Source of the DNA: Forficula auricularia | Taxonomy: Eukaryota > Arthropoda > Insecta > Dermaptera > Forficulidae | NCBI GenBank assembly: GCA_024734495.1 | Contig: JALMQS010000851.1 | Coordinates: 62,001 to 126,000, forward strand | Direction: 5' to 3' | DNA length: 64,000 nucleotides | Shown here: positions 1 through 64,000 of the stretch, one piece after another | Numbering within the stretch: the stretch's first letter is position 1 | Layout: each line of letters opens with the position of its first letter | Translations under genes and position numbers: made by a program | Notes under the pieces: generated by a model | Told to the model about the DNA's origin: nothing | Seen by the model: the letters and a program-made list of their open reading frames with translations, nothing else | Databases searched by the model: none

Positions 1-142
1 GACAAAGCAGAAAGTGTCCAAAAGTTCTTAATAATTTATTTAAAAAGAGCATATTCCAAAACATAAATATATCAAAGTTCAAAATTTTCTCTTAACTCCT
101 TCCATGAAAACTTTTAAAGAACGAGTTCTGCGGAACACCCTG
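1..142 (-). mobile_element. mariner-like transposon end
   Basis: The right edge reads as the outward complement of a typical mariner terminus: on the minus strand it starts ACAGGGTGTTCCGCAGAAC next to a TA at 143-144. Mariner/Tc1 elements insert at TA and often begin with a GGGTGTTCC-like run. The element continues out of the window to the left. No transposase reading frame is visible in the part present, so it is either the noncoding end of a larger copy or a decayed remnant. Confidence 0.45.
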
Positions 143-149
143 TATTAGT

Positions 150-750
150 GATAGATTATTTATTAATTTTAATTTGTTTATTCACAAATTATTTTCCACT
201 CAAATGAACTTAAAAAAAGATTCACTAGTAGTTCGTCAGATTAATGTTAGGAAATAAATTAAAATCTCGATAGCATTTCATAAATGTGCTAATTGATAAT
301 TTACTTATTTCCACAAGAATTGTGGCTGTTTTCTTAAATACGATTAGCATATGAATTGGGGTCATCATCGTGCAGATGATGCGTTTTCCTCCATGTGTCC
401 ATAATGAGGATGATGATTGGAGGCGTTGGCGCCATATGCCTGCGAATGACCGGTCGGCCCACTTGGTCTTCGAAGACACTCATGCTTCCGGGAGCACAGG
501 GCTGTTTTCATGGGTCATGGGTCAAAGTGACCCCATGTCACACTGACCTCGCAGAAGAGAGGGAATGCCGCGAAAGTTTCAAGAATCGTGTTTTTCCTGG
601 ATTTTTTATTTCGCAATTATTATTCAAATTTTTCATGAATATTTTTAATTATTAGAGCGAGAATCTTTTTACATCGTTTAATCGGAAGTCATTCCGAAAA
701 GCAGATGGTTGAGTTTCTTTCTTCAAACTGTACATTAATTTCATAAATTA
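150..750. other. no gene seen; mixed AT-rich DNA
   Basis: AT-rich sequence with a somewhat GC-richer patch at about 395-580. Short reading frames occur on both strands, but none has a recognisable domain, codon bias or splice context. I see no repeat shared with the rest of the window. Confidence 0.4.
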
Positions 751-1240
751 TGTCACACAGTAAGGGGAGCATCTCAGATTTGTGAAAAAATGTGACAGGG
801 GGCCCGGGGATCTTAAAAGTTAAAATTTTTTAAAAATTAAACTTAAAATATATTAAATTCTATTCTTCAAGTGCTATACTCGATTCCGAGCGTCGACGAT
901 TACTGTGGAGAGTATCCTCTCCATTGTAATTTTCCTAGGGGTGGTTTTCCATTGCAATCAGATTATAGCCAATCAAATATTTGCAGCGAGTCGGGCTTGC
1001 TTGATTAGAAGGCATGCTCTTTTACCACTCGGCCAACCTGATCTTAAATCCCTTTAGTTGAGTTTAATTTATAAAAAATATTTCTACAATTATTAAATTA
1101 TAGGGTATAAAAGTGATAGTGTGACCCCACAATCCAGGAGGGGGGGGCGCTCAATGAAAATGTGACAGAATGTGACACAGGGAGTGGGGGGTCTAAAATT
1201 TTTGAAATTCGTCTGACAATTTTTGGGCGTCCCCTTATTA
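750..1240 (+). repeat. dispersed TGTGACAGGGGG repeat, copy 1 (interrupted)
   Basis: Contains AAAATGTGACAGGGGGC near the left end, then AGTGATAGTGTGAC, TCAATGAAAATGTGACAGAA and a G-rich run, ending in a CGTCCCC box. The same ordered blocks recur at 23207-23475. Copy 1 is longer because a tRNA-derived SINE lies between the blocks at about 868-1045. The repeat is probably a non-autonomous DNA transposon of unknown superfamily; ends and duplications were not resolved. Confidence 0.6.
868..1045 (-). mobile_element. tRNA-Ser/Leu-like SINE (SINE4)
   Basis: Read on the minus strand the unit begins with GTTGGCCGAGTGGTAAAAG, which matches a tRNA-Ser/Leu 5' end with its box A, followed by AGAGCATGCCTTCTAATC and the CAAGCCCGACTCGC stretch where a box B is expected. 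The T-arm is poorly conserved, so this is not a functional tRNA. It splits the surrounding dispersed repeat, whose uninterrupted form is seen at 23.2-23.5 kb. Confidence 0.5.
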
Positions 1241-1249
1241 TAAGAGAGA

Positions 1250-2505
1250 AATCAGATTAAGTGAGGAAAAAATATATGCATATTAAAAACTAACAATTTA
1301 GTCAAATTCCTGTCCATATCTGTTGCGATTTTTCAAAAATACAATCTTTGTTTAAGTCCCTCTAGGGTTCTTTTTTCATCTCCAGTTAAACTTGGCTGGA
1401 GCTCATCTTAGCATTAGGGTTAAAATAGCTGTCAATCGTGACCATTTTTGGTTTTAATTTTAGAGGATCGAAGACCTGTTTGACCGTTTTCTAATTTTGT
1501 GGTCAATGATATCAGCAATTTGACAAATTGGTTCTTTAGTTCCAATGGGACTGACATATGCATTTCGGCGACTGAAATATTAAAATTAATTTTAATTTTA
1601 ATTAAATATTTTACATTTCACCTATTTAAGAACCATTATCAAACACTGAAAAATATGGACATAATTTGATTAATACCATTTTGGATTATTAGTATTATTA
1701 TTTGAAAATCTCAATTGATTTATGCGAATAATTTTTTTGGATACTTGTTGAGGCTTTGTAGTCAGGTTGATGAATAATTCGATGTTTATTTGGGGTTTGC
1801 TACCCCTAGACTTAGATTAATCGCAATTATCTAATTTCATTTTATTTTTTATTTTTAGGTTAAAAGTGTTTTTAAAAATTACAACAAAAATCTACAAAAG
1901 GCTCAACTTTAGTCCAAATTACACTTGCAGGAAATGCATAAAAAGATTTTAATCCAAAGCCTCTAGTGGTTCATGATAAGCAAAATACAAGATTTTTAAA
2001 AGAATTCTACAAAAAATTTCCAGTTTCTTGACCTGCGAATAAAATGGGTTGGGTCATCCTTTCAGAGAGATTTAAGTCTTAGTTATGTCCTGCAGATCAA
2101 GTTCACTGTAAGTAATTTAGGTTTCAAGGATTTAAAAGATCCGCAATCATTCAATAATTTTTCGGAGAATGTGAAAATACACTTTTTACCCTCCATACAC
2201 TGCTGTGTTGCTTCAGCCTATGAGTCAGGAGTCAATTCAATTTTTAAAGCCTATTTCAATAGAAAAGTTTGTTTTCTTATAATTTACCATTGTACTATAA
2301 TTTTCTTGTATTTAAATAGTTTGGAATTTGATATTTTATCTATTAATTATTAGCCTATTCATTTTTATTTAATTAGTGAATTTTTTAGTCACAGCATGTT
2401 CAAATCACACCATCGCCGAAGTTAAGCGATATGTATAGCGGTTTGTTCTAGGTTCGATGACTCTCTTCAGAAATTAATAAATGATTCTGTTATATACCTG
2501 CACGT
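1250..2505. other. no gene seen; AT-rich DNA
   Basis: AT-rich sequence with only short reading frames. No domain, tRNA-like box or inverted repeat was recognised. Confidence 0.4.
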
Positions 2506-2507
2506 AT

Positions 2508-2928
2508 ATATGTTGCAGTGAAACCCCATTTTTTAGTAAGGACGGGTTCTTACTAGTTAAAGCGCGTTTCACTGAATACCTTTGTGGCAACTAGAGTTTA
2601 CTGATATTGGTTAAGTTTGGTTCAAAGGTCTAGAATCTTCATTTTTTACCTTCCATCTCATTTTGGGTGTTTATTTTAAAAAAATTTTAAACGAAAATGT
2701 CAAAAATTACATCCTCTACAACTTTGCTTCTAATTTTTGACATTTTCGTTTAAAATTTTTTGAAAATAAACATCCAAAATTAGGCGAAAGGTCATAAATG
2801 AATGAACCTTTGAACCGAAATCATCCAACTTCAATAAACTCTAGTTGCTACGAAGGTTTTCAATGAAACGCGTTTTAACTAGTAAGAACCTGTTCTTACT
2901 AAAAACCGGTTTTATATATATTTAAAGG
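2508..2928. mobile_element. hairpin MITE H1, copy a
   Basis: Near-perfect fold-back about 420 bp long. The outer left end TATGTTGCAGTGAAACCCC is only roughly matched on the right, but internal blocks pair well: AGTTTGGTTCAAAGG with CCTTTGAACCGAAATC, and TTTTAAACGAAAATGTCA with TGACATTTTCGTTTAAAA around a short centre near 2725. There is no coding sequence. The same unit recurs at 50000-50413 with better ends. The TA-rich ends suggest TA target choice. I infer a non-autonomous hairpin transposon. Confidence 0.75.
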
Positions 2929-2929
2929 T

Positions 2930-3540
2930 CTATTTATAAGAAATCAAATAGTATATGTTCTAAAAAAGCATGCTAAATTCTTAAGCTTTTCCCAAGCATT
3001 CGACAATCAAGACAGTTTCCGGTGTTAACCCATATCTAAATAAATTTATTAAAATAGTTTTATAATTTATTGTTTATTATTAAATTATTCTTATTACCAA
3101 TAAGAAGGCTTATATAATTCAAATTCTATTTGCTTCTAGATTTCTAAGCTACTAAATACACTTCTTGACTATTTTCTTTACGAATAGAAATCTTTCTTAA
3201 TTTGGCAAATGACATAATTTTTAAGAAAAAATCAATTTCTTTAAAAAAATAACAAAAGCAAAGAGCCTGCCTGGCGTTCCGCTCTGATTCTCTTTCAGCT
3301 CTGAGAGGAATTGCTTATTAAAGAGATACGTAATGCTAAATGAAAGATAATCAATTTTATTCAAGTTCATTTAAGAAGAACCACTAATTATTTAAATGGC
3401 TTTTGAAATGCTCTTAAATAATAATCCAGATCAGAGAATGATTTCATAGCATCTGTTTTGATTAGCCTTTTGCGCGAGGCGTTTTAACATTTGAATCAGC
3501 CAATCTGGTCTGTTTTCTCTGATGATTTCATTAAAAGAGT
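2930..3540. other. no gene seen; AT-rich DNA
   Basis: AT-rich sequence with poly-A and poly-T runs. No feature was recognised. Confidence 0.4.
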
Positions 3541-3900
3541 TATTTACACCCTCGAGAGCCACCCTGGCTTATTTTTATCGGCTTAGGGTACATATGGTGC
3601 CATTGACCGGACTATCTGCATACCGACTCGTGGACTAATGTATTTTCTTTCTTTGGGCCCGGGGCGGTGCACATGGTCCAAGACCAGGCACCATGCAGAT
3701 GAGGCTAATAACATACGACACCCGCAGGCGTCTTTCATAAATTGGGCCCTAGGTCGGTATTGCTTGCTCTTATATCGGCTCCATGCACAGTGCCATCAGT
3801 TTTCTTTCAAATTTTCCATTATCTTTTACGTTTATTTTGTTATTTCGCCTTAAGCACGGGATTCTAGTATTCTTAATGTAGCTCCATGCCCGTGTCGAGA
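3540..3900. promoter_or_regulatory. GC-richer single-copy island, possible regulatory element
   Basis: Compositionally unlike its surroundings, with a GC-rich core around 3650-3790 (GGGCCCGGGGCGGTGC and following). It is not repeated elsewhere in the window and has no terminal repeats. A 71-codon open frame at 3638-3853 has no recognisable domain. It could be a conserved noncoding element or an unrecognised exon; sequence alone cannot decide. Confidence 0.25.
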
Positions 3901-4330
3901 AATTCAGAATTGATTTACTATTGTGGAGAAGCCTATTTAGTTATTTGGGAGGATTGGATTAGTTAGGAGCTGGAAAAGAAAACTATCAATCGGCATCTAA
4001 TACTAGATATTTTTATAGTCTATTGAAATTCACGTTTTTCAATTATTTCTATTCACTAGAGATTTATTATAAAAAGTGATTCATAATTAAATTTTAATAT
4101 TAAAAAAAATTAAATAAACAAAGTTAAATAATAAGATATTTCTTCTCAGGCTCACACTCAGACTTTTGTGAGGAAGTGACGGGTTGTTTTGAAGAATTTA
4201 CAAATAATAATAATGAGCAGAGGAGTTTTTTAACGGGTTATAGTGGTGTTTCACAGGGTAAAAATAAAAATTAAAAAAAATCTTTTAATTATATTTTTGG
4301 AGTTTTATTTTGAATACTCTATACATATTT

Positions 4331-4613
4331 AGAGGCGGCTGTGGGTCAGTGGTTAGAGTGTAGGGTCGCTGGCCTTAAATACGCTGGTTCGAGACTGAGT
4401 CTCGGCAGATATTTGCAGTCGCCTCCTCTTGGAAAGCAATGGCAACCTACCAATAGCATAATTGCCTAGTAACCTCTCCAAACTAGCCGTTCGGAACCGG
4501 CGTTAAAAAGTAGGTCCCGTATATCTGTGTAAAAACAGCTAAACACACCAAGCACAGGTATATGTGGAGAGGAGCCAAAACGTCAGGGAGACCTGATATG
4601 GCACTTAAAGAAG
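4331..4613 (+). mobile_element. tRNA-derived SINE (SINE2), copy a, with 10-bp duplication
   Basis: The head GAGGCGGCTGTGGGTCAG continues as GTGGTTAGAGTG (box A) and CTGGTTCGAGACTGA (box B), a Pol III promoter derived from a tRNA. The body continues for about 200 bp and ends CACTTAAAGAAG. The element is flanked by a perfect direct repeat, ATACATATTT, at 4321-4330 and 4614-4623. This is the target-site duplication expected for LINE-mobilised SINEs and fixes both ends. A reverse-oriented copy lies at 43513-43794. Confidence 0.85.
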
Positions 4614-4652
4614 ATACATATTTCAGGTTTTTAGCCCATCATCAGTGAGCTT
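4612..4652 (-). ncRNA. hammerhead-like motif B1 (decayed)
   Basis: Minus strand reads CUGAUGA (4645-4639), then UGGGC, an A-rich loop, CC and UGAAAU. The core CUGANGA is intact, but the nucleotide before GAAA no longer pairs and A15.1 is followed by U. It mirrors motif B2. Probably inactive alone. Confidence 0.5.
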
Positions 4653-4654
4653 AA

Positions 4655-4705
4655 AAAAAAACTCCTGATGATGGTCTAAAAACCCGAAATATGTATAGGT
4701 ATTCA
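4655..4705 (+). ncRNA. hammerhead-like motif B2
   Basis: CTGATGA at 4665-4671, then TGGTCTAAAAACCC and GAAATATGTA. Stem II is short (GG with CC). The GAAAU variant distinguishes family B from families A, C and D. It faces away from B1 across a centre of about 15 bp. Confidence 0.55.
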
Positions 4706-4889
4706 AAATAAAACTCCAAAAATATTATTAAAAGAATTTTTTAATTTTTAAAATTTTTATTTTTACCTTGTGGAACACCACTATAACCCATTAAAAAACT
4801 CTTTTGTTTAATATATTTCACTATAAACCAACACCGCTTTCCCTAAATGTTAATAATAATGAGAATACTTTAATACACACATTTTGTAA

Positions 4890-5367
4890 TAAAAGCGGAT
4901 TTAAAGAAAGCATGTGCAAATTATGAAACTGGGTTGAATGATGAAGAGAAACGTGACATTGATGGAAATGGTCTCTTAAACGAGCTCCAAATATTTGCAC
5001 CTATGCTGACCTCAGCCCAAAGCCTTGTCTTTCATCACAAAAATGGCTATGTGGACCCATTTTCTAACGTTTTTGTAAGCTTAAGAATACTTATCACCTT
5101 ATGAGTCTTCCAGTGTCAGTGGTCAATGATGAGCGGAGTTTTTCCAAGTTAAAACTAATGAAGACTTATTTATTTAAGATCAAACTGAATGAACTAGCTT
5201 TGATAGCAATTGAAAATTACATTCTCAATGAAGGGATGCAATCAATAATAAGGGATTTTGCAAAATTGAAAGCCAGAAGTCTCTTTATAACATACATTTT
5301 TGATCAACAACTAAAACAAGAATATCTAATAATTAACATAATTCTATCAGTAGAAAATACTCTGTAA
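4890..5367 (+). pseudogene. hAT transposase C-terminus, frameshifted
   Basis: The final frame (5101-5367, 88 residues) contains LPVSVVNDERSFSKLKLMKT and ELALIAIENY, which resemble the hAT C-terminal dimerisation domain (typically 'PVSVASAERSFSKLKLIK' in related proteins, including ZMYM1-like transposases). Upstream, a second frame (about 4893-5100) reads NGLLNELQIFAPMLTS and DPFSNVFVSLRILIT before a stop at 5101. The family sequence runs LRILIT straight into LPVSV, so one small indel near 5098 separates the frames. The N-terminal zinc finger and RNase H-like catalytic core are absent. It is a dead 5'-truncated remnant; no terminal repeats were identified. Confidence 0.8.
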
Positions 5368-5590
5368 ATATGGTTATAAAGAAACATACCAATTTACCTA
5401 TTTTGAAGAAAATTGCAATTGTAATAATTATTTGCAGAATTTGTGTCCATTAGTTCATTACAATATACTACTTGTTCAATATAATTGAGGGGGAGAGAGG
5501 TTACACTTAAAAAATGTCTAGATTCGGCCCTAATATTAAAATCAGGAAATTTACTTAATTTGATGTCTTTATTAATATCATAATTAATGC

Positions 5591-5640
5591 TTTTAACTAA
5601 GCAATAAATTACCGAGCAACGCTCGGTGTTCCAGGTACTA
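5591..5640 (+). repeat. short perfect hairpin, ACCGAGC/GCTCGGT
   Basis: A 7-bp GC-rich stem, ACCGAGC AAC GCTCGGT, is followed by GTTCCAGGTACT. The same hairpin and trailing box occur in reverse at 19925-19955, and CTCCAGGTACTG is seen again near 21170. A hairpin just inside an end resembles Helitron 3' termini, but the CTRR end is not present, so the element type is open. Confidence 0.4.
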
Positions 5641-8600
5641 TATTATAAAATATCATCACGGCCAACAAAGCTTCAACTATGAAAGATAATTCTTTTGTCT
5701 TCTTCAATAAAACATAATAATAATTATCCGTTCTGTATGAACATAAATCTCACTAAGAAAATTACTGAGAAATCTTCTCCGATTTGGTCATAATGTGGTG
5801 TTCTGTCGTTTACCAAGTTTCTATCTTACATGACTCTTTGAAAAGTATAATTTTCTTATTTACTGAACTTAAAAGGGAATCACTAAATAAATACTTGAAA
5901 TACATGAAAAATACTTTTCATTTCTTAGCTATCCTGCAATTTCAAATCCATGAGAAAAAATATTTTCTAGAATTTATAATATTGTTAGGAAATTTATTTT
6001 ATTCTCATTTATTTGGAAGTTTGTAAAAATAAGAATAATTTTTAATTATAAACTTTTTTATACAATTGATTTAATGTACAATTAAGCTAATATTTAGTTC
6101 CATTTCTGTTTGTATATTGTATAAAAATGACCTCATGATCTACGGTTAAGGACGTGTTCAATTCTTAAGCATTCTCCACAAAGCATGATATACACGATAT
6201 GATTTGATCTAATTAATTTGATCGAACGCAATGCCTATATCTATTCCTGATTTAATTCTCATGTTGGAAGATGTCAGTTACTCTGATCGCCTGACGACTT
6301 ATTTAATTGTAATTTTATCAAAATTTTTAGCAATAGTGCGCAACATATTAAATCTTATCTAACAAAAATCTAAATCCAAGTAATTGGTACAATCAATGTG
6401 ATTTCTGACCTTGTTTTTGTATGAATAATTTTCCTATGTTAGGTGTCAGGTCAGATGTTGTCAGTAACAAAAAATCGGATTTAGGTATGTTGTTCATTTA
6501 GAGATGTGGGGTATTTATTTTTTACAAAATTTAGATTTGAAAAAAACTTTTCATATGTTGATTCAAAACTACTTAAAAATTGAAAAGTCAGGTCAGTTAT
6601 TGCAGGAAAGTCTTCCTTTGGCAACAATTTCCAGAAATCTCCATATTTTTCTTAAGAAGTTTGTAACTTTGAAGATATTTTTTCGACAAAAGGGTTTGGG
6701 CAGCCTTGCTAAAGTCCATTTAGTCAATTCCTATCTAGAACCGTATGATAATTTTATCAAGTGTTTATGGTGTTAGTGCAGGAGCCGGATTACATATACC
6801 CAAATTTTTTTCTGCCGCGACTTATGGTAGTTCCTGAAAATTGCACACTTACCTATAAATAAGTAATTTTTAGATTCCCGGTACTCAAAAATTGTTCTAA
6901 AAATAGCATCTAAATGAAATTTGAATGATAATTCTTCACTAATTCTACATATTCATAAAAAAATGGCATAAGTTACTAGCAATTTAATGACATTAAAATT
7001 GGTACAAATCACTAAATTTTTAGCCCTCATCTAAAAAATTCTTAAGAATAGGTATTGCAATTTTTCCTATTATATATGTTTAAATGTTTCAGAAACTCTC
7101 TTTATGTCTCTTCATTTAATTACAAAGAAACATTCAGGGTTTCCAAAAGATCCCTGGAGTTTTACTTTAATTAATCTTGTGGTTTAAATAAGCATTGGCC
7201 GTTTGTTACTTCATTTCTCTGATAATATTTTACTAGGGTTGAAGCGAGGGGTGAACCGCGATCTAATATCGTGTAGGTACACCTACTTCCACTTTCATTT
7301 CCAAATATTTCCACAAAATTCCACTACTTTAAATACTAAAATAATTCCACATAATTCCAAAGATGTTTACAGTGTACATACACCTAATTCCAATCGCATT
7401 AGGGGGGTAATTGATTTCAGCTCGACTGAACAGACACCGTTTACTTGAATATTTCATTTTTTATTATTGTTTTTTTTTGTTAGAAATGCACAAAATATGG
7501 AAAGTTCGTTCTAGTGCCTAAATGTTTGATTTTCCAACGATCTCTTTAGATTTTGGACTTTCTTCCTGTTGAGAAATGCAAAAAATAAGATAAGTAATCG
7601 AATTGTTATACATATAAGGAAGACCTTGAATGATTGTAGTCAATGATCTAAATTTTGATATGAGTTTGAATTGATATCTTCACCTCTCTGCCAAGTTTTA
7701 ACTTTCTAGTTCAAATAGTTCGATGGCAAATCCCTAAAAAGTGTGGAAAGAATACTGAGATTTGAAAAAGTTTTCACTCCTTCCTTCAATTAGGTTATAG
7801 ATTTTAATGAAATCAGTACAATATGTGAAAATATGTTGGTGAATTTAAGAATGACGCAAAGTATGGTTAGTGGTGATATCATAATCAGTTCTCCCTCAGG
7901 GTGAGTGAGGGTCCTGAAGCTCACGTAGGGTCACTTCAATGGTGTCATCTGACTTGCGGGCTTCGACATGGTACATACACATTCCTCTATCTCTATAAGT
8001 ATAGGCAAATTTGTTTGGTTTGTGCCCAAGGCTTTTAGACCACACCTTGGATCGGGCTTGAAACTAAAGCTACCTCACATCATTCTCTTAGCGATTACTG
8101 CGCTTCAAGAAACCATCATTTGCGATTCTCCTCGCGATCGCTTCCGAAAGAATTAATCGAATCCTTTTGAAAATAAATCTCATAAAAAATAGAATAACTT
8201 CTACAATAAATATGAATATTTTTATAACACCATTAAAATACATTATTCTGTCAATATTTCAAACAATTTAATATTGTATACAACTTAATAGATTTTTCTA
8301 GTTTCTTATTGATTTTTTAATAAAGGTGTCAAAGCCCAACATCACTATTCTAATAAATGATTATCTTAAATATTTTTGGAATTTTAATGATGATTTCTGA
8401 ATAACATTCTTTTGAGGATCAAAGATAAAATAAAAAATCCATTAAGAATTCTACACCTACCTAAAACCTTTCACAAAATGAAGAGAAACAAATTCTTTCC
8501 CTTAGGCTTAGCTAAAAGTTCACTTCTAACTATCAGATTAATACCTGCAGTTCCGTAACTAGTATTTGAAAAGCTATGTGCTAGGTATTGATTTCGGGCC

Positions 8601-8925
8601 TTTTTTCTTTAATATTAATAAAACAAGTAAGAAGTGTAATGCGTTTTTTTAAATGAATTTTATTATTCCAGTTATTAAAAATTAAATTTTTTACCATTTT
8701 TAATATTTGTTTTTTTGTTTTTTTATCTTGGCTAATTTTTAGGCTCTAATGACTGAACCCTGTCCGGGAGCACCTGCCGCTAGAGCAACTAAAATATAAT
8801 TAATAATAAATAATTCTTATTTCAAAATTTCATCTTAATACAAATTTCACGTTTTTTTATCGAAATGATTTCTCAAATGTATATTACGTAGGAAAGAGAT
8901 CTTTGAGACCGTGTTCTACATCAGT
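5640..8925. other. long gene-free AT-rich stretch
   Basis: Several open frames of 60-90 codons occur (for example 5784-6026, 6504-6776 and 7203-7448), but they are low-complexity, AT-driven translations without recognisable domains. I see no terminal repeats, tRNA-like boxes or hammerhead-like motifs. About 7860-8110 is less AT-rich and could be single-copy conserved DNA. Confidence 0.45.
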
Positions 8926-8930
8926 GTTTC

Positions 8931-9034
8931 TTCACCTGTAGTCCTCGGACCACTAATGGTCTTTGATAAATATTTATTGGTTTTTAAAATTCGTAAAATC
9001 GTCGTATATCTTCTATATTAATAAAATAGAGTAA
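8931..9034 (+). mobile_element. hAT-like left terminus, partner not found
   Basis: CAGTGTTTCTTCACCTGTAG followed by GTCCTCGGACCACTAATGGT has the look of a hAT terminus (CAGTGNTT... with a GGACCACTAGTGGTCC palindrome). No matching right end was found; the family C palindrome begins about 100 bp downstream. It is either a truncated copy or one interrupted by family C. Confidence 0.5.
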
Positions 9035-9128
9035 TTGAATATAATGGAAGGCAGCCCAGAGGTAGTGAGGAAAGAAAAAATTAACACATATCAAATAAGG
9101 TGTAATTTATTGGAATCCTTCCTCCTTT

Positions 9129-9184
9129 CCTTTCAAACCGACGTTTCGGAGGATTTTTCCCTCCTTCTTCAGGGTTTCAAAGGG
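9129..9184 (-). ncRNA. hammerhead-like ribozyme C1 (left arm)
   Basis: Minus strand: 5' flank CCCTTTGAAACC, core CUGAAGA (9172-9166), one extra A, stem II GGAGG/CCUCC with a 7-nt GAAAAAU loop, GAA, palindromic ACGU, C17 (9140), then GGTTTGAAAGG. The flanks pair as stem I: AAACC with GGUUU, one mismatch, CCUUU with AAAGG. All conserved hammerhead core positions are present; the single departure is the extra nucleotide between A9 and stem II. Predicted cleavage is after C17. Confidence 0.75.
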
Positions 9185-9326
9185 TCAATGAATGAAACAA
9201 ATAAAATGTTTCCTTCTTCTCTCCACAGTAATTTTCAAAAACTTTCTTCATTTTTAACAAAAGCATAGAAAAACAATTTTTTTTCCTCCTTTTCTTAATT
9301 ACATTTTATTTGTTTCATTCATTGAC

Positions 9327-9381
9327 CCTTTGAAACCCTGAAGAAGGAGGGAAAAATCCTCCGAAACGTCGGTTTGAAAGG
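9327..9381 (+). ncRNA. hammerhead-like ribozyme C1' (right arm), best-preserved copy
   Basis: 5' flank CCTTTGAAACC (9327-9337), core CTGAAGA (9338-9344), extra A (9345), stem II GGAGG (9346-9350) with CCTCC (9358-9362), GAA (9363-9365), zero-loop palindrome ACGT (9366-9369), C17 (9370), and 3' flank GGTTTGAAAGG (9371-9381). Stem I is five pairs, one mismatch, five pairs. In the known hammerhead fold A15.1 pairs with U16.1 and cleavage follows H17. With stem III only two pairs long and self-complementary, activity would be expected mainly as a dimer. Confidence 0.78.
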
Positions 9382-9558
9382 AAAGGAGGAAGGATTCCAA
9401 TAAATTACACCTTATTTGATATGTGTTAATTTTTTCTTTCCTCACTACCTCTGGGCTCCCTTCCATTACATTCAATTAAAATTTCTACCAGTCCGTCTCT
9501 CTCCAGAGAAAATTTCGTTGCAAAAAAAATATAATATTAGTATTTGGTAGGGTTATAG

Positions 9559-9950
9559 CAGAGGTTCTTAACCTATGGGTCGCGACCCAATTTTGGGTCG
9601 GAAAGCATTTTCTTTGGGTCGAGGAATGTCGCTAAACAAATAATTTTTTTCAATAAGTTTAAAAATATATTTTGATATATTCAATACCATTAAAAATGAA
9701 AATATGAAAAACACGTACTTTTTCATTAAATTTTCCTTGGATCGAAAAGTACCCTTGTTTTTCTTAATTAAAAAAAATATATATATAATATATGAGTTAA
9801 AAAAAGTCATCATTTTAAAATTGAAGAAAATTGCTTAAGTATGATCTACAAAAAGTAATTAAAAAAGATTTGTCTTTTTGTGTGTGTGTGTGGGGGGTCG
9901 CGATATGAACATTTTCTCAAATTTGGATCGCGGTCTTAAAAAGGTCACTG
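9559..9950. mobile_element. short non-autonomous hAT element
   Basis: It begins CAGAGGTTCTTAACC with a TGGGTCGCGACCCA palindrome just inside and ends GATCGCGGTCTT ... GGTCACTG. Flanks GGTTATAG (9551-9558) and GTCTATAG (9951-9958) are an 8-bp duplication with two mismatches, the size expected for hAT. The interior is AT-rich and encodes nothing recognisable. Confidence 0.65.
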
Positions 9951-10168
9951 GTCTATAGAAGCGTAAGTATGGTAACTTTAGTTAGTTAGATATAGATTAC
10001 AGTGGTACCCCTTGAATCTTTGGACAAGAAGATTGGCTCATTTTTTAATACAATACAAGTACAAAATAAATTTACAAAAATATAAGGTGATACGTTAATC
10101 ATAATATAAATAGCACTAGATGAAGGAGGAGCTATCAGCCAAAGATCGAATCACTGGGTTCAATAAAA

Positions 10169-10227
10169 CACCTTTAACAAAACGTTTCGCCCTGAATTTT
10201 ATTTGGCCATCTTCAGTTAATTAGGAG
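10169..10227 (-). ncRNA. hammerhead-like ribozyme D1 (left arm)
   Basis: Minus strand: CTCCTAATTAA, core CUGAAGA (10216-10210), extra U, stem II, GAAAC, GUU site. Stem II is GGCC with GGGC rather than GGCC, so one pair is lost compared with D2. The stem I outer block CCU pairs with AGG as in D2. Confidence 0.65.
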
Positions 10228-10300
10228 TTATACACAAAATTTTTTTTATTTTTGACAAGGCTTGGTTCGATCATAAATGTGTACCGCATTTTGTGTATAA

Positions 10301-10359
10301 CTCCTAATTAACTGAAGATGGCCAAATAAAATTCAGGCCGAAACGTTTTATTAAAGGTG
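10301..10359 (+). ncRNA. hammerhead-like ribozyme D2 (right arm)
   Basis: CTCCTAATTAA, core CTGAAGA (10312-10318), extra T, stem II GGCC/GGCC around a 12-nt loop, GAA (10340-10342), ACGT palindrome, H17 = U (10347), then TTATTAAAGGTG. Stem I pairs UAA with UUA, has an internal loop of 3 and 4 nt, then CCU with AGG and one more G-C. An internal loop in stem I is the usual site of the tertiary contact with loop II in natural hammerheads. Confidence 0.72.
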
Positions 10360-10439
10360 TTTTATTGAACCCAGTGATTCCATCTTTGGCTGATACCTCC
10401 TCCTTCATCTAATACAGTTTCATCACAGCCACGAACTCT

Positions 10440-10815
10440 AACAATATACATAATATAAATATACAAGAAATACAAAATATAAGGTGACATATCAATCATA
10501 ATATAAACATACAAGATATCAAATGAATGTTAGAACATTTAATTTATAATTTAAAATATACTTTTCTTTTAAAACAAAATCAAGTTTGTGTTCTTGCTGA
10601 TTACAAGGATTTCAGTCTCAAATATTTTATATTGTTTTATTTAACCGACTGCTGTGTTTAGTAGTTTATGAATTACAAATTATGATTTCTTTACTACAAA
10701 ATGATGGTTTCTCAAATAAAACTGTCTAATCTGAAATACAGAGACTGGACTGAAAAGAACTCGTTTATATTTAGGTGAATATCTTTGCCACAAGATATAA
10801 AATTGTTTGACTTGG
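10440..10815. other. no gene seen; AT-rich DNA
   Basis: AT-rich with direct short repeats of ATATAAACATACAAGA type around 10440-10520. No other feature was recognised. Confidence 0.35.
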
Positions 10816-10819
10816 ATCC

Positions 10820-11045
10820 AGCTAGAAGGAGGAAATAACCAGCAGTGTCACGTCGGTGGTGTCTTGCCGAGGGCTGGAAAAAAAATATCTGAAGCGAGGT
10901 TACCTGGGCGGTGGCGGACCGCCCTGAGCCCTGGGCTCTGGCGACAGACGGACGGCTGCCTTGCCTCGGGGCGACCCTAACCGGTCCAGGTACTCTTCAG
11001 ACCAGCAGCCTTCTCAGGTGAGATGCAGACATCACAGTCCAAGTA
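10820..11045 (+). promoter_or_regulatory. GC-rich single-copy island with splice-donor-like end
   Basis: A sharply GC-rich block (for example GGGCGGTGGCGGACCGCC and GGACGGCTGCCTTGCCTC) ending CCTTCTCAG|GTGAGATG, which matches a 5' splice site. It is not repeated in the window and has no terminal repeats. It could be an untranslated or alternative exon, or a conserved regulatory element. All frames are short, and I cannot assign a protein. Confidence 0.3.
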
Positions 11046-11049
11046 GTTA

Positions 11050-11565
11050 GCCCTCTCATGAAACGATTACAATCGATTGAAATTCAAATAAAAATAATGT
11101 TCGATAATTTCATAGTAAAATTAGTAACATTGCAAAAAATGTAAAAATATATTTATCTACCTACTTTTTAGAGAGTATGTACTTGGTGAAACATTATAAG
11201 GGGGAGGGAGGATTAGGGTGTTACCTCTCGCCCCCCCCTCCTGAAATGTTGAGGTGAACATCGAAACTTTACAGGATATAAGGATATAAATAAACGTTTA
11301 ATAAAAATTTAATTTAAAAAATATTATAATAAAAAAAAGCAATCTGAGCATCAAGGAGGTCATGTCTATTACTCCTAGGAGTAAATCCATACTCGCTTAA
11401 CACCTCGGTAGGTAACTAGCCCTCTCAAAAAATTTTCGGTCTACGGCCTTGGTGTAGCTCACTATGTAGTATAACAGGCTATTTAAACAGAAAATATTTA
11501 CTATTAGTCCATCTTCAGACTTTGTACTCTAAAATATGGTACATTGAATTAATAAAAATAATATA
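11050..11565. other. no gene seen; AT-rich DNA
   Basis: AT-rich sequence with a G-run and C-run around 11195-11245. No domain or mobile-element terminus was recognised. Confidence 0.35.
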
Positions 11566-11574
11566 TTGAGTTGG

Positions 11575-11735
11575 GGCTCGGGTTAGCTTGGGATTAGCGT
11601 ACCAGCCTGCTAACCAAGTGGACCCGGGTTCGAATCCGACTAAAATCTGATCCCTGAGTAGAGACAAATTTTAAAGAAATAATAAAAAGTATCATAAATT
11701 GGCTTATGGTTAGAAAGGCCGAAAAGCCAAAAATA
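11575..11735 (+). mobile_element. tRNA-derived SINE (SINE3), copy a
   Basis: GGATTAGCGTACCAGCCTGC, then TAACCAAGTGGACCCGGG and the strong box B GGGTTCGAATCCGA, followed by a body with TGATCCCTGAGTAGAGACAA and an end AGAAAGGCCGAAAAGCC. Copies occur at 55805-55985 and 63438-63560 with the same order. Box B is preserved, but acceptor-stem pairing is not evident, so it is a SINE rather than a tRNA gene. Confidence 0.75.
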
Positions 11736-11739
11736 TATA

Positions 11740-12780
11740 TATATATATTGACTTAATAAAAATTTCCTTCACACTAATATGAAATAATATCAGTTTCAGC
11801 ATTATTTCAAGGATTTTAAGTTATCAGCAGAAGACGCCAGAGCTTATCCGGGCCCCGGAGATCCCCTCTCCTTATTTAATATTTTTTAAAATATACTTTT
11901 TATATAAATATATTTTAACAAAGATATTTAATGTAAACTAATAATTAAAAATTATAGGTATACTTTCAAGTACAAAGTTCTAAATAATTTATTGAAAATT
12001 TTTCCAATACTCTGTATGATTTTAGCAGAATTTGGTGATTTGGCACTGACTGGTTTGTGCTAGTAAACTGAAACTTGACAGAAAGGTTCAGCATATTTTT
12101 ATATAAACTTTTGTACTAAATTTCAGTTAGTTCAATTAGCTACAACCAATCGAGATCTCTTCCCATTTAGATTCGATTTTTTCTGATTTCTGCACTTTTA
12201 CAATAAAAAATTCTTTAGCTATATAGCTCAAAATCTAATTAGTTTTTTTGTTTTGGAAATATAAACATTTAATCACTAGAAAAACTATTTACAACTTCTG
12301 TTCTTGTCGAATGTATTGGGATTCAGAGAGATGTCATTGTACTTGAAAATGATTTTCCCCATGGTTCAAACATTCTAAACCCAATAAAGCAAGAAAAAAT
12401 TAGTTATCTTAATACCCCTGCTGTCGGATGGGCTTACCAGTCCTAGTAGCAGTGAGTAAAATAATATGACTGTACAAAAAAGTAAAATAGGGGACACAAA
12501 ATAATTAAAAAAAAAACCAATTAATTTAAATTACAAATCATATTTTATTTTTTACATATTAATGTATTATACATGATGAGAATTAGGAATATATTAAAAT
12601 TAACATAGTGATAACAGTAACAGTTTCAACATGATAAATATTATTTACATATTATGAACGTCATTTTTTTTATAAAAATGGTTTAATCACTACCTCAAAT
12701 AAAATAGTGTGATATTTGCTCTGTATTTGATTGTTTTCCTCTAAACCTAAAGTATGATTCATATTAGTAGCTATTTTCCT
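11740..12780. other. no gene seen; AT-rich DNA
   Basis: Includes (AT)n at about 11733-11750 and long AT-rich runs. No gene or repeat boundary was recognised. Confidence 0.4.
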
Positions 12781-12789
12781 TTCCACATA

Positions 12790-13580
12790 CAGGGCCGGAT
12801 TTAGACTTGATAAGACCCTAAGCTATTTGAGATATGGGGTCCTTTATAAGTCCAGATATTATATGTCAGTTCCAAATATGATTTTCGGATACCGATAGGG
12901 TTAAACTGAAATACAATTAAGAAGTATATCAATAGTGAAATAATAAATCTTTAACTTAAAATCATTTTTATTCATAACAAACTTAAAAATGCAAACTCTG
13001 AATTTCGATAGTCATAATTACCGGTAATACCGGTTAATCGGTTGTCGGTAATGCAGACCCTAAGCACAATAGCGCTTTGGTCTTCGAAAGGAGGCGTTAA
13101 AAAAATTGAGTGAAGAGTACATAGGACGTTCCGAACATTGGGACAAGTAATGCTGCAGTATTTAAGTATATATGACAATTGCTCGCTCTGGCAATTTTTT
13201 TTTAATATAATCGAATGCAAGAAGGGGCGCACCAGTAAAGATTCAGCCCCTATGGATCTCGAAAAACCCTTGCATTACCGAAGAGAAGGGAAAGTTGATT
13301 AAGTGAGAGGGTGGAGACGTAGGTGTTTATGCACTCGGGTTTTGAAGATTTGTAGATTATAAGTGCTGGGAAAGATGAAGGCTGGGAGATAGTTCCAATT
13401 CCTTGAAGTCATATGAGTCATAAGTCATATGCCATTGATATACGTATTGGAGAATGAAGTGGTCCGGCACTTTTCTAATTTGACCGCGAAAGAATGTTGG
13501 GAGTCGGCAAAATGGGAGGCCCCAAAAAAGTGGGGACCCTAAGCTATAACTTGAGTAGCTTATACGTAAATCCTGCACTC
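12790..13580. mobile_element. non-autonomous hAT element with nested LINE tail
   Basis: Left end CAGGGCCGGATTTAGACTTG; right end, read inward, GAGTGCAGGATTTACG. Subterminal blocks also match, with GACCCTAAGCTAT on the left and GACCCTAAGCTATAAC on the right. Flanks TCCACATA (12782-12789) and CCCACATA (13581-13588) form an 8-bp duplication with one mismatch. The interior contains a reversed LINE 3' end (about 13200-13345), so the hAT is composite. No transposase is visible. Confidence 0.6.
13200..13345 (-). mobile_element. 3' tail of the jockey-like LINE
   Basis: On the minus strand the block holds GCATAAACACCTACGTC, GGTAATGCAAGGGT, a variant of TTTCGAAATTCATGGGGGC, and a GTGCNCCCTTCTTGCAT end. 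The same order is at 35715-35835 and 49370-49485. It is the 3' UTR of the element whose coding remnants lie at 33.9-35.7 kb. Confidence 0.65.
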
Positions 13581-13589
13581 CCCACATAA

Positions 13590-14090
13590 TTTCACTTCTT
13601 ATTGTCTGGTCCTCATCACAGCTATTTTTGAGCACTTTAACCACTCGCTTATTGACACTATCTAAGTGACAAATAAAAATAAATCGATTTTTAATTAACT
13701 TCATAATATAATATGAATATATAAGTGAATCACTTATGAAAAATATATTCGAAATATGTGGAAATAGATAGCTAAAGAAAATAAATCAAGAATAAATTAA
13801 TTTCCAACGAAAACGCACTATTGAATTAAAACAAAATTATTAATTGTCTATATTTATGAGCCCACTCGCATTATAAATCATTTCGCATTTCATAGTTGAT
13901 GATATTATAAGTCATTTATCCATTTTGTCGGAACATATTGCTTGAAAATGAGATCTCTGAAAACAGTGCACATAATTTGAAGTTGTAATTACTAGAATTC
14001 CTCGCTTGTTGATTTATATAGTTAACAGATCGAATTTATGAATGAAAGAATCGAGGTATATATATGAATGAATAATCGTTAAGCAAGAGT
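13590..14090. other. no gene seen; AT-rich DNA
   Basis: AT-rich. A 115-codon minus-strand frame at 13357-13704 crosses the hAT end and so is not a gene. Confidence 0.4.
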
Positions 14091-14099
14091 ACACATGGA

Positions 14100-14592
14100 T
14101 GGGCGTGGTGTTTTCTTTTTTAATGAAAAACGACGCGTGATAACACCTCAGTCGAGCATCCAGCATCCAGTATCCACATGCAATGATGACTGTTGACCTC
14201 CGGAGGAAGCACCCACGCCCAAGATGCTACCTGGTCTCAGCTGCGCCCACCAATTGCTGGCCAGGTACCAGGTACCCTCAGAGCAAATAAAATCCCTCCC
14301 AACCGATTCTTTTATATTTCAATTTGATTCCAAACCACTTCTCTGTCTCCATATTAATTTCTCTTTTAATTTATGTCTTCCCTTCTTCTCTGCCACTCCA
14401 TTCCAGCTTGTTTCGGTTTTTTTTGCGTCTCTCCTTCCTCTTCATCATCAAGTTTAGTTTTTGTGCTCCACCCAAGTCGCGCACGAGCGCGCAATTCTTC
14501 TCTGTTCAACCCGCTTCCTCCAGGCTTGCTTTCTTTGTCTAGCACTTGATTGCCCTGGACAACTAGAAACAAATATTGAAGTGCATCTTTGT
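14100..14592 (+). promoter_or_regulatory. CpG-containing island with donor site; possible first exon
   Basis: A pyrimidine-rich and locally CpG-rich segment (GTCGCGCACGAGCGCGCAAT at about 14476) ends TGCATCTTT|GTAAGTAG, a consensus 5' splice donor at 14591. No repeat elsewhere matches it. Two overlapping open frames (14224-14457 and 14324-14542) look like translations of the CT-rich tract, without domains. The pattern suits a noncoding first exon and its promoter, but no TATA box is well placed and transcription cannot be shown from sequence. Confidence 0.3.
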
Positions 14593-14924
14593 AAGTAGCT
14601 CTCTACGATTACAATCTTTATCTAACGGCGACCTTAAACGATCATTTCATGTTAATAACACGATTTAGTGAGTTAATTCAGAGGATACGAGGCGCTCACG
14701 TCAGTCGAAAAGCCGAGAAGCGTGCGGACGAGATTATAAACATTTCTTCTGCAAACAGTATAAATAATTTTCTAAAATAATATTAGTTATTGACACATGG
14801 CGAAGCTTCTTACTGCCAATCTATTTGCAATATTTATTCACTGAAGGAGACAATAAAAGAGTATGTCTTCTGCATCACTTTATTACAATTGATTCACAGG
14901 AATTAATGTATGAATTTCTGTGAA

Positions 14925-14980
14925 TTAATTGTAATAGATTGATGAAGAGGGAAAGCTCTCGAAACTATAGACTTCTGCTG
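14925..14980 (+). ncRNA. hammerhead-like motif A1 (C3 to U)
   Basis: TTGATGA (14939-14945), extra A, stem II GAGGG/CUCUC (with one G-U), GAAAC (14961-14965), UAUA loop, then GAC. The core has U in place of C3, and U16.1 is A, so it is expected to be inactive. Stem II and spacing are intact. Confidence 0.55.
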
Positions 14981-15009
14981 GAATAATACATTTTGTAATT
15001 TATATGTAA

Positions 15010-15055
15010 CGAGAATATAGTTTCGAGGGCTTTGCCCTCACTTTGACACATCAAC
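15010..15055 (-). ncRNA. hammerhead-like motif A2 (decayed)
   Basis: The minus strand keeps a perfect stem II, GAGGGC/GCCCUC with an AAA loop, followed by GAAAC UAUA, but the CUGANGA core is replaced by TTGATGTGTCAAAGT. It is a dead copy. Confidence 0.45.
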
Positions 15056-15069
15056 TCCTGTAAATCAAT

Positions 15070-15121
15070 TGTAATAGACTGATGAAGAAGGCAAAGACCT
15101 CGAAACTATAGTCTCATTATA
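15070..15121 (+). ncRNA. hammerhead-like ribozyme A3
   Basis: TGTAATAGA, core CTGATGA (15079-15085), extra A, stem II GAAGGC against GACCTC (four of six pairs), GAA, stem III AC-UAUA-GU, C17 (15113), then TCATTATA. The flanks pair as GA/UC, an internal loop, then TGTAA with TTATA (including one G-U). All invariant core bases are present. Confidence 0.68.
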
Positions 15122-15189
15122 AATAAATTAAAAATTTATAATTCCATCAGAAGACACACTCTTTTATTGTCTCCTTCAATTCATAAAAA

Positions 15190-16180
15190 TTCTGCTACTC
15201 TCGGCAAAATGAAACTTTCAATTTAATATTTATTCAATAAATTTATCACGCTGATTATTTATTAAACATTAATTGATTCTTATTATAATTTCCGTCCATA
15301 ATTTGTATTAATTTGAAAGTTTATATTAGGAAAATAAGGACAAGTTTTTATGCGTGACTTTTTTATATATTCACCAACGTTTCGGCGACTTTGCCGACTT
15401 CTTCAGGGCTTCAAATAGTCGTCTCACACATTCGTCTAAATTTTCTTATTATCCTTGTTACCATTGAAGGCCATAAGAACACAATTTTCAAAAAATATTT
15501 GGCACATTCACAAAAAACAAAATTTTTCTTTCTTTTCTTTTTATATTAACAATTTCATTAATACAAAACAGAAATCACATATATAGAATAAGGCAACCCT
15601 GTTTTTTAAACCAGAATAGAATATTTTTTCTCGGTTTTATCCTTACATACAGAAATCTCAAATTCGAATAAACTAAACTTATACATATTTTTTGCACCGC
15701 AATGTACTTATGTTAGAACAAGGATGAAAATAAATATTTATGAAAGAACAATATTTCTTTTTGATTAATAATTTTATGACTAAATTGGGAGCCCACAGGT
15801 AATTTTTACTAAAATATGCAAATGAAATATGATTTATTAATTACATATATTATTTACAGTGCGTCATCAAGTTATGTACTTTCATTTGAGAGAACATTTT
15901 ATTTTTTTGTAAATGTCTAAGCGTTCAAATTAAAAGACGAATAAATCAAAATGAGTTTTCATATAACGTACTCGATGTAAACTTTTGCATTTATCTCAAT
16001 ATTACATCTCATAATCATAACATTAAGAAACAAGGGTAAAAATATTTTCTAAGCTTATTTGCACTTTAAATAGTATTATTCAAAATAATTTAAAGTATTG
16101 AAACTGAATTTTCAATTACGTAAATGAAGTTACATTTAACTCAAATTAGTTTTTTTTTTATAATAATAAAATATGTTTCT
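15190..16180. other. AT-rich stretch carrying one hammerhead-like motif
   Basis: Apart from motif G at its left end and the fragment CTGCTACTCTCGGCAAAA at 15191-15210 (shared with family A), the segment shows no gene or terminal repeat. Confidence 0.4.
15355..15420 (-). ncRNA. hammerhead-like ribozyme G
   Basis: Minus strand: TATTTGAAGCC, core CUGAAGA (15406-15400), extra A, stem II GUCGGC/GUCGCC with an AAA loop (five of six paired), GAAAC, ACGU palindrome, U17, then GGTGAATATA. Stem I starts GCC with GGU. Farther out, GACTATTT pairs with AAAAAGTC (seven of eight) across a larger internal loop. It appears as a single arm without an inverted partner nearby. Confidence 0.68.
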
Positions 16181-16235
16181 TTCTGTTACTCCTGAAGATG
16201 GGTTAGCCACTCGAAATATATATATATCGAGATTA
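16180..16235 (+). ncRNA. hammerhead-like motif H
   Basis: CTGAAGA (16192-16198), extra T, GGG...CUC stem II (with a G-U), GAAAUAUAU. It resembles family B in GAAAU instead of GAAAC, and (TA)n follows directly. The stem I flanks do not pair convincingly. Confidence 0.45.
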
Positions 16236-16399
16236 AAGTCTTTCCAAAAATAAATTCGTTTTATTTTATATCTTAATGTGAAACCTATCCAATAATTTTA
16301 AAAAATGTTTCACCAAGTACCAACACCAAATTCCTTAAAAACTAATAAAATATGTTTCACTCCAAAAATTACAAATTACAAAATTAAATTTAGGGAACG

Positions 16400-16560
16400 A
16401 AGAAAATATTATTTTTATTATAGACAAAAGGATCAGCCGGGGTTCGAACCCGGGATCTTTGCATGTGCGATGCGATGCTTTGTCATAAGAGCCTTAGTTC
16501 TATATCCTCTTAGCCACTGATCCCCGAACTCAAACAAATTCCTAATGTCTATATGAATTA
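16400..16560 (-). mobile_element. tRNA-derived SINE (SINE1), copy a
   Basis: Minus strand: GGGGATCAGTGGCTAAGAGG (box A region), a middle with AAAGCATCGCATCGCACATG, box B GGGTTCGAACCCCGGC, then TGATCCTTTTGTCTATAATA. Copies are at 16605-17835 (split) and 21945-22150. It lies head-to-head with copy b only about 45 bp away. Confidence 0.8.
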
Positions 16561-16756
16561 TGGAATTTCTTTAATCTCTTCCGCGTTCATTTTTCGTGAA
16601 AAAAATTAGTTTGAGTTCGGGGATCAGTGGCTAAGAGGATATAGGAGCTAAGGCCTAAGGCAGTGTTCCGCAAACTTTTTGTGTTCAAAGTACACCTACC
16701 AAATCAAGAAATTTTAGAGGTACGCCAAAGAAATAAAACCAACGTTTATTTAATCA

Positions 16757-17260
16757 AGGGTGTTTTTTTAGAGGTTCACAAATTTAAATTAAAATAAAAC
16801 AAAGAAAAATATTTTTAATATAAATGAAACTGGCTTTATTGGAAAGATAATTTTATGCCATTAAGGGATGAATATGATTTGAGCCTTTCCAATTTTCACA
16901 CAGTTTTCGCAGCAATTGCGACCGTATTTCACCTATAATTCGCCGAATGTTGTCTTCCAAGTGTTCAATTTTCTCTGGTTTATCGGCGTAGACAAGTGAC
17001 TTGACATATCCCAAAAGACGATTGAAAACTCGGAACACAACATTCGGCGAAATACGGCCGCAAAAACTGCTGCGAAAACTGTGTGAAAATTGGAAATCAT
17101 GATTGCGCCATCTACGGCGCTGCGGTCACATGGCCGAAATCACATTCAAACATTAATGACATAAAATTAATTTTCCAATAAAGATGGTTTCATTGATATT
17201 AAAAATATTTTTCTTTGTTTTATTTGAATTTAAAGTTGTGAACCTCTAAAAAAACACTCA
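16757..17260. mobile_element. palindromic mariner fragment (hairpin)
   Basis: The ends GGGTGTTTTTTTAGAGGTTC and GAACCTCTAAAAAAACACTC are inverted. The arms of about 190 bp remain largely complementary, including ATTTTCACACAGTTTTCGC and its mate near 17075. Each arm contains the 3' end of a mariner-type transposase frame, so the element consists of two inverted transposon ends. No TA duplication could be fixed. Confidence 0.7.
16853..17038 (-). pseudogene. mariner-type transposase C-terminal remnant
   Basis: The 61-residue minus-strand frame contains VYADKPEKIEHLEDNIRRII and GEIRSQLLRKLCENWKG, matching the C-terminus of mariner-like transposases common in arthropods ('LEDNIRRVIAEIRPQLLQKVCENW...'). 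Only the region after the catalytic domain remains. The opposite arm of the hairpin (17040-17110) has a second, more decayed copy on the plus strand. No activity is possible. Confidence 0.75.
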
Positions 17261-17349
17261 TATTTATTTATTATTAAAATCAATATAATTTGAAAAGATG
17301 TTTAATGCGAAATGTGACCCTGCTTAAGTGAGCACAGGCGACAGAGAAA

Positions 17350-17550
17350 ATTTCTAGCAATAATTATTAATTGAAAAGTTTTGCCGAGAGTAGCAGAGCT
17401 GTTGATTCACAAAGAGAATCAAAGAGGTTGTCCTCTGCTTGATGCAAATAAACATACACACATATATATCGAAATGATATATATATATATATTATTTATT
17501 TGTTTGAGACTATAGTTTCGAAGACTTGGTCTTCATCATCAGTCTTTTTT
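17350..17550 (-). repeat. family A unit with hammerhead and downstream body
   Basis: On the minus strand: hammerhead A4, TCAAACAAATAAATAAT, a (TA)n tract, TGTGTGTATGTTTATTTGCA, TCAAGCAGAGGACAACCTCT, TTGATTCTCTTTGTGAATC, AACAGCTCTGCTACTCTCGG and CAAAACTTTTCAATT. This order recurs at 49895-50470, 52085-52200 and 53820-54000, and so defines the family A body. Confidence 0.75.
17500..17550 (-). ncRNA. hammerhead-like ribozyme A4, perfect stem II
   Basis: Minus strand: core CUGAUGA (17542-17536), extra U, stem II GAAGAC/GUCUUC with CAA loop (six perfect pairs), GAA (17519-17517), stem III AC-UAUA-GU, C17 (17508), then TCAAAC. It preserves every invariant hammerhead core base. The first two stem I pairs are GA/UC, then AU-rich pairing is possible. 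Confidence 0.75.
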
Positions 17551-17835
17551 AATTATAAATGTTGTTTTTCATGGAGTCATGGAATCGTTATTAAGGCTGC
17601 TCTCATCTCTTGGTACTCGCATAACTCTCAGCTATGTGTAGGTGCATTATCTTCACAAAACTTGATATTTTTCCGCGGCACACCAACTAATGACCACGGT
17701 ACACCAGTGTGCCGCGGCACACAGTTTGCGGAACACTGGCCTAAGGCTCTTATGACAAAGCATCGCAGCGCACATGCGAAGATCCCTGGTTCAAACCCCG
17801 GCTGATCCTTTTGTCTATAATAAAAATAATATTTT

Positions 17836-18320
17836 ATGTACGTTAATAATTTTTAACCCATTACAGTAAATTTTACTAAAATGATTAGTAAATTCGAATT
17901 AAAGCTCGCAACAGCACTGCCCCTCACCACCCCTTCTAATATTATCATTTAAAATTTAAAGGAAAAATATTTAAGATCTGTACATTTTACGGGATCCATT
18001 TTCATTCTCTAATCTATATGTGATTATCTATTGATTTGATTCATCACTTTTCTCAGAATTTTACTAGTATTGCATTTTATTTGAAACTCATATCCTCCCT
18101 GTTTCAATATTGTTTGAAATTTGTCATTATAACGCTTGTATGTTTAGCTTTTTTCCCTGGGTTTCATTTTAAATCACTTTTAGATTTTTATTTTGTAAAG
18201 TTATTAGATGTGCCCATAGTTATTGGGATTAATAAATAGAGATCTAATGAAGAAAAATTGATGAAAAAACATGGACGATTCAAGGCATAAATCTAGATTG
18301 CTGTTAATAAAAATAAATAT
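17836..18320. other. no gene seen; AT-rich DNA
   Basis: AT-rich between two mobile elements. A 67-codon frame at 18036-18239 is rich in Phe, Leu and Ile and has no recognisable domain. Confidence 0.4.
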
Positions 18321-18439
18321 ATATAGGGTGTTCCAGAAAGAAATTCATTTTTGAAAATAGAAAGAAAACAAAACTATTATATTTAAAAGCGTTTAATCTT
18401 ATACAATATAACGTTTATGAAATGTAATTTTAGTTTTTG

Positions 18440-18760
18440 AAAATTAAATCATCAAGATGATATCCTTGGCTGTTGCGACACTCTTCCAAACGGGCACGAA
18501 AATTTTGAAAAACTTTAGTAGGATTTTCTTTTGAAATGGCTTCCATTTCTTGCTGAATATTCAGCTTCAATTGCCGCAATGTTGTCGGATTATTAGTGTA
18601 TACTTGCTTTTAAGGTGTCCCCATAAAAAGAAGTCTGCTGGACTTAAATCGGGACTCCTCAAAGACCAGGTTATGTCACCCCTCCGTGAAATCAGTTTCT
18701 GAGGAAACATATCCCTTATCACGAGTATGCTCTCATTCGAATTTGGAAAAATCGCGAGGT
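18440..18760 (-). pseudogene. mariner-type transposase, left arm remnant
   Basis: Read on the minus strand, pieces of the frame give FPQKLISRRGDITWSLRSPD, LSPADFFLWGHLKSK and, after a frameshift near the KSKYT segment, NPTKVFQNF, RARLEEC and GYHLDDLIF. The SPDLSPADFFLWG block includes the last catalytic Asp of a DDE/D transposase. Only the third catalytic region and the C-terminus remain; the N-terminal DNA-binding domain is missing. Confidence 0.75.
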
Positions 18761-19090
18761 TACAATCGAAACACATGCTTTCAGCAGGATGGGGCCACGT
18801 GTCACACTTCGAATGAGAGCATGCGCTTGATAAGAGATATGTTTCCTCAGAAACTGATTTCATGGAGAGGTGACATAACCTGGTCTCTGAGGAGTCCCGA
18901 TTTAAGTCCACCTTCTTTTTATGGGAATACCTTAAAAGCAAGGTATACGCTAATAATCCGACAACATTGCGGTAATTGAAGCTGAATATTCAGCAAAAAA
19001 TGGAAGCCATTTCAAAAGAAAATCTTACTAAAGTTTTTCAAAATTTTATTGCCCGTTTGGAAGAGTGTCGCAACAGCCAATGACGTCATC
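18686..19090 (+). pseudogene. mariner-type transposase, right arm remnant
   Basis: Plus-strand frame 18686-18979 contains NRNTCFQQDGATCHTS, the middle catalytic Asp block, and MFPQKLISWRGDITWSLRSP, DLSPPSF. The expected Asp after LSPP is lost by a small deletion, followed by a frameshift. The tail reappears as QKMEAISKENLTKVFQNFI and ARLEECRNSQ. The first part of the frame reads into the left arm and is an artefact of the palindrome. Confidence 0.75.
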
Positions 19091-19229
19091 TTGATGATTT
19101 AATTTTCAAAAACTAAAATTAAATTTAATAAACTTTATATTGTATAAGATTAAACGCTTTTAAATATAATAGTTTTGTTTTCTTTCTATTTTCAAAAAGA
19201 AATTTCTCTCTGGACCACCCTATATATTA

Positions 19230-20930
19230 GAATAAAACATTACATTTTTCAAATGAACTGTTTAAATTTCATCTATTTATATAATGAGCCAGAGTTCTCT
19301 TTGATAGATCTATAATGATCTAATTTAAGACTACATAATGTTAATATTTGATAAATATACCCGTTTGAGTAGTAGGTATATTTAATTCACATTATTATTT
19401 ATGAATATTCATGATCCGGCCATTTTTTTTACCAAATTCAAATAAATAAATAGGTTTTCAGTTTGGAAATTTGATTGGTTTTGCCCTCCGGTGCATATTA
19501 ACATTTATTGTTGTAGATGAGAAATTCGAGGCAGAAAATCGCATTTCTTTTCTAGAGGAAAGTTGGTCTAATAAGCTATTTCCTATCGACCAATAGATCT
19601 GAAAATTACAGGACGGATTTCTTGAATTTTCATTAAATATCCAAATATAAAATTCTATTTTAATCATAGCCATGGGGTGTTTGGTGTTTTTGTCAGGTCG
19701 ACATTAAAAATTCCCTTATATGGGATTAGAACCAAACAAGTCTCTTTAAACACTTGTATCATATTAATTTTGAAGGACAATTAATTCTTTTTCTATGTTA
19801 TTTTTTTTTATTGGTGTTTAACTAAAAACATTGCCGGCAGCGTTTTTAATAAATACACATTATGGAGGATTTTTTTAGATTTTATTTCATATCTAGATTT
19901 TCATTTTGAATCTCTGATTATTATTAAGTGCCTGGAGCACCGAGCGATGCTCGGTAACTTTCTGCCTCTAAATAGCTTAAGGTAGTTCTTTCACAAATGC
20001 AAAAATTCAAGAAGTCTTCGAAACTTGGAATATAAGTCATTAAAAGCATAATAAACACACTATTAAAATTTGAAGACGATTTACCACACCAAACATGAAA
20101 TAATTGCAATTTAAAATGAAATTTTTTACATATGGTAGATTGAGAAAGGGTGGGAAAATTATCATTATTTTATTTTTTTTACATTGAAGGACTTTCACCA
20201 TCTTGATGAAAAACTAATATTTGTTAGAATAATATATTCGGCGTAACTTAAAAAAAAATTGAAATTATTTACCTGGTAGTTTTGATAAAACAAACATATT
20301 TGGGCGATTATTTTTAGTGGAGGGATATAACAGTAAGAACAATCGCTTGGAAACGATTCATTCATAAAGAGGATATAGTAGTGTGAGAAGTACAGTCACG
20401 TTAAAAAAATAACCTAAAATTTTAGTACCATTCATAAGTTTCAAATTTCCAGGCTCTGCGACTTTCGGAAGACGAGATATGAACGATTAAAATATTTATT
20501 TTGCGACATGACTAATTTACACCCTCTTCCTTTATTTCAATCGGATTAAAATTTATACACGACTAATAACTCACGAGACTTGATAAGTACACCAATTTTT
20601 AGCGAAATCTTTAGGGCTGTTTTCGAGAAACCGATTCTGACAGACAATGGGTCGGGTTAATCCATTGTTCTAAAAGGCCTTGAAGAACTATTGTGATTGT
20701 GGATTTTAACATATTTTGTTCTACCGAAACGTTAGAACTATTAAAAAACGTTTTATAATTGTTTTTATAAAGAACCTTATTTATTTAATAGAATAAAAAA
20801 TAATCAAGAATTTATTTAAAAATATATTTTGCATAAGCAGGTTTCAATTTTCTGAAAAAATAACACATTTTGATAGGTTTTATTTATTAACAATTGGAGG
20901 AATAAAAATGAATCATGTGGTTGAATCAAA
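19230..20930. other. no gene seen; AT-rich DNA
   Basis: AT-rich. The one structured site is the reversed ACCGAGC hairpin at 19925-19955. A motif near 20735 (CCGAAACGTTAG) resembles hammerhead 3' halves but lacks a convincing core. No gene was recognised. Confidence 0.4.
19925..19955 (-). repeat. ACCGAGC/GCTCGGT hairpin, second copy
   Basis: Minus strand: ACCGAGCATCGCTCGGTGCT followed by CCAGGCAC, matching the hairpin and trailing box at 5591-5640. A shared terminal hairpin suggests the same unidentified element. Confidence 0.4.
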
Positions 20931-20934
20931 ACAG

Positions 20935-21045
20935 GTGCAGGAGGTGGGGTGCAGTGGTGGTGGATCCGGGGGTAGCCGAGGTTTCGGGGGTGATGTCGAT
21001 CGGGGTGGAGGTGTGGGGGGGGGGGGGGAGGTACAGTGGGCGAAT
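20935..21045 (+). repeat. G-rich low-complexity tract
   Basis: A run of G-rich irregular repeats (GTGGTGGATCCGGGGG, GGTTTCGGGGGTGATG, GGTGGAGGTGTGGGG) ending in about 14 consecutive G. It could form G-quadruplexes. It resembles the G-rich interior of the Helitron-like element at 53.1-53.5 kb in composition, but not in a defined unit. Confidence 0.55.
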
Positions 21046-21429
21046 ATTATATATATTTGTATTTTTTTTTAATTTGAAAACGGCTCTCAAATAAAAATCG
21101 ACATTTTTATCAGAATTTTAAATTAAAAATAATATTAAAATAAAGCTTTTAACTAAAGGAAAAAGTGCCTCCAGGTACTGTATATATATACAAGAATTGC
21201 TCATTTAATAATATAAGATAAGATTTGAAATATTCTTCGGAGCTGATAGAGAAATTGGTAAAATAAATCATCAGCCAATTGCATATTTTGATTTTTATCT
21301 TGCTTCTAATTTTTTCATTAAATAATTAGGCTGTTGAGATCTCAATTTGCCAACGAAAAATACCGATTGTCGAAAGAACAACTTATTTTCCTTAATTGGT
21401 AAAAACTAATTAACGATGCATAAATTATC

Positions 21430-21800
21430 CGATTAAGTTGAGATATAACCAGAGGAGACAGCAGCGACAGATTCTAATAGAATCCTTGGAATGGTGTATT
21501 TATGTCGATAACAAAGCCGGCTGGCTGCTTTTGCTTTTGCTTCGTGGAGAAGAAGCTCGGCGGCTATGGAGAGCTAATTGCAAACAATATATCAATATCG
21601 ATACTAGAGGCGATCAAGGCCGGTTTAGGAGGATCCTGCAGCTTGGCAAATGTCTTGAAAAAGACAGCTGAAGAGGCAGGGGACGGACTGGATGGCCAGT
21701 GGCCACACGCTACTTGCACAGGCCTTTGCACTCCGTCCTACACCAAATTTTTACTTTCAAGAGTTTTCAAAGAAAATCAGAAAATAAACTGAAACAGATA
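21430..21800 (+). promoter_or_regulatory. GC-richer single-copy island
   Basis: GC-rich complex sequence (for example GAAGAAGCTCGGCGGCTATG and GGCGATCAAGGCCGGTTTAG) open in two plus-strand frames (21438-21671 and 21502-21792). Neither frame shows a domain, but one (CSLANVLKKTAEEAGDGLD and neighbours) is not low-complexity. It may be an unrecognised exon or a conserved noncoding element. No repeat relationship was seen. Confidence 0.28.
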
Positions 21801-21944
21801 GTTGCTAGACTTACTTTAACCATAGTCGTTTGAAATATTAATAAGTTTATTCCTTTATTATTAACCAGATCACTGGCTATTTGAAGTCAATGTTGACGAT
21901 CGATGGAGGAATAACCTAAATTCTATTTTTGATTTTAAATTTAG

Positions 21945-22150
21945 GGAACGAAGAAAAGATTATTTTTATTACAGACAAAAGGATTAGCCGGGGCTCGAAC
22001 CCGGGATCTTTGCATGTTTACTGCAATGCTTTGTCTTAAGAGTATTAGCTCCTATATCCACTAAGCTACTGATCCCCGAACCCAAACTAATACCTTTTGT
22101 CTATATGAATTATGGAATTTCTTTTTTTAATCCTCTCCTCGTTCATTTTT
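21945..22150 (-). mobile_element. tRNA-derived SINE (SINE1), copy c
   Basis: Minus strand: GGGATCAGTAGCTTAGTGGA, box B GGGTTCGAGCCCCGGC, then TAATCCTTTTGTCTGTAATA and a shared tail around CTTCGTTCCCTAAATTTA. Same order as copies a and b. Confidence 0.8.
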
Positions 22151-23205
22151 CGCAGCGTAGGCCTTGATTCATTAATTAAACAATTAAATATTCCAGCGCC
22201 TCCCAATCGATCGCAGACCCCAAAGATCGAAAATAATTTTCTCTTCACCTGGGGCGCGACCACAACGAGGCCTATCTATTTTTGATGTTTTGACCATTAA
22301 GGTAGTTGTTTCGCGACAATACTAGTAAAAAGTTAACGCTAGATTATATAGTACAGATATTAATTTTTGAGCTAGAGCATACATAATATTTGATATCTCA
22401 CCCATTTACTAATAACAGACAAAATAATTAATACCTCTTAAAATTTTCCAATGTTCACTCTACAAGGTTTTATTGTAGACCTAAACGCCATGAATTCACT
22501 CAGTTTTTATATTAAAATAATTTTATCCCTTTTTGAAATCTTTCGAAAATACGAAACAAAAAACACTTTTTTATGCACAATTATAATACTTCACAATACC
22601 CCTTAAGGTAAAGTAAAAAAGTATAAAACTAAACCTTTTAATATATAAGCAGGACTCAGAATTTAGTTTTGCACACGGGCAGCGCCGTCCATGCAAGGTT
22701 GTGCGGCACACTGGCGCCAAGGCCTTAAAGGCGACCATTGACCATGAGCTATATTATAATAGATCAAATGAATAAATTTTAATGAATTTACAAAAAGTAT
22801 TATCTTACTCTAGGGTAAAGTACTTTAAAATATAATTTTACTAAAAACTTTATATAACCTTTTTTGATTAATGATTAATTAGAATTTAAAATTTCATCAA
22901 AATTGGTTAAGTCATTTTCAAGATATTTAGAAAAGATTAAAAAATACTGGAATAAAGTAGGTACTAATGTTTGTGGGCCGATAGGTACCAAAAACCAATC
23001 ATCGCATTTTGTTAAAGTAATGGTGGGTTTTCAATTTCATTTCAATCGGTTGAACGGAGGTGGAAACTTTTTGAGGAATGGCTTGCGCCTATTTTCGGAG
23101 GGTAGGCATACCCTTAACTGATCTGCCAATTCAGTTGTCTATACAGCAGGGGCTTCCATTATTCGATATGCTGCTATTATATTCCCTGATTGATGCTGCC
23201 CATAA
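22150..23205. other. no gene seen
   Basis: AT-rich with short GC-richer patches at about 22195-22275 and 22670-22745. No domain or terminal repeat was recognised. Confidence 0.35.
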
Positions 23206-23206
23206 A

Positions 23207-23475
23207 TTACATCACACAGTAAGGGTGGAGATGACATCTGAGATTTGTTACAAAATGTGGCAGGGGACCTGTGGGATCTTAAAAATTGTGATGTCACTAA
23301 AGTCAAATTAAAAGAAATTAAAAAAACTTCAAATATATTTTTTAGATTTCAGGTTATTATTATTAGTGATAGTGTGACGTCATAATACAGGGGGGGAGCT
23401 CAATGAAAATGTGACAGAATGTGACAGAGGGGGAGGAGGTAAAATAATCTTGAAATTTATGGACGTCCCCCAAAC
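23207..23475 (+). repeat. dispersed TGTGACAGGGGG repeat, copy 2 (uninterrupted)
   Basis: Shares with 750-1240 the ordered blocks TCACACAGTAAGGG, CTGAGATTTGT, GGGATCTTAAAA, AGTGATAGTGTGAC and TCAATGAAAATGTGACAGAA, plus the terminal GACGTCCCC. It lacks the SINE4 insertion and so acts as an empty-site comparison. Confidence 0.65.
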
Positions 23476-23479
23476 AGCG

Positions 23480-25410
23480 AACTTGCCGCGACAGGTTTGA
23501 ACATGATTTTCCCACCCTCTGCTCGCTAGAGAAGCCTGCGTGCCTCTCGGTTTGTTTGTAGCATATAAAGGCGCCAATCGGTATTTCGCACGACGGCGCA
23601 AACGTGACTTGGCGCGTCCCTGTTCACAGCAAAATAGCTTGGCACGGCCCTGAGTCCTGGTTTATTCATTACTAGAGATGTAGTGGCAATGTCAAATCAG
23701 GCTTCAATAATTTTCTATTCAATCTAATTTATTATATCATCATTCATTTGAAAAATGTTTGAATTTGAGAATATTGTCATCACACTTTTCTAACCCTTGC
23801 ACTATACTTTGTTATATCACCTCTCTCTCATTCTAAAATATATTTAGTCAGAATAGTACGATTTTTGCAGCTTCATTAAAATATGAGAAAGAAAGAATAT
23901 ATAAGAATTTATTGTTTAAAGGCTTAATTTCCAAAAATGATATATTTTTATTTTATATTTTGACCTATTTACTCTATTTTTATAATCTTCACCACAATTT
24001 AAATCTATTTACCAATTCTTTATTACTACATCAATTTTTGTATTAAATTTCTATCAATACATATCGTATAATTATATTTACTGCGGACGCGAGTGTTCAA
24101 ACAGGTTTTTAGTGTTTAACTTTGTTTCAAACATGAATCCTTTTCGGCTTGGTGGTTGTTATTCCTGCTTGTCCCTTATCATCAGATGTCACTGTCTTCT
24201 TGCAATGATCATCATGTAAATGAGGTCTTCAAAAAGCCGGCAATCCCTTGCTTCTGTTGCAGGCGATGCCTTAAAATACTGGAAGCCGGTTTCTGTCTTC
24301 CAAATGTTGAGGGCACGCGCTCAACTTGTCTAAGGCCTTTGTTTAGTCCAAGAGCGGCAGCTTCCATGATTCTCTATGATGAGTAGACAATCCTTCAGAA
24401 CTGAGCACAACATCCAAAACAGGCATCGAGATGTGGAGATCGATCTCTTTTACCTGAATACTTATTCCAACAATATATAGTTCTATTAGATTATGCAATA
24501 ATTAATTGAGCGAGACCACACAAGGAATTATTTCTGGCATTTTATTTGACCTTTTTTTGAGGAATACATCTATCATTATTTTGTTGAAATTCTGACATTC
24601 TAAAAAGATTGACTCAAGTTATATATAATCTTCTCTTTTATTTGTTTGTTCATTTCTGACACTTCATTTCCATTTTTACTCATTCATTTTTTAGTTTTTA
24701 ATTCACGCTGTTATTTAATAAAGTTTGTCAAATAAGTATTTAAGTGTTATTTATTACTTCAGCTTTAATTAAGTGAATGAATGTGATTTAACTGAAAATA
24801 TTTTAGACGATATCAACACAGATATGCGCGTACAAAAAAGCCATTAAACCGCACCGGAAACCATAAAAGATGTATAATTAATGAACAGGTAGTAATAAAT
24901 TGGAGATAGTGTTATATTAAATTTCTTATTTTCTGTCATTCAACTCATTCTCAAATTAGGACTAATTGTCGGCCTCAATTATGTTGTAAGTCTTAAGTAA
25001 AATGTCAACACGCGTCCCATTTGAGGCGGCGAAGCATCCAAGCGCATCCAGTCATGTCTCTCTTGATGTTTCCAACAGAAATAAAAGAGATAGAGAGCTA
25101 ATTTGTGGATTCGCATTTGTCTACATATATAGCTACACGAGATTAAATCTGTTCAATCTTTTGTTAAAAAATTATATTCCTTGATCCCGTGTGGATTTAT
25201 GTACAAATTTAAATTTGATTTCAAATTAATTAACTATTAAAATATATCATAATTTATTTCTTGAATTATCAAGAATCACTGAGAGTTTACTCGATTTTTA
25301 ATCAATGATTTTTTTTTATATATTATTAATTAATCATTGAGATTTCTGGGGAGGGGCGAATTGTTGTATTTTACCAATATATACTAAAAATAAAAACGGT
25401 CATATAAGTA
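23480..25410. other. no gene recognised; mixed composition
   Basis: About 24080-24440 is GC-richer and single-copy (for example TCTGTTGCAGGCGATGCC), with an 76-codon open frame of unknown meaning at 24156-24386. The rest is AT-rich. No repeat or RNA gene was recognised. Confidence 0.35.
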
Positions 25411-25414
25411 GATT

Positions 25415-26040
25415 CTTATGCAATTGCATATTTTTTTGCCGCCACTTACGACCTATGGGATCAATTATCTATCCGAATCATGCACCTAGGATACTCAGGG
25501 TTATATTTTACACTGCATATTTTTGCATATTTGAGTAATATTGCATAAAATTGCATATTTGAAGGATTTTTTATCAAATATTGCATATTTCGCGCCAAAT
25601 ACAGATTTTTTTAAAGAAAAGCTTGTTAATATAATACAATCGTGCCTGTTAAATAAAATTACACTCCCACCCCCGTATTTTTTCGATCACATTTTTTGAA
25701 AAATTATTATATTTATTATGTTGATTTTATTCAAGAGCACCTATTATTTCTATGAGTTTAAAGATTTTTTGGTTTATAATGAGAATTTTCTGCAATTTTT
25801 TACGAAATAAAAGAGCATATATGACACTTGGTCTCTATAGCTTACTTTATCATTTTATTTTTTTTCATAGCACTCCTTCAAATATATAGTCTTTTTGTCT
25901 TCAATTTTAATTTTTTATTGTATAAAAAATGTTTATTTTGCCATCTTTTACTTCATATATTTGCAAATTTTATTCTGCATATTACTTGCATATTTCAACA
26001 TTTTTAACTGCATATTTTGGCACTTTTTACTCCATAAAAA
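25415..26040 (+). repeat. tract with recurrent TGCATATTT motif
   Basis: TTGCATATTT or a close variant occurs about six times between 25420 and 25600 and again in 25970-26015 (CTGCATATTACTTGCATATT, CTGCATATTTTGGC). The two clusters probably mark the ends of a decayed transposon, because TGCATATTTCGCGCC-type motifs are common in arthropod mobile elements. No duplication was found. Confidence 0.4.
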
Positions 26041-27000
26041 TCCGGTCTCTACTTATAAGGTCAACAAAAGCTCCTCTAAATCTTTATAAGTGAATAAAAT
26101 GGGGGGAGGGGTGCACATTTCTTAAAAGTGGTGGAGGGGATACTTTTCATGAATGAGACTTACAATAAAATTAGAGGGGGTGAGTCTTAAAGCTAGGAAG
26201 GGACACCCCTGAAATAATATAATATTTGATTCAATATATTATTTATTTATTTTATTTACAATGCACATGTGAATAAAACGTATTTAAATTTAAATGTACC
26301 TATCTGGTTAACTTCTCGTATGGGTCATTAAAAATAAATAAATAAATAAATGAAAATAATAAAAAAACGAAACGAATAAAAATGAAATAAGTGAAACCCA
26401 GCCCAGTAATAGTTTGCAGGCCACATTAGATTAATAAATATGAAAACATTTTTCAATTTTGAAAATATTTATGAACTTATTTTTGATAACACTTTAGATT
26501 ATAGTTAATATAAGTTTTCTTCCATCATTGGATTGTTTCCTGTTGATAAGATTATCTATGCTAAGATCCCGTAACTTGGCCCAATCCTAAACGCAGTCAG
26601 GTCCATTTGAGAACCCTAATAACCCATGATCCGTGACTATAAGCTAATCTAAATACGAATCAGGCAGCTCGGCAGCCAATTCATGGTCGACAGCTTGTTT
26701 TAATTAACCGGTTAAATGATAGCAAAGGTCTCGAAACCTGAACACAATCCTCTCCTTTTCTCACTCAATTGTTATGTACCTACGTTTGACGTTCGATCAC
26801 TGTGATCGATAGAAATGGCGATCCACTCGATCTTTCGCCCACACTCCGATTGAAAAATAAATCTTAATTTCTATACTCGGGAGAGATAATATCTAAAGGA
26901 ATTACAAAATGCCCCAAATAAATTACTTCTTTCAACATAAATCAATTACAATGTTTATCTATATTATAGGTTTAAATCGTAGAGATATCTCTATGGTTTA
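26040..27000. other. no gene seen; possible island at 26560-26870
   Basis: Mostly AT-rich with an (AAAT)n stretch near 26335. The segment 26560-26870 is more complex and not repeated (for example GTCAGGTCCATTTGAGAACC). No coding signal was seen. Confidence 0.35.
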
Positions 27001-27005
27001 AATCC

Positions 27006-27385
27006 AAAAAAACCGACTTCAAAAAAATTAAATGCAACACATAAAATAATAAAAATCAAAAATAAAATAAAATGCACTAAAAGGTATTAAATAATTATCT
27101 AATTTAATTACAACTAAATGATGAAATTATTACATGAAATCACTTTTTGAAGTCGCGATGTTGTCCTCATTACCCGTCAAAAGTACTAAGTAGGATCCGT
27201 CGAGCGCAATTCATAAAATGTATATGTTTGGCACCGACTTCAAAGAGTGATTTCATGTAACAATTTTATCGTTTATTTGTAACTAAATTAGATAATTATT
27301 TTATACCTTTTAGTGCATTTTATTTGATTTTTGAGTTTCTATTATTTTATTTGTTGCATTTAATTTTTTTGAAGTCGTTTTTTTT
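27006..27385. mobile_element. foldback with CGACTTCAAAAA ends
   Basis: The left arm begins CCGACTTCAAAAAAATTAAA and the right arm ends with the complement TTTAATTTTTTTGAAGTCG. Internal blocks pair, such as CACTAAAAGGTATTAAATAA with TTATTTTATACCTTTTAGTG. One arm recurs at 37345-37500. This end motif is widespread in insect non-autonomous elements, but the superfamily is not resolved here. Confidence 0.7.
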
Positions 27386-27399
27386 TAATTATTTTTATT

Positions 27400-27900
27400 T
27401 TTCTCTTTTTAGTGATGTTATTAATAGTGACTTATAATAATACCTTGCATGCATCTCGTAAGAGAAAGATTCGGGCGAAGGGAACAGAAATTGATAATAA
27501 AATTCAATTCAATAGCTAGAGAAATTATCTCGAAACTTTAGCGGGTTTTATTTAAAAACGTTTAAAGATTGTTTTTTTTATACAAGATTTTATTTATTAT
27601 AATTTCGATTATTTGCACATAAGAATTTGAGATTTCCGTTATTTTGTCATTGATCATATCATATCATCACAACTTGACCAAATTAATATGGGACTACCCC
27701 TAAGCTAGCCCCTTTCCAATAAAAGAAGAATCATCGAAATCCGGCCATAAACAAAGAAGTTATGCGTGAACATACATAACAAAAAATATCTAATACCAAT
27801 GAAATTTATACGGGACCAATCGGAAACTTCTTAACCCAATGCAAAAAAATCATCGAAATGGTAAAGAGAAATCGACGAACAAACATCATCAGAAGGTTGT
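27400..27900 (-). repeat. reverse-oriented copy of the 36.7-37.3 kb repeat, with a family E fragment
   Basis: Minus-strand blocks such as TTGTTATGTATGTTCACGCA and TAACTTCTTTGTTTATGGCC match 36830-36890 in order. Between them at 27505-27560 is GAGAAATTATCTCGAAACTT, a family E stem II plus GAAAC remnant also seen at 37185-37225. No gene is present. Confidence 0.6.
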
Positions 27901-28920
27901 ATCCAATATAAGTTTTTTTTCTTTTTAATTTTTTCAAGAAGAACAAATGTATAAGTTAATTTGTAAATATAAATAATAAAATGTATATTTGTATGATATT
28001 ACAAATGGAGGAAATCGTTGGTTCCTTTGATGGATGGACTATATTCACCATATTACATTTTGCACCTAGAACTTATACTACCATTTGTATTCTGAAGCAC
28101 AGAAGAGGAATACCCTACAGGCGTTGAGTGGCAGCCATGTATGTTTATGACGTCACGGTCCATAGGGTCAATTTCAGCATATATAATAGAACAATAATAA
28201 AAATATTATTAAAAATATTATCAATATTTTTATTCTATTTTTTTTTTAAATCGAACCACAATATAGAATGCGGCTTTAAATTTTCCTAAAGCCCTATCTT
28301 TTCTGATATAAAAACTATGTTTATAAAAATCAACGCGAGGGTCATTTAAGGAGGTTCGAGACAGCTTATCTATCTGGTTGATCTTGGAAAAATCTTTTGT
28401 ATTTCTGCAGACTGACAACTTCTACCTTCTAAATTTTTTTAATAAAGAATTTGTTAATGATAAGTTAATTTTAAATAAAAATCTTTGTTTTGGTAATATT
28501 AATAAAAGGAATATTGACATAAATTTTTTCTCATTATAAAAACAATTTCAAAAAATAGAGTTCGAATTCTACGCTATTTTGTTATATTCTGTTGACTGCA
28601 AATAACTTTTTATTTTTTACATTTATGAATAACTAATTAACTAGACTGTCAAATCTATTGAAAAATGTATCATTCAATTCATAATAGTTGAATTATTTAT
28701 CTGTTTAAATTTGCTGAAAATAGTATAATTTGTATAACAGTTATAGCTCTTTTAAAAGCTTGGTCCATTTACTTTCACGTTAAAAGAACAATTTTCAATA
28801 ATTTATTTCTCAATGATGGGACAGTTGAACTTCAAATTTCGGGCATAAAAATTTAATACATCAATGATTCGATGATAAAAATTTGAGAATTTTCTTATAA
28901 AAATGATAAACAGTCACGAA
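27900..28920. other. no gene seen; AT-rich DNA
   Basis: AT-rich with a short, more complex patch at 28085-28165. No feature was recognised. Confidence 0.4.
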
Positions 28921-28924
28921 CCCC

Positions 28925-28978
28925 CTTAAAAAGGCTTCGTGGGTGTCTAACCCGCGGGTCATAAGTTCGCCACCACTG
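28925..28978 (+). mobile_element. hAT-like right terminus, partner not found
   Basis: TCTAACCCGCGGGTCATAAG then TTCGCCACCACTG matches the reverse of a CAGTGGTGGCGAAC-type hAT end with an inner CCCGCGGG palindrome. The left end could not be located. Confidence 0.4.
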
Positions 28979-29474
28979 GACGTGACTATATGGTCCTCTC
29001 GAGTCCAATTCATACCTATATATTATTTAATTAAATAAAAATAAAAATGAGTGGTATCCGATCAACACTGTTATTTTAATTAGCCAGTGATGGAATATAT
29101 TGAATATACACCTATTTGAAAAAAATACCATCAACTTATCATATTTCCAATTCAAATATAAATAATATTTTTATATAATTGAATTTAAATAAATGCATTT
29201 GCTTTGTGTGATTAATATATTCATTTATTCGTAGGGGTCCGCAACCATGTGACATTCGTCAGACTTTCTTGATTTGTTTATCGTGTTAATCCATGAAAAT
29301 GAAGAAATGCGTTATGTTGCTTGGTGTCATTCGATCCATGTAATAAAGATGTTGACTTCGATCGAACCGAGTTTGCAAATTCATTTAATTCATTCGAGTA
29401 GCCTTTTTTTTCAACAAAAGAGAAATGATTTAAAGTTGGAAATTATATAACTTTTCTGGCTTGTTTTATTACTT

Positions 29475-29745
29475 TAGCTTAAAATCCATAAAGTACTAGC
29501 AGTGAAAGAATTTTGCCTGGGGGCTCATTTCCTTTGACACGAATAGTTCATATATCTTGCAAGAGAATTTTAATGAGATGTATCTTTTTATTATTTTTGC
29601 ATTCTATTATAAATAATTCTATTGATTTTCATGCATCATATTATGTTTAATTATTTATTAGATTCATGAATGCAGATACATCTCTGTTCTACTTATGAAA
29701 ACATATTTTCTTTCACTGCTAGTACTTTATGTTTTAGTTTTTCTC
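29475..29745. mobile_element. short hairpin element
   Basis: The ends CATAAAGTACTAGCAGTGAA and TTCACTGCTAGTACTTTATG are perfect inverted repeats. Inner blocks GAGATGTATCT and AGATACATCTC also pair. About 270 bp, AT-rich and noncoding; a MITE-like hairpin. Confidence 0.65.
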
Positions 29746-30349
29746 GACGCTCGACAGGCTTCGTGTTTTGAAATGGAGAAAAATCAATTTCAGATATATA
29801 AAAGTTCAAATTACCGAAGGTAGCAGACTTGAAATTTCTGATGAAATTACAAAATTTTCTTCGAAATCCGAACTACTATGGATATTTTTTTATTCTCAAG
29901 GGGTTGAATACAGTCCGTATGACATGATTTCTTTAGAAATTTAAAGTCTGGTATAGGTATACCATCGTCAATTTTAGCTTTTATACTTATTTAGAGGATT
30001 TTGAAGAAATTTAAAACTCTAAACACTCACCAATGTAATATACTTATTTAAACTAAAATGTTTAAATCTAGAACAACTATTTCGCGAAATTTTACATATT
30101 AAATCTTTGATTGAAATATTTATCGTTTTATTGTATATTTATATTTATATATATCAGTTGCGTGCGGTCCATGTATGCTGTGGATGCTCCGCATTCTTAA
30201 AATTTCAAAACGCTAAGAATATTTTCATACTATATCCTATATCATAAAAACGTAATGTTAAATTTGAAAAATATCGAAAAATTCTGCGTTTATGGATGAA
30301 ATTTACAAATATTGTTTGGTGAATCTTATCCATAATTTAATTAGCTTAC

Positions 30350-30848
30350 AAAATCGTAGGAAATCGGATAATTAAATTAATTTTAGAGTTTTATATTAAA
30401 TAATAAAGGGAGGAAACTTACCTCTTATTTAATATAGAACTTTGAAATTAATTTATTTATCCAATTTCTTATTATCTTGTAAACTAAAATATCATAAAAA
30501 AATGTTTTTGAAGCTTTTATTTTTGTAAATTTTTATAATTTTTCTAACTGATATGACAAAGAACAATTGACCTATCAATGAGAAGTGTTTTGACCGCGCT
30601 TTATTTGAAAAAGATATCCATCCGAATGTCTAGCGGGCTATACGCAAAATGACGTTGGATTGTAGCTAAGTGGATCACATCTTTTTCTCTCCTGGTTCAG
30701 ATTTAAGACTCCACATACTTTAATAGCATAATCCGCAATAGTCTCGTGATAAAATATCTTTTTCAAATAAAGCGCGGTCAAAACACTTCTCAATGATAGG
30801 TCAATTATTCTTTGTCATATCAGTTAGAAAAATTATAAAAATTTATTT
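30350..30848. repeat. two adjacent inverted-repeat structures
   Basis: A 135-bp hairpin (about 30350-30487) pairs TTAGAGTTTTATATTAAATA with its complement near 30430. Immediately after, 30527-30615 and 30752-30845 are arms of a second structure that share AACTGATATGACAAAGAA, ATGAGAAGTGTTTTGACCGC and complements. The loop between these arms contains TGTAGCTAAGTGGATCACAT and CTGGTTCAGATTTAAGACTC, loosely like tRNA boxes A and B. The second structure may be a SINE-like core flanked by long inverted repeats. Confidence 0.55.
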
Positions 30849-31019
30849 AAGATCATTATTTCAAGTTGGAAATATATAAGTTCAAATATTATTTTCACTC
30901 AATATTTGACAAAAATTCCCTACAGTTGATTCGTGATTGAATCAAATGTAGAAAACATTCGGTTTTATTTTTGTGATTCATTTGATTAAAATTTGAATTT
31001 TTATTTAAATCACACATAA

Positions 31020-31110
31020 TCGGAGTGGGTGCTCATACTTGAGAACGATCGCAAAATAAGTCCATCGAAACGTCGTAGTTAAATTGTATTATTTGTTCAT
31101 GTTCAATAAA
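31020..31110 (+). ncRNA. possible degenerate hammerhead-like motif
   Basis: CTTGAGAACGATCG ... CCATCGAAACGTCGTAG has the GAAACGUC 3' half, a GAU/AUC stem II, and UAC/GUA as possible stem I, but the core reads TTGAGAA in place of CTGANGA. It could be a decayed member or a chance match. Confidence 0.25.
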
Positions 31111-31429
31111 TAATTATAATTAATAAGTTTGATTTAAATAAAAATTCTCATTTTAAATATTTAAGGGCTCTTTTTGGAAAGTATCCTTTGGTTGAAATGT
31201 CACAGCCCGCCACTGTTACCTATATATGAGATGAGTCATTTCACAGGGTAGGAACTAGTCATTAGCCTGGATTGCTTTTGGGAGTTCAATTCCAGAGGAG
31301 GTGAAGACAACCCTCTAACATGTAATAGAATTATCCATAGCTTGGATTTAGTAGGAGACAATCTCTCCTGATTTCTTTAGAGTACGTAAATTTTATTTTC
31401 CCTCCAATATTTTTATAGAATTCTTGTTT

Positions 31430-31960
31430 CTCTGGCTTTTTCTGGTTCCGGGTCTTCCTATTTGAATGTTCCCCTTGGGTTTCCGTTCGTCTGCAAGTTA
31501 TTAAATATTATTGGTCATTTTCCTTGGTTTCTTCGAGTCCTGATAATTGAGTAACCGAGAAAAGCCTGGCGCATCCCACCACACTCTGGGTTCCATGAAT
31601 ATTCTCGGCTGATTTCTCTGTCTGAGCCCAGGGGCTGCGCCCCAGGCCAGGGGGCCCTTTTCTCTGGCAAGCCGGACGCTTTCTAGCCCTGCAGTGGAAA
31701 CCCGTCCACAAACAGAACGCGACCCGCGGCGGCCGTTTGGTCAATAACTGGACATTAATTCAACGATCGCAGCCGCCCGGGGCCAGTCACAGCCTCAGCC
31801 TCAGCCTCAGCCTCAGCCTACGTGCTACTTCATGGAAATGGTTGAAATATCCTTTCGTCATCATCATTTTCCTTTTTCTTCTTTTTTTATGCTTTCCTTT
31901 GTTATTATTTTGGCGAATTCTTCAGGAAAAGGTCAGCCGAGATCGTAGTCGAATAATTAA
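31430..31960. promoter_or_regulatory. GC-rich island with CAGCCT hexamer array
   Basis: A GC-rich segment (about 31555-31830) contains GGGGCTGCGCCCCAGGCCAG and CGACCCGCGGCGGCCGTTTG, then about five tandem CAGCCT units at 31790-31818. It is not repeated in the window. Open frames on both strands (31508-31744 and 31737-31964) lack domains. It could be a CpG-island-like promoter region, an enhancer or an exon. Confidence 0.3.
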
Positions 31961-32269
31961 CTAACATTTATACCTCAACCTTCGTGAGAAAGATTATTTA
32001 TTGAAATGGAATAGAGGCGGGTTCTTCAAATACCAATAATGTTATTGAATTTTTAACTATTTTGTTTTTTACAATTTCACTATAGCCCTTTAACGAATAC
32101 TATAATTCGATTAATGGAAAAAATCACACATGGTCTTCTTTTTAATGTAAATATACACATTTAAACAATTATATATATATTAGTATATACAGATTTATCA
32201 AAGAAAAAAAAATTATTGATTGTATTATATTAAAAAATACTAATCTTTAACAAAACAATCAAGAACTCG

Positions 32270-32330
32270 TTTGTTCTGAATCAAAAGTTTCGGGAGAATT
32301 TCTCCCTTTTTAATGGTAAATTTTTTAAAA
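32270..32330 (-). ncRNA. hammerhead-like motif E1 (core lost)
   Basis: Minus strand: CCATTAAAAA, GGGAG AAATT CTCCC stem II (five pairs), GAAAC. The CUGANGA core is eroded to TTAAAAA, so it is inactive. Confidence 0.45.
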
Positions 32331-32469
32331 ATAAAAAAATAAAGTTGTTTCCTCTAAAATTTAGAAGGCAACACTAAGATAGTAAATATTTTATATGTAC
32401 AATTGTCTTTATAAAAATATTTAATACCTTAGTGTTGGTTTCTAAATTTTAGAGAAGTAACTTTTTTTT

Positions 32470-32530
32470 TTAATTTACTATTGAAAAAAGGGAGAAATTC
32501 TTCCGAAACGTTTGGTTCAGAATAAACGTT
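32470..32530 (+). ncRNA. hammerhead-like motif E2 (core eroded)
   Basis: TTGAAAA (32481-32487) in place of CTGANGA, then a GGGAG...CTTCC-type stem II, GAAAC (32505-32509), GUU. G8 has become A, which abolishes activity in known hammerheads. Confidence 0.45.
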
Positions 32531-32579
32531 TTCATTATTGTTTTGTTAAAAATTTGTATTTTTTAATATACAGATATAT

Positions 32580-32760
32580 AAATAAATAAAAATATTATAA
32601 AAATCAATCTTCAAACGGTTATTAAAGTCCAAACTTTTCGGGAGAATTTCACCCTTTATCAATGGAATTTTAATTTATGAATTGTAAAAAATGAAGAAAA
32701 AGAAAAATAAGTTCCTTTATGTAATGAATTATACAGCAACACTAATCAAATAAATATTTT
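32580..32760 (-). repeat. family E single arm with motif E3
   Basis: Minus strand: CCATTGATAA, GGGTG AAATT CTCCC, GAAAAGTTTGGACT. Here the core is TTGATAA, which together with E1 and E2 implies an ancestral CTGATGA. The arm lies next to the complete family E palindrome. Confidence 0.5.
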
Positions 32761-32839
32761 GAATTTAGATAATGATATAAATTGTCTTGGAGATGAAATT
32801 ACTTTTAATTCAAATAAAAAATATAAATATAAATTTATT

Positions 32840-33170
32840 TGCACGAAATTTTCTCTGGAGAGAGACGGACTGGTAGAACTTTTAATTGAAAGTAATGGAA
32901 GGCAGCACAGGGATAGGGAGGAAAGAACAAATAAACATATATCCAATTAAGGTGTAATTTATTGGATTCCTTCCTCCTTTCCTTTCAAACCGACGTTTCG
33001 GAGGATTCTTCCACTTGAAACCCTGAAGAATGAGGAAGAATCCTCCGAAACTTCGGATTTCAAAGGAAAGGAGGAAGGAATCAATAAATTACACCTTAAT
33101 TGGATATATGTTAATTTTTCTTTCCTCATTACCCCTGGGCTGCCTTCCATTACCTTCAATTATAAATATA
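32840..33170. repeat. palindromic family C element, copy 2 (centre deleted)
   Basis: Outer arms match copy 1 (GAGAGACGGACTGGT, AATGGAAGGCAGC, AAGGTGTAATTTATTGGATT and complements). The centre has a deletion that removed the core of the left ribozyme; only CGACGTTTCGGAGGATTCTT remains there. Confidence 0.72.
33011..33070 (+). ncRNA. hammerhead-like motif C2' (cleavage site mutated)
   Basis: CTTGAAACC, core CTGAAGA (33023-33029), stem II GAGG...CCTC, GAAAC, then TTC where GTC is expected. The G16.2 change breaks stem III, so cleavage would be impaired. Confidence 0.55.
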
Positions 33171-33179
33171 AATTATTTT

Positions 33180-33885
33180 TCTCTAATGATTTTTGATAAA
33201 TATTAGAATAACGGTCCATATTTGAGACCATTTTTGTGATTTAATTTTTGTTGCTTAAAATTTAGATCATTTCTAAAATTAATCTTTTTGTCTAAATTCG
33301 GCTTTTTATTTAAAATTTTGGGATCGGAAAAGTCAATACCTATTGTGTCTCAGGTTAGTTAAATGGCTGACTAGCATAGTACATTCGGAATTTTTTGTTC
33401 CAATTGAATAATGTTCGTTAACTCTAGATTTGAAATATTATTTAGTCTGGCCTATAGACGTGACGTCACATCTAAGCAGTCAATTTTGTAAACTAAATTT
33501 TATTGATTTAAGAGAGAATCTCTGACTTTTAATTTTGAAACAAAGAGTTAGAGCGAAATGATTGGTTTAGATGTGTCATGAATATTGTGTAATAATATTT
33601 TTTTTTTATAAATAAGTATAATAATATATCAAGTGAATATTATTACACTGAAATAATTCCATTAAAGAGTATTGTTCTATTTTATCAGCTTGGCTTGTAT
33701 TACTTTGGTCATCTATCATGGCTCCAACAAAGTCCCATCCTTATAAATCCTATACTTAATTTAAAATCAACTAAACATAATACACTCTTTATAAATAGGG
33801 ATAGAAAAAGCTTGAACAGAAAATTTGCGATTTAATGGATCCACTAAATTAGATGTAAAACCTTTGAGGTTCTTTTGCTCACAAT
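33180..33885. other. no gene seen; AT-rich DNA
   Basis: AT-rich spacer between family C copy 2 and the LINE remnant. No feature was recognised. Confidence 0.4.
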
Positions 33886-33892
33886 TATCAAT

Positions 33893-34760
33893 TAATTATC
33901 TATTAATGACCTTTTAAATCTGCCCTCCAATCCAATACATTGTTACGCAGGCGATAGCACTCTCCATAACGCCCAATCCTTACAAAACAATCGCTCAACC
34001 ATTGCTTCCCCGATTAATTTAGATTTAATCAGCCTTAAAAATTGGGGATCCCACAACTTGGTAAACTTTAATTCTGGCAAAACTCAATACTGTCTAATTT
34101 CTAGCCGCGAAGATAGGGATCTTCCTGACATTTCCTTTGATTCATTGGAATTTCGTGACAAAATACCAATGTTGGGTGTCATCTTAGGTTCTGACTTTTC
34201 TTGGAAAGAGCATATTATATCAGTAACAAAAGTTGCAGAATGTAAGCTTGGCTTTCTTTGCCGGACTCGAATATTGCCCGCATTTGTGGAGAGGAGCCTC
34301 CAAGCATTCTCTTAATAACTTAGATGCAATTCAGAGGCGGGCTATCATCAGCTGACACTCTCGATTCCCTATCCCATCGTAGATCTGTCTCCACCCTTTC
34401 TCTTTTTTATAGATACTACCATAGTTTTTGTTCTGAAGAGATAAAATCAATAATTCCTCCAAATGCTTCATTTGCGCGAAACACACCATTTTATAGGACT
34501 AAACACCCCTACGCGCTTAAATTTGATACTAACCGAACGAACGCATTCGCCAACTCGTTTATCTCTATGACATCTAGAGACTGGAACTCTCTTCCTCAGA
34601 CCGTCTTACTAGCAACATATAACCTTCAATCTTTCAAGACACGCATCCAGGAACACCTTCAATTCCGACCCAATCCCTAAATCTCATCTTATTTCCAAGA
34701 AACAAGCACCGCGGACTTCAGAGGTTGAACCTTTTCGGTACAACTTCTTCTTGTATCGGT
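33893..34760 (+). pseudogene. jockey-like non-LTR reverse transcriptase, copy 1
   Basis: From 33893 the frame reads INDLLNLPSNPIHCYAGDST, the palm motif usually written YADD with the second catalytic Asp preserved but the first replaced by Gly. It continues through LISLKNWGSHNLVNFNSGKT (the NxxKT block) and IPMLGVILGSDFSWKEHI (LGV block) to a stop at 34315. After a frameshift the C-terminal region follows in 34324-34680: RRSVSTLSLFYRYYH, NRTNAFANSFISMTSRDWNS and LPQTVLLATYNLQSFKTRIQ. The endonuclease and fingers are absent. A 3' UTR with CCTTTTCGGTACAACTTCTT follows. Confidence 0.85.
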
Positions 34761-35105
34761 ATCATTATATATATATAAATGGTTGTTTGTACTCGTAAGT
34801 AGCAATTTGCAAATCTTGTATCGACTTTAACATGACAACCACTTAATTTTTTATACACTTACCTAAATCAATAAATCAATGTATTTTTTGACGAAAACTT
34901 CATTTCATAATTAAATCTTCGATCTCATATGGCCAAAATCTGATAACTTTTAATTAAAAAAGTAATTAAATATCTATTTGGAAAGTTAAGTTTTTTTGAT
35001 TCACATTTTTAAAAAATTACAAAATTCAATTTAAACTCAATTATCTTTTATGAAATATATTTTTCATAATCCAATAATCTTTTAGTAAAAAGAACTAGTG
35101 GACAA
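34760..35105. other. AT-rich spacer between two LINE copies
   Basis: No reading frame or repeat was recognised. The spacer ends where the second LINE copy starts, so the two copies are independent 5'-truncated insertions or parts of one rearranged array. Confidence 0.4.
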
Positions 35106-35109
35106 GACT

Positions 35110-35840
35110 CGACACTTATAACTTATAACCTTGAAACCACTTCTTACACCGTATAAGGCTCAAATTCGTCCCTGTCTCGAATATGGCTCTCTTCTGTGGA
35201 GGGGTGCCTCCAAGCATTCTCTTGCTCCACTGGATGCGATTCAGAAGCGAGTAATTAAACTAATAGGAGGCCCGGCTCTAACCAACTCACTCGACCCTGG
35301 CTCACCGAAGAACCGTTTCTGCCCTTTCCCTGTACTACAGATACTATCACGGTGTCTGTTCAGTCGAGCTGAAATCAATTATCCCCCCCTAAAGCCCTCT
35401 TTACGAGAAACACGCGGTTTTCGAACGCTCAGCACCCCTTCGCTGTCAAATTGGATAAAAATCGAACAAGCACTTTCGCCAACTCTATTTCCATAAGGAT
35501 AACTATGACCTCCATAGACTGGAACTCGCTCCCTGCCACCCTCTTTCCAGCGACTTATAACCGTCAGCTATTTAAGACCCCCACAGATACCTTCGACCCC
35601 TGCCCAGGCCATAAAATTCCCTCTTCTTCTTTTGACGATGGAGGGGCCAACCCAGGCCATTAGAGGATACACCTTTTTGGTGTAACTCCTTCTCTCTCAA
35701 AAACCCCTTAAAAACCGACTGCATAAACACCTACGCCTCCACCCTTTCGATTGATCCCTCGTCTTTGGTAATGCAAGGGTCTTTCGAAATTCATGGGGGC
35801 TGCAACTTCCTGGTGCACCCTTCTTGTATTCAATTTCATT
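35110..35840 (+). pseudogene. jockey-like non-LTR reverse transcriptase, copy 2 and 3' UTR
   Basis: The frame 35131-35496 starts with QIRPCLEYGSLLWRGASKHS and LAPLDAIQKRVIKLIG, the conserved thumb and C-terminal region. It shifts frame at least twice, and the end (35451-35663) reads NRTSTFANSISIRITMTSID and WNSLPATLFPATYN, homologous to copy 1. The 3' UTR contains TTTTTGGTGTAACTCC, GCATAAACACCTACGCC and GTAATGCAAGGGTC, shared with the tails at 13.2 and 49.4 kb. The GC content is clearly higher than the surroundings, as expected for a relatively young insertion. Confidence 0.85.
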
Positions 35841-36680
35841 CCAAAAAAAAGACCACTAGTAGAACTATCATCGGAACGGGAGCAATTCGATGAGGACGCG
35901 GCCGTCGAGTCTTTCTAAACCATTTATTTCTATATTTTAGTTCTATTTGTTTAATCATTTTCATTAAATAAATTAATTATATATTAATATTGTGTTGCTA
36001 GTTATGAAAAAAAAAACTTTCTATGACAACTTGAATTTCATTGAAATTATTATATTTCATACAAATAAATAATGGAAATTCATTTTCTCATTTCATGTAT
36101 ATTGTATATATCTACCATATAGAACATAAAATATTTTCTCTATGATATAATAATAAAATTAAATATATTTACCTTGTACTCTTGCTCATGACATCAATAA
36201 ATATTTTCGAAAAGTTCTATAAAAGAAAATACTATTTTCGAAATGGAATTCAATAAATCAAATGTACATTTTATTATTGGATACTTTGTTCAGATTAAAT
36301 TTATTGAGCTTCATAAAACAAATGGATTTTAATCAATTTCAATATAAAACGTCATTCTATATATTGTATTGTTTTATTTATAATATTTCTTGTTTTCTAT
36401 AAGGAATAAGAACATAACTCAGAACTAATCATTTATGTTTAAGCTTCAGTCAGTCTCCTTACACGGCTGTTCAAATAAATGGGTTTTCCATTTCTATTTT
36501 TTTTTAATTGCGAATTATTTGAAAATGAAAATAATTATCTTTAATCTTCAACAAGAATTCTTATTCTAACTAGAAAAAGATTTTTTAAACCAAAATAAGA
36601 TTTTTCGTGTTGGAAAAGGGTTGTAAGTGACATGACTAAAGATGAAAGAAACTACTGATGAATCATTGACATATAATTTT
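35840..36680. other. no gene seen; AT-rich DNA
   Basis: Very AT-rich with only short frames. No feature was recognised. Confidence 0.4.
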
Positions 36681-36682
36681 TT

Positions 36683-37500
36683 AACCGACTTCAAAAAGGA
36701 GGAGGTTCTCAATTCGACTGTTTTTTTGTTTTTTTTGAATCTATGTTACCTGATTTCTTCGCCAATTGTGAACCGATTTTGATGATTTTTTGCATTGGGT
36801 TCAGTATAATTTCCGATTGAGCCCGTTTTTTCATTGGTATTGGACCTTTTTTTTATGTTTGTTCATGCATAACTTCTTTGTTTATGAACTGATTTGAATG
36901 ATTCTTTCTGCGTTTGAATCAGTATAGTTCCAAGATAGTCAAGATATCTATTTATTTATTTATTTTATGTATGTTCAGCGAAAACTTTTTGCCACGTGGA
37001 CCGATTTCGATGATTCTTTTTTATTGGGTAAGAGGTAACTTAGTGGTAGTCAATGTTTGGTCAAGGTCTGATGATATGATAAATGACAAACATACAGAAA
37101 TATCCAATTCTTATGAGCAAATAATCGAAATTATAATATATAAAATCTTTTATAAAAAAAACTTAAAACATTCATTTAAAACCCATAAACGTTTCGAGAG
37201 AATTTCTATATTTATGAATTGAATTTTATTATCATTCGGCCGACGCTTTCTCTTACGTGATGCATGCAAGGTATTATATTAAGTCACTATTAATAACATC
37301 ACTAAAAAGGGAAAAATAAAAATAATTTTTATAAAAAAAAATAAAACCGACTTCAAAAAAATTTAATGCTACAACTAAAATAATAAGAACTCAAAAATAA
37401 AATAAAATACACTAAAAGGTATAAAATAATTATCTAATTTAGTTACAACTAAACGACGAAATATTAACATGAAATCACTTTTTGAAGTCGGTGCCAAACA
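36683..37500 (+). repeat. CGACTTCAAAAAGG repeat with duplicated blocks
   Basis: Starts CCGACTTCAAAAAGGAGGAG, followed by three similar modules, each with a version of GAACCGATTTTGATGATTTT and a GTTCATGCATAACTTC or GTATGTTCAGCGAAAAC segment. It ends in an arm (37345-37500) shared with the 27.0-kb foldback. The 27.4-27.9 kb segment is the same unit in reverse. It is a common arthropod repeat type; the class is unresolved. Confidence 0.6.
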
Positions 37501-37599
37501 AACTATATAACTCGAAGACTGACCCGCCAAACGTACAAACAGTGAATCCGTCGAGATATACCTTGAATTCACTATACTTTAATTTTTTTGAATTAATTT

Positions 37600-37990
37600 T
37601 TGGCCGTTGCACATTATAATTTTTTTATTATTCATTGCTTCAATGTCATTCGTGCATGAAAAAAGTGTTTTTTTTGCTACGTTTTTTCGAAATATATCAA
37701 AACGGCTGAAACTAATTTGGTAAAAAGAAAATTGAGCGGAAACCATGATATTTTGGTCTACCAAAAGGCCATAAAAATGATATTTAACGAGATATTAGTT
37801 ATTTTGTCAAAATATCTGTTAGTATGTTAGTTAGTATGTTACCAAATTTTGTGCAATCTAGCTCAAAAACTAATGTGAATATCAAAACGAATTTTCACAT
37901 GTAGTTTTGGTTCATTGAAATTAATAGCTGATTAGATTTTGGTTGAAATTCAACCCAAAATTAAAATTATTAATTTTCAAACTAAAACAA
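37600..37990 (+). repeat. repeat shared with 48970-49145
   Basis: CGTGCATGAAAAAAGTG, then AAACGGCTGAAACTAATTTG and TTTGGTCTACCAAAAGGCC correspond in order to 48990-49115. No ends were defined. Confidence 0.5.
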
Positions 37991-38019
37991 AAACAAACAA
38001 ACAAAACAATGAAAAATGA

Positions 38020-38110
38020 AATATGTATATTATAAAAAATGAACCTATAATAAAAAAAGAGAGTGATTATTTTTTTTTTCGGGGGCGGGGGGGGGGGCTA
38101 AAATTGAGGG
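38020..38110 (+). repeat. repeat with poly-G run, shared with 47290-47370
   Basis: AATGAACCTATAATAAAA, AGAGAGTGATTATT, TTTCGGGGGC, then an expanded G-run and AAATTGAGGGG. The version at 47290 has TTCGGGGGCTGAAATTGAGG without the expanded run. Confidence 0.5.
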
Positions 38111-38189
38111 GCGGGGGTTCAGCAGACCAGCATAATATCTTAGTTTCTTTTTTTCTTTCTTTCACCCTTGGAGGTCCCTTTTTTTCTTT

Positions 38190-38610
38190 TCCAGTCTGCG
38201 GGCACTTTATTTGGATTATGTTCTCCCAGGTGACTTATCGGTGCCATCGGCGTTAATCCCCTTCTAACTGTCAATTCTCATTTTTTCCAGAGAACCCCAT
38301 CAGTTAGACTGGTGTTGAATCGTTAGAAACGGGATTTCCCTCAGCTGTTGCCTGTTTCAACGCTTGGGTTAGACTTTAATCGCACTATATTAATGCGATA
38401 TCATCCCGATATGGGTTGACAGCTCATAAGATCACAATCACAAACACTCCTACTAAATTCCAAGCAAGAGCCTCATTCAAGGGAATGTACCACCATATCC
38501 TCCCACCTAAGCAATGATCGTGTGGGGTCTTTGTCAACAGATCAACTGTCACATGTCTCCCGGAGTAAAAGCCCGACCTCCCCAGTTCTCCTTTTTCACA
38601 CCTCTAATAC
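38190..38610. promoter_or_regulatory. single-copy complex island
   Basis: More balanced composition than its surroundings, no repeats, and short internal symmetries such as AATCGCACTATATTAATGCGAT. It contains a TGACAG core in GGGTTGACAGCTC. No coding potential was seen. It is a candidate cis-regulatory segment on composition alone. Confidence 0.25.
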
Positions 38611-38920
38611 ATTTTAAGGCTATTAGATTTATCAAGAAAGGATTACACAAAATATGTTTAAGACCTTAATCTTTTATTTATGGATATATATGTACTTAAC
38701 GATATTCTGCACCGAAGATATTAAATCAATCAAATCAATGAAAGTATTCAACTAGTCTGCTTTTTATCTAATGTTTGTATTTACTAAGTTTTTAGTAAAG
38801 AAAACAATTATATTAAGAGTGAATATAGTGGGAAGAATGTTTTAAGTTGCTGTCTAACATTCATTATTTACTTACTTTTATGTAATTAATATAAAAAATT
38901 GTTTAGGCAAATTATACTCC

Positions 38921-39562
38921 TCGACAAAAATTAAACAAAATTTCTCTCCGTAAACATAACAATGGATTGCAGTAGAGTTTTATTCGCTGATTCTCATGCA
39001 ATTTCCCGATTTTTTACAACACGTCAGAGTTTTGAGATTATATCGGTCAAAATGACAAAAAAGGCCATTTTGACCTATTTTCGAGTCCCTTTAGATATTA
39101 AACAGCAATATTTGAAATCAAAATATTTTGTTGACGTAATAGAAAACAGCTTCCTCTTTGATTTTCAAATTACCACTTGTTTTTTAGCTCAAATAGAACT
39201 CTAGTTATAACTAGAAAACTAAGACCTTATGTTTTTATCGTATGTTTATTATCCTTCATAATCAGGTAGTTTTAGTTTTTTAAGTTATAACTCGAGTTCT
39301 AATTGAGCTAAAAACAAGTGGTAATTTGAAAATCAAAGAGAATGCTGTTTTCTATTACGTCAAAAAAATATTTTCATTTCAAATATTTACTGGTTAATAT
39401 TTAATGGGACTCGAAAATAGGTCAAAATGGCCTTTTTCACATTTTGACCGATAATATTTCAAAATTCCTTTCTGTTGTAAAAAATCGGAAATTACATGAG
39501 AATCAGCAAATAAAACTTTACTGGAATCCATTGTTAGGTTTACGGGGAGAAATTTTTGTCGA
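38921..39562. mobile_element. large palindromic element, 640 bp
   Basis: The ends TCGACAAAAATT and AATTTTTGTCGA are inverted. The arms of about 310 bp remain mostly complementary, including AATGGATTGCAGTAGAGTTT with its mate near 39520, and AAGGCCATTTTGACCTATTT with its mate near 39425, around a centre near 39245. The 80-codon frame at 38962-39204 lies inside one arm and has no domain. Probably a foldback DNA element. Confidence 0.75.
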
Positions 39563-39754
39563 ACAGTGTTATTGTAAGAAGTTATTGTAGATCTTTTTCC
39601 TTCTCGTATTTTCTCAGTTTTTTTTTTTAAATCAATGTTGTTAAAACCGTTTTGGATACATTTTTAATAAACTGAAAAAGTACTGGAATAAAGTAGGTAC
39701 TCTTAAAAATGTCGACTCCAAGTATAATTCTCATTACAAATTTAAATAATAAAA

Positions 39755-39895
39755 TTCTGTGGAAACTTCTTCAATTGATGAGATATGTATAGCCTAAGAG
39801 TACAGTTGTTGAGTTCTTAATGTAAAATAAAACTTTCTTGCTCTCTTGGGCTATACAATTATACATATCTCATCAATTAAAGAAGTTTCCACATA
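39755..39895. repeat. short hairpin
   Basis: TGTGGAAACTTCTTCAATTG with ATGAGATATGTATA on the left pairs with the complement ending TTGATGAGATATG-type sequence on the right (39855-39893). The loop is about 50 nt. Noncoding. Confidence 0.6.
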
Positions 39896-40120
39896 AATAT
39901 ATACCATTTAAGTATCAAATATTAATAATAAATTTCATTCACAAAATAAGATTATAAATTGTCCATAATAATGAAAATTCACCCCTTGTTGGAAACCATA
40001 TTTTTTAACCTGTATAAAACTCAATACCTATACTTAATATTCCAAAAACGAAGCAGATTTTAAATTAGTATATTATTATAAAATTTTCCAGAACTTAAGT
40101 GACTTAATTTTTTAATTATT

Positions 40121-40640
40121 TTTTTAAATTGAAAGGTTTTTTTAGTCACATACTAATAAAAGACAATCATTTCAATTAATTATTATTATTTATTTTATTG
40201 ATTCATCAAACAGTTTCGGTCACCACAGTTTGACCATTTTCAGTAGTACTAAAAATTGGAAAAATGAAAAATTTCGTAAATTTTTTTTAAACAATTACTT
40301 ACATAATACAAAAAATATAGAAATTTGAATTTATACACACAATCTCGCTCAAGATCTGGAAATTGTCACTTTGTATCTATACATAAATCATCCTTAACTA
40401 GAGTATTAACATAGATATTTCACACAATATAACAATCATATATAGCAATAATTCATAAAAAAAACATTTATCTTTGAATAGAATCTATTTTGAACTGATG
40501 AACAATTGAAAAATTATTTTTATTTTCATGGTGATGAAAGAAACTGTTTCAATAAAATAAATAATAATAATTAATTGAAATTATTATCTTTTATTAGTTT
40601 GTGACTAAAAAACCTTTCAATTTAAAAATAAATAAATTAG
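40121..40640. repeat. foldback with a hammerhead-like motif
   Basis: Arms 40126-40215 (TTTTTTTAGTCACATACTAA and on) and 40545-40630 (complement, TTAGTTTGTGACTAAAAAAC) pair closely. Each arm carries a GAAACTGTTT motif at its inner end, pointing outward. Confidence 0.68.
40201..40256 (-). ncRNA. hammerhead-like motif with perfect stem II, G8 lost
   Basis: Minus strand: CUGAAAA (40243-40237), extra U, stem II GGUCA/UGACC (five pairs), GAAAC (40217-40213), UGUU. G8 is replaced by A, so it is likely inactive. The mate at 40495-40550 keeps CTGATGA and GAAAC, but with a longer unpaired insert between them. Confidence 0.5.
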
Positions 40641-40819
40641 TATATTTGGCAAATGAAAAGGAAAAAAATATCCTTTATTCATTCATGATTGAGCATTTTG
40701 TTTTCCATTGTAATCCAACGGTTTTTTCGAACCATAATAATTATTCTTTTCTCCTCCACTAATGATTCTCTTGTTTCATTTATCTTACTCTAATTTGTTA
40801 TTATTCATTTGTGTTGCAG

Positions 40820-40850
40820 GTAAGAATCGCTCCAGGATCCGCCCGTGACT
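40820..40850 (+). CDS. candidate 31-nt microexon, or recursive splice site
   Basis: A pyrimidine-rich tract (about 40755-40815) leads to TTGTGTTGCAG|GTAAGAATC and, 31 nt later, to CGTGACT|GTGAGTC. The GC-rich 31 nt reads V-R-I-A-P-G-S-A-R-D plus one base in one frame. Both boundaries fit splice consensus sites. An alternative is a zero-length recursive splice site, because CAG|GTAAG is exactly the ratchet-point motif used in long arthropod introns. I do not recognise the peptide and cannot name a gene. Confidence 0.35.
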
Positions 40851-41039
40851 GTGAGTCATCAGATTTGTTTCATTTCAAACTTCTCTATAAATCTTCTTAT
40901 TTTCAAAATTTTCTTAATTGACTAATGGGAATTAAATCCTTCATTTTTTTCGAGAAACTAAAATAAGTTTTAAGAATCAACAAGAAATCATTACAATTAA
41001 AATATGTATAAGTAGATTTTTTAAAACATATTGTTAGAG

Positions 41040-41230
41040 TTCGTGGCTGTTTTTAGACTGTATTAGATGAAGGAGGAGGTATCAGCCAAAGATGGAATCA
41101 CTGGGATCAATAAAACACCTTTGATAAAACGTTTCGGCCTGAATTTTATTTGGCCATCTTCAGTTAATTAGGAGTTGTACACAAAATGCGGTACACATAT
41201 GTGATCGAACCAAGCCTTGTCAAAAATATT
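41040..41230. repeat. family D single arm
   Basis: GTTCGTGGCTGTTTTTAGAC, then GATGAAGGAGGAGGTATCAG, GTACACAAAATGCGGTACAC and GATCGAACCAAGCCTTGTCA are shared with the 10.1-kb palindrome, but only one arm is present here. Confidence 0.75.
41116..41174 (-). ncRNA. hammerhead-like ribozyme D3
   Basis: Minus strand: CTCCTAATTAA, core CUGAAGA (41163-41157), extra U, GGCC/GGCC stem II, GAAAC (41135-41131), GUU. Same sequence as D2 except in the 3' strand of stem I. It keeps all core residues. Confidence 0.7.
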
Positions 41231-41470
41231 TTTTTTTAGCTTCATGTAAATTTATAATGTGCCTGGACCCAAAAGTTTCAGAATGAAAGTAAAACATTAT
41301 TGAAAAACATGAGCATCTAGTAAATCACTCTCTTTTCTCAAAACTATTATATATTTACTTCATTCCTCCTCTTGAACCATTATAATTTTGCGAGAAAAAT
41401 CTTATAAACACAGATAATAATTTTTAATCAGAGGAAAAAAGGAACAATTAAACACCGTGTTAAAACATGC

Positions 41471-41522
41471 GACCAATTTCAACGTTTCGCCAATTTATTG
41501 TGGCTTCATCAGGCTCTTGATC
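41471..41522 (-). ncRNA. hammerhead-like ribozyme F1 (left arm)
   Basis: Minus strand: GATCAAGAGC, core CUGAUGA (41512-41506), extra A, stem II GCCA/UGGC around an 8-nt loop, GAA, ACGU palindrome, U17, GAAATTGGTC. Stem I has one C-G pair, a 3 by 3 internal loop, then GAUCAA with UUGGUC (six pairs, one G-U). All core positions are intact. Confidence 0.75.
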
Positions 41523-41660
41523 ATATTTTAAAAACACTCGTCATTTCTTTTTTTACTAATAAGAATATATATATATATACCAATATGAGCACACTTATTT
41601 ATACAACACCATTGATTATTTAGAGTAGCAATGGATTCAACCAGACCAGCTGTATACCCT

Positions 41661-42131
41661 CGACTGATTCAAATCAAATGGAACAACGACGTGATTACAA
41701 TGACATTTACTTCCTGCTTAAACTTATTTCTGGGAAAATCGTGTGTCCAAAAATTCTATCTAGGCTAAATTTTAGAATTCCATCACATAGCACGAGATCT
41801 CAAGATGCCTTTGTAGTTCCACATCACTCGACTAACTTCGGTAAAACCAACGCCATTGACAGAATTCAAACACTAGCAAATAAATACTCGACCAATCTTG
41901 GCCTCTCCAGCACAACTCCTCACCAACTAAAAAAAATCATCTTAAAACTATCAGCCACATTGTAAAAATCACTTCAGTGTAATAAGTTTTTTCCCCTGAT
42001 ACCTACCTGTTATTTTATTATATTCATATTGTTTTAATATTGTATCCTGTATATGTTTCTTTTTCTGTATTGGACATCTTGTCCGTAAAACTAGCTAAAC
42101 CAGCTAAATAAATAAATAAATAAATAAATAA
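41661..42131 (+). pseudogene. LINE C-terminus with (AAAT)n tail
   Basis: The 95-residue frame 41678-41965 contains RRDYNDIYFLLKLISGKIVC, NFRIPSHSTRSQDAFVVPHH and STNFGKTNAIDRIQTL, the C-terminal module that follows the reverse transcriptase in many insect LINEs (typically 'F.VP...TR....F..P...TN'). It ends at a stop, then an AT-rich 3' UTR and seven or so AAAT units at 42104-42131. It is a 5'-truncated insertion at the centre of palindrome F. It belongs to a lineage different from the 33.9-kb copies by tail type. Confidence 0.75.
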
Positions 42132-42279
42132 ATCCTTTTGAATCAGTCGAAGGTATACAGCTGGTCTGGTTGAATCCATTGCTACTCTAGAATAATCAAT
42201 GGTGTTGTATAAATAAGTGTGTTCATATATATGTATTCTACATAGTAAGAAAAGAAATGACAAATTGTTTGAAAAATTT

Positions 42280-42331
42280 GATCAAGAGCTTGATGAAGCC
42301 ACAATAAATTGGCGAAACGTTGTAATTGGTC
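42280..42331 (+). ncRNA. hammerhead-like motif F2 (right arm, C3 to U)
   Basis: GATCAAGAGC, core TTGATGA (42290-42296), extra A, GCCA/TGGC stem II, GAAAC (42314-42318), ACGT palindrome, U17. Identical to F1 except that C3 has become U, a change known to abolish cleavage. F1 and F2 form the divergent pair. Confidence 0.68.
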
Positions 42332-42399
42332 GCATGTTTTAACACGGTGTTTAATTGTTCCTTTTTTCTTCTGATTTGTCACATCTAATTCTGATAATG

Positions 42400-42850
42400 G
42401 AAATGAATAATAATTTTTAATGATTACGAATTTGCTTTCTCATATTTAATAGTTTTAAATCCCATTTGCTTATACATTATTGTTACTTGTATTCTTTTGA
42501 CTAAAATATTCTAAACTATAGTATTAAATATTTATGAGCTTTTTCTGAAAATATCCATCTATTCCAATGTAAATAAACTGATCGTTCGATTCGTTTCCTT
42601 CTGAAAAAGACAATGACTATCATCGTGATTCTTATACCCCGAGGGCTTCAAGCTTCATTCGACTGCTATTCGTGTATAATTTTGTATTTATAAACCTACG
42701 CATTAGAGACGGATATTTTTCCCCATCTTATTTCAATTTATAATATTTGCCCAATTGCTTTCCAAGTCAAGGGCTGCGTGTGCCATTTCGTTGATTTCTT
42801 TTGTCTGCTAAATGGAGCATTTTGCCAAAACTTCATTCCAAATAAATTCC
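42400..42850. other. no gene seen; AT-rich DNA
   Basis: AT-rich with a more complex part after 42590. No feature was recognised. Confidence 0.35.
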
Positions 42851-43200
42851 AGCTCGCCTAAACTGTTCGTTTAGGCAGCGAATTAGATAATGGTTCGGTA
42901 GCTGCTTGCTTAAGTATAGCTTGCCTGGGTGCATTAGCAGCCGGGATGGTTTCATTAAATATTCTAACGGTAGCTGCTGCTGATGCTGCGGCGGTTTACC
43001 TTTCTCTCACACTAACACACGAGCACGGACACTTAGGAAAAAGCACAAAACCAATTTGTAGAATGCCACGGAATTACTATAATTAGACGGGTGGCTGGTC
43101 GAGATGTGTCTGTGTCTGCAACTTCTCTGATCACTCTTCCATTTCTCTGGGTCATTTTCAAAGGGGCTTAGTTGGTCCATGAGTGGAAATCGATTCGTGA
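42850..43200. promoter_or_regulatory. single-copy island with GCTGCTGCTGATGCTGC
   Basis: Contains the palindrome CCTAAACTGTTCGTTTAGG at about 42858, GCTTGCTTAAGTATAGCTTG, GTAGCTGCTGCTGATGCTGC and a CACTAACACACGAGCACGGA stretch. Not repeated and not open. It looks like constrained noncoding DNA and is a candidate enhancer. Confidence 0.28.
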
Positions 43201-43512
43201 TTTAATAAGATAAAAGTAGAGGAGATCACTCTCCATTTGAATAATGATTAATTACGAAAATATTATTATAATTATACCACGAGAACACAGGATTTATAAT
43301 TAATGTGTTTTAGTTTTCTTCAGATCAAAAGAATTCATAATATTTGATATCGTCGTTCTCTTAGTTCCTTCTAGTTAAATAAGTGCATTATACTAAGAGC
43401 CAAAAAATTAACTTATAATTCAAGTTATTTATTTATATTTTTATTGCCTACGCTCTTGGTAATGGCCTATAACCTTAATCTTTATAGTAAATGGAGCAGA
43501 CGCGAGATGCCT

Positions 43513-43794
43513 CCCTTCTTAGAGTGCCATACCCGAAACGGGCGTCGGTGCCTCTCCACATATACCTGTGCTGAGTGTGTTTAGTTGTTTTACAGAGATA
43601 TACGGGACCTACTTTTTAACGCCGGTTCCGAACTGTTAATTTGGAGAGCTTACAGGCAATTATACTCTTGGTAGGTTCCCATTACTTTCCAAGAGGAGGC
43701 GACTGCAAATATCTATCTGCCGAGACTCGGTCTTGAACCAGTGAACTCCGAGTCAGCGACCCGACACTCTAGCCACTGACCCACAGTCGCCTCT
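43513..43794 (-). mobile_element. tRNA-derived SINE (SINE2), copy b
   Basis: Minus strand: GAGGCGACTGTGGGTCAGTG, GCTAGAGTG (box A), a box B region with TTCAAGACCGAGTCTCGGCA, TTTGCAGTCGCCTCCTCTTG and the 3' end TATATGTGGAGAGGCACCG, matching copy a at 4331-4613 over its full length. It lies beside a family B foldback fragment, as copy a does. Confidence 0.8.
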
Positions 43795-43919
43795 GATGCG
43801 TCACTAGAGCATGTTATTTCAAAAATATTTTCAAAATCTTTTGAGAGAGTAAGTTAGAAATGGCTTCTTAGGGAGCAATCGCGTCCCAACTCATACGATT
43901 TCGAGCAGTCTACACTCCT

Positions 43920-44060
43920 ACACGAACTCTGGTAACATTTAGGGAAAGCGGTGTTGGCTTATAATGAAACATATTAAACACAGGAGTTTGAAGGGTTATA
44001 GTGTTGCTTCACAAATAAAATGTTATTTGTGAAACACCACTATAACCCTTTAAAACCTCA
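43920..44060. repeat. family B foldback fragment
   Basis: GGGAAAGCGGTGTTGGCTTA corresponds in reverse to the right edge of the 4.2-4.8 kb foldback. AAGGGTTATAGTG and CACTATAACCCTTTAAAAC pair around a 50-bp centre. Confidence 0.6.
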
Positions 44061-44329
44061 TGTGCAAACACTGGTGGTTTGGTACCTACACTTTTTGCAG
44101 CCTGGCAATTTTGTTGAGAATAGAGCAGATGTAAAGCAAGCACACCATCATATCTGTCCAAGAGCAAATAATTGAAAAACCATACCTCAAAAAAATTCCA
44201 AAAAAAAGTTTGTATTTTGGTTTTGAATTGAGGCAGGTACTCTTGCTCTTTTCTAAGTAAAGTTAATTACGTGACCCCGCTAGTCGCTACTTATTGTTTC
44301 AAGAATGAAAGATTTAAAAAGTTATTATA

Positions 44330-44440
44330 AACATCAATATATTTCGTGTTGTTAACTCATTATCAGGAGTACATGGACTGAGTACATTTACACCTGATAA
44401 TGAGTTGACAACTCGAAATATATTGAGATTTATAAGAACT
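44330..44440. ncRNA. divergent pair of decayed family B hammerhead-like motifs
   Basis: Plus strand: CTGATAA (44394-44400), T, GAGTTGACAACTC stem II (five pairs), GAAAUAU. Minus strand, 44340-44366, has the mirror CTGATAA T GAGTT...AACAC GAAAT. In both, G8 has become A, so the mutation precedes the inverted duplication or was copied between arms by gene conversion. Confidence 0.5.
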
Positions 44441-44459
44441 TTTTAAGGACGGTGGTTAA

Positions 44460-45035
44460 AGAAAAGATAAATAAATATGGAAATTTCTTAACCTAAAACA
44501 TTAGGAATTTATTCCAAAATGAATTTCTCAATCTACTATATTTTTAATTCAACAAATGATAACTGCTACTCTAATGTATGGAAACCTTGATTAATTTCAC
44601 AATGCGGTATAAAATTAACAGAGAATTGAGGAAATCAATCAATCGATCGATCGAAATGTTATTTATTTTTTGTATGAATGCTGTACGAATATTAATGATA
44701 TTTAATTACATGGATTCTTGGAAATGATTGTTATTTTGATGTTCGTTTTTTTAATCTAGTTTTTTTTGTTGATAAGTCAATGTCGAAATGAATATAGTGA
44801 CCTTTAATCTGTCGAATGTCGCAAATCAAGTAAACAACATTTCCCAAATTGTCTGCTTCTCTACCATTAAAGTTCCTCTGGCTGTATATGGTGCGGGCTG
44901 CTTGGGCTTATGAAACGCCGAAACGCTTATTGATTTCACCTAAAAATTATGCTAGCTTATTAAGTTTTTTAATTAAAAAAAATAAACACAAGAAATCGAA
45001 CTTGAAATACATTTATAAATATCTTGTTTGTGTCA
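44460..45035. other. no gene seen; AT-rich DNA
   Basis: AT-rich. The 63-codon frame at 44849-45040 has no domain. Confidence 0.35.
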
Positions 45036-45039
45036 AATA

Positions 45040-45420
45040 AGGAATTCATAGTCAACGTGATTGGCTTTAACGATTAATACCTGGCGGTAGAACAATTAAA
45101 AGCGGCCACATGAAACAAAGCAAGGGAAAAATCGAGAATGGATGGCCTGAAGGCTCCGAAGCAATTGATGGCCTTACCCCAGGCTTCCCTTGAGCCAATC
45201 CAGAACTAATTGAAGGAGTCTTGGAGCCCCGGGGTGGTTAGCCGCCTACACGTTTTTGCTCGATGACGATTTGCATCTTGTGGCCAACATTGCGACATCA
45301 AATCGAAAGGCGTCCTCAGCTTGAGATCTTTGATTAACAATACGTGTTAGCCCCAGGGTAACGTTTAAGGGGCGGCACATTGTTACCACAAGACAGATTG
45401 GCCCTACTTTGATTTACACA
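45040..45420. promoter_or_regulatory. single-copy GC-richer island
   Basis: Complex, unrepeated sequence (for example GGATGGCCTGAAGGCTCCGA and AGCCCCGGGGTGGTTAGCCG) with AATTGAAGGAG and AACAATTAAAAGCGGCC motifs. No long open frame. A candidate regulatory element. Confidence 0.27.
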
Positions 45421-46225
45421 TTTTAATATGACTATCAAAATCAATCGAAAACTCTAACAAGCACATTTAATATTCGAAGGGAAGAGTTGAAGAAGATCAT
45501 CGAATTCGAGACAGTATAAATATTAATTAGCTTGAGAAAGCTAGAAAATCATCTGATGAATGGGTTGTTAATATGAGATCTATTTATAATTACAAGTCGG
45601 CTTTGTTCTATATATTATTCAGATTTATACTCGATAATTAACCAAGAAGTCACATGCTAGTATATTTCTGAAAGATTTACATGAACTTGCGTTTATTAAA
45701 TAAATAAATAAATAACAAATAATACACGCAGAGCCCATAAAGATATCTCTAAATGTGTAACATAGGCACAGATGACCGGGGGCACTGGCCGGTCCCTGTA
45801 TCCAGCTTCTTAGAGGCCAACATAAAGGATTCTAGAGTAGTTAACCGAACCACTGCATTTGTACCAATCATAGGTCGGGATATTAACAGCTTTAGTTTCT
45901 TCTAGCTGCTAAAGGGGGACGAAAATAACTGTCACACAACATAGATCAGATAATAAAATTATAGGAGAGTGTGGGAAGTCCAGAAATGATGAATTACTTA
46001 AGGGGCGTACCTAAATTATGGGAGGCGATTTTGCCCATTTTCGACACCCTTCCCCCCCCTTGGTGAGATGTCGTGAGATTTGGCTGGACCTCCTCCCTCA
46101 CTCACGTGAGATTTTTCAAAATGAGTATTTTTAGTGTAAATACGTTAATCTGTGCTTGATTGGGTTGGATTTATTTAAAAAACAAAATTTGCTTAATTAT
46201 TTTTATTTAAGACTAGTTAAGACTA
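45420..46225. other. no gene seen
   Basis: AT-rich, with an (AAAT)n run at about 45700 and a GC-richer segment at 46005-46110 that includes a C-run and CTCACTCACGTGAGATTTTT. The latter is likely a mobile-element end, but no partner was found. Confidence 0.35.
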
Positions 46226-46229
46226 TTAT

Positions 46230-46925
46230 TATTATTGTTTAATTTAACCCAGTTTATCATCATCATAATCATCATCACCATCATCATTGAGTATACAGTC
46301 CTAAGACTGGTTTGACACAAACACCCGTCTCCACTCGGCACTGTCCCCCGCCAACTGTTTGAGCTCTCTAAATGTCTCGCATTCCATATCCCCAATTATT
46401 TGGTGGAAATATTTTGATCTGGGCCTTCCCCTTTTCTTTGCCACCTCCTCTTCCAAGATATCCCTAAGAAATCCCCCGTGTCTCAATGTGTGCCCCATCA
46501 TATGACCTCTTCTCTTCTTCAGACTCTTCCACAAGGTTCTTCTTTCTTCGATTCTTCCAAAAACTTCTTCATTTGTAATTCTATCCATCGATTTTATATT
46601 CATCATTCTTTCACACCCGTACATGGCTATGCTCCATACATATGTCTTCAATAGCATCTTCATGTTTTCTAAGTTGATTGAGGAGGAGCATAGCATTTTT
46701 TGTTTTGAATTAAACCACATTTTTGCTTGGACAATTCTTGATTTAATTTCGTTTTCTGCTCCTCCCATCTCATGTGATTTCACTTCCTAGATAACGGAAT
46801 TCCTTAACTCCTTCTAGGTTTTCTTGGTTAATTTTGATGCATTCCTGTTTCGTTTGTTCTTTCTTTGTACAAACTTGGACCTTGATTTTATTGTTGTTTA
46901 TTTTCATTTCATAAACTTTATAGAA
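46230..46925 (-). pseudogene. RTE/CR1-like LINE C-terminus with (ATG)n tail
   Basis: Minus-strand frame 46301-46783 (160 residues) holds MLLKTYVWSIAMYGCE, RITNEEVFGRIEERRTLWKS, RRGHMMGHTLRHGGFLRDIL and KKRGRPRSKYFHQIIGDMEC, the C-terminal region of arthropod 'endonuclease-reverse transcriptase' LINEs. Upstream at 46784-46925 another frame gives KINQENLEGVKEFRYLGSEI, the thumb block; a stop and frameshift near 46784 separate them. Downstream is an ATGATG-type microsatellite (46255-46290), a usual 3' tail of such elements. The catalytic YADD region is missing. Confidence 0.82.
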
Positions 46926-46929
46926 CAGG

Positions 46930-47560
46930 AAATGAAGCAGGCAATGAGCAGGAGATTATAGGATCACAAATTACAAAGAATGTGGTCGAGAATAGATAAC
47001 TCGTCATATAATATAATGAACATTATAAAAAATTAAGGACGGGACAGGGATAGAACAGATATCTGATGAGAGAAGAAAGGGTGATGGACACGAGAGTAAG
47101 ATGGAAGACAATGAGAGTTGGAAATAGTGTGATTTCGATTATAGAAATTATTTATAGAATAATTTTGAGTAGAGATTTTGAGGTTTTGAGAAACAATTAT
47201 ACTTCATCATATTGATATAAGAATTATTATTAATCAAAGGTTCAAGGGTGGGGGATAAAAATTATAAGATTTTCAAACTAAAAAAATACAAGAAAAATGA
47301 ATTATACTATAAATTGAACCTATAATTAAAAAGAGAGTTATTATTTTCTTCGGGGGCTGAAATTGAGGGGATTCAAAAAAAAAAACTATCAATATAAGTT
47401 GTAGGCCCTTTAATCGATTTGTACGAAATTTCACATATGCACCTTATTAATACAGGGATAAAAGTAGATATTTCACTTCGGTAGTTTTTAAGGAATTTGG
47501 TGTTGGTACTTGGTGAAACATTTTATCCAATAATTTCACTTCGGAAAAATTAGGGGAAAG
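46930..47560. other. no gene seen; AT-rich, with a short repeat at 47290-47370
   Basis: Apart from the block shared with 38.0 kb, and GTACTTGGTGAAACATTTTA (47505), which matches the 16.3-kb sequence in reverse, nothing was recognised. Confidence 0.35.
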
Positions 47561-47574
47561 CTGGATGGAACAGC

Positions 47575-47890
47575 GATTTTTTGAAAAAACATCAACCTCA
47601 TTGTGGCACGGGTTACCATTATCCAATTGAGATGAAACTTTGTTTTATAAAAATGTATAGAGTGGTCTTTGTCAAAAACGTGCTCCTTCATGGTCAAAAT
47701 GGGAAAAAAAATCGAAAAAAGTGCGAGTTTTTGGGATATTCAAAAGTGATCTGGAGGGGGGTGGGGGGCTGTTTTTTGGATCCCCATACAAAATCGAACT
47801 ACTGGACCAATTTTGGATTTTTTTTTAATCCACTCGAAATTTTGTCTTCTTTAATTAACTATAGGACGATTATTTACAAATATTTTAGGT
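47575..47890 (+). repeat. copy of the internal segment of the 57-kb foldback
   Basis: CAACCTCATTGTGGCACGGG, TACCATTATCCAATTGAGAT, AACGTGCTCCTTCATGGTCA and ATTCAAAAGTGATCTGGAGG occur in reverse order and strand at 57195-57430. The 105-codon open frame over it has no domain. Confidence 0.6.
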
Positions 47891-47899
47891 CGTATTAAA

Positions 47900-48965
47900 A
47901 ATTTATTTACAAATATATATATGACACACACCAGTACATACCAGTGAGGAGTAAAAGAAAATTTCAAAAAAATTGAAAATTTTTAATAAATTTTCTTTAC
48001 TTTAAGTATATATATATATATTTTGCTTGCCAGCATAATAGACTTTATTTCGTCTTCTAGGGGGGGAAGGGGGAGGGCACTTGTCCATGCAAAGGTCCAC
48101 TTCATTCACACATATAATTACTGTTATGGGTTTTTTCATTTCAAGAAAAATTTATATGACAAGAACTATAAATTTTAATTATTTTATATTTATATAAATG
48201 ACTTAAAAAAGTAAAATTATATATTTAACATTTTAGTAAGTGTTAAACCATTTTATTTTATAAATAATTATTTATTTACTTCTTAAATTCCTAGCGAAAG
48301 TGATTGTATGAAGCTTTAGAAGCATTTATTAACAAGCAATTTAATACATCGATCTAATTAATTGAAGCTCATCGTCAATCCTTATAAGAAAATATTTTAA
48401 TTAGAACCAATTAGGAATTGTTAATTAGGCACCTTCACTATGTTTATCTAACATTCTAATACACATAACTTGAACACCAAATTAATCATTTATCTTTAAA
48501 TGGAATGTCATTGAAATAAGTCATGCTTAACATTTTTTTTTCAATAAATAACTTTATTGTTTTTAGCATTGATTATTTCACTCAAATCAATCTTAAATTT
48601 TTGCATTTTCAAGATCTTTATTAAAATAGAGCACAGTTCAGATCATTTTGTTAGAAAATTCATTTTTTTAATAGAAAGATGGCGATTTTTCTGAATTCAT
48701 CAACCTTTAAGTGAGTGTTGCGTTTTGTCGCATGTGCATTTTTTGAATTTGGACTTAATTAAACAAAATATTAAATTGCTTGGCTGCTTGAGTCAACATA
48801 AATCAAAATTTTTAAAATTTTGCTATTCATACAGTATACGTATTTCATTTATTACCAAACCATAGTCTAAGATGCGATTTAAAAAATTGCTCCAAATTCT
48901 AAAGAGGGCCAGGTAGGGCCTAGAAATAAATATCGGACTTCTTCATTTTTACTTTACCATACAGC
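47900..48965. other. no gene seen; AT-rich DNA
   Basis: AT-rich with a (TA)n tract near 48010 and a G-run at 48060. No feature was recognised. Confidence 0.4.
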
Positions 48966-48969
48966 ATAT

Positions 48970-49145
48970 GGTTAAGTATTGTATAATGGTGCATGAAAAA
49001 AGTGATTTTTTTACTTCGTTTTTTTGAAATATCTCAAAAACGGCTGAAACTATTTTGTAAAAAAAAATTAAGCCAAACCTTGACGTTTTGTTCTACAAAA
49101 AAGCCCTAATGAGTGAACATTGAAAAAATTATATTTTACGAGATA
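48970..49145 (+). repeat. repeat shared with 37600-37800
   Basis: GGTGCATGAAAAAAGTG, AAAACGGCTGAAACTATTTT and TTTTGTTCTACAAAAAAGCC match 37640-37770 in order. Confidence 0.5.
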
Positions 49146-49359
49146 TTAATGATTTTGTCTGTTTCCAATGTAGCCTAGTGTTTTTTTTATTCTTTGTCTT
49201 TTAGCGTCCGTAAGAATTCAATGTTGCCAGATCCGAGAAAAGACGCAGTGAAAATATGTTTGCCTTTCTGCGCATGTGAGAGTAGGGGAAAGAGCGACCT
49301 GCATCTGAGCTATATTAGGGAACGTCCTTAACTCAACTGCTATTAAATATACTAAAAAA

Positions 49360-49485
49360 GGCGAAATACAATACAATCCACCCTCTAACTTGATCAACTT
49401 TCCTTCTCTGCGGTAATGCAAGGATCTTTCGAGATCCATAGGGGCTTCATCTCACTGGTGCGCTCCTTCTTGCATGCATTGCATT
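49360..49485 (+). mobile_element. 3' tail of the jockey-like LINE
   Basis: CCACCCTCTAACTTGATCAA, GCGGTAATGCAAGGATCTTT and CTGGTGCGCTCCTTCTTGCA match the 3' UTR at 35740-35830 and 13200-13345. The coding part is absent, so it is a severe 5' truncation. Confidence 0.65.
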
Positions 49486-49999
49486 AAAAACAATAGATGA
49501 TATAGATTAGAAAGATTATAGTTTTTTTAACTGATTGATCTGGCTCTACAAATTATTTTATTATAAGAATTTCGAAATGAAAATTAATCTTTAGTACTTG
49601 TATAGTGAGATTAAATTTTGATTAGATTTGAAATCGGATCTCCCGATCTTTACGTTTACTTATAATAGAAAATCCTTTGCTGCTCTAAGGTTTGTTGTAT
49701 GAGTTTATTTATACAAATGCATTAAAAAAATTTTGAATAGGAATAAAATAATATAAATTTACGAATTGGCAGGGGTATGGATAAGTAACATGGTGTGTAT
49801 CTGCCTACAAGACATACTAGAATAGTGTTAAGTCTCCGGCTTCCGAATTATTTACAACCTTGTATCGTTGGCATTAAATAAAAAAAAAAAAAGTATAATT
49901 GAAAAGTTTTTATTTTGCCGAGAGTAACAGAGTTGTTGAATCTTAAAGAGAAACAAAGAGGTTGTCGTCTGCTTGATGCAAATAAACATACACACATGT

Positions 50000-50413
50000 A
50001 TATGTTGCAGTAAAAACCCGCTTTTATTAAGAACAGGCTCTTACTAGCTAAAACCCGTTTCACTGAATACCTTTGTGACAACTAGAATTTAGTGATGTTG
50101 ATTGAGTTTGGTTCAAAGGTCTAGAATCTTCATTTTTGACCTCCCGCCTCATTTTGGGTATTTATTTTTATAATTTTTAAACGAAAATGTCAAAAATTAC
50201 ATCCTCTACAACTTGGCTTCTAATTTTTGACATTTTCGTTTAAAATTTTTTGAAAATAAACACTCAAAATGAGGCGGATGGTTGAAATGAAGATTCTAGG
50301 CCTTTGAACTAAACATCAATAAATTCTAGTTGACACAAAGGTATTTATTCAGTGAAACGCGTTTTAACTAGTAAGAGCCTGTTTTTACTAAAATGGGTTT
50401 TTACTGCAACATA
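50000..50413. mobile_element. hairpin MITE H1, copy b, inserted at TA
   Basis: The ends TATGTTGCAGTAAAAACCCG and CGGGTTTTTACTGCAACATA (one mismatch) are inverted. Internal arms match copy a at 2508-2928. It interrupts the TA repeat of a family A unit, supporting TA target choice. Noncoding. Confidence 0.8.
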
Positions 50414-50429
50414 TATATTATTATTTATT

Positions 50430-50470
50430 TGTTTGAGACTATAGCTTCTAAGGCATCATCAGTCTTTTTG
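50430..50470 (-). ncRNA. hammerhead-like motif A5 (decayed)
   Basis: Minus strand: CUGAUGA, UGCCUUAGAAGCUAUAGUC. The core CUGAUGA and the stem III/GUC end survive, but half of stem II is deleted and GAAAC has become GAAGC. Confidence 0.45.
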
Positions 50471-50554
50471 TTTAACTGCCTTGTCTGCTAAGTAAGAATA
50501 TACATTTTCAATATCCACGCGATACCGACCCCATGAAAAATAATATTTGATATA

Positions 50555-50625
50555 ATATGTGTGTATGTTTGTTTGCATCAAGCAGACGACAACCTCTTTG
50601 TTTCTCTTTGTGAAAAAAAGTATTT
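50555..50625 (+). repeat. family A body fragment
   Basis: GTGTGTATGTTTGTTTGCAT, CAAGCAGACGACAACCTCTT and TGTTTCTCTTTGTG, opposite in orientation to the unit just to the left, so the two form another inverted family A pair. Confidence 0.65.
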
Positions 50626-50694
50626 TTGAACACTAAAGGTCGTAGAGAGGCGAGTTTTCTTTTTTAAAATAATATTAAAATTTACAATATAGAT

Positions 50695-50978
50695 CAGTGG
50701 TTTCCAACATTTTGTGGCCCATCTTCCCTTTCTAGAGGTTGACTAACATCTATCGCCCCCTTTTCATTTTCATTGTATGCCTAATTTTAATTTGAAGTAA
50801 ACTGAATCTGCCGGCTGTGAATAGCCAGTGACTCGACTTCTACTGTACAGGTTCTATTGTATAGTACTATTTTAATTTTTCCCACTTTAAATAATCATCG
50901 CCCCCCACTTATTTATTGCCCCCCTGATAACCCAAATCGCCCACTTGGGGGTGATTGCCCCCAGGTTGGGAACCACTG
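50695..50978. mobile_element. hAT MITE with perfect 8-bp duplication
   Basis: Ends CAGTGGTTTCCAAC and, inward from the right, CAGTGGTTCCCAACC. The flanking ATATAGAT is identical at 50687-50694 and 50979-50986. The inside has C-rich runs (TCGCCCCC) and no coding sequence. Confidence 0.9.
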
Positions 50979-51189
50979 ATATAGATGATTTCCAATTTCT
51001 AAAATTTAAAGAATATAATTGATTATTAGTTTTCTTTAAGCTGATTAATTTGGCTCTCTTGTTTGCAAATATAAAAGTAATTATCTCTCTTTACAATTGT
51101 TCCCTCATCGTGGAATAGATTCTTTGATAATTCGTGAGTTACATTTTTCATTCACTGTTTAGGCTTTCGGAAAAAAAATAATGCAATTT

Positions 51190-51560
51190 TAAATTGAGAG
51201 CAAACGACATTTTCGTTTAGTAGACAACCAGTCAATCGTTTTATATCAAGCCAATTGTTTTTTCGGATTCTTCTCTCTTTGCCTGGCTGGATATCAATCG
51301 GAAATCGCCGTGACAGTGTGTCTGTCTGTCACTCTCCACCCCCCGCCCCATTGGTGTCACTTCAATCAATTATCCCTCGGTAGATCATTTAACTTAAATC
51401 TCTAGCTGATATCGAGATATTTGGTGCAATTGAATTTTCCACCTGAAAGGGCAGGCAGTTCGCTTCTCTCCCTTGAATGTTTTCAACACCCTTTCTGTGT
51501 GATTCTCACCCTTTTCCAAACAACCAATCCAATTGTGCTCGAGTTAAAATAATCCACTTG
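51190..51560. promoter_or_regulatory. single-copy island, candidate regulatory element
   Basis: Complex unrepeated sequence with CCTGGCTGGATATCAATCGG, GTGACAGTGTGTCTGTCTGT and ACCTGAAAGGGCAGGCAG. Composition and lack of repeats set it apart from its neighbours. No open frame of note. Confidence 0.27.
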
Positions 51561-52084
51561 TTTCGTCGAATCATTTATTTCATTTTTTATCATTTTACCA
51601 CCCTCTTATTCACCTCTCTGAAAAATTGAAAAAGGCTTAATTAGTTTTATTAATTGAAATTTAAAACAAATTTAACAACAAAAGTTAAAATAATATTTCG
51701 CTGAGAGTAGCAGAGATTTAAATTTGCAACGAATAAATTAAAAGTTGTATCCATCTACTTATTATAAATATTTTCAAGCATTAACACAGATTATACAAAT
51801 TTCCTCTTGCAATGTGCCCTGACCTGAAGAATTTTTTCAGACTCCATTGATGAAATTAAAACATTAAATAAAAGTTTCTAATAATGATTGAGTCAGCTAA
51901 GTGATATATATGATCGTTGAAAAAATTTGCTTGTTATTTCACTATTTAGGAGTTTTATTAAAATATCTACCCTGATGATAAAAATTAAAATAATAATCCA
52001 GGACTTTAAATAAATAATAATAAAAAAATATATATATGAAGAAGTCAATTTTAGCCTTTAAATGTGCATCATGAATTCATAAAA

Positions 52085-52195
52085 ATATTTAATTGAAAAG
52101 TTTTTATTTTGCCGAGTAGCAGTAGTTGTTGATTCATGGAGAGAAACAAAGAGGTTGTCCTCTCGCTTGATGCAAATAAACATACATATATATAT

Positions 52196-52227
<32 letters not shown>

Positions 52228-52260
52228 ATATATATATATATATAACATATATAATATATG
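52085..52260 (-). repeat. family A body fragment and (TA)n tract
   Basis: TTGAAAAGTTTTTATTTTGC, CAAAGAGGTTGTCCTCTCGC and TTGATGCAAATAAACATACA belong to family A; the (TA)n tract at 52185-52257 follows. The hammerhead end is missing, and the family E arm begins at once. Confidence 0.7.
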
Positions 52261-52339
52261 TAGAAAAGGAAAAAATTTATTAATTGTTTATATAAATGAA
52301 AAATACAAATCTTTATAAAAACAATCCAAAACACGTTTA

Positions 52340-52392
52340 TTTTAAAGTCAAACGTTTCGGAAGAATTTCTCCCTTTTTCAATGGTCAATTTT
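52340..52392 (-). ncRNA. hammerhead-like motif E4 (core eroded)
   Basis: Minus strand: CCATTGAAAAA, GGGAG...CTTCC-type stem II, GAAAC, GUU, TGAC. The core is TTGAAAA, as in E2, so the erosion is shared within the family. Confidence 0.45.
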
Positions 52393-52466
52393 TTCAAAAA
52401 ATAAAAAAATAAAAAGTTGCTTTTCTTGTTTCTCTAGAATTTAGAAAGCAACACTAAGATATTAAA

Positions 52467-53533
52467 TCTATATATATAAAATTAAGATGTTGTCTGTACA
52501 TTGCTCCAATTCACGCCAAATTTTGGTTGCACACGTTTCAAGCAAAGTTATGACCGAAAATACCCTCAACAAAATTCCTGTCTGTCTGTCTTGTCTGTTT
52601 CAGTGGTTTCCGAAAAGTTGCTCACGATTCACGTAAAAACGGCTGAAATGATTATTATGAAATTTGATATTTACATCAGATGTCTTCTAACTTACGTTTT
52701 TAGCTATATAACGTTTGGATATTTTGACCCCAGAAGGGGGTTTGGGGGAGCGCACGAATGAAAATTATCAAATGACTCCTAAACTATTAACCCTATGGCA
52801 AATTTTATAATAAACAAAGTTGTAGGAGATGTGATTTCTGACAACTTTTGTTTAAAAAAATTTCCCCAAAAAACCACCCAAAAAGGGGGGAGGGTGAAAA
52901 TATGTAAATTCTTGCCCTTGGAGCAAACTCAACCAAATTTTGTATACATAATCTCTGGGCCTCTAGAGAGCTAGAAATGCAAAAACTAACCACTCAAAAT
53001 GGGGGGGGGGTCAAAAAATGAAAATTCTTTCTCATGGGCTAAACTCAACCAAATTTTGTATACATATTCTGTGGGTCACTACAAGGCTAGAAATTTAAAA
53101 ACTGGGTGCGGAGGGTGGGTGCGGGTGCAGGGGGTGGTGCGAGGTGGAGTCCAGGGGGATAGCGGGGGTGTGGTGCGCAGGGTTGGAAGGCACGGGGTGG
53201 ATGGGGTGCGGGGTCCGAGGTGTGGGTGCATGGTGCGGGGGTGGGGGCGCTGGAGGGGTTGCGGGGGTGGAGTCCAGGGGGATAGGTGGGAGTGTGGTGC
53301 GCAGGGTTGGAGGGCACGGGGTGAATGGGGTGCTGGGTCTGAGGTGGGTGGGGGTGGGGTGGGGGTTAGTGGGTTAGGGTGGAATGGAGTGCTGGGCTGG
53401 TGGTGTGGGGGCGGGGGCTGGGCATGGTGCGGGGGGTGGGGGTGCTGGGTGGGTTTCGGGGGGTGGTGGGTGGGAGTGGTGGGTGAGGATGGGGTTCGAG
53501 TGCTAGGGGTCCAGGGGCGTGCCTTGCAGCTAG
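52467..53533 (+). mobile_element. Helitron-like non-autonomous element
   Basis: Starts TCTATATATATAAAATTAAG next to A and ends GCAGCTAG before T, the TC...CTAG termini and A/T insertion expected of Helitrons. A short hairpin (AGGG...CCTT) lies about 5 bp inside the 3' end. The interior has CTGTCTGTCTGTCTTGTCTG and an AAACGGCTGAAATGATTATT block typical of widespread arthropod non-autonomous Helitrons, then a G-rich segment. The boundaries are confirmed by the empty family E centre at 32.4 kb. No Rep/helicase is encoded. Confidence 0.8.
53100..53525 (+). repeat. G-rich minisatellite inside the Helitron-like element
   Basis: About 425 bp of GGGTGNGG-type irregular repeats, extreme in strand asymmetry and able to form G-quadruplexes. 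Longer partial repeats recur, for example GGTGCGCAGGGTTGGA (about 53172 and 53296) and GGAGTCCAGGGGGATAG (about 53143 and 53269), which are 124-126 bp apart. Open frames across it (52999-53547 plus and two on minus) are composition artefacts. Confidence 0.75.
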
Positions 53534-53819
53534 TATTTTATAAATAGACAATTGTACAGATTGTCTTGGTGACCAGATTATATAAATATTTATGAAAAAA
53601 TTTATTTTTTGCTAAAAATTTTTTCTAAACATTCGAAAAACAAACCATATCTGACCTTTTATTAATCGAATTTTTGGTATTTAAAATTTCGATCATTTCC
53701 AAAATTAATCTTTTTCCAAGTTATATTCTAGATTTATTTTTAGAGAAAAATAAATTTTCATAAATATTTATATTTTTATTTAAAGGTAATCTAGTCACCA
53801 AGATAATCTTTTCAATTAC

Positions 53820-54000
53820 AATAGAAAGACTGATGATGAGGGCTAAGCCTTCGAAACTATAGACTCAAATAAATAAAAAATATATATATATATATATACA
53901 AATATACATACCTATATATATTTTATATATACCTACGTGTGTGTATGTTTATTTGCATCAAGCAGAGGACAACCTCTTTGTTTCTCTCTATAATAAAAAT
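53820..54000 (+). repeat. family A unit with hammerhead A6
   Basis: CTGATGA (53830-53836), extra T, stem II GAGGGC/GCCTTC (one G-U), GAAAC UAUA GAC, TCAAATAAATAAA, (TA)n, then TGTGTGTATGTTTATTTGCA and CAAGCAGAGGACAACCTCTT. U16.1 is A, so cleavage is unlikely. Plus orientation, opposite to the unit at 52.1 kb. Confidence 0.68.
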
Positions 54001-54004
54001 ATAG

Positions 54005-55800
54005 TTCAGAAGACATTGTCATACTCTTTCAGCAAAACATACATATCGTTTTCAAATCTGTATTTGATAAAAAATTAATTATAATTAAATTTAAAAGAAT
54101 ATAAGTTACATATTCAATGAAAAAACAAACTGGTGTGGCCATTCATATAACTTTGTCATAAATCTGCCCTCTTATATTGAATATTTAATAAAATAATTTA
54201 TAATCATTTACGAAAGAACCCCTTCTTAATTTTGGGCCCATTATTAAATAATAATATCTCTTTTTAATTACTTTTTTAAAAGGGGATTCCATATCTCCCC
54301 TTATAACCCTCCGATCCTCCCACACATGATCCGGACGAGTGAAAAATGTGGCATTATGAGACTATTCTATTAGAAATATCAGCTTTCTTCGATTTTTGTT
54401 CGAAAATATTTTTGAACCCCCCCCTTCTTTTGGGCCACTTTTATTTTCAAAAAACAAAATAGATCAGGTAAAAGTATCACGTAAACTATATTTATTAAAC
54501 AATTTTCTCCCTTTGGAATATTGAAATAAATTTTGCATTTAAATTAAACTAAATTAATTTTGTATTTATATCTATCTATCAAAAAGATTTCGAAAAATCA
54601 ATTAAGAATGATTGATGACTGGCAAGAATCACAAACAAAAAAAACATTTGTAATTTAGGTGAAATGTCTGTGTAGAGGATATTTTGTGATAGACATGCAT
54701 AAATCGTAGAACTGCAAATGGGCAAACTTTGGACATTCACCGTCACGCCGTTCGTATTATATCTAGATTGTACTCGGCGCAACAGTGATAAATTCTTTTT
54801 TAATTATAAGATTAACTAATGCTGTTATTTTTTTATACTTCATTCGGGCTAAAGTCGTAAAAAATCAAATCAATTTTTCATAAACGTTTAAATGATTTAA
54901 CCACGGAGGCAAAGAACTAATTCGATCTACGCCAAGCTTTTATGCTTTTTCTTATTAATTACAACACACTCATTTAGTAGATTTTATTATCATTTTTATA
55001 TATTTCAGTTTTTGAATCGTATTATCAATTCATTAGTGAGGTATAATAAGAAAAAAAAGAATGCAAAATTTAATGTTGCGTAGAAATTTTTTAATTTGAA
55101 GAAAGAGTATTTTTCTATAAAATAAAGATGGCCAGAGAGTGAGGTTGACTACATTTTTTTCAATAAATATAATTCAGTAGTTCAAAACTTTAACTTCTGA
55201 GCCAGTTTTAGGACGTAAAAAGTTTCTCAATACTTTAGTATTTAATTCATAAATTTGTCATTGATTTTGTTTATATAGATCGGGGATGGCCATCCTGTCG
55301 ATCGCTTGACGATTTGTAGTCGATCTTCTTTCTTAGAACTTTGTCAACATATTATATACTCCTCAAAATGATTTTCTAATAGAAAAGTATCAAACTTCTC
55401 AATGATTTATCTCTTTGTATGCATATATGTATAACGATTTTTGCGTTAGTTTTCTTTTATTTACTTATTTATAGCCTCTATTTGGCTCCCAATTACAAAA
55501 ATATATAAACAAAAATTACATATATAAATACAATTACTACACAAATAAGCAACAATTTATTTTTCTTCTTATGATGGAACCAGGCCCCCAAGGGCATAGG
55601 CTTCTTCCAGGTGACTCCATGCATCTCTATCTCAAACAATTCGACTCCATTCAACCCCCGCAGCTTTCTTTTATTTGTGTTTAAATAAATATACTATTTA
55701 ACTATTCTTTTTTTAATTTTTATTACTATCTGCACTCAGCATCAAAGGTAGATCGCGACTCATTATTAACATATAAAGCCGATCTTAATGACAAACAAGT
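54005..55800. other. no gene seen; AT-rich DNA
   Basis: AT-rich with only short frames. No repeats shared within the window were recognised. Confidence 0.4.
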
Positions 55801-55804
55801 TGGC

Positions 55805-55985
55805 CACCCGGGGTCGGGTTAGACTAGGATTTAGCGTACCAGCCTGCTAACCAAGTTGACCCGGGTTTGAATCCGACTCGAGGCATCAGGGTAAAATCAG
55901 ATCCCTGGGTAGAGACAAATTTTAAAAATAATAATAAGTATCGTAAATTAGCTTATGACTAGAAAGGCCGAAAAACAAGAAAATA
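55805..55985 (+). mobile_element. tRNA-derived SINE (SINE3), copy b
   Basis: GGATTTAGCGTACCAGCCTG, ACCCGGGTTTGAATCCGACT (box B with C to T), CAGATCCCTGGGTAGAGACA, TAGCTTATGACTAGAAAGGC. It has a segment CGAGGCATCAGGGTAAAATC that copy a lacks. Confidence 0.78.
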
Positions 55986-56225
55986 GTCGGCCACCCCTGG
56001 AATAAATATATTTATTAAAAAAATATCATTATAAATAAATAGCTTGGTTTAAATTTCATCTAAATTTTCAATTATTTTTCTTCTACAAAATCTTTCTCGA
56101 TTTATTGAAACTGTCTATCCATTTTAGTTTAAGAACAGAAATTAATAATTGTTAATGGATCTCTCGTTACTAAATTCAATTATTTTAACTGCCTCTATTC
56201 TCACTATATGTTTCTATTCTTTGAT

Positions 56226-56450
56226 TCACCCATCCAGGTGGAAATTGAATGCCCTGGAGCTCTTGGAAGACATCAAGAATCCGGAGACTTGAACGCTCGG
56301 CTTACAATGTATATTGCTTACTTTCATGAAAACCCACTGAGATGCAAGGATGTCCTCATATTGCTGTCCAACAGCTTCAAGGACACAACCTAAAACTTCA
56401 ACATTCTTTTCAATCAGTGCAAGCATGTTTTATAACCTGAGGAAATATTG
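56226..56450 (-). CDS. coding-like segment, unassigned
   Basis: The minus strand has an acceptor-like TATTTCCTCAG and then a 66-codon frame that begins MLALIEKNVEVLGCVLEAVG and QQYEDILASQ. A donor-like GTAAGC follows after VFMK. The composition is balanced and protein-like. On the plus strand, NALELLEDIKNPE also reads plausibly near 56245. I recognise no family; it could be an exon, an exon-like pseudogene or a transposase fragment. Confidence 0.3.
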
Positions 56451-56459
56451 AGTTCATAA

Positions 56460-56900
56460 CGAGACGCCTCACTAACTCTCAATACCTAATTCTATAAAAT
56501 CGATTCTTTTTTTTTTGTTCCATTTTAAGATAGATAGCTTAAGTGAAATAGGCTTGTCAGGGTTTAGACGCATCAACCAAACTACTTATATATTACTTTT
56601 ATCTTTATATTATAAATTTAAATTTTTTTATATCATTGGAAGACATTCTTATAAACACCAGAATTTATATTCTTAGCTGAGATACTAATATGTACTACTA
56701 AATTCATCATTTAAAATTTTTAAAAGTATGAACTGACATCACTTGGAAAATTTCCATTTAGAAATTTTAATAATAGGTATTTTTCATAAAAGCTTAGGTA
56801 TAATTTTGAATTCCTTTGAAGTTTTTTCATTACCCTCATCCACTATAAGTGTGATATTATTTTTTCGATTGTGAATATTTTAATATATAGGAATAGATAT
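56460..56900. other. no gene seen; AT-rich DNA
   Basis: AT-rich spacer. No feature was recognised. Confidence 0.4.
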
Positions 56901-56901
56901 A

Positions 56902-57970
56902 TAGTCCAGGCTAATTACGATTTTAACAGGAAATAATTCCCGGTAAAAATTTTATTGCTGGTTGCTTGGTACTCCAATATTACTACCCTAAATTTCCCCC
57001 CAAATCTTTGTTGGGAAAAATTTTCTACGCCCCTCAAAATGAGAAAATTTCGGAGTTTTTTCATTTTTTTTTGAATAACTCTAAAATGGCTTATCAAATC
57101 AAAAAGATGTCTATTAGATAAATTAAAGATCTTTAAATTACGCGTAAAATGATAACAATTTCATCTTTTAGCCTAAGTAGTACCGGTACTAGCGCCTGTC
57201 AAAATACAGCCCCCTGGATCACTTTTGAATATCCCTAAAACTTGTACTTTTTTGAGTTTTCCTCATTTTGACCATGAAGGAGCACGTTTTCGACAAAGAC
57301 TACTCCATTCATTTTTAAACTAGATTACATTTGATACAATTTAAACAAAGTTTCATCTTAATTGGATAATGGTAACCCGTGCCTCAATGAGGTTGAAGTT
57401 TGCAGTTTTTTGCAAAAAATCACAATTTTTCATTCTTATAATCTAAACCACTCATCTTAGTAACTTAATTTATATCTTATTCTCTAGTAAATTTAGTTGA
57501 CTTGAACATTTACTTGGACAACTTTTTTGATAAAATTCTTATATTTATAGATATCCAGCATTATCTATGACGCTTTTGAGGATTCTGATCATATCCTGTC
57601 TAGGATGTTTATAAATCTAAGAGTTTTATCAAAAAATTGGTCAAGTAAATAAAACTATTTTTACAGGCGTTAGTACCGGTTCTACTAAACTTAAATCGAT
57701 TAAATTGCTATCAATTTACGTGTAATTTAAAGAGCTTTAATTTATCTAATAAATATCTTTTTGATTTGATAAGCCTTTTTAGAGTTATTCAAGAAAAACT
57801 GAAAAACTCCGAAATTTTCTCATTTTCAGGCGCGTGGAAGAATTTCCACAACACAGATTTGGGAGAGAACTGAGGGTAGTAATATTGGAGTACCAATAAA
57901 GGTATTCCAGAAATAAAATCTTTACTGGGAATTATATCATGTTAAAATCGTACCTAATTCGCATGGACTA
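56902..57970. mobile_element. large foldback, 1.07 kb
   Basis: The ends TAGTCCAGGCTAATTACGAT and GCATGGACTA are inverted. Arms of about 300 bp pair, for example GTACTCCAATATTACTACCC with its mate near 57875 and CTTATCAAATCAAAAAGATG with its mate near 57765, and TAGTACCGGTACTAGCGCC with its mate near 57670. The loop contains the segment also found at 47.6-47.9 kb. No transposase. The TA at each tip suggests TA insertion. Confidence 0.75.
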
Positions 57971-58079
57971 ATAGGATTTCATCATAATCTAAAAGTTTAA
58001 TTTATCAGTAACTTGAGGAAATTCCGCTTACTTCTTATTTATATTTTTTATCAAACTCAAATTTTTAAACAATAATAAT

Positions 58080-58480
58080 TATTGTATCTTTGCATTCTCC
58101 AAGGAGGTCTTTTGAAATTTCATTGGTATCTTTGGGTGCGAAATGCGGGTGATATTTATTCATCGGATATAACAACCTAAATTACAAATGAGCAATCATT
58201 CGAAAAGGAAATAAATCAATCACCCTCGCATCCCAGCCTTGCAGCAATTACATTTACGAGTGAAAAGTGGTTAGACTCGATCTCGGTTGTGGTTTGGCCT
58301 CTGACCTAACATTGATCGTCTCTCAGTACAAGAGAACTTCTTCCGACCCAATGAAATACAAGTTGTCGACCAAATATTATTACTCTGCGACTCTTTCTAC
58401 TGAACAGTGACAAAGTGGCACTTAGCCCGAGTTGGACTTTACTTCATTTGCTTTTACCTTTATTCACTTTAGTCTCTAGT
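58080..58480. promoter_or_regulatory. single-copy island, candidate regulatory element
   Basis: Complex unrepeated DNA with CACCCTCGCATCCCAGCCTT, ACTCGATCTCGGTTGTGGTT and GGCCTCTGACCTAACATTGA. TGTGGTTTG resembles a Runt-type site and TGACCTAA a nuclear-receptor half-site, but single sites are weak evidence. No open frame. Confidence 0.25.
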
Positions 58481-59485
58481 GTTCAAGTAAATGGCGACAT
58501 CAATTACATATTCTTAATATTCTACTTTTTATATACTTAATTTATTTCCCCCATCTCACATTAATTTCAGTCATTTTAATAAACCAATCAAAATTTAATT
58601 TTTTTATTTTGAAATATGAAGGAAAAAGTGAAATTTTTTTAAGATTCGTTATGCATTTAGTGATCCGGCATTTTTTTATTGTCATCGAACAGTTTTGAGC
58701 TAAAACTTTAAGACTTGACATGTGCAATTTATTAAGCTAACTAGTGTGCCGAATTTCAACTATTAACTACAACCATTTGAAAACTCTCCATAACAAATTA
58801 ACTTTTTCTTTATTTGGTGAATTTTTGAATCTGTTGTGTTGAAGCTAACAACCCAGAATATAATCAATTCTACTTTTTGGAATAAATATATTTTACCTGA
58901 ACCATTTTTTTAATCGTTTTTAATCCCTTTTGTGCCGTCGTGCGAAATACTGATTTGGCTTTATATGCGCTGAGCCCAAATTACTGTGGCCACAACATTT
59001 TTTCACGTTTGAAGGTTTTTTACAAAGCCATTTTTGAGATACTTCGAAAATATAAATAAGAAAAAAACCTTTTTGTTTACAACATTTCATCATACCTAAT
59101 ATAGGGTGGGGGAAGCATTACCAGTAGCATCATCATTCAGGTCATTTGATAGCCACAACTCTATAATGCGGGGCCCTGCTATATAGACAGCTATTTACCA
59201 CATCATTTAAGGGTTTGCCTACCCTGCAAAAAAAGGAGCACGCCATTCCCTAGTTTTACTTTATCAAATGCGAAGCAGATAAGTTTGGATCGATTAGTTA
59301 GGGCAGAGTAGCAATTTTCACAATTTTCAAAAAATGCCTATAACTCGAAAACTATGAGAATTTTAATAAAAAAAAATTAGTTAGACCTTCATAAACTGGC
59401 CTATTTCTCGTTCGCGGTTTAGGCCCGCCGCAAATTGAACCCAATCCACGCACAGTTGAAAGTTGGCTGAGTTATTTATTCCAGT
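58480..59485. other. no gene seen; AT-rich DNA
   Basis: AT-rich with a mixed segment around 59100-59260. No feature was recognised. Confidence 0.38.
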
Positions 59486-59489
59486 AAAA

Positions 59490-60182
59490 CAAGGCTGTCC
59501 AACCCGAGGCCCGCGAGCCGCATGCGGCCCAGCACTGCAATGAGTGTGGCCCAACATAAAATCATAAACTTCCTTAAAACAATGAAATTTGTATGTGGGA
59601 TATTTTATTCCCTTCTTCGAAATATGAATGTACATTTGTACAATACGTGAAGCTTTTTTCAAGAATAAAATTCACTAAAAGCAAGGAATTGGGATTTTCT
59701 AGAACAATCACAATCAATTGATAATTTCTCTCCTGGACTAAATCTTGTCAGGACTTGTCTTTTAGATCTTTGCACGTTTTTACATGTACTAATTCTTGGA
59801 CACTTTCTGATTGAATGTTCTAGAACAACAATTAGATACCGATCTGAAAGGAAAATTGAATATTGTCTCTTTATTAGAATTTTATATTAATTATTTAGCC
59901 AGGAAAAAATATAAACAAATACTAATATATAATATCACTTTTTGTAGGTTTGTAGGTATGTATTTACATATATGAGAAGCTATTTCCAAGTATAAAATTT
60001 ACGAAAAGTAAAATTAGAAGCTCACTATGAGTTAAAAAAATAATAAAGTTTTTATTTCTACATTATTAACTATCTTTTTTGAATAACAAATATCAATAGA
60101 ATTATAATATTTTGTCCGCGATCCGAGACAATTATTTTTCTTCAAATGTGGCCCGTGTAAGCCAAAAGGTTGGACACCCCTG
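59490..60182. mobile_element. non-autonomous hAT with perfect 8-bp duplication
   Basis: Left end CAAGGCTGTCCAACCCGAGG; right end, inward, CAGGGGTGTCCAACC. Flanks CAGTAAAA are identical at 59482-59489 and 60183-60190. The subterminal GCGGCCCAGCACTG and ATGTGGCCCGTGTAAG resemble common arthropod hAT ends. The interior is AT-rich and has no transposase. Confidence 0.85.
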
Positions 60183-60424
60183 CAGTAAAACATGAAACGA
60201 CTGACTAAGAAATAGTGTCTCTTAAAGAACAAGATGAAAAGAGACGAAATGTTGATATAATGACTTTGACAACATGTTTCTGTGTGCAGCTCTAAACTTG
60301 GACCATCTTCCTGATTACTTAAGGGCTGAATGCTGGTCTGACAGTTTGTCCAGTCCCTTTCATCCAAGGTCTAATTCTCATTCATTAATAAGTAGTTTCT
60401 CCTTTTCCCTAAATTTCTGATTTT

Positions 60425-60645
60425 TTTTTATCAATTTGCCTCGAATTCGAAGCCCTCGGCTCTACCGTGGGGAATGACACATTTCTTTAATGAGGTCGAA
60501 CCGGTGTTGGAAGGGGCCACTCCAAGGCTCCTCTGCAGCCAGTTGCCCACCTTGAACCAAGGCGCCTAATGAATAGCTTATATTAGACTATTAAATGCCC
60601 GGGCCTTTTCATTCAAGCCATTTTCATTTAATGAATGGATAAATC
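60425..60645. promoter_or_regulatory. single-copy island, candidate regulatory element
   Basis: A GC-richer block, GAAGCCCTCGGCTCTACCGT through CTTGAACCAAGGCGCC, with TTTAATGA and CATTTAATGAATGG homeodomain-like cores. Not repeated and without coding potential. Confidence 0.27.
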
Positions 60646-60649
60646 GTAG

Positions 60650-61235
60650 GTATTTATTGAACTACAGATTATATACTATATATATTTATATAGTAAAAAT
60701 TAAATTAAATTTAAAGATTATGGATTCGTTTCTCAAAAGAATTCATTACATGAGTCCCTAAATTCCATTCTTTCTATTGATAATTGATTATTTTTTTTCA
60801 ATAGTAACCTCTCTTTTTTCAAAAAAACAAGTTATATTTTGAATCTTTTTAATCATGTTAAACAAGTAAAAAGCCATTTTATTTCTTTAATAAATTATAT
60901 ACCTATCCATTCGTTGTACCAATCCCTCTTTCTATACAAATTAACAATTCAAATATTCAATACAAAACAAGAGAAACTAAATGTTTGAGTTAATTAGGAT
61001 TGTGGTTTTACTTATATTGACTGATCATACCACAAATGTATTTTTCGACCATCTTATTATTATAAATTTTAATTGCCTTTCTTCTCAATCATTAGATTTC
61101 AATCTCTCTCCTTCACATTCGATTTCTTAATGTTAGCTCAAGATTTTTTTTTACTAATGATTGAATGATCTCTCTCTATATTCCCGACCCTGCTTCTTTC
61201 CCAATTCCCACTTCAACAATAATAATAATAAAAAT
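60650..61235. other. no gene seen; AT-rich DNA
   Basis: AT-rich with an AAT-type microsatellite near 61218-61242. No other feature was recognised. Confidence 0.4.
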
Positions 61236-61239
61236 AAAT

Positions 61240-61325
61240 AATAAGCCTCTTATCTACTGAGCTATCGATCCCAGAATTCAAATCAATGCTTAATGTCTAG
61301 ATAAAGATGGAATTTAATTATTTTT
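61240..61325 (-). mobile_element. SINE1 head fragment
   Basis: Minus strand: GGGATCGATAGCTCAGTAGA, with TTGAATTC and GACATTAAGC to its right, corresponds to the head and the adjoining ATGTCTATATGAATTATGGA segment of SINE1 at 16.5 and 22.1 kb. The rest is missing. Confidence 0.5.
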
Positions 61326-61554
61326 TATTAAATTATTATTACTATTATATTAAATATGATTATATTCATGGCTGATTCTAAAAAATAAATAAATCGAAAT
61401 TGATGTCCTTGCTGATTCCTGTGAAATGGGATTCTAAGTTGTCGTAACGAAGAATTTTTTATGAACCTACCATACATCCCTAGGCGTACCAAATTATAAA
61501 TTAGATTTATTTTTTTTATCATAAATAAAAAAATATATGTCCAAGTAAATATCC

Positions 61555-62120
61555 TAAAAATCATTCCCTCACTGTGTCCCAACTACAAAATTCACATAGA
61601 TTCAAAGATCTAATCCGAAAAGATTCTTATAACTGTCTACTATTTTATTATTTATTCATATATAATAGTAGTGGCTGTACATAAATGTGTATTTAGTTTA
61701 AACACGACAAACGGAAAAGTAAAAAAATGTATTTTTAAATTCGTCCTTAAAAAACGAATCATTCCCTCACCGTTGTGTAAAAGTGGGATTAAAACATAAT
61801 TTCAAATTATATAGTGAAAGCTGCCTTATTGTTTTTAGAAGTTAGCAATATTGATATTCTAAAAGTATACCAGACTTGGTTATGAGTGATAAGATTTTGT
61901 GTTAAAAATATTAAAAATAATTTATTTTGCCAAGTTTACATTTTGGGCTGTCATTCCCTCACATCGTGTTGTAAACAGTTAAGCGCTTATTTATGTAACA
62001 TTTATCATATTTGTATGTGTTCCTAGAATTAATAAAGTATCGCGTATTCACATGGTAAATTATAAGGTTATTTTTTCTACTTTTGTGCAATAATGTTTCG
62101 TTTTCTCATTCCCTTACCTC
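61555..62120 (+). repeat. periodic CATTCCCTCAC motif
   Basis: TCATTCCCTCAC occurs at 61561, 61759 and 61951, with CTCATTCCCTTAC at 62105. Spacings are 198, 192 and about 154 bp. After each site a GTGT or GTTGT follows. It looks like a very diverged tandem repeat or an array of regularly spaced protein sites. Confidence 0.45.
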
Positions 62121-62284
62121 CCGCATGCAAATTGTTAGTGTTGCTGTTCTAAGAGACGGTCCAGTAAACCAGTACAAGAACAAGTTTATGTTCCATGTTA
62201 TCTCTCACCATTTTTCATATTTTTTCCGGGTATCACATATTTTTCTTGGAACTATTCAGAACCCAGAACTATATGGAACCCCTC

Positions 62285-62316
62285 ACCCCCCTTTAATTCA
62301 AAAAGGTTTGGGACCA
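62285..62316 (+). mobile_element. hAT-like right terminus, partner not found
   Basis: CCCCCCTTTAATTCAAAAAG then GTTTGGGACCACT has the look of a hAT right end (complement AGTGGTCCCAAACC). The final G is lost, and no left end was found. Confidence 0.35.
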
Positions 62317-62319
62317 CTA

Positions 62320-63435
62320 TAACATTTTACCTAATTAGCCCATGTACTATCTAATTTACAAAAGAAATTCCATAATAATTAAAAAAAAATTACCATCAAA
62401 TTATCGAAGTCATTTTTCGATTTTTGTGAGAATCACCCATATATTATATTTTATTTATTTGATCTACGATTTAAAAAGATCTTTCTTACTAGTTCTGAAT
62501 TTTATTTATTTATTGAAATCAAAGCATGTTTTTTAATTGAAATTTGAATCTCAATGACTTTTTAATCTTTCTTACCCTCTAGAACCCTTTACACACGCCT
62601 TAACTAAAACCAAAAAAAATATTTTACCAAACTCCTATATTTATTTTATTTTTCCTTTTTAGGTATAAGATTTATTTATATTTAATAGAGTTGATATTAA
62701 CTGCCCTTTATCCTGTTTGTTATAGCGAATAAATTATGTATATGTTTACCTGAAAATACCTTGAAAATCTTCTTTTCATTTTTCTTTTTTCGTTATATAA
62801 TAAAATATTTCATGAAGGCAATAAATTACTTTTGCTTACACTTCTTTTTCTTCTATCGAGTTTGTTGAAAATCTCGCTATTCGTTCCCTTTGGCTGTTTC
62901 TATCTTGATTTTTCCATGGAACTGTAGACGTATCTATTTACCCGACATGACCTCAGACAGTATTAATTCTTCTCCAATTTCTGCCCAGAGAGCTCTAGCA
63001 AAAATTTTCATTCTTGCTAATAAATTAATTGGGACTTTGTGAAATGATCTTGAAGAATTCTTCGCTTTACGAATACCTTAGAAAATTTACTTCATTTTCT
63101 TTCAATACACAGTAAAATAAATACACAGAGTAAAGGATTTGTGAATAATACATACACTCTTTGAACCGGGGATTCTTTACCACTTCATTTTATTACCTTA
63201 AACATTTTTATAACAAATTTTTCATAAAGTTGTGAATTTAGCTAAAAAATTAATGACTATACTTAAATATAATTTTCTCTTATAATTAAGGAGTATATAA
63301 ACGATATTAATCACTGACTGTATCTGGTTTGTACACTTGTCTGAGCTTATTTTTTTTATTCAGTTTTCTTTCTATTTTCGCCACCCTCCAAATTGTTTAT
63401 TATTTTATTTTCATTATCACAAAACAAATAGAAAA
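62320..63435. other. no gene seen; AT-rich DNA
   Basis: AT-rich with only short frames. No feature was recognised. Confidence 0.4.
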
Positions 63436-63437
63436 TA

Positions 63438-63560
63438 AGGGTCGGGTTGGGCTAGGGGTTTAGCGTACCAGTCTGCTAACCAAGTGGACCCGGGTTCGAA
63501 TCCGACTCGAATCATCCGGCTAAATTCTGATCCCTGTGTAGAGACAAAGGTGTCTTTTGA
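63438..63560 (+). mobile_element. tRNA-derived SINE (SINE3), copy c
   Basis: GGGTTTAGCGTACCAGTCTG, ACCCGGGTTCGAATCCGACT (perfect box B), CTGATCCCTGTGTAGAGACA. The 3' part after AGACAAA is missing or diverged. Confidence 0.75.
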
Positions 63561-64000
63561 ATCAAAATATTGAATTCCTGAAAAATTAGATATTTTGAAG
63601 GTCTTAACGATTTACCAAATCCAAAAAGTTTTATTTTTTTAATGATTTTTTGTATATTTGTATTTTAATGAATTTCTGGATAGACCAATAAATATTTATA
63701 AATTTTGTTTTTACTAATATTGGAGACGCCAGATTTGTATATTTTTAGAACTATTTACTTACTTCTTTCGAATTCTTTTTTGATTTTTCAAAAGATACAG
63801 ACTCAGATGCCTAAAGACTTAAAGATTTGTCAAGAACTGAAATTTTTTCACCGCACTTACCCCTCCCCAAAACAAACAAACATTGGAAATGACTAAAATA
63901 AGGTACCTACCTGTCGTTTTCATAAATATTATCATGAATAAACTTTGTAGTTACATATCTTAATTTACTAGTATTAATCATTGAAGGAGACAATAAAAGA
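63560..64000. other. AT-rich; window ends inside a family A edge
   Basis: No gene. The last 21 bp, TTGAAGGAGACAATAAAAGA, equal the left edge of the 14.8-kb family A cluster, so another family A unit probably continues beyond the window. Confidence 0.5.

Follow-up and report, generated by a model that had tools for sequence, protein, structure and literature searches.

Here, we find with a probability of about 90% that the hammerhead-like motifs of the window, the whole stretch of 64,000 nucleotides of Forficula auricularia DNA under analysis, lie in short copies of Penelope-like elements (PLEs) that consist of element ends only, and that self-cleavage of the predicted RNA after H17 is likely, most likely in a dimer paired through stem III. 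This kind of system is known, since minimal dimer-type PLE hammerheads of type I have already been published (Cervera and de la Pena 2014; Lunse, Weinberg and Breaker 2017; further literature behind this explanation is PMC6155905 and PMC7761336). New here is a one-tail regularity: each inverted pair of copies has one tailed and one untailed arm. A sequence-only reading had proposed several ribozyme-bearing retroelement families, and these can now be specified as very likely PLEs, family D through ORFs with reverse transcriptase (RT) and GIY-YIG domains, and the other families, by inference, through their insertion architecture.

The CUGANGA...GAAA core is intact in 14 motifs of the window, and roughly ten more have damaged cores or stems, consistent with the roughly twenty counted earlier and far above shuffles. 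CTGANGA occurs 46 times against 19.6 expected, a count that none of 100 shuffles reached. The pattern CTGANGA-N{6,30}-GAAA returned 21 rows (4.0 expected), equivalent to 19 places, of which 14 were accepted as hammerhead-like from their surroundings; the other five (29838, 31925, 37068, 40495 and 51824) resemble chance or decay and were rejected. Ten matches have the core, GAAA and an unbroken stem II of 4 bp or longer; exactly one inserted base is present in eight, and the other two look like chance. Shuffles (n=200) averaged 0.5 such matches, reached 3 at most and did not favour one insertion. In the remaining six intact cores (4645, 4665, 10216, 15079, 15406 and 33023), stem II is short or interrupted. 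When C3U and G8A were permitted and CGAAA[C/T] was demanded, 14 places were found in the window, 13 of them with one inserted base, versus 0.05 per shuffle (60 shuffles, maximum 2); a looser pattern lacking the C of CGAAA gave 17 matches versus 2 in the reversed control. The motifs fall into about ten repeat families (A–J), where at least six had been proposed. That these share no body sequence is largely borne out, as the bodies are mostly unrelated, but F, G and I are weakly similar and E resembles A near the motif.

Within the 14 intact cores, the order CUGANGA, stem II, GAAA, UH is present, with one extra base before stem II. The sequence-only reading had already noted one extra base; in all eight window motifs with an uninterrupted stem II it is exactly one, A or U. 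An extra core nucleotide is said to have been described by de la Pena and Flores in 2001 for the hammerhead of chrysanthemum chlorotic mottle viroid, reportedly as one base between A9 and helix II; the place would be alike, but the molecule is a viroid RNA and not a retroelement. Stem III is a palindrome (ACGU, ACUAUAGU) rather than a hairpin, directly followed by H17. The extra base and this bare stem III are likely the reason that Rfam hammerhead models miss the class here: the search that had been proposed with these models found no hammerhead family in the window, at the gathering cut-off or at E up to 10, and none on L051 or L058 at E up to 10. What Rfam did return was tRNA, above the cut-off, together with microRNA, snoRNA and a few further models that stayed under their own cut-offs. 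The earlier claim of stem I pairing holds only in part, being clear in families A and C and fair in E. Against mismatched partners, A and C beat all, E 20 of 22, B 17 of 22 and the others fewer; over all nine family representatives there was no support (permutation p = 0.20), and stem I was rejected as general support for a hammerhead. Energy folding, considered in the same role, gave mixed results, with hammerhead stems clearly favoured in monomers for family A alone, other pairings preferred by D and E, and folds no better than shuffles for B and C.

Genome-wide, the core followed by CGAAAC has 103,970 matches, whereas the same pattern reversed has 394. Among the first 100 matches listed, selected on the core with no stem requirement, 80 combine one extra base with a stem II of 4 bp or longer, and no match has such a stem with zero extra bases; stem II pairs 2–4 form in 80 of 105 cells, where shuffling gave 44 on average and 62 at most. 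Among 84 family-D-like copies, likewise taken with no stem requirement, pairing survives in 20 double changes and is lost in 4, where 3.2 doubles would be expected under independence. Pairing and covariation of stem II, which had been claimed from the window, thus held in samples that represent parts of the genome; covariation was also seen in a further set, whose rows were chosen for pairing. In nearly all copies sampled, A9 is separated from stem II by exactly one extra base, an A or a U. Ten 6-kb places picked blind gave six strict matches (one in the relaxed reversed control). Four are one-insertion motifs, all in L082, so local motif density is uneven; the other two, a candidate in L079 whose spacing is canonical and another in L076 that has two inserted bases, may be due to chance.

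The link to PLEs is direct for family D. In the 1.06 Gb genome, 858-aa ORFs stand in tandem with a family-D motif every 2,909 nt: L051 contains three D motifs on the same strand at this spacing, with the ORFs between them. The ORF matches RVT_1 (1.6e-16) and GIY-YIG (8e-6), and its homologues include proteins named in Parnassius, Diabrotica, Xenopus and Schistosoma. Identical motifs thus lie between ORFs with RT and GIY-YIG domains, which shows family D to be a PLE. A sense motif lies 396–876 nt downstream in 22 of the 30 best GIY-YIG loci, while the other eight have no sense motif downstream. Within 1.2 kb downstream in these 30 loci, sense motifs are of the D type and a GCTGC type only, the latter absent among motifs seen in the window; one A-type motif lies 1,509 nt from GIY-YIG. 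In L058, a GCTGC-type motif follows a 397-aa ORF by 614 nt, and an E-like motif is on the opposite strand. Ten window ORFs matched neither RT nor GIY-YIG in Pfam at E up to 0.1, and D is the sole window family linked to an ORF here. Altogether, the PLE features found are the RT and GIY-YIG ORF (family D), tandem copies, head-to-head repeats, target-site duplication and a tail on one arm.

Inverted pairs were located by repeat search; a self-BLAST listing missed most of them and was left unused. All nine pairs in the window are head-to-head (divergent), and seven are flanked by direct repeats, which measure 12–15 bp in six pairs and 10 bp in the seventh. In family A, the pair A1 (9029..9531, right arm tailed) has motifs at 9140..9172 on the minus strand (CTGAAGA-A-GGAGGG..TCCTCC-GAA-ACGT-C) and 9338..9370 on the plus strand, the latter with stems I and II in its minimum-energy fold. 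Its outer ends were set against A2 (32836..33160, left arm tailed; plus-strand motif 33023-33054 with an interrupted stem II), which has 14-bp repeats at 32822-32835 and 33161-33174; A1 itself has no clear flanking direct repeats. The family B pair B1 (10113..10448, right arm tailed) lies between 13-bp repeats (10100-10112 and 10449-10461) and carries a minus-strand motif at 10181..10216 with one mismatch in stem II and a plus-strand motif at 10312..10347 with stem II GGCC/GGCC. A single-arm copy of B on the minus strand (41028..41228, motif 41163-41128) includes the B1 tail sequence at its 3′ end. The family C pair (41429..42406, right arm tailed; 15-bp repeats 41414-41428 and 42407-42421) encloses a LINE-like fragment and has motifs at 41481..41512 (minus, stem II GCCA/TGGC) and 42290..42321 (plus, core C3 changed to U). 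The family D insertion (14841..15224, right arm tailed) consists of several alternating arms between 12-bp repeats (14829-14840 and 15225-15236), with a plus-strand motif at 15079..15113 whose stem II is interrupted and a degraded copy at 14939. Family G (4218..4850, right arm tailed) has motifs at 4645 (minus) and 4665 (plus) and 13-bp repeats at 4205-4217 and 4851-4863; a tRNA-like SINE is nested in its left arm. Family H (40075..40632, left arm tailed, right arm rearranged) has a minus-strand motif with G8A at 40243 and 14-bp repeats at 40061-40074 and 40633-40646. In family I (44314..44446), the plus-strand motif at 44394 has a mirror, with core CTGATAA (G8A) in both arms, and no direct repeats were found. 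Family J (32195..32565, left arm tailed) has 10-bp repeats at 32185-32194 and 32566-32575 and the right-arm core TTGAAAA, which combines C3U with G8A; the changes in I and J were probably already present in the copied RNA. The window also has D motifs at 17508..17542 (minus), whose first 27 bases are a pattern with 7,228 genome occurrences, and 53830..53864 (plus), an E motif at 15376..15406 (minus, one stem II mismatch) and an F motif at 16192..16228 (plus).

Of 56 mismatched pairs, 2 had direct repeats of at least 12 bp, as did 6 out of 400 positions chosen at random. Nine other inverted repeats in the window, one of them family J and one a SINE pair, had longest flanking repeats of 6–10 bp. 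The short copies examined are arm pairs without an intact ORF, their direct repeats are mostly 12 bp, and the motif lies closer to the inner than to the outer end of an arm. A 3′ tail of 33–53 nt is present on exactly one arm in all eight measurable window pairs, and exactly one arm is tailed in 21 of 21 family-D pairs and 7 of 7 pairs in a further set, for a total of 36 of 36. The 3′ end of one arm falls on or close to one site, and that of the other arm on or close to a second site some 41 nt away. Among the first 100 family-D matches listed, 21 of 22 neighbours less than 1.5 kb apart are in minus/plus order. Family-D pairs have direct repeats of at least 11 bp in 18 of 21 cases (2 of 420 when mismatched), and in 17 of 21 these are flush with both end sites, the exceptions being L004, L013, L065 and L074. 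By a crude measure of extent, the idea that the tailed arm is the longer one had no support (12 of 21, with 2 ties).

The one-tailed, one-untailed regularity in all 36 pairs suggests two coupled starts of reverse transcription, a coupling read from end points only. Two motifs would pair through the palindromic stem III, with predicted cleavage after H17. The element protein would nick both target strands, each priming one cDNA; the two cDNAs would start at two sites, probably on one RNA, and would be joined at their 5′-truncated ends into a head-to-head pair. The predicted cleavage would cut tandem transcripts into units rather than serve as an insertion step. The copied RNA was apparently uncleaved at the motif, because most arms hold the whole motif. 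In its strict form, PLE insertion would always be paired, with two enzyme units on one RNA, each primed by one nicked strand and each using one of two start sites about 40 nt apart, such that every insertion is one-tailed and head-to-head and the short hammerhead-bearing arm pairs abundant in this genome are the product. We put forward this form tentatively, at slightly less than even odds. It is also conceivable, though unlikely, that head-to-head pairs arise by self-priming, in which the end of one cDNA or antisense RNA loops back and the molecule is copied from there. This was put forward in 2013 for the Penelope elements of Adineta, on the basis of palindromes where the inverted arms meet (PMC3846280). 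Arms of the same insertion are indeed more alike than arms of different insertions (0 of 2000 permutations of re-paired arms were as close). However, self-priming predicts equal or random 3′ ends of the arms, and we instead see two different preferred sites, with both ends flush in those 17 family-D pairs and both sites common to A1 and A2. Moreover, a PLE protein is described as extending both DNA strands in vitro (PMC11167929).

Other origins of the repeats have to be considered. Short, non-coding inverted repeats with flanking direct repeats would fit MITE-like DNA transposons, moved by a transposase and with the core motif as part of a terminal structure. Such elements should have symmetric, flush termini, which are absent: the ends are asymmetric, with the tail on exactly one arm in 8 of 8 window pairs, and the motif is closer to the inner ends. 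Family-D sequence also flanks RT and GIY-YIG ORFs, which already contradicts the idea for this family, and we reject a MITE origin as scarcely credible. Metazoan retrozymes, which are non-autonomous and spread in the form of small circular RNAs excised by hammerheads, similarly place motifs in short non-coding repeats and employ type I hammerheads (PMC7229834, PMC7761336). Known retrozymes, as these papers describe them, are tandem repeats of 150–300 bp in which the invertebrate helix III is mostly stable; here, the short copies form inverted pairs, stem III consists of a palindrome alone, and the repeat unit seen in tandem is 2.9 kb long and codes for RT and endonuclease. A retrozyme origin is very improbable on these grounds and was rejected. 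Finally, the motif may be kept for protein binding or packaging, with no RNA cleavage. In favor of this, the Anolis PAc ribozyme is reported to be dispensable for insertion and to cut only with protein (PMC11167929), families with changed cores were still inserted, and the consistent extra base deviates from the textbook core. Conservation is nevertheless centred on the catalytic core and stem II pairing (the 100-match list having been selected on the core), and one or two extra bases beside CUGAnGA occur in known hammerheads (PMC10085705), so a purely non-catalytic role seems improbable.

The predicted self-cleaving PLE motifs share with minimal type I PLE hammerheads the core order, the lack of a stem III hairpin, a palindromic stem III that fits a dimer, the location in a PLE terminal repeat and a high copy number. 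By the descriptions in papers that cite those hammerheads, they differ in the extra A or U before stem II in nearly all sampled copies and in the roughly 104,000 core matches in one genome. Like Poseidon PAc of Anolis carolinensis, family D has an RT and GIY-YIG ORF, tandem copies, a motif in the terminal repeat and two RT start sites that define a tail (PMC11167929). PAc is cut 26 nt past an ATG, which is similar to the 24–30 nt from A9 to H17 in the window motifs; the family-D A9-U-G triplet, however, opens just eight codons before a stop, and the extra U as maker of an ORF start codon was therefore rejected for D. An AUG triplet at the extra U occurs in several families. The tail lies inside the ORF in PAc, whereas in L051 it precedes the first ATG in the open frame. 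Penelope elements of Adineta vaga likewise have head-to-head inverted terminal repeats, short target-site duplications and a tail on one repeat (PMC3846280); there the tail is termed optional, whereas exactly one arm is tailed in every pair here, and here the short copies lack an intact ORF. How inverted copies form and what the ribozyme does are questions that the PLE papers cited here leave open. Roughly 104,000 core matches, and copies of a single motif that run into the thousands, make this one genome a natural data set for both, and the one-tail rule separates two published ideas, self-priming and priming off both target strands.

The motif opens with stem I and CUGANGA; a single A or U then precedes stem II, which starts with G-C, and GAA, a short palindrome, H17 and stem I again follow, with 24-30 nt between A9 and H17 in the 12 copies measured. 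Its core, CTGANGA, occurs 46 times in the window versus 19.6 expected; followed by GAAA after 6-30 bases, it gives 21 rows versus 4.0 expected. These rows represent 19 places, 14 of which were accepted as hammerhead-like from their surroundings (plus strand, 4665, 9338, 10312, 15079, 16192, 33023 and 53830; minus strand, 4645, 9172, 10216, 15406, 17542, 41163 and 41512). The other five are chance-like or decayed. When stem II must also be contiguous and at least 4 bp long, 10 matches remain: in eight, a single base separates A9 from stem II, and two are chance-like. In 200 shuffles the mean is 0.5 and the maximum 3, and one-base spacing is not favored. A scan that scores stems III and I as well finds 12 places at a score of at least 16, versus 0.4 per shuffle (8 shuffles). 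If C3U and G8A are allowed but CGAAA[C/T] is required, 14 places are found, compared with 0.05 per shuffle (60 shuffles), and 13 of them carry a single inserted base; dropping the C from this pattern raises the count to 17, with 2 in the reversed control. Including damaged copies, the window holds about 25 hammerhead-like motifs in about ten repeat families (A-J), more than the roughly twenty in at least six families of the sequence-only reading. The sole Rfam matches above cut-off in the window are tRNA-like SINEs at 16429-16523 and 21980-22075 (minus). The stretch 52872-53540 is G-rich and minisatellite-like, with repeat spacings of 116 and 124 bp and several frames open.

Covariation of stem II, also proposed from the sequence alone, is upheld. 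Across 11 copies from the window, 87.9% of cells are paired and 10 cells carry double changes, neither of which is reached by 500 shuffles. A set of 18 rows across families is 98.6% paired, but these rows were originally found by a pairing criterion, and more weight is therefore placed on two sets gathered with no such criterion, namely 84 family-D-like copies (19 stem types, two of them chance-like) and 100 genome matches of the core plus CGAAAC. In the former, 20 double changes are paired and 4 unpaired, versus 3.2 doubles expected. Stem I, earlier described as pairing in several families, is convincing in A and C only and fair in E; a permutation test over nine family representatives gives p = 0.20. 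Predicted folds show stems I and II in family A, favor other structures for the D and E monomers, and are not better than shuffles for B and C. The palindrome between GAA and H17, ACGU or, in family D, ACUAUAGU, lacks a hairpin loop, so that a proper stem III would need two molecules, or two tandem motifs, to pair with each other.

The extra base before stem II is the norm for this motif class in our samples. Without a stem requirement, the core plus CGAAAC occurs 103,970 times in the 1.06-Gb assembly, and the reversed pattern 394 times. The first 100 matches listed come from four contigs. Among them, stem II is 4 bp or longer in 80 with one inserted base, in one with two and in none with canonical spacing; mean stem length is 4.7 bp at one inserted base and 0.02 bp at none, and 13 matches lack any 3-bp stem. 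The 35 distinct stems of this sample form pairs 2-4 in 80 of 105 cells (shuffles 44, maximum 62), and the extra base is an A in 71 of the 100 matches, a U in 28 and a G in one. Likewise, the examined loci and the window give 105 distinct strict motifs (core with a contiguous stem II, 4 bp or longer), of which 104 carry a single inserted base and the remaining one carries two; the identical family-D sequence accounts for 66 of the 105. A candidate with canonical spacing and a 4-bp stem II lies in another 60-kb sample (L079:3160, minus); it may reflect chance or a different hammerhead class.

Motifs of this kind are already known. Lunse et al. 2017 reportedly counted about 150,000. In many metazoan genomes, Penelope-like elements (PLEs) contain thousands of minimal type I hammerheads, which lack helix III and may act as dimers (excerpts of PMC7761336 and PMC6155905, which cite Cervera and de la Pena 2014 and Lunse et al. 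2017). In hammerhead alignments, insertions between CUGAnGA and the adjacent stems are of one or two nucleotides at most (PMC10085705, in excerpt), which places the extra base within what is known. The genome itself contains 3,423 candidate GIY-YIG domains, of which, among the matches listed, at least 150 exceed the Pfam cut-off and open frames reach 864 aa. At 22 of the best 30 GIY-YIG loci a same-strand motif lies 396-876 nt downstream; three have an antisense motif only (two chance-like) and five have none. All 28 strict motifs in these loci have one extra base; reversed sequences give 0. Downstream of GIY-YIG ORFs there is also a GCTGC-type motif, which was not seen in the window. At L051, a locus outside the window, the family-D motif recurs every 2,909 nt, with two 858-aa frames in between that match RVT_1 (1.6e-16) and GIY-YIG (8e-6). 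The closest matches to this protein are mostly nameless entries; named homologs come from Parnassius (39%), Diabrotica (31-38%), Bemisia, Folsomia, Xenopus, Schistosoma and Rotaria. This arrangement of motif and coding frames identifies family D of the window as a Penelope-like element. The proposal of several ribozyme-bearing retroelement families is supported: the other window families, for which this analysis found no ORF link, are very likely Penelope-like elements as well, judging from their insertion architecture.

Within the window, the motifs sit mostly in inverted pairs, and in all nine pairs the arms diverge, with 5′ ends central. Direct repeats of 12-15 bp flank six pairs (A2, 14; B1, 13; C, 15; D, 12; G, 13; H, 14) and a 10-bp repeat flanks the family J pair; the A1 and I pairs have no clear direct repeats at their flanks. 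Because the B1 flank is a tandem repeat, it contains a 14-bp match longer than the abutting 13-bp repeat, but only the 13-bp copy touches both ends. Repeats of at least 12 bp occur in 2 of 56 mismatched pairs and at 6 of 400 random positions, and the flank repeats of nine other inverted repeats in the window (one of them family J) reach at most 10 bp. In all eight pairs with comparable 3′ ends, those of A1 being placed by hand from A2, one arm runs 33-53 nt past the end of the other, and this extension is called the tail. The pairs share head-to-head repeats, flanking duplications and a one-arm tail with the Penelope-like elements of PMC3846280, for which excerpts give mostly 8-10 bp duplications and a 31-bp tail on one inverted terminal repeat. 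Other repeats lie within some pairs: a tRNA-like SINE (4333-4606), with ATACATATTT at either side, in the left arm of the G pair, and a fragment resembling a LINE 3′ end (41674-42136; ORF remnant, AAATAAAT repeats) in the C pair. At L062, L063 and L065, family-D pairs apparently sit within other elements that bear hammerheads (D-like, F-like and C-like), indicating that the elements nest in one another. An inverted repeat at 18319-19227, with 285-nt arms and fragments resembling a transposase C-terminus, has no accepted hammerhead motif.

The one-tail rule also holds in the family-D pairs sampled from the genome. A 27-base family-D pattern occurs 7,228 times in the assembly and its reverse never; among the first 100 matches listed, 22 neighbors lie within 1.5 kb of each other, 21 in minus/plus and one in plus/plus order. 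In all 21 minus/plus pairs a tail of about 41 nt is found on exactly one arm (right 13, left 8). In 17, the direct repeats abut both end sites exactly (exceptions L004, L013, L065 and L074); the longest direct repeat next to the arm ends reaches 11 bp or more in 18, versus 2 of 420 mismatched pairs, with a mode of 12 bp and one simple repeat of 21 bp (L068). The tailed arm is the longer in only 12 of the 21, with two ties. Compared with L051, seven of eight further loci initially taken as single copies are pairs with a damaged or truncated partner, each with one tail (the tailed arm of L011 is interrupted); the eighth, L010, is a lone, tailed arm. With the eight window pairs added, 36 of 36 pairs have exactly one tailed arm. 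A subfamily marker agrees between arms in all 14 readable pairs (in 7 it is unreadable in one arm), and arms within a pair are more alike than re-paired arms (0 of 2000 permutations). We suggest that each insertion would involve two reverse-transcription starts, one per end site and probably both on one RNA, with each start site used strictly once. The Anolis enzyme, which according to PMC11167929 has two start sites, extends both target strands and starts alike on both, fits this pattern. None of the titles and abstract openings screened, mostly of openly available papers, on extra-base retrotransposon hammerheads, insect PLE hammerheads, hammerheads in insect inverted repeats, and PLE tails and inverted repeats states a one-base norm or a one-tail rule.

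In Anolis, ribozyme cleavage requires the element protein, and insertion does not require cleavage (PMC11167929). Here, the whole motif is present in most arms, which implies that the RNA template had not been cut there. In family I (44314-44446) both arms carry the core CTGATAA (G8A), so this change was probably already in the copied RNA, as expected if insertion needs no cleavage. Three of four family J copies (32226-32570; 32629-32690 and 52348-52409, both minus) have the core TTGA[A/T]AA (C3U and G8A) with stem II kept; this would turn the C3-G8 core pair into U3-A8, and may represent shared decay or a naturally exchanged catalytic core pair. Uncleaved copied RNA and changed-core insertions fit cutting of tandem transcripts by the putative ribozyme, or no role for it, better than a role in insertion. 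The palindromic pairs at 9128-9382, 10190-10338 and 32923-33122 score against models of microRNA precursors (MIR2646 at E 6.8e-19) without reaching the family cut-offs. If transcribed as long hairpins, such element pairs could feed small-RNA pathways.
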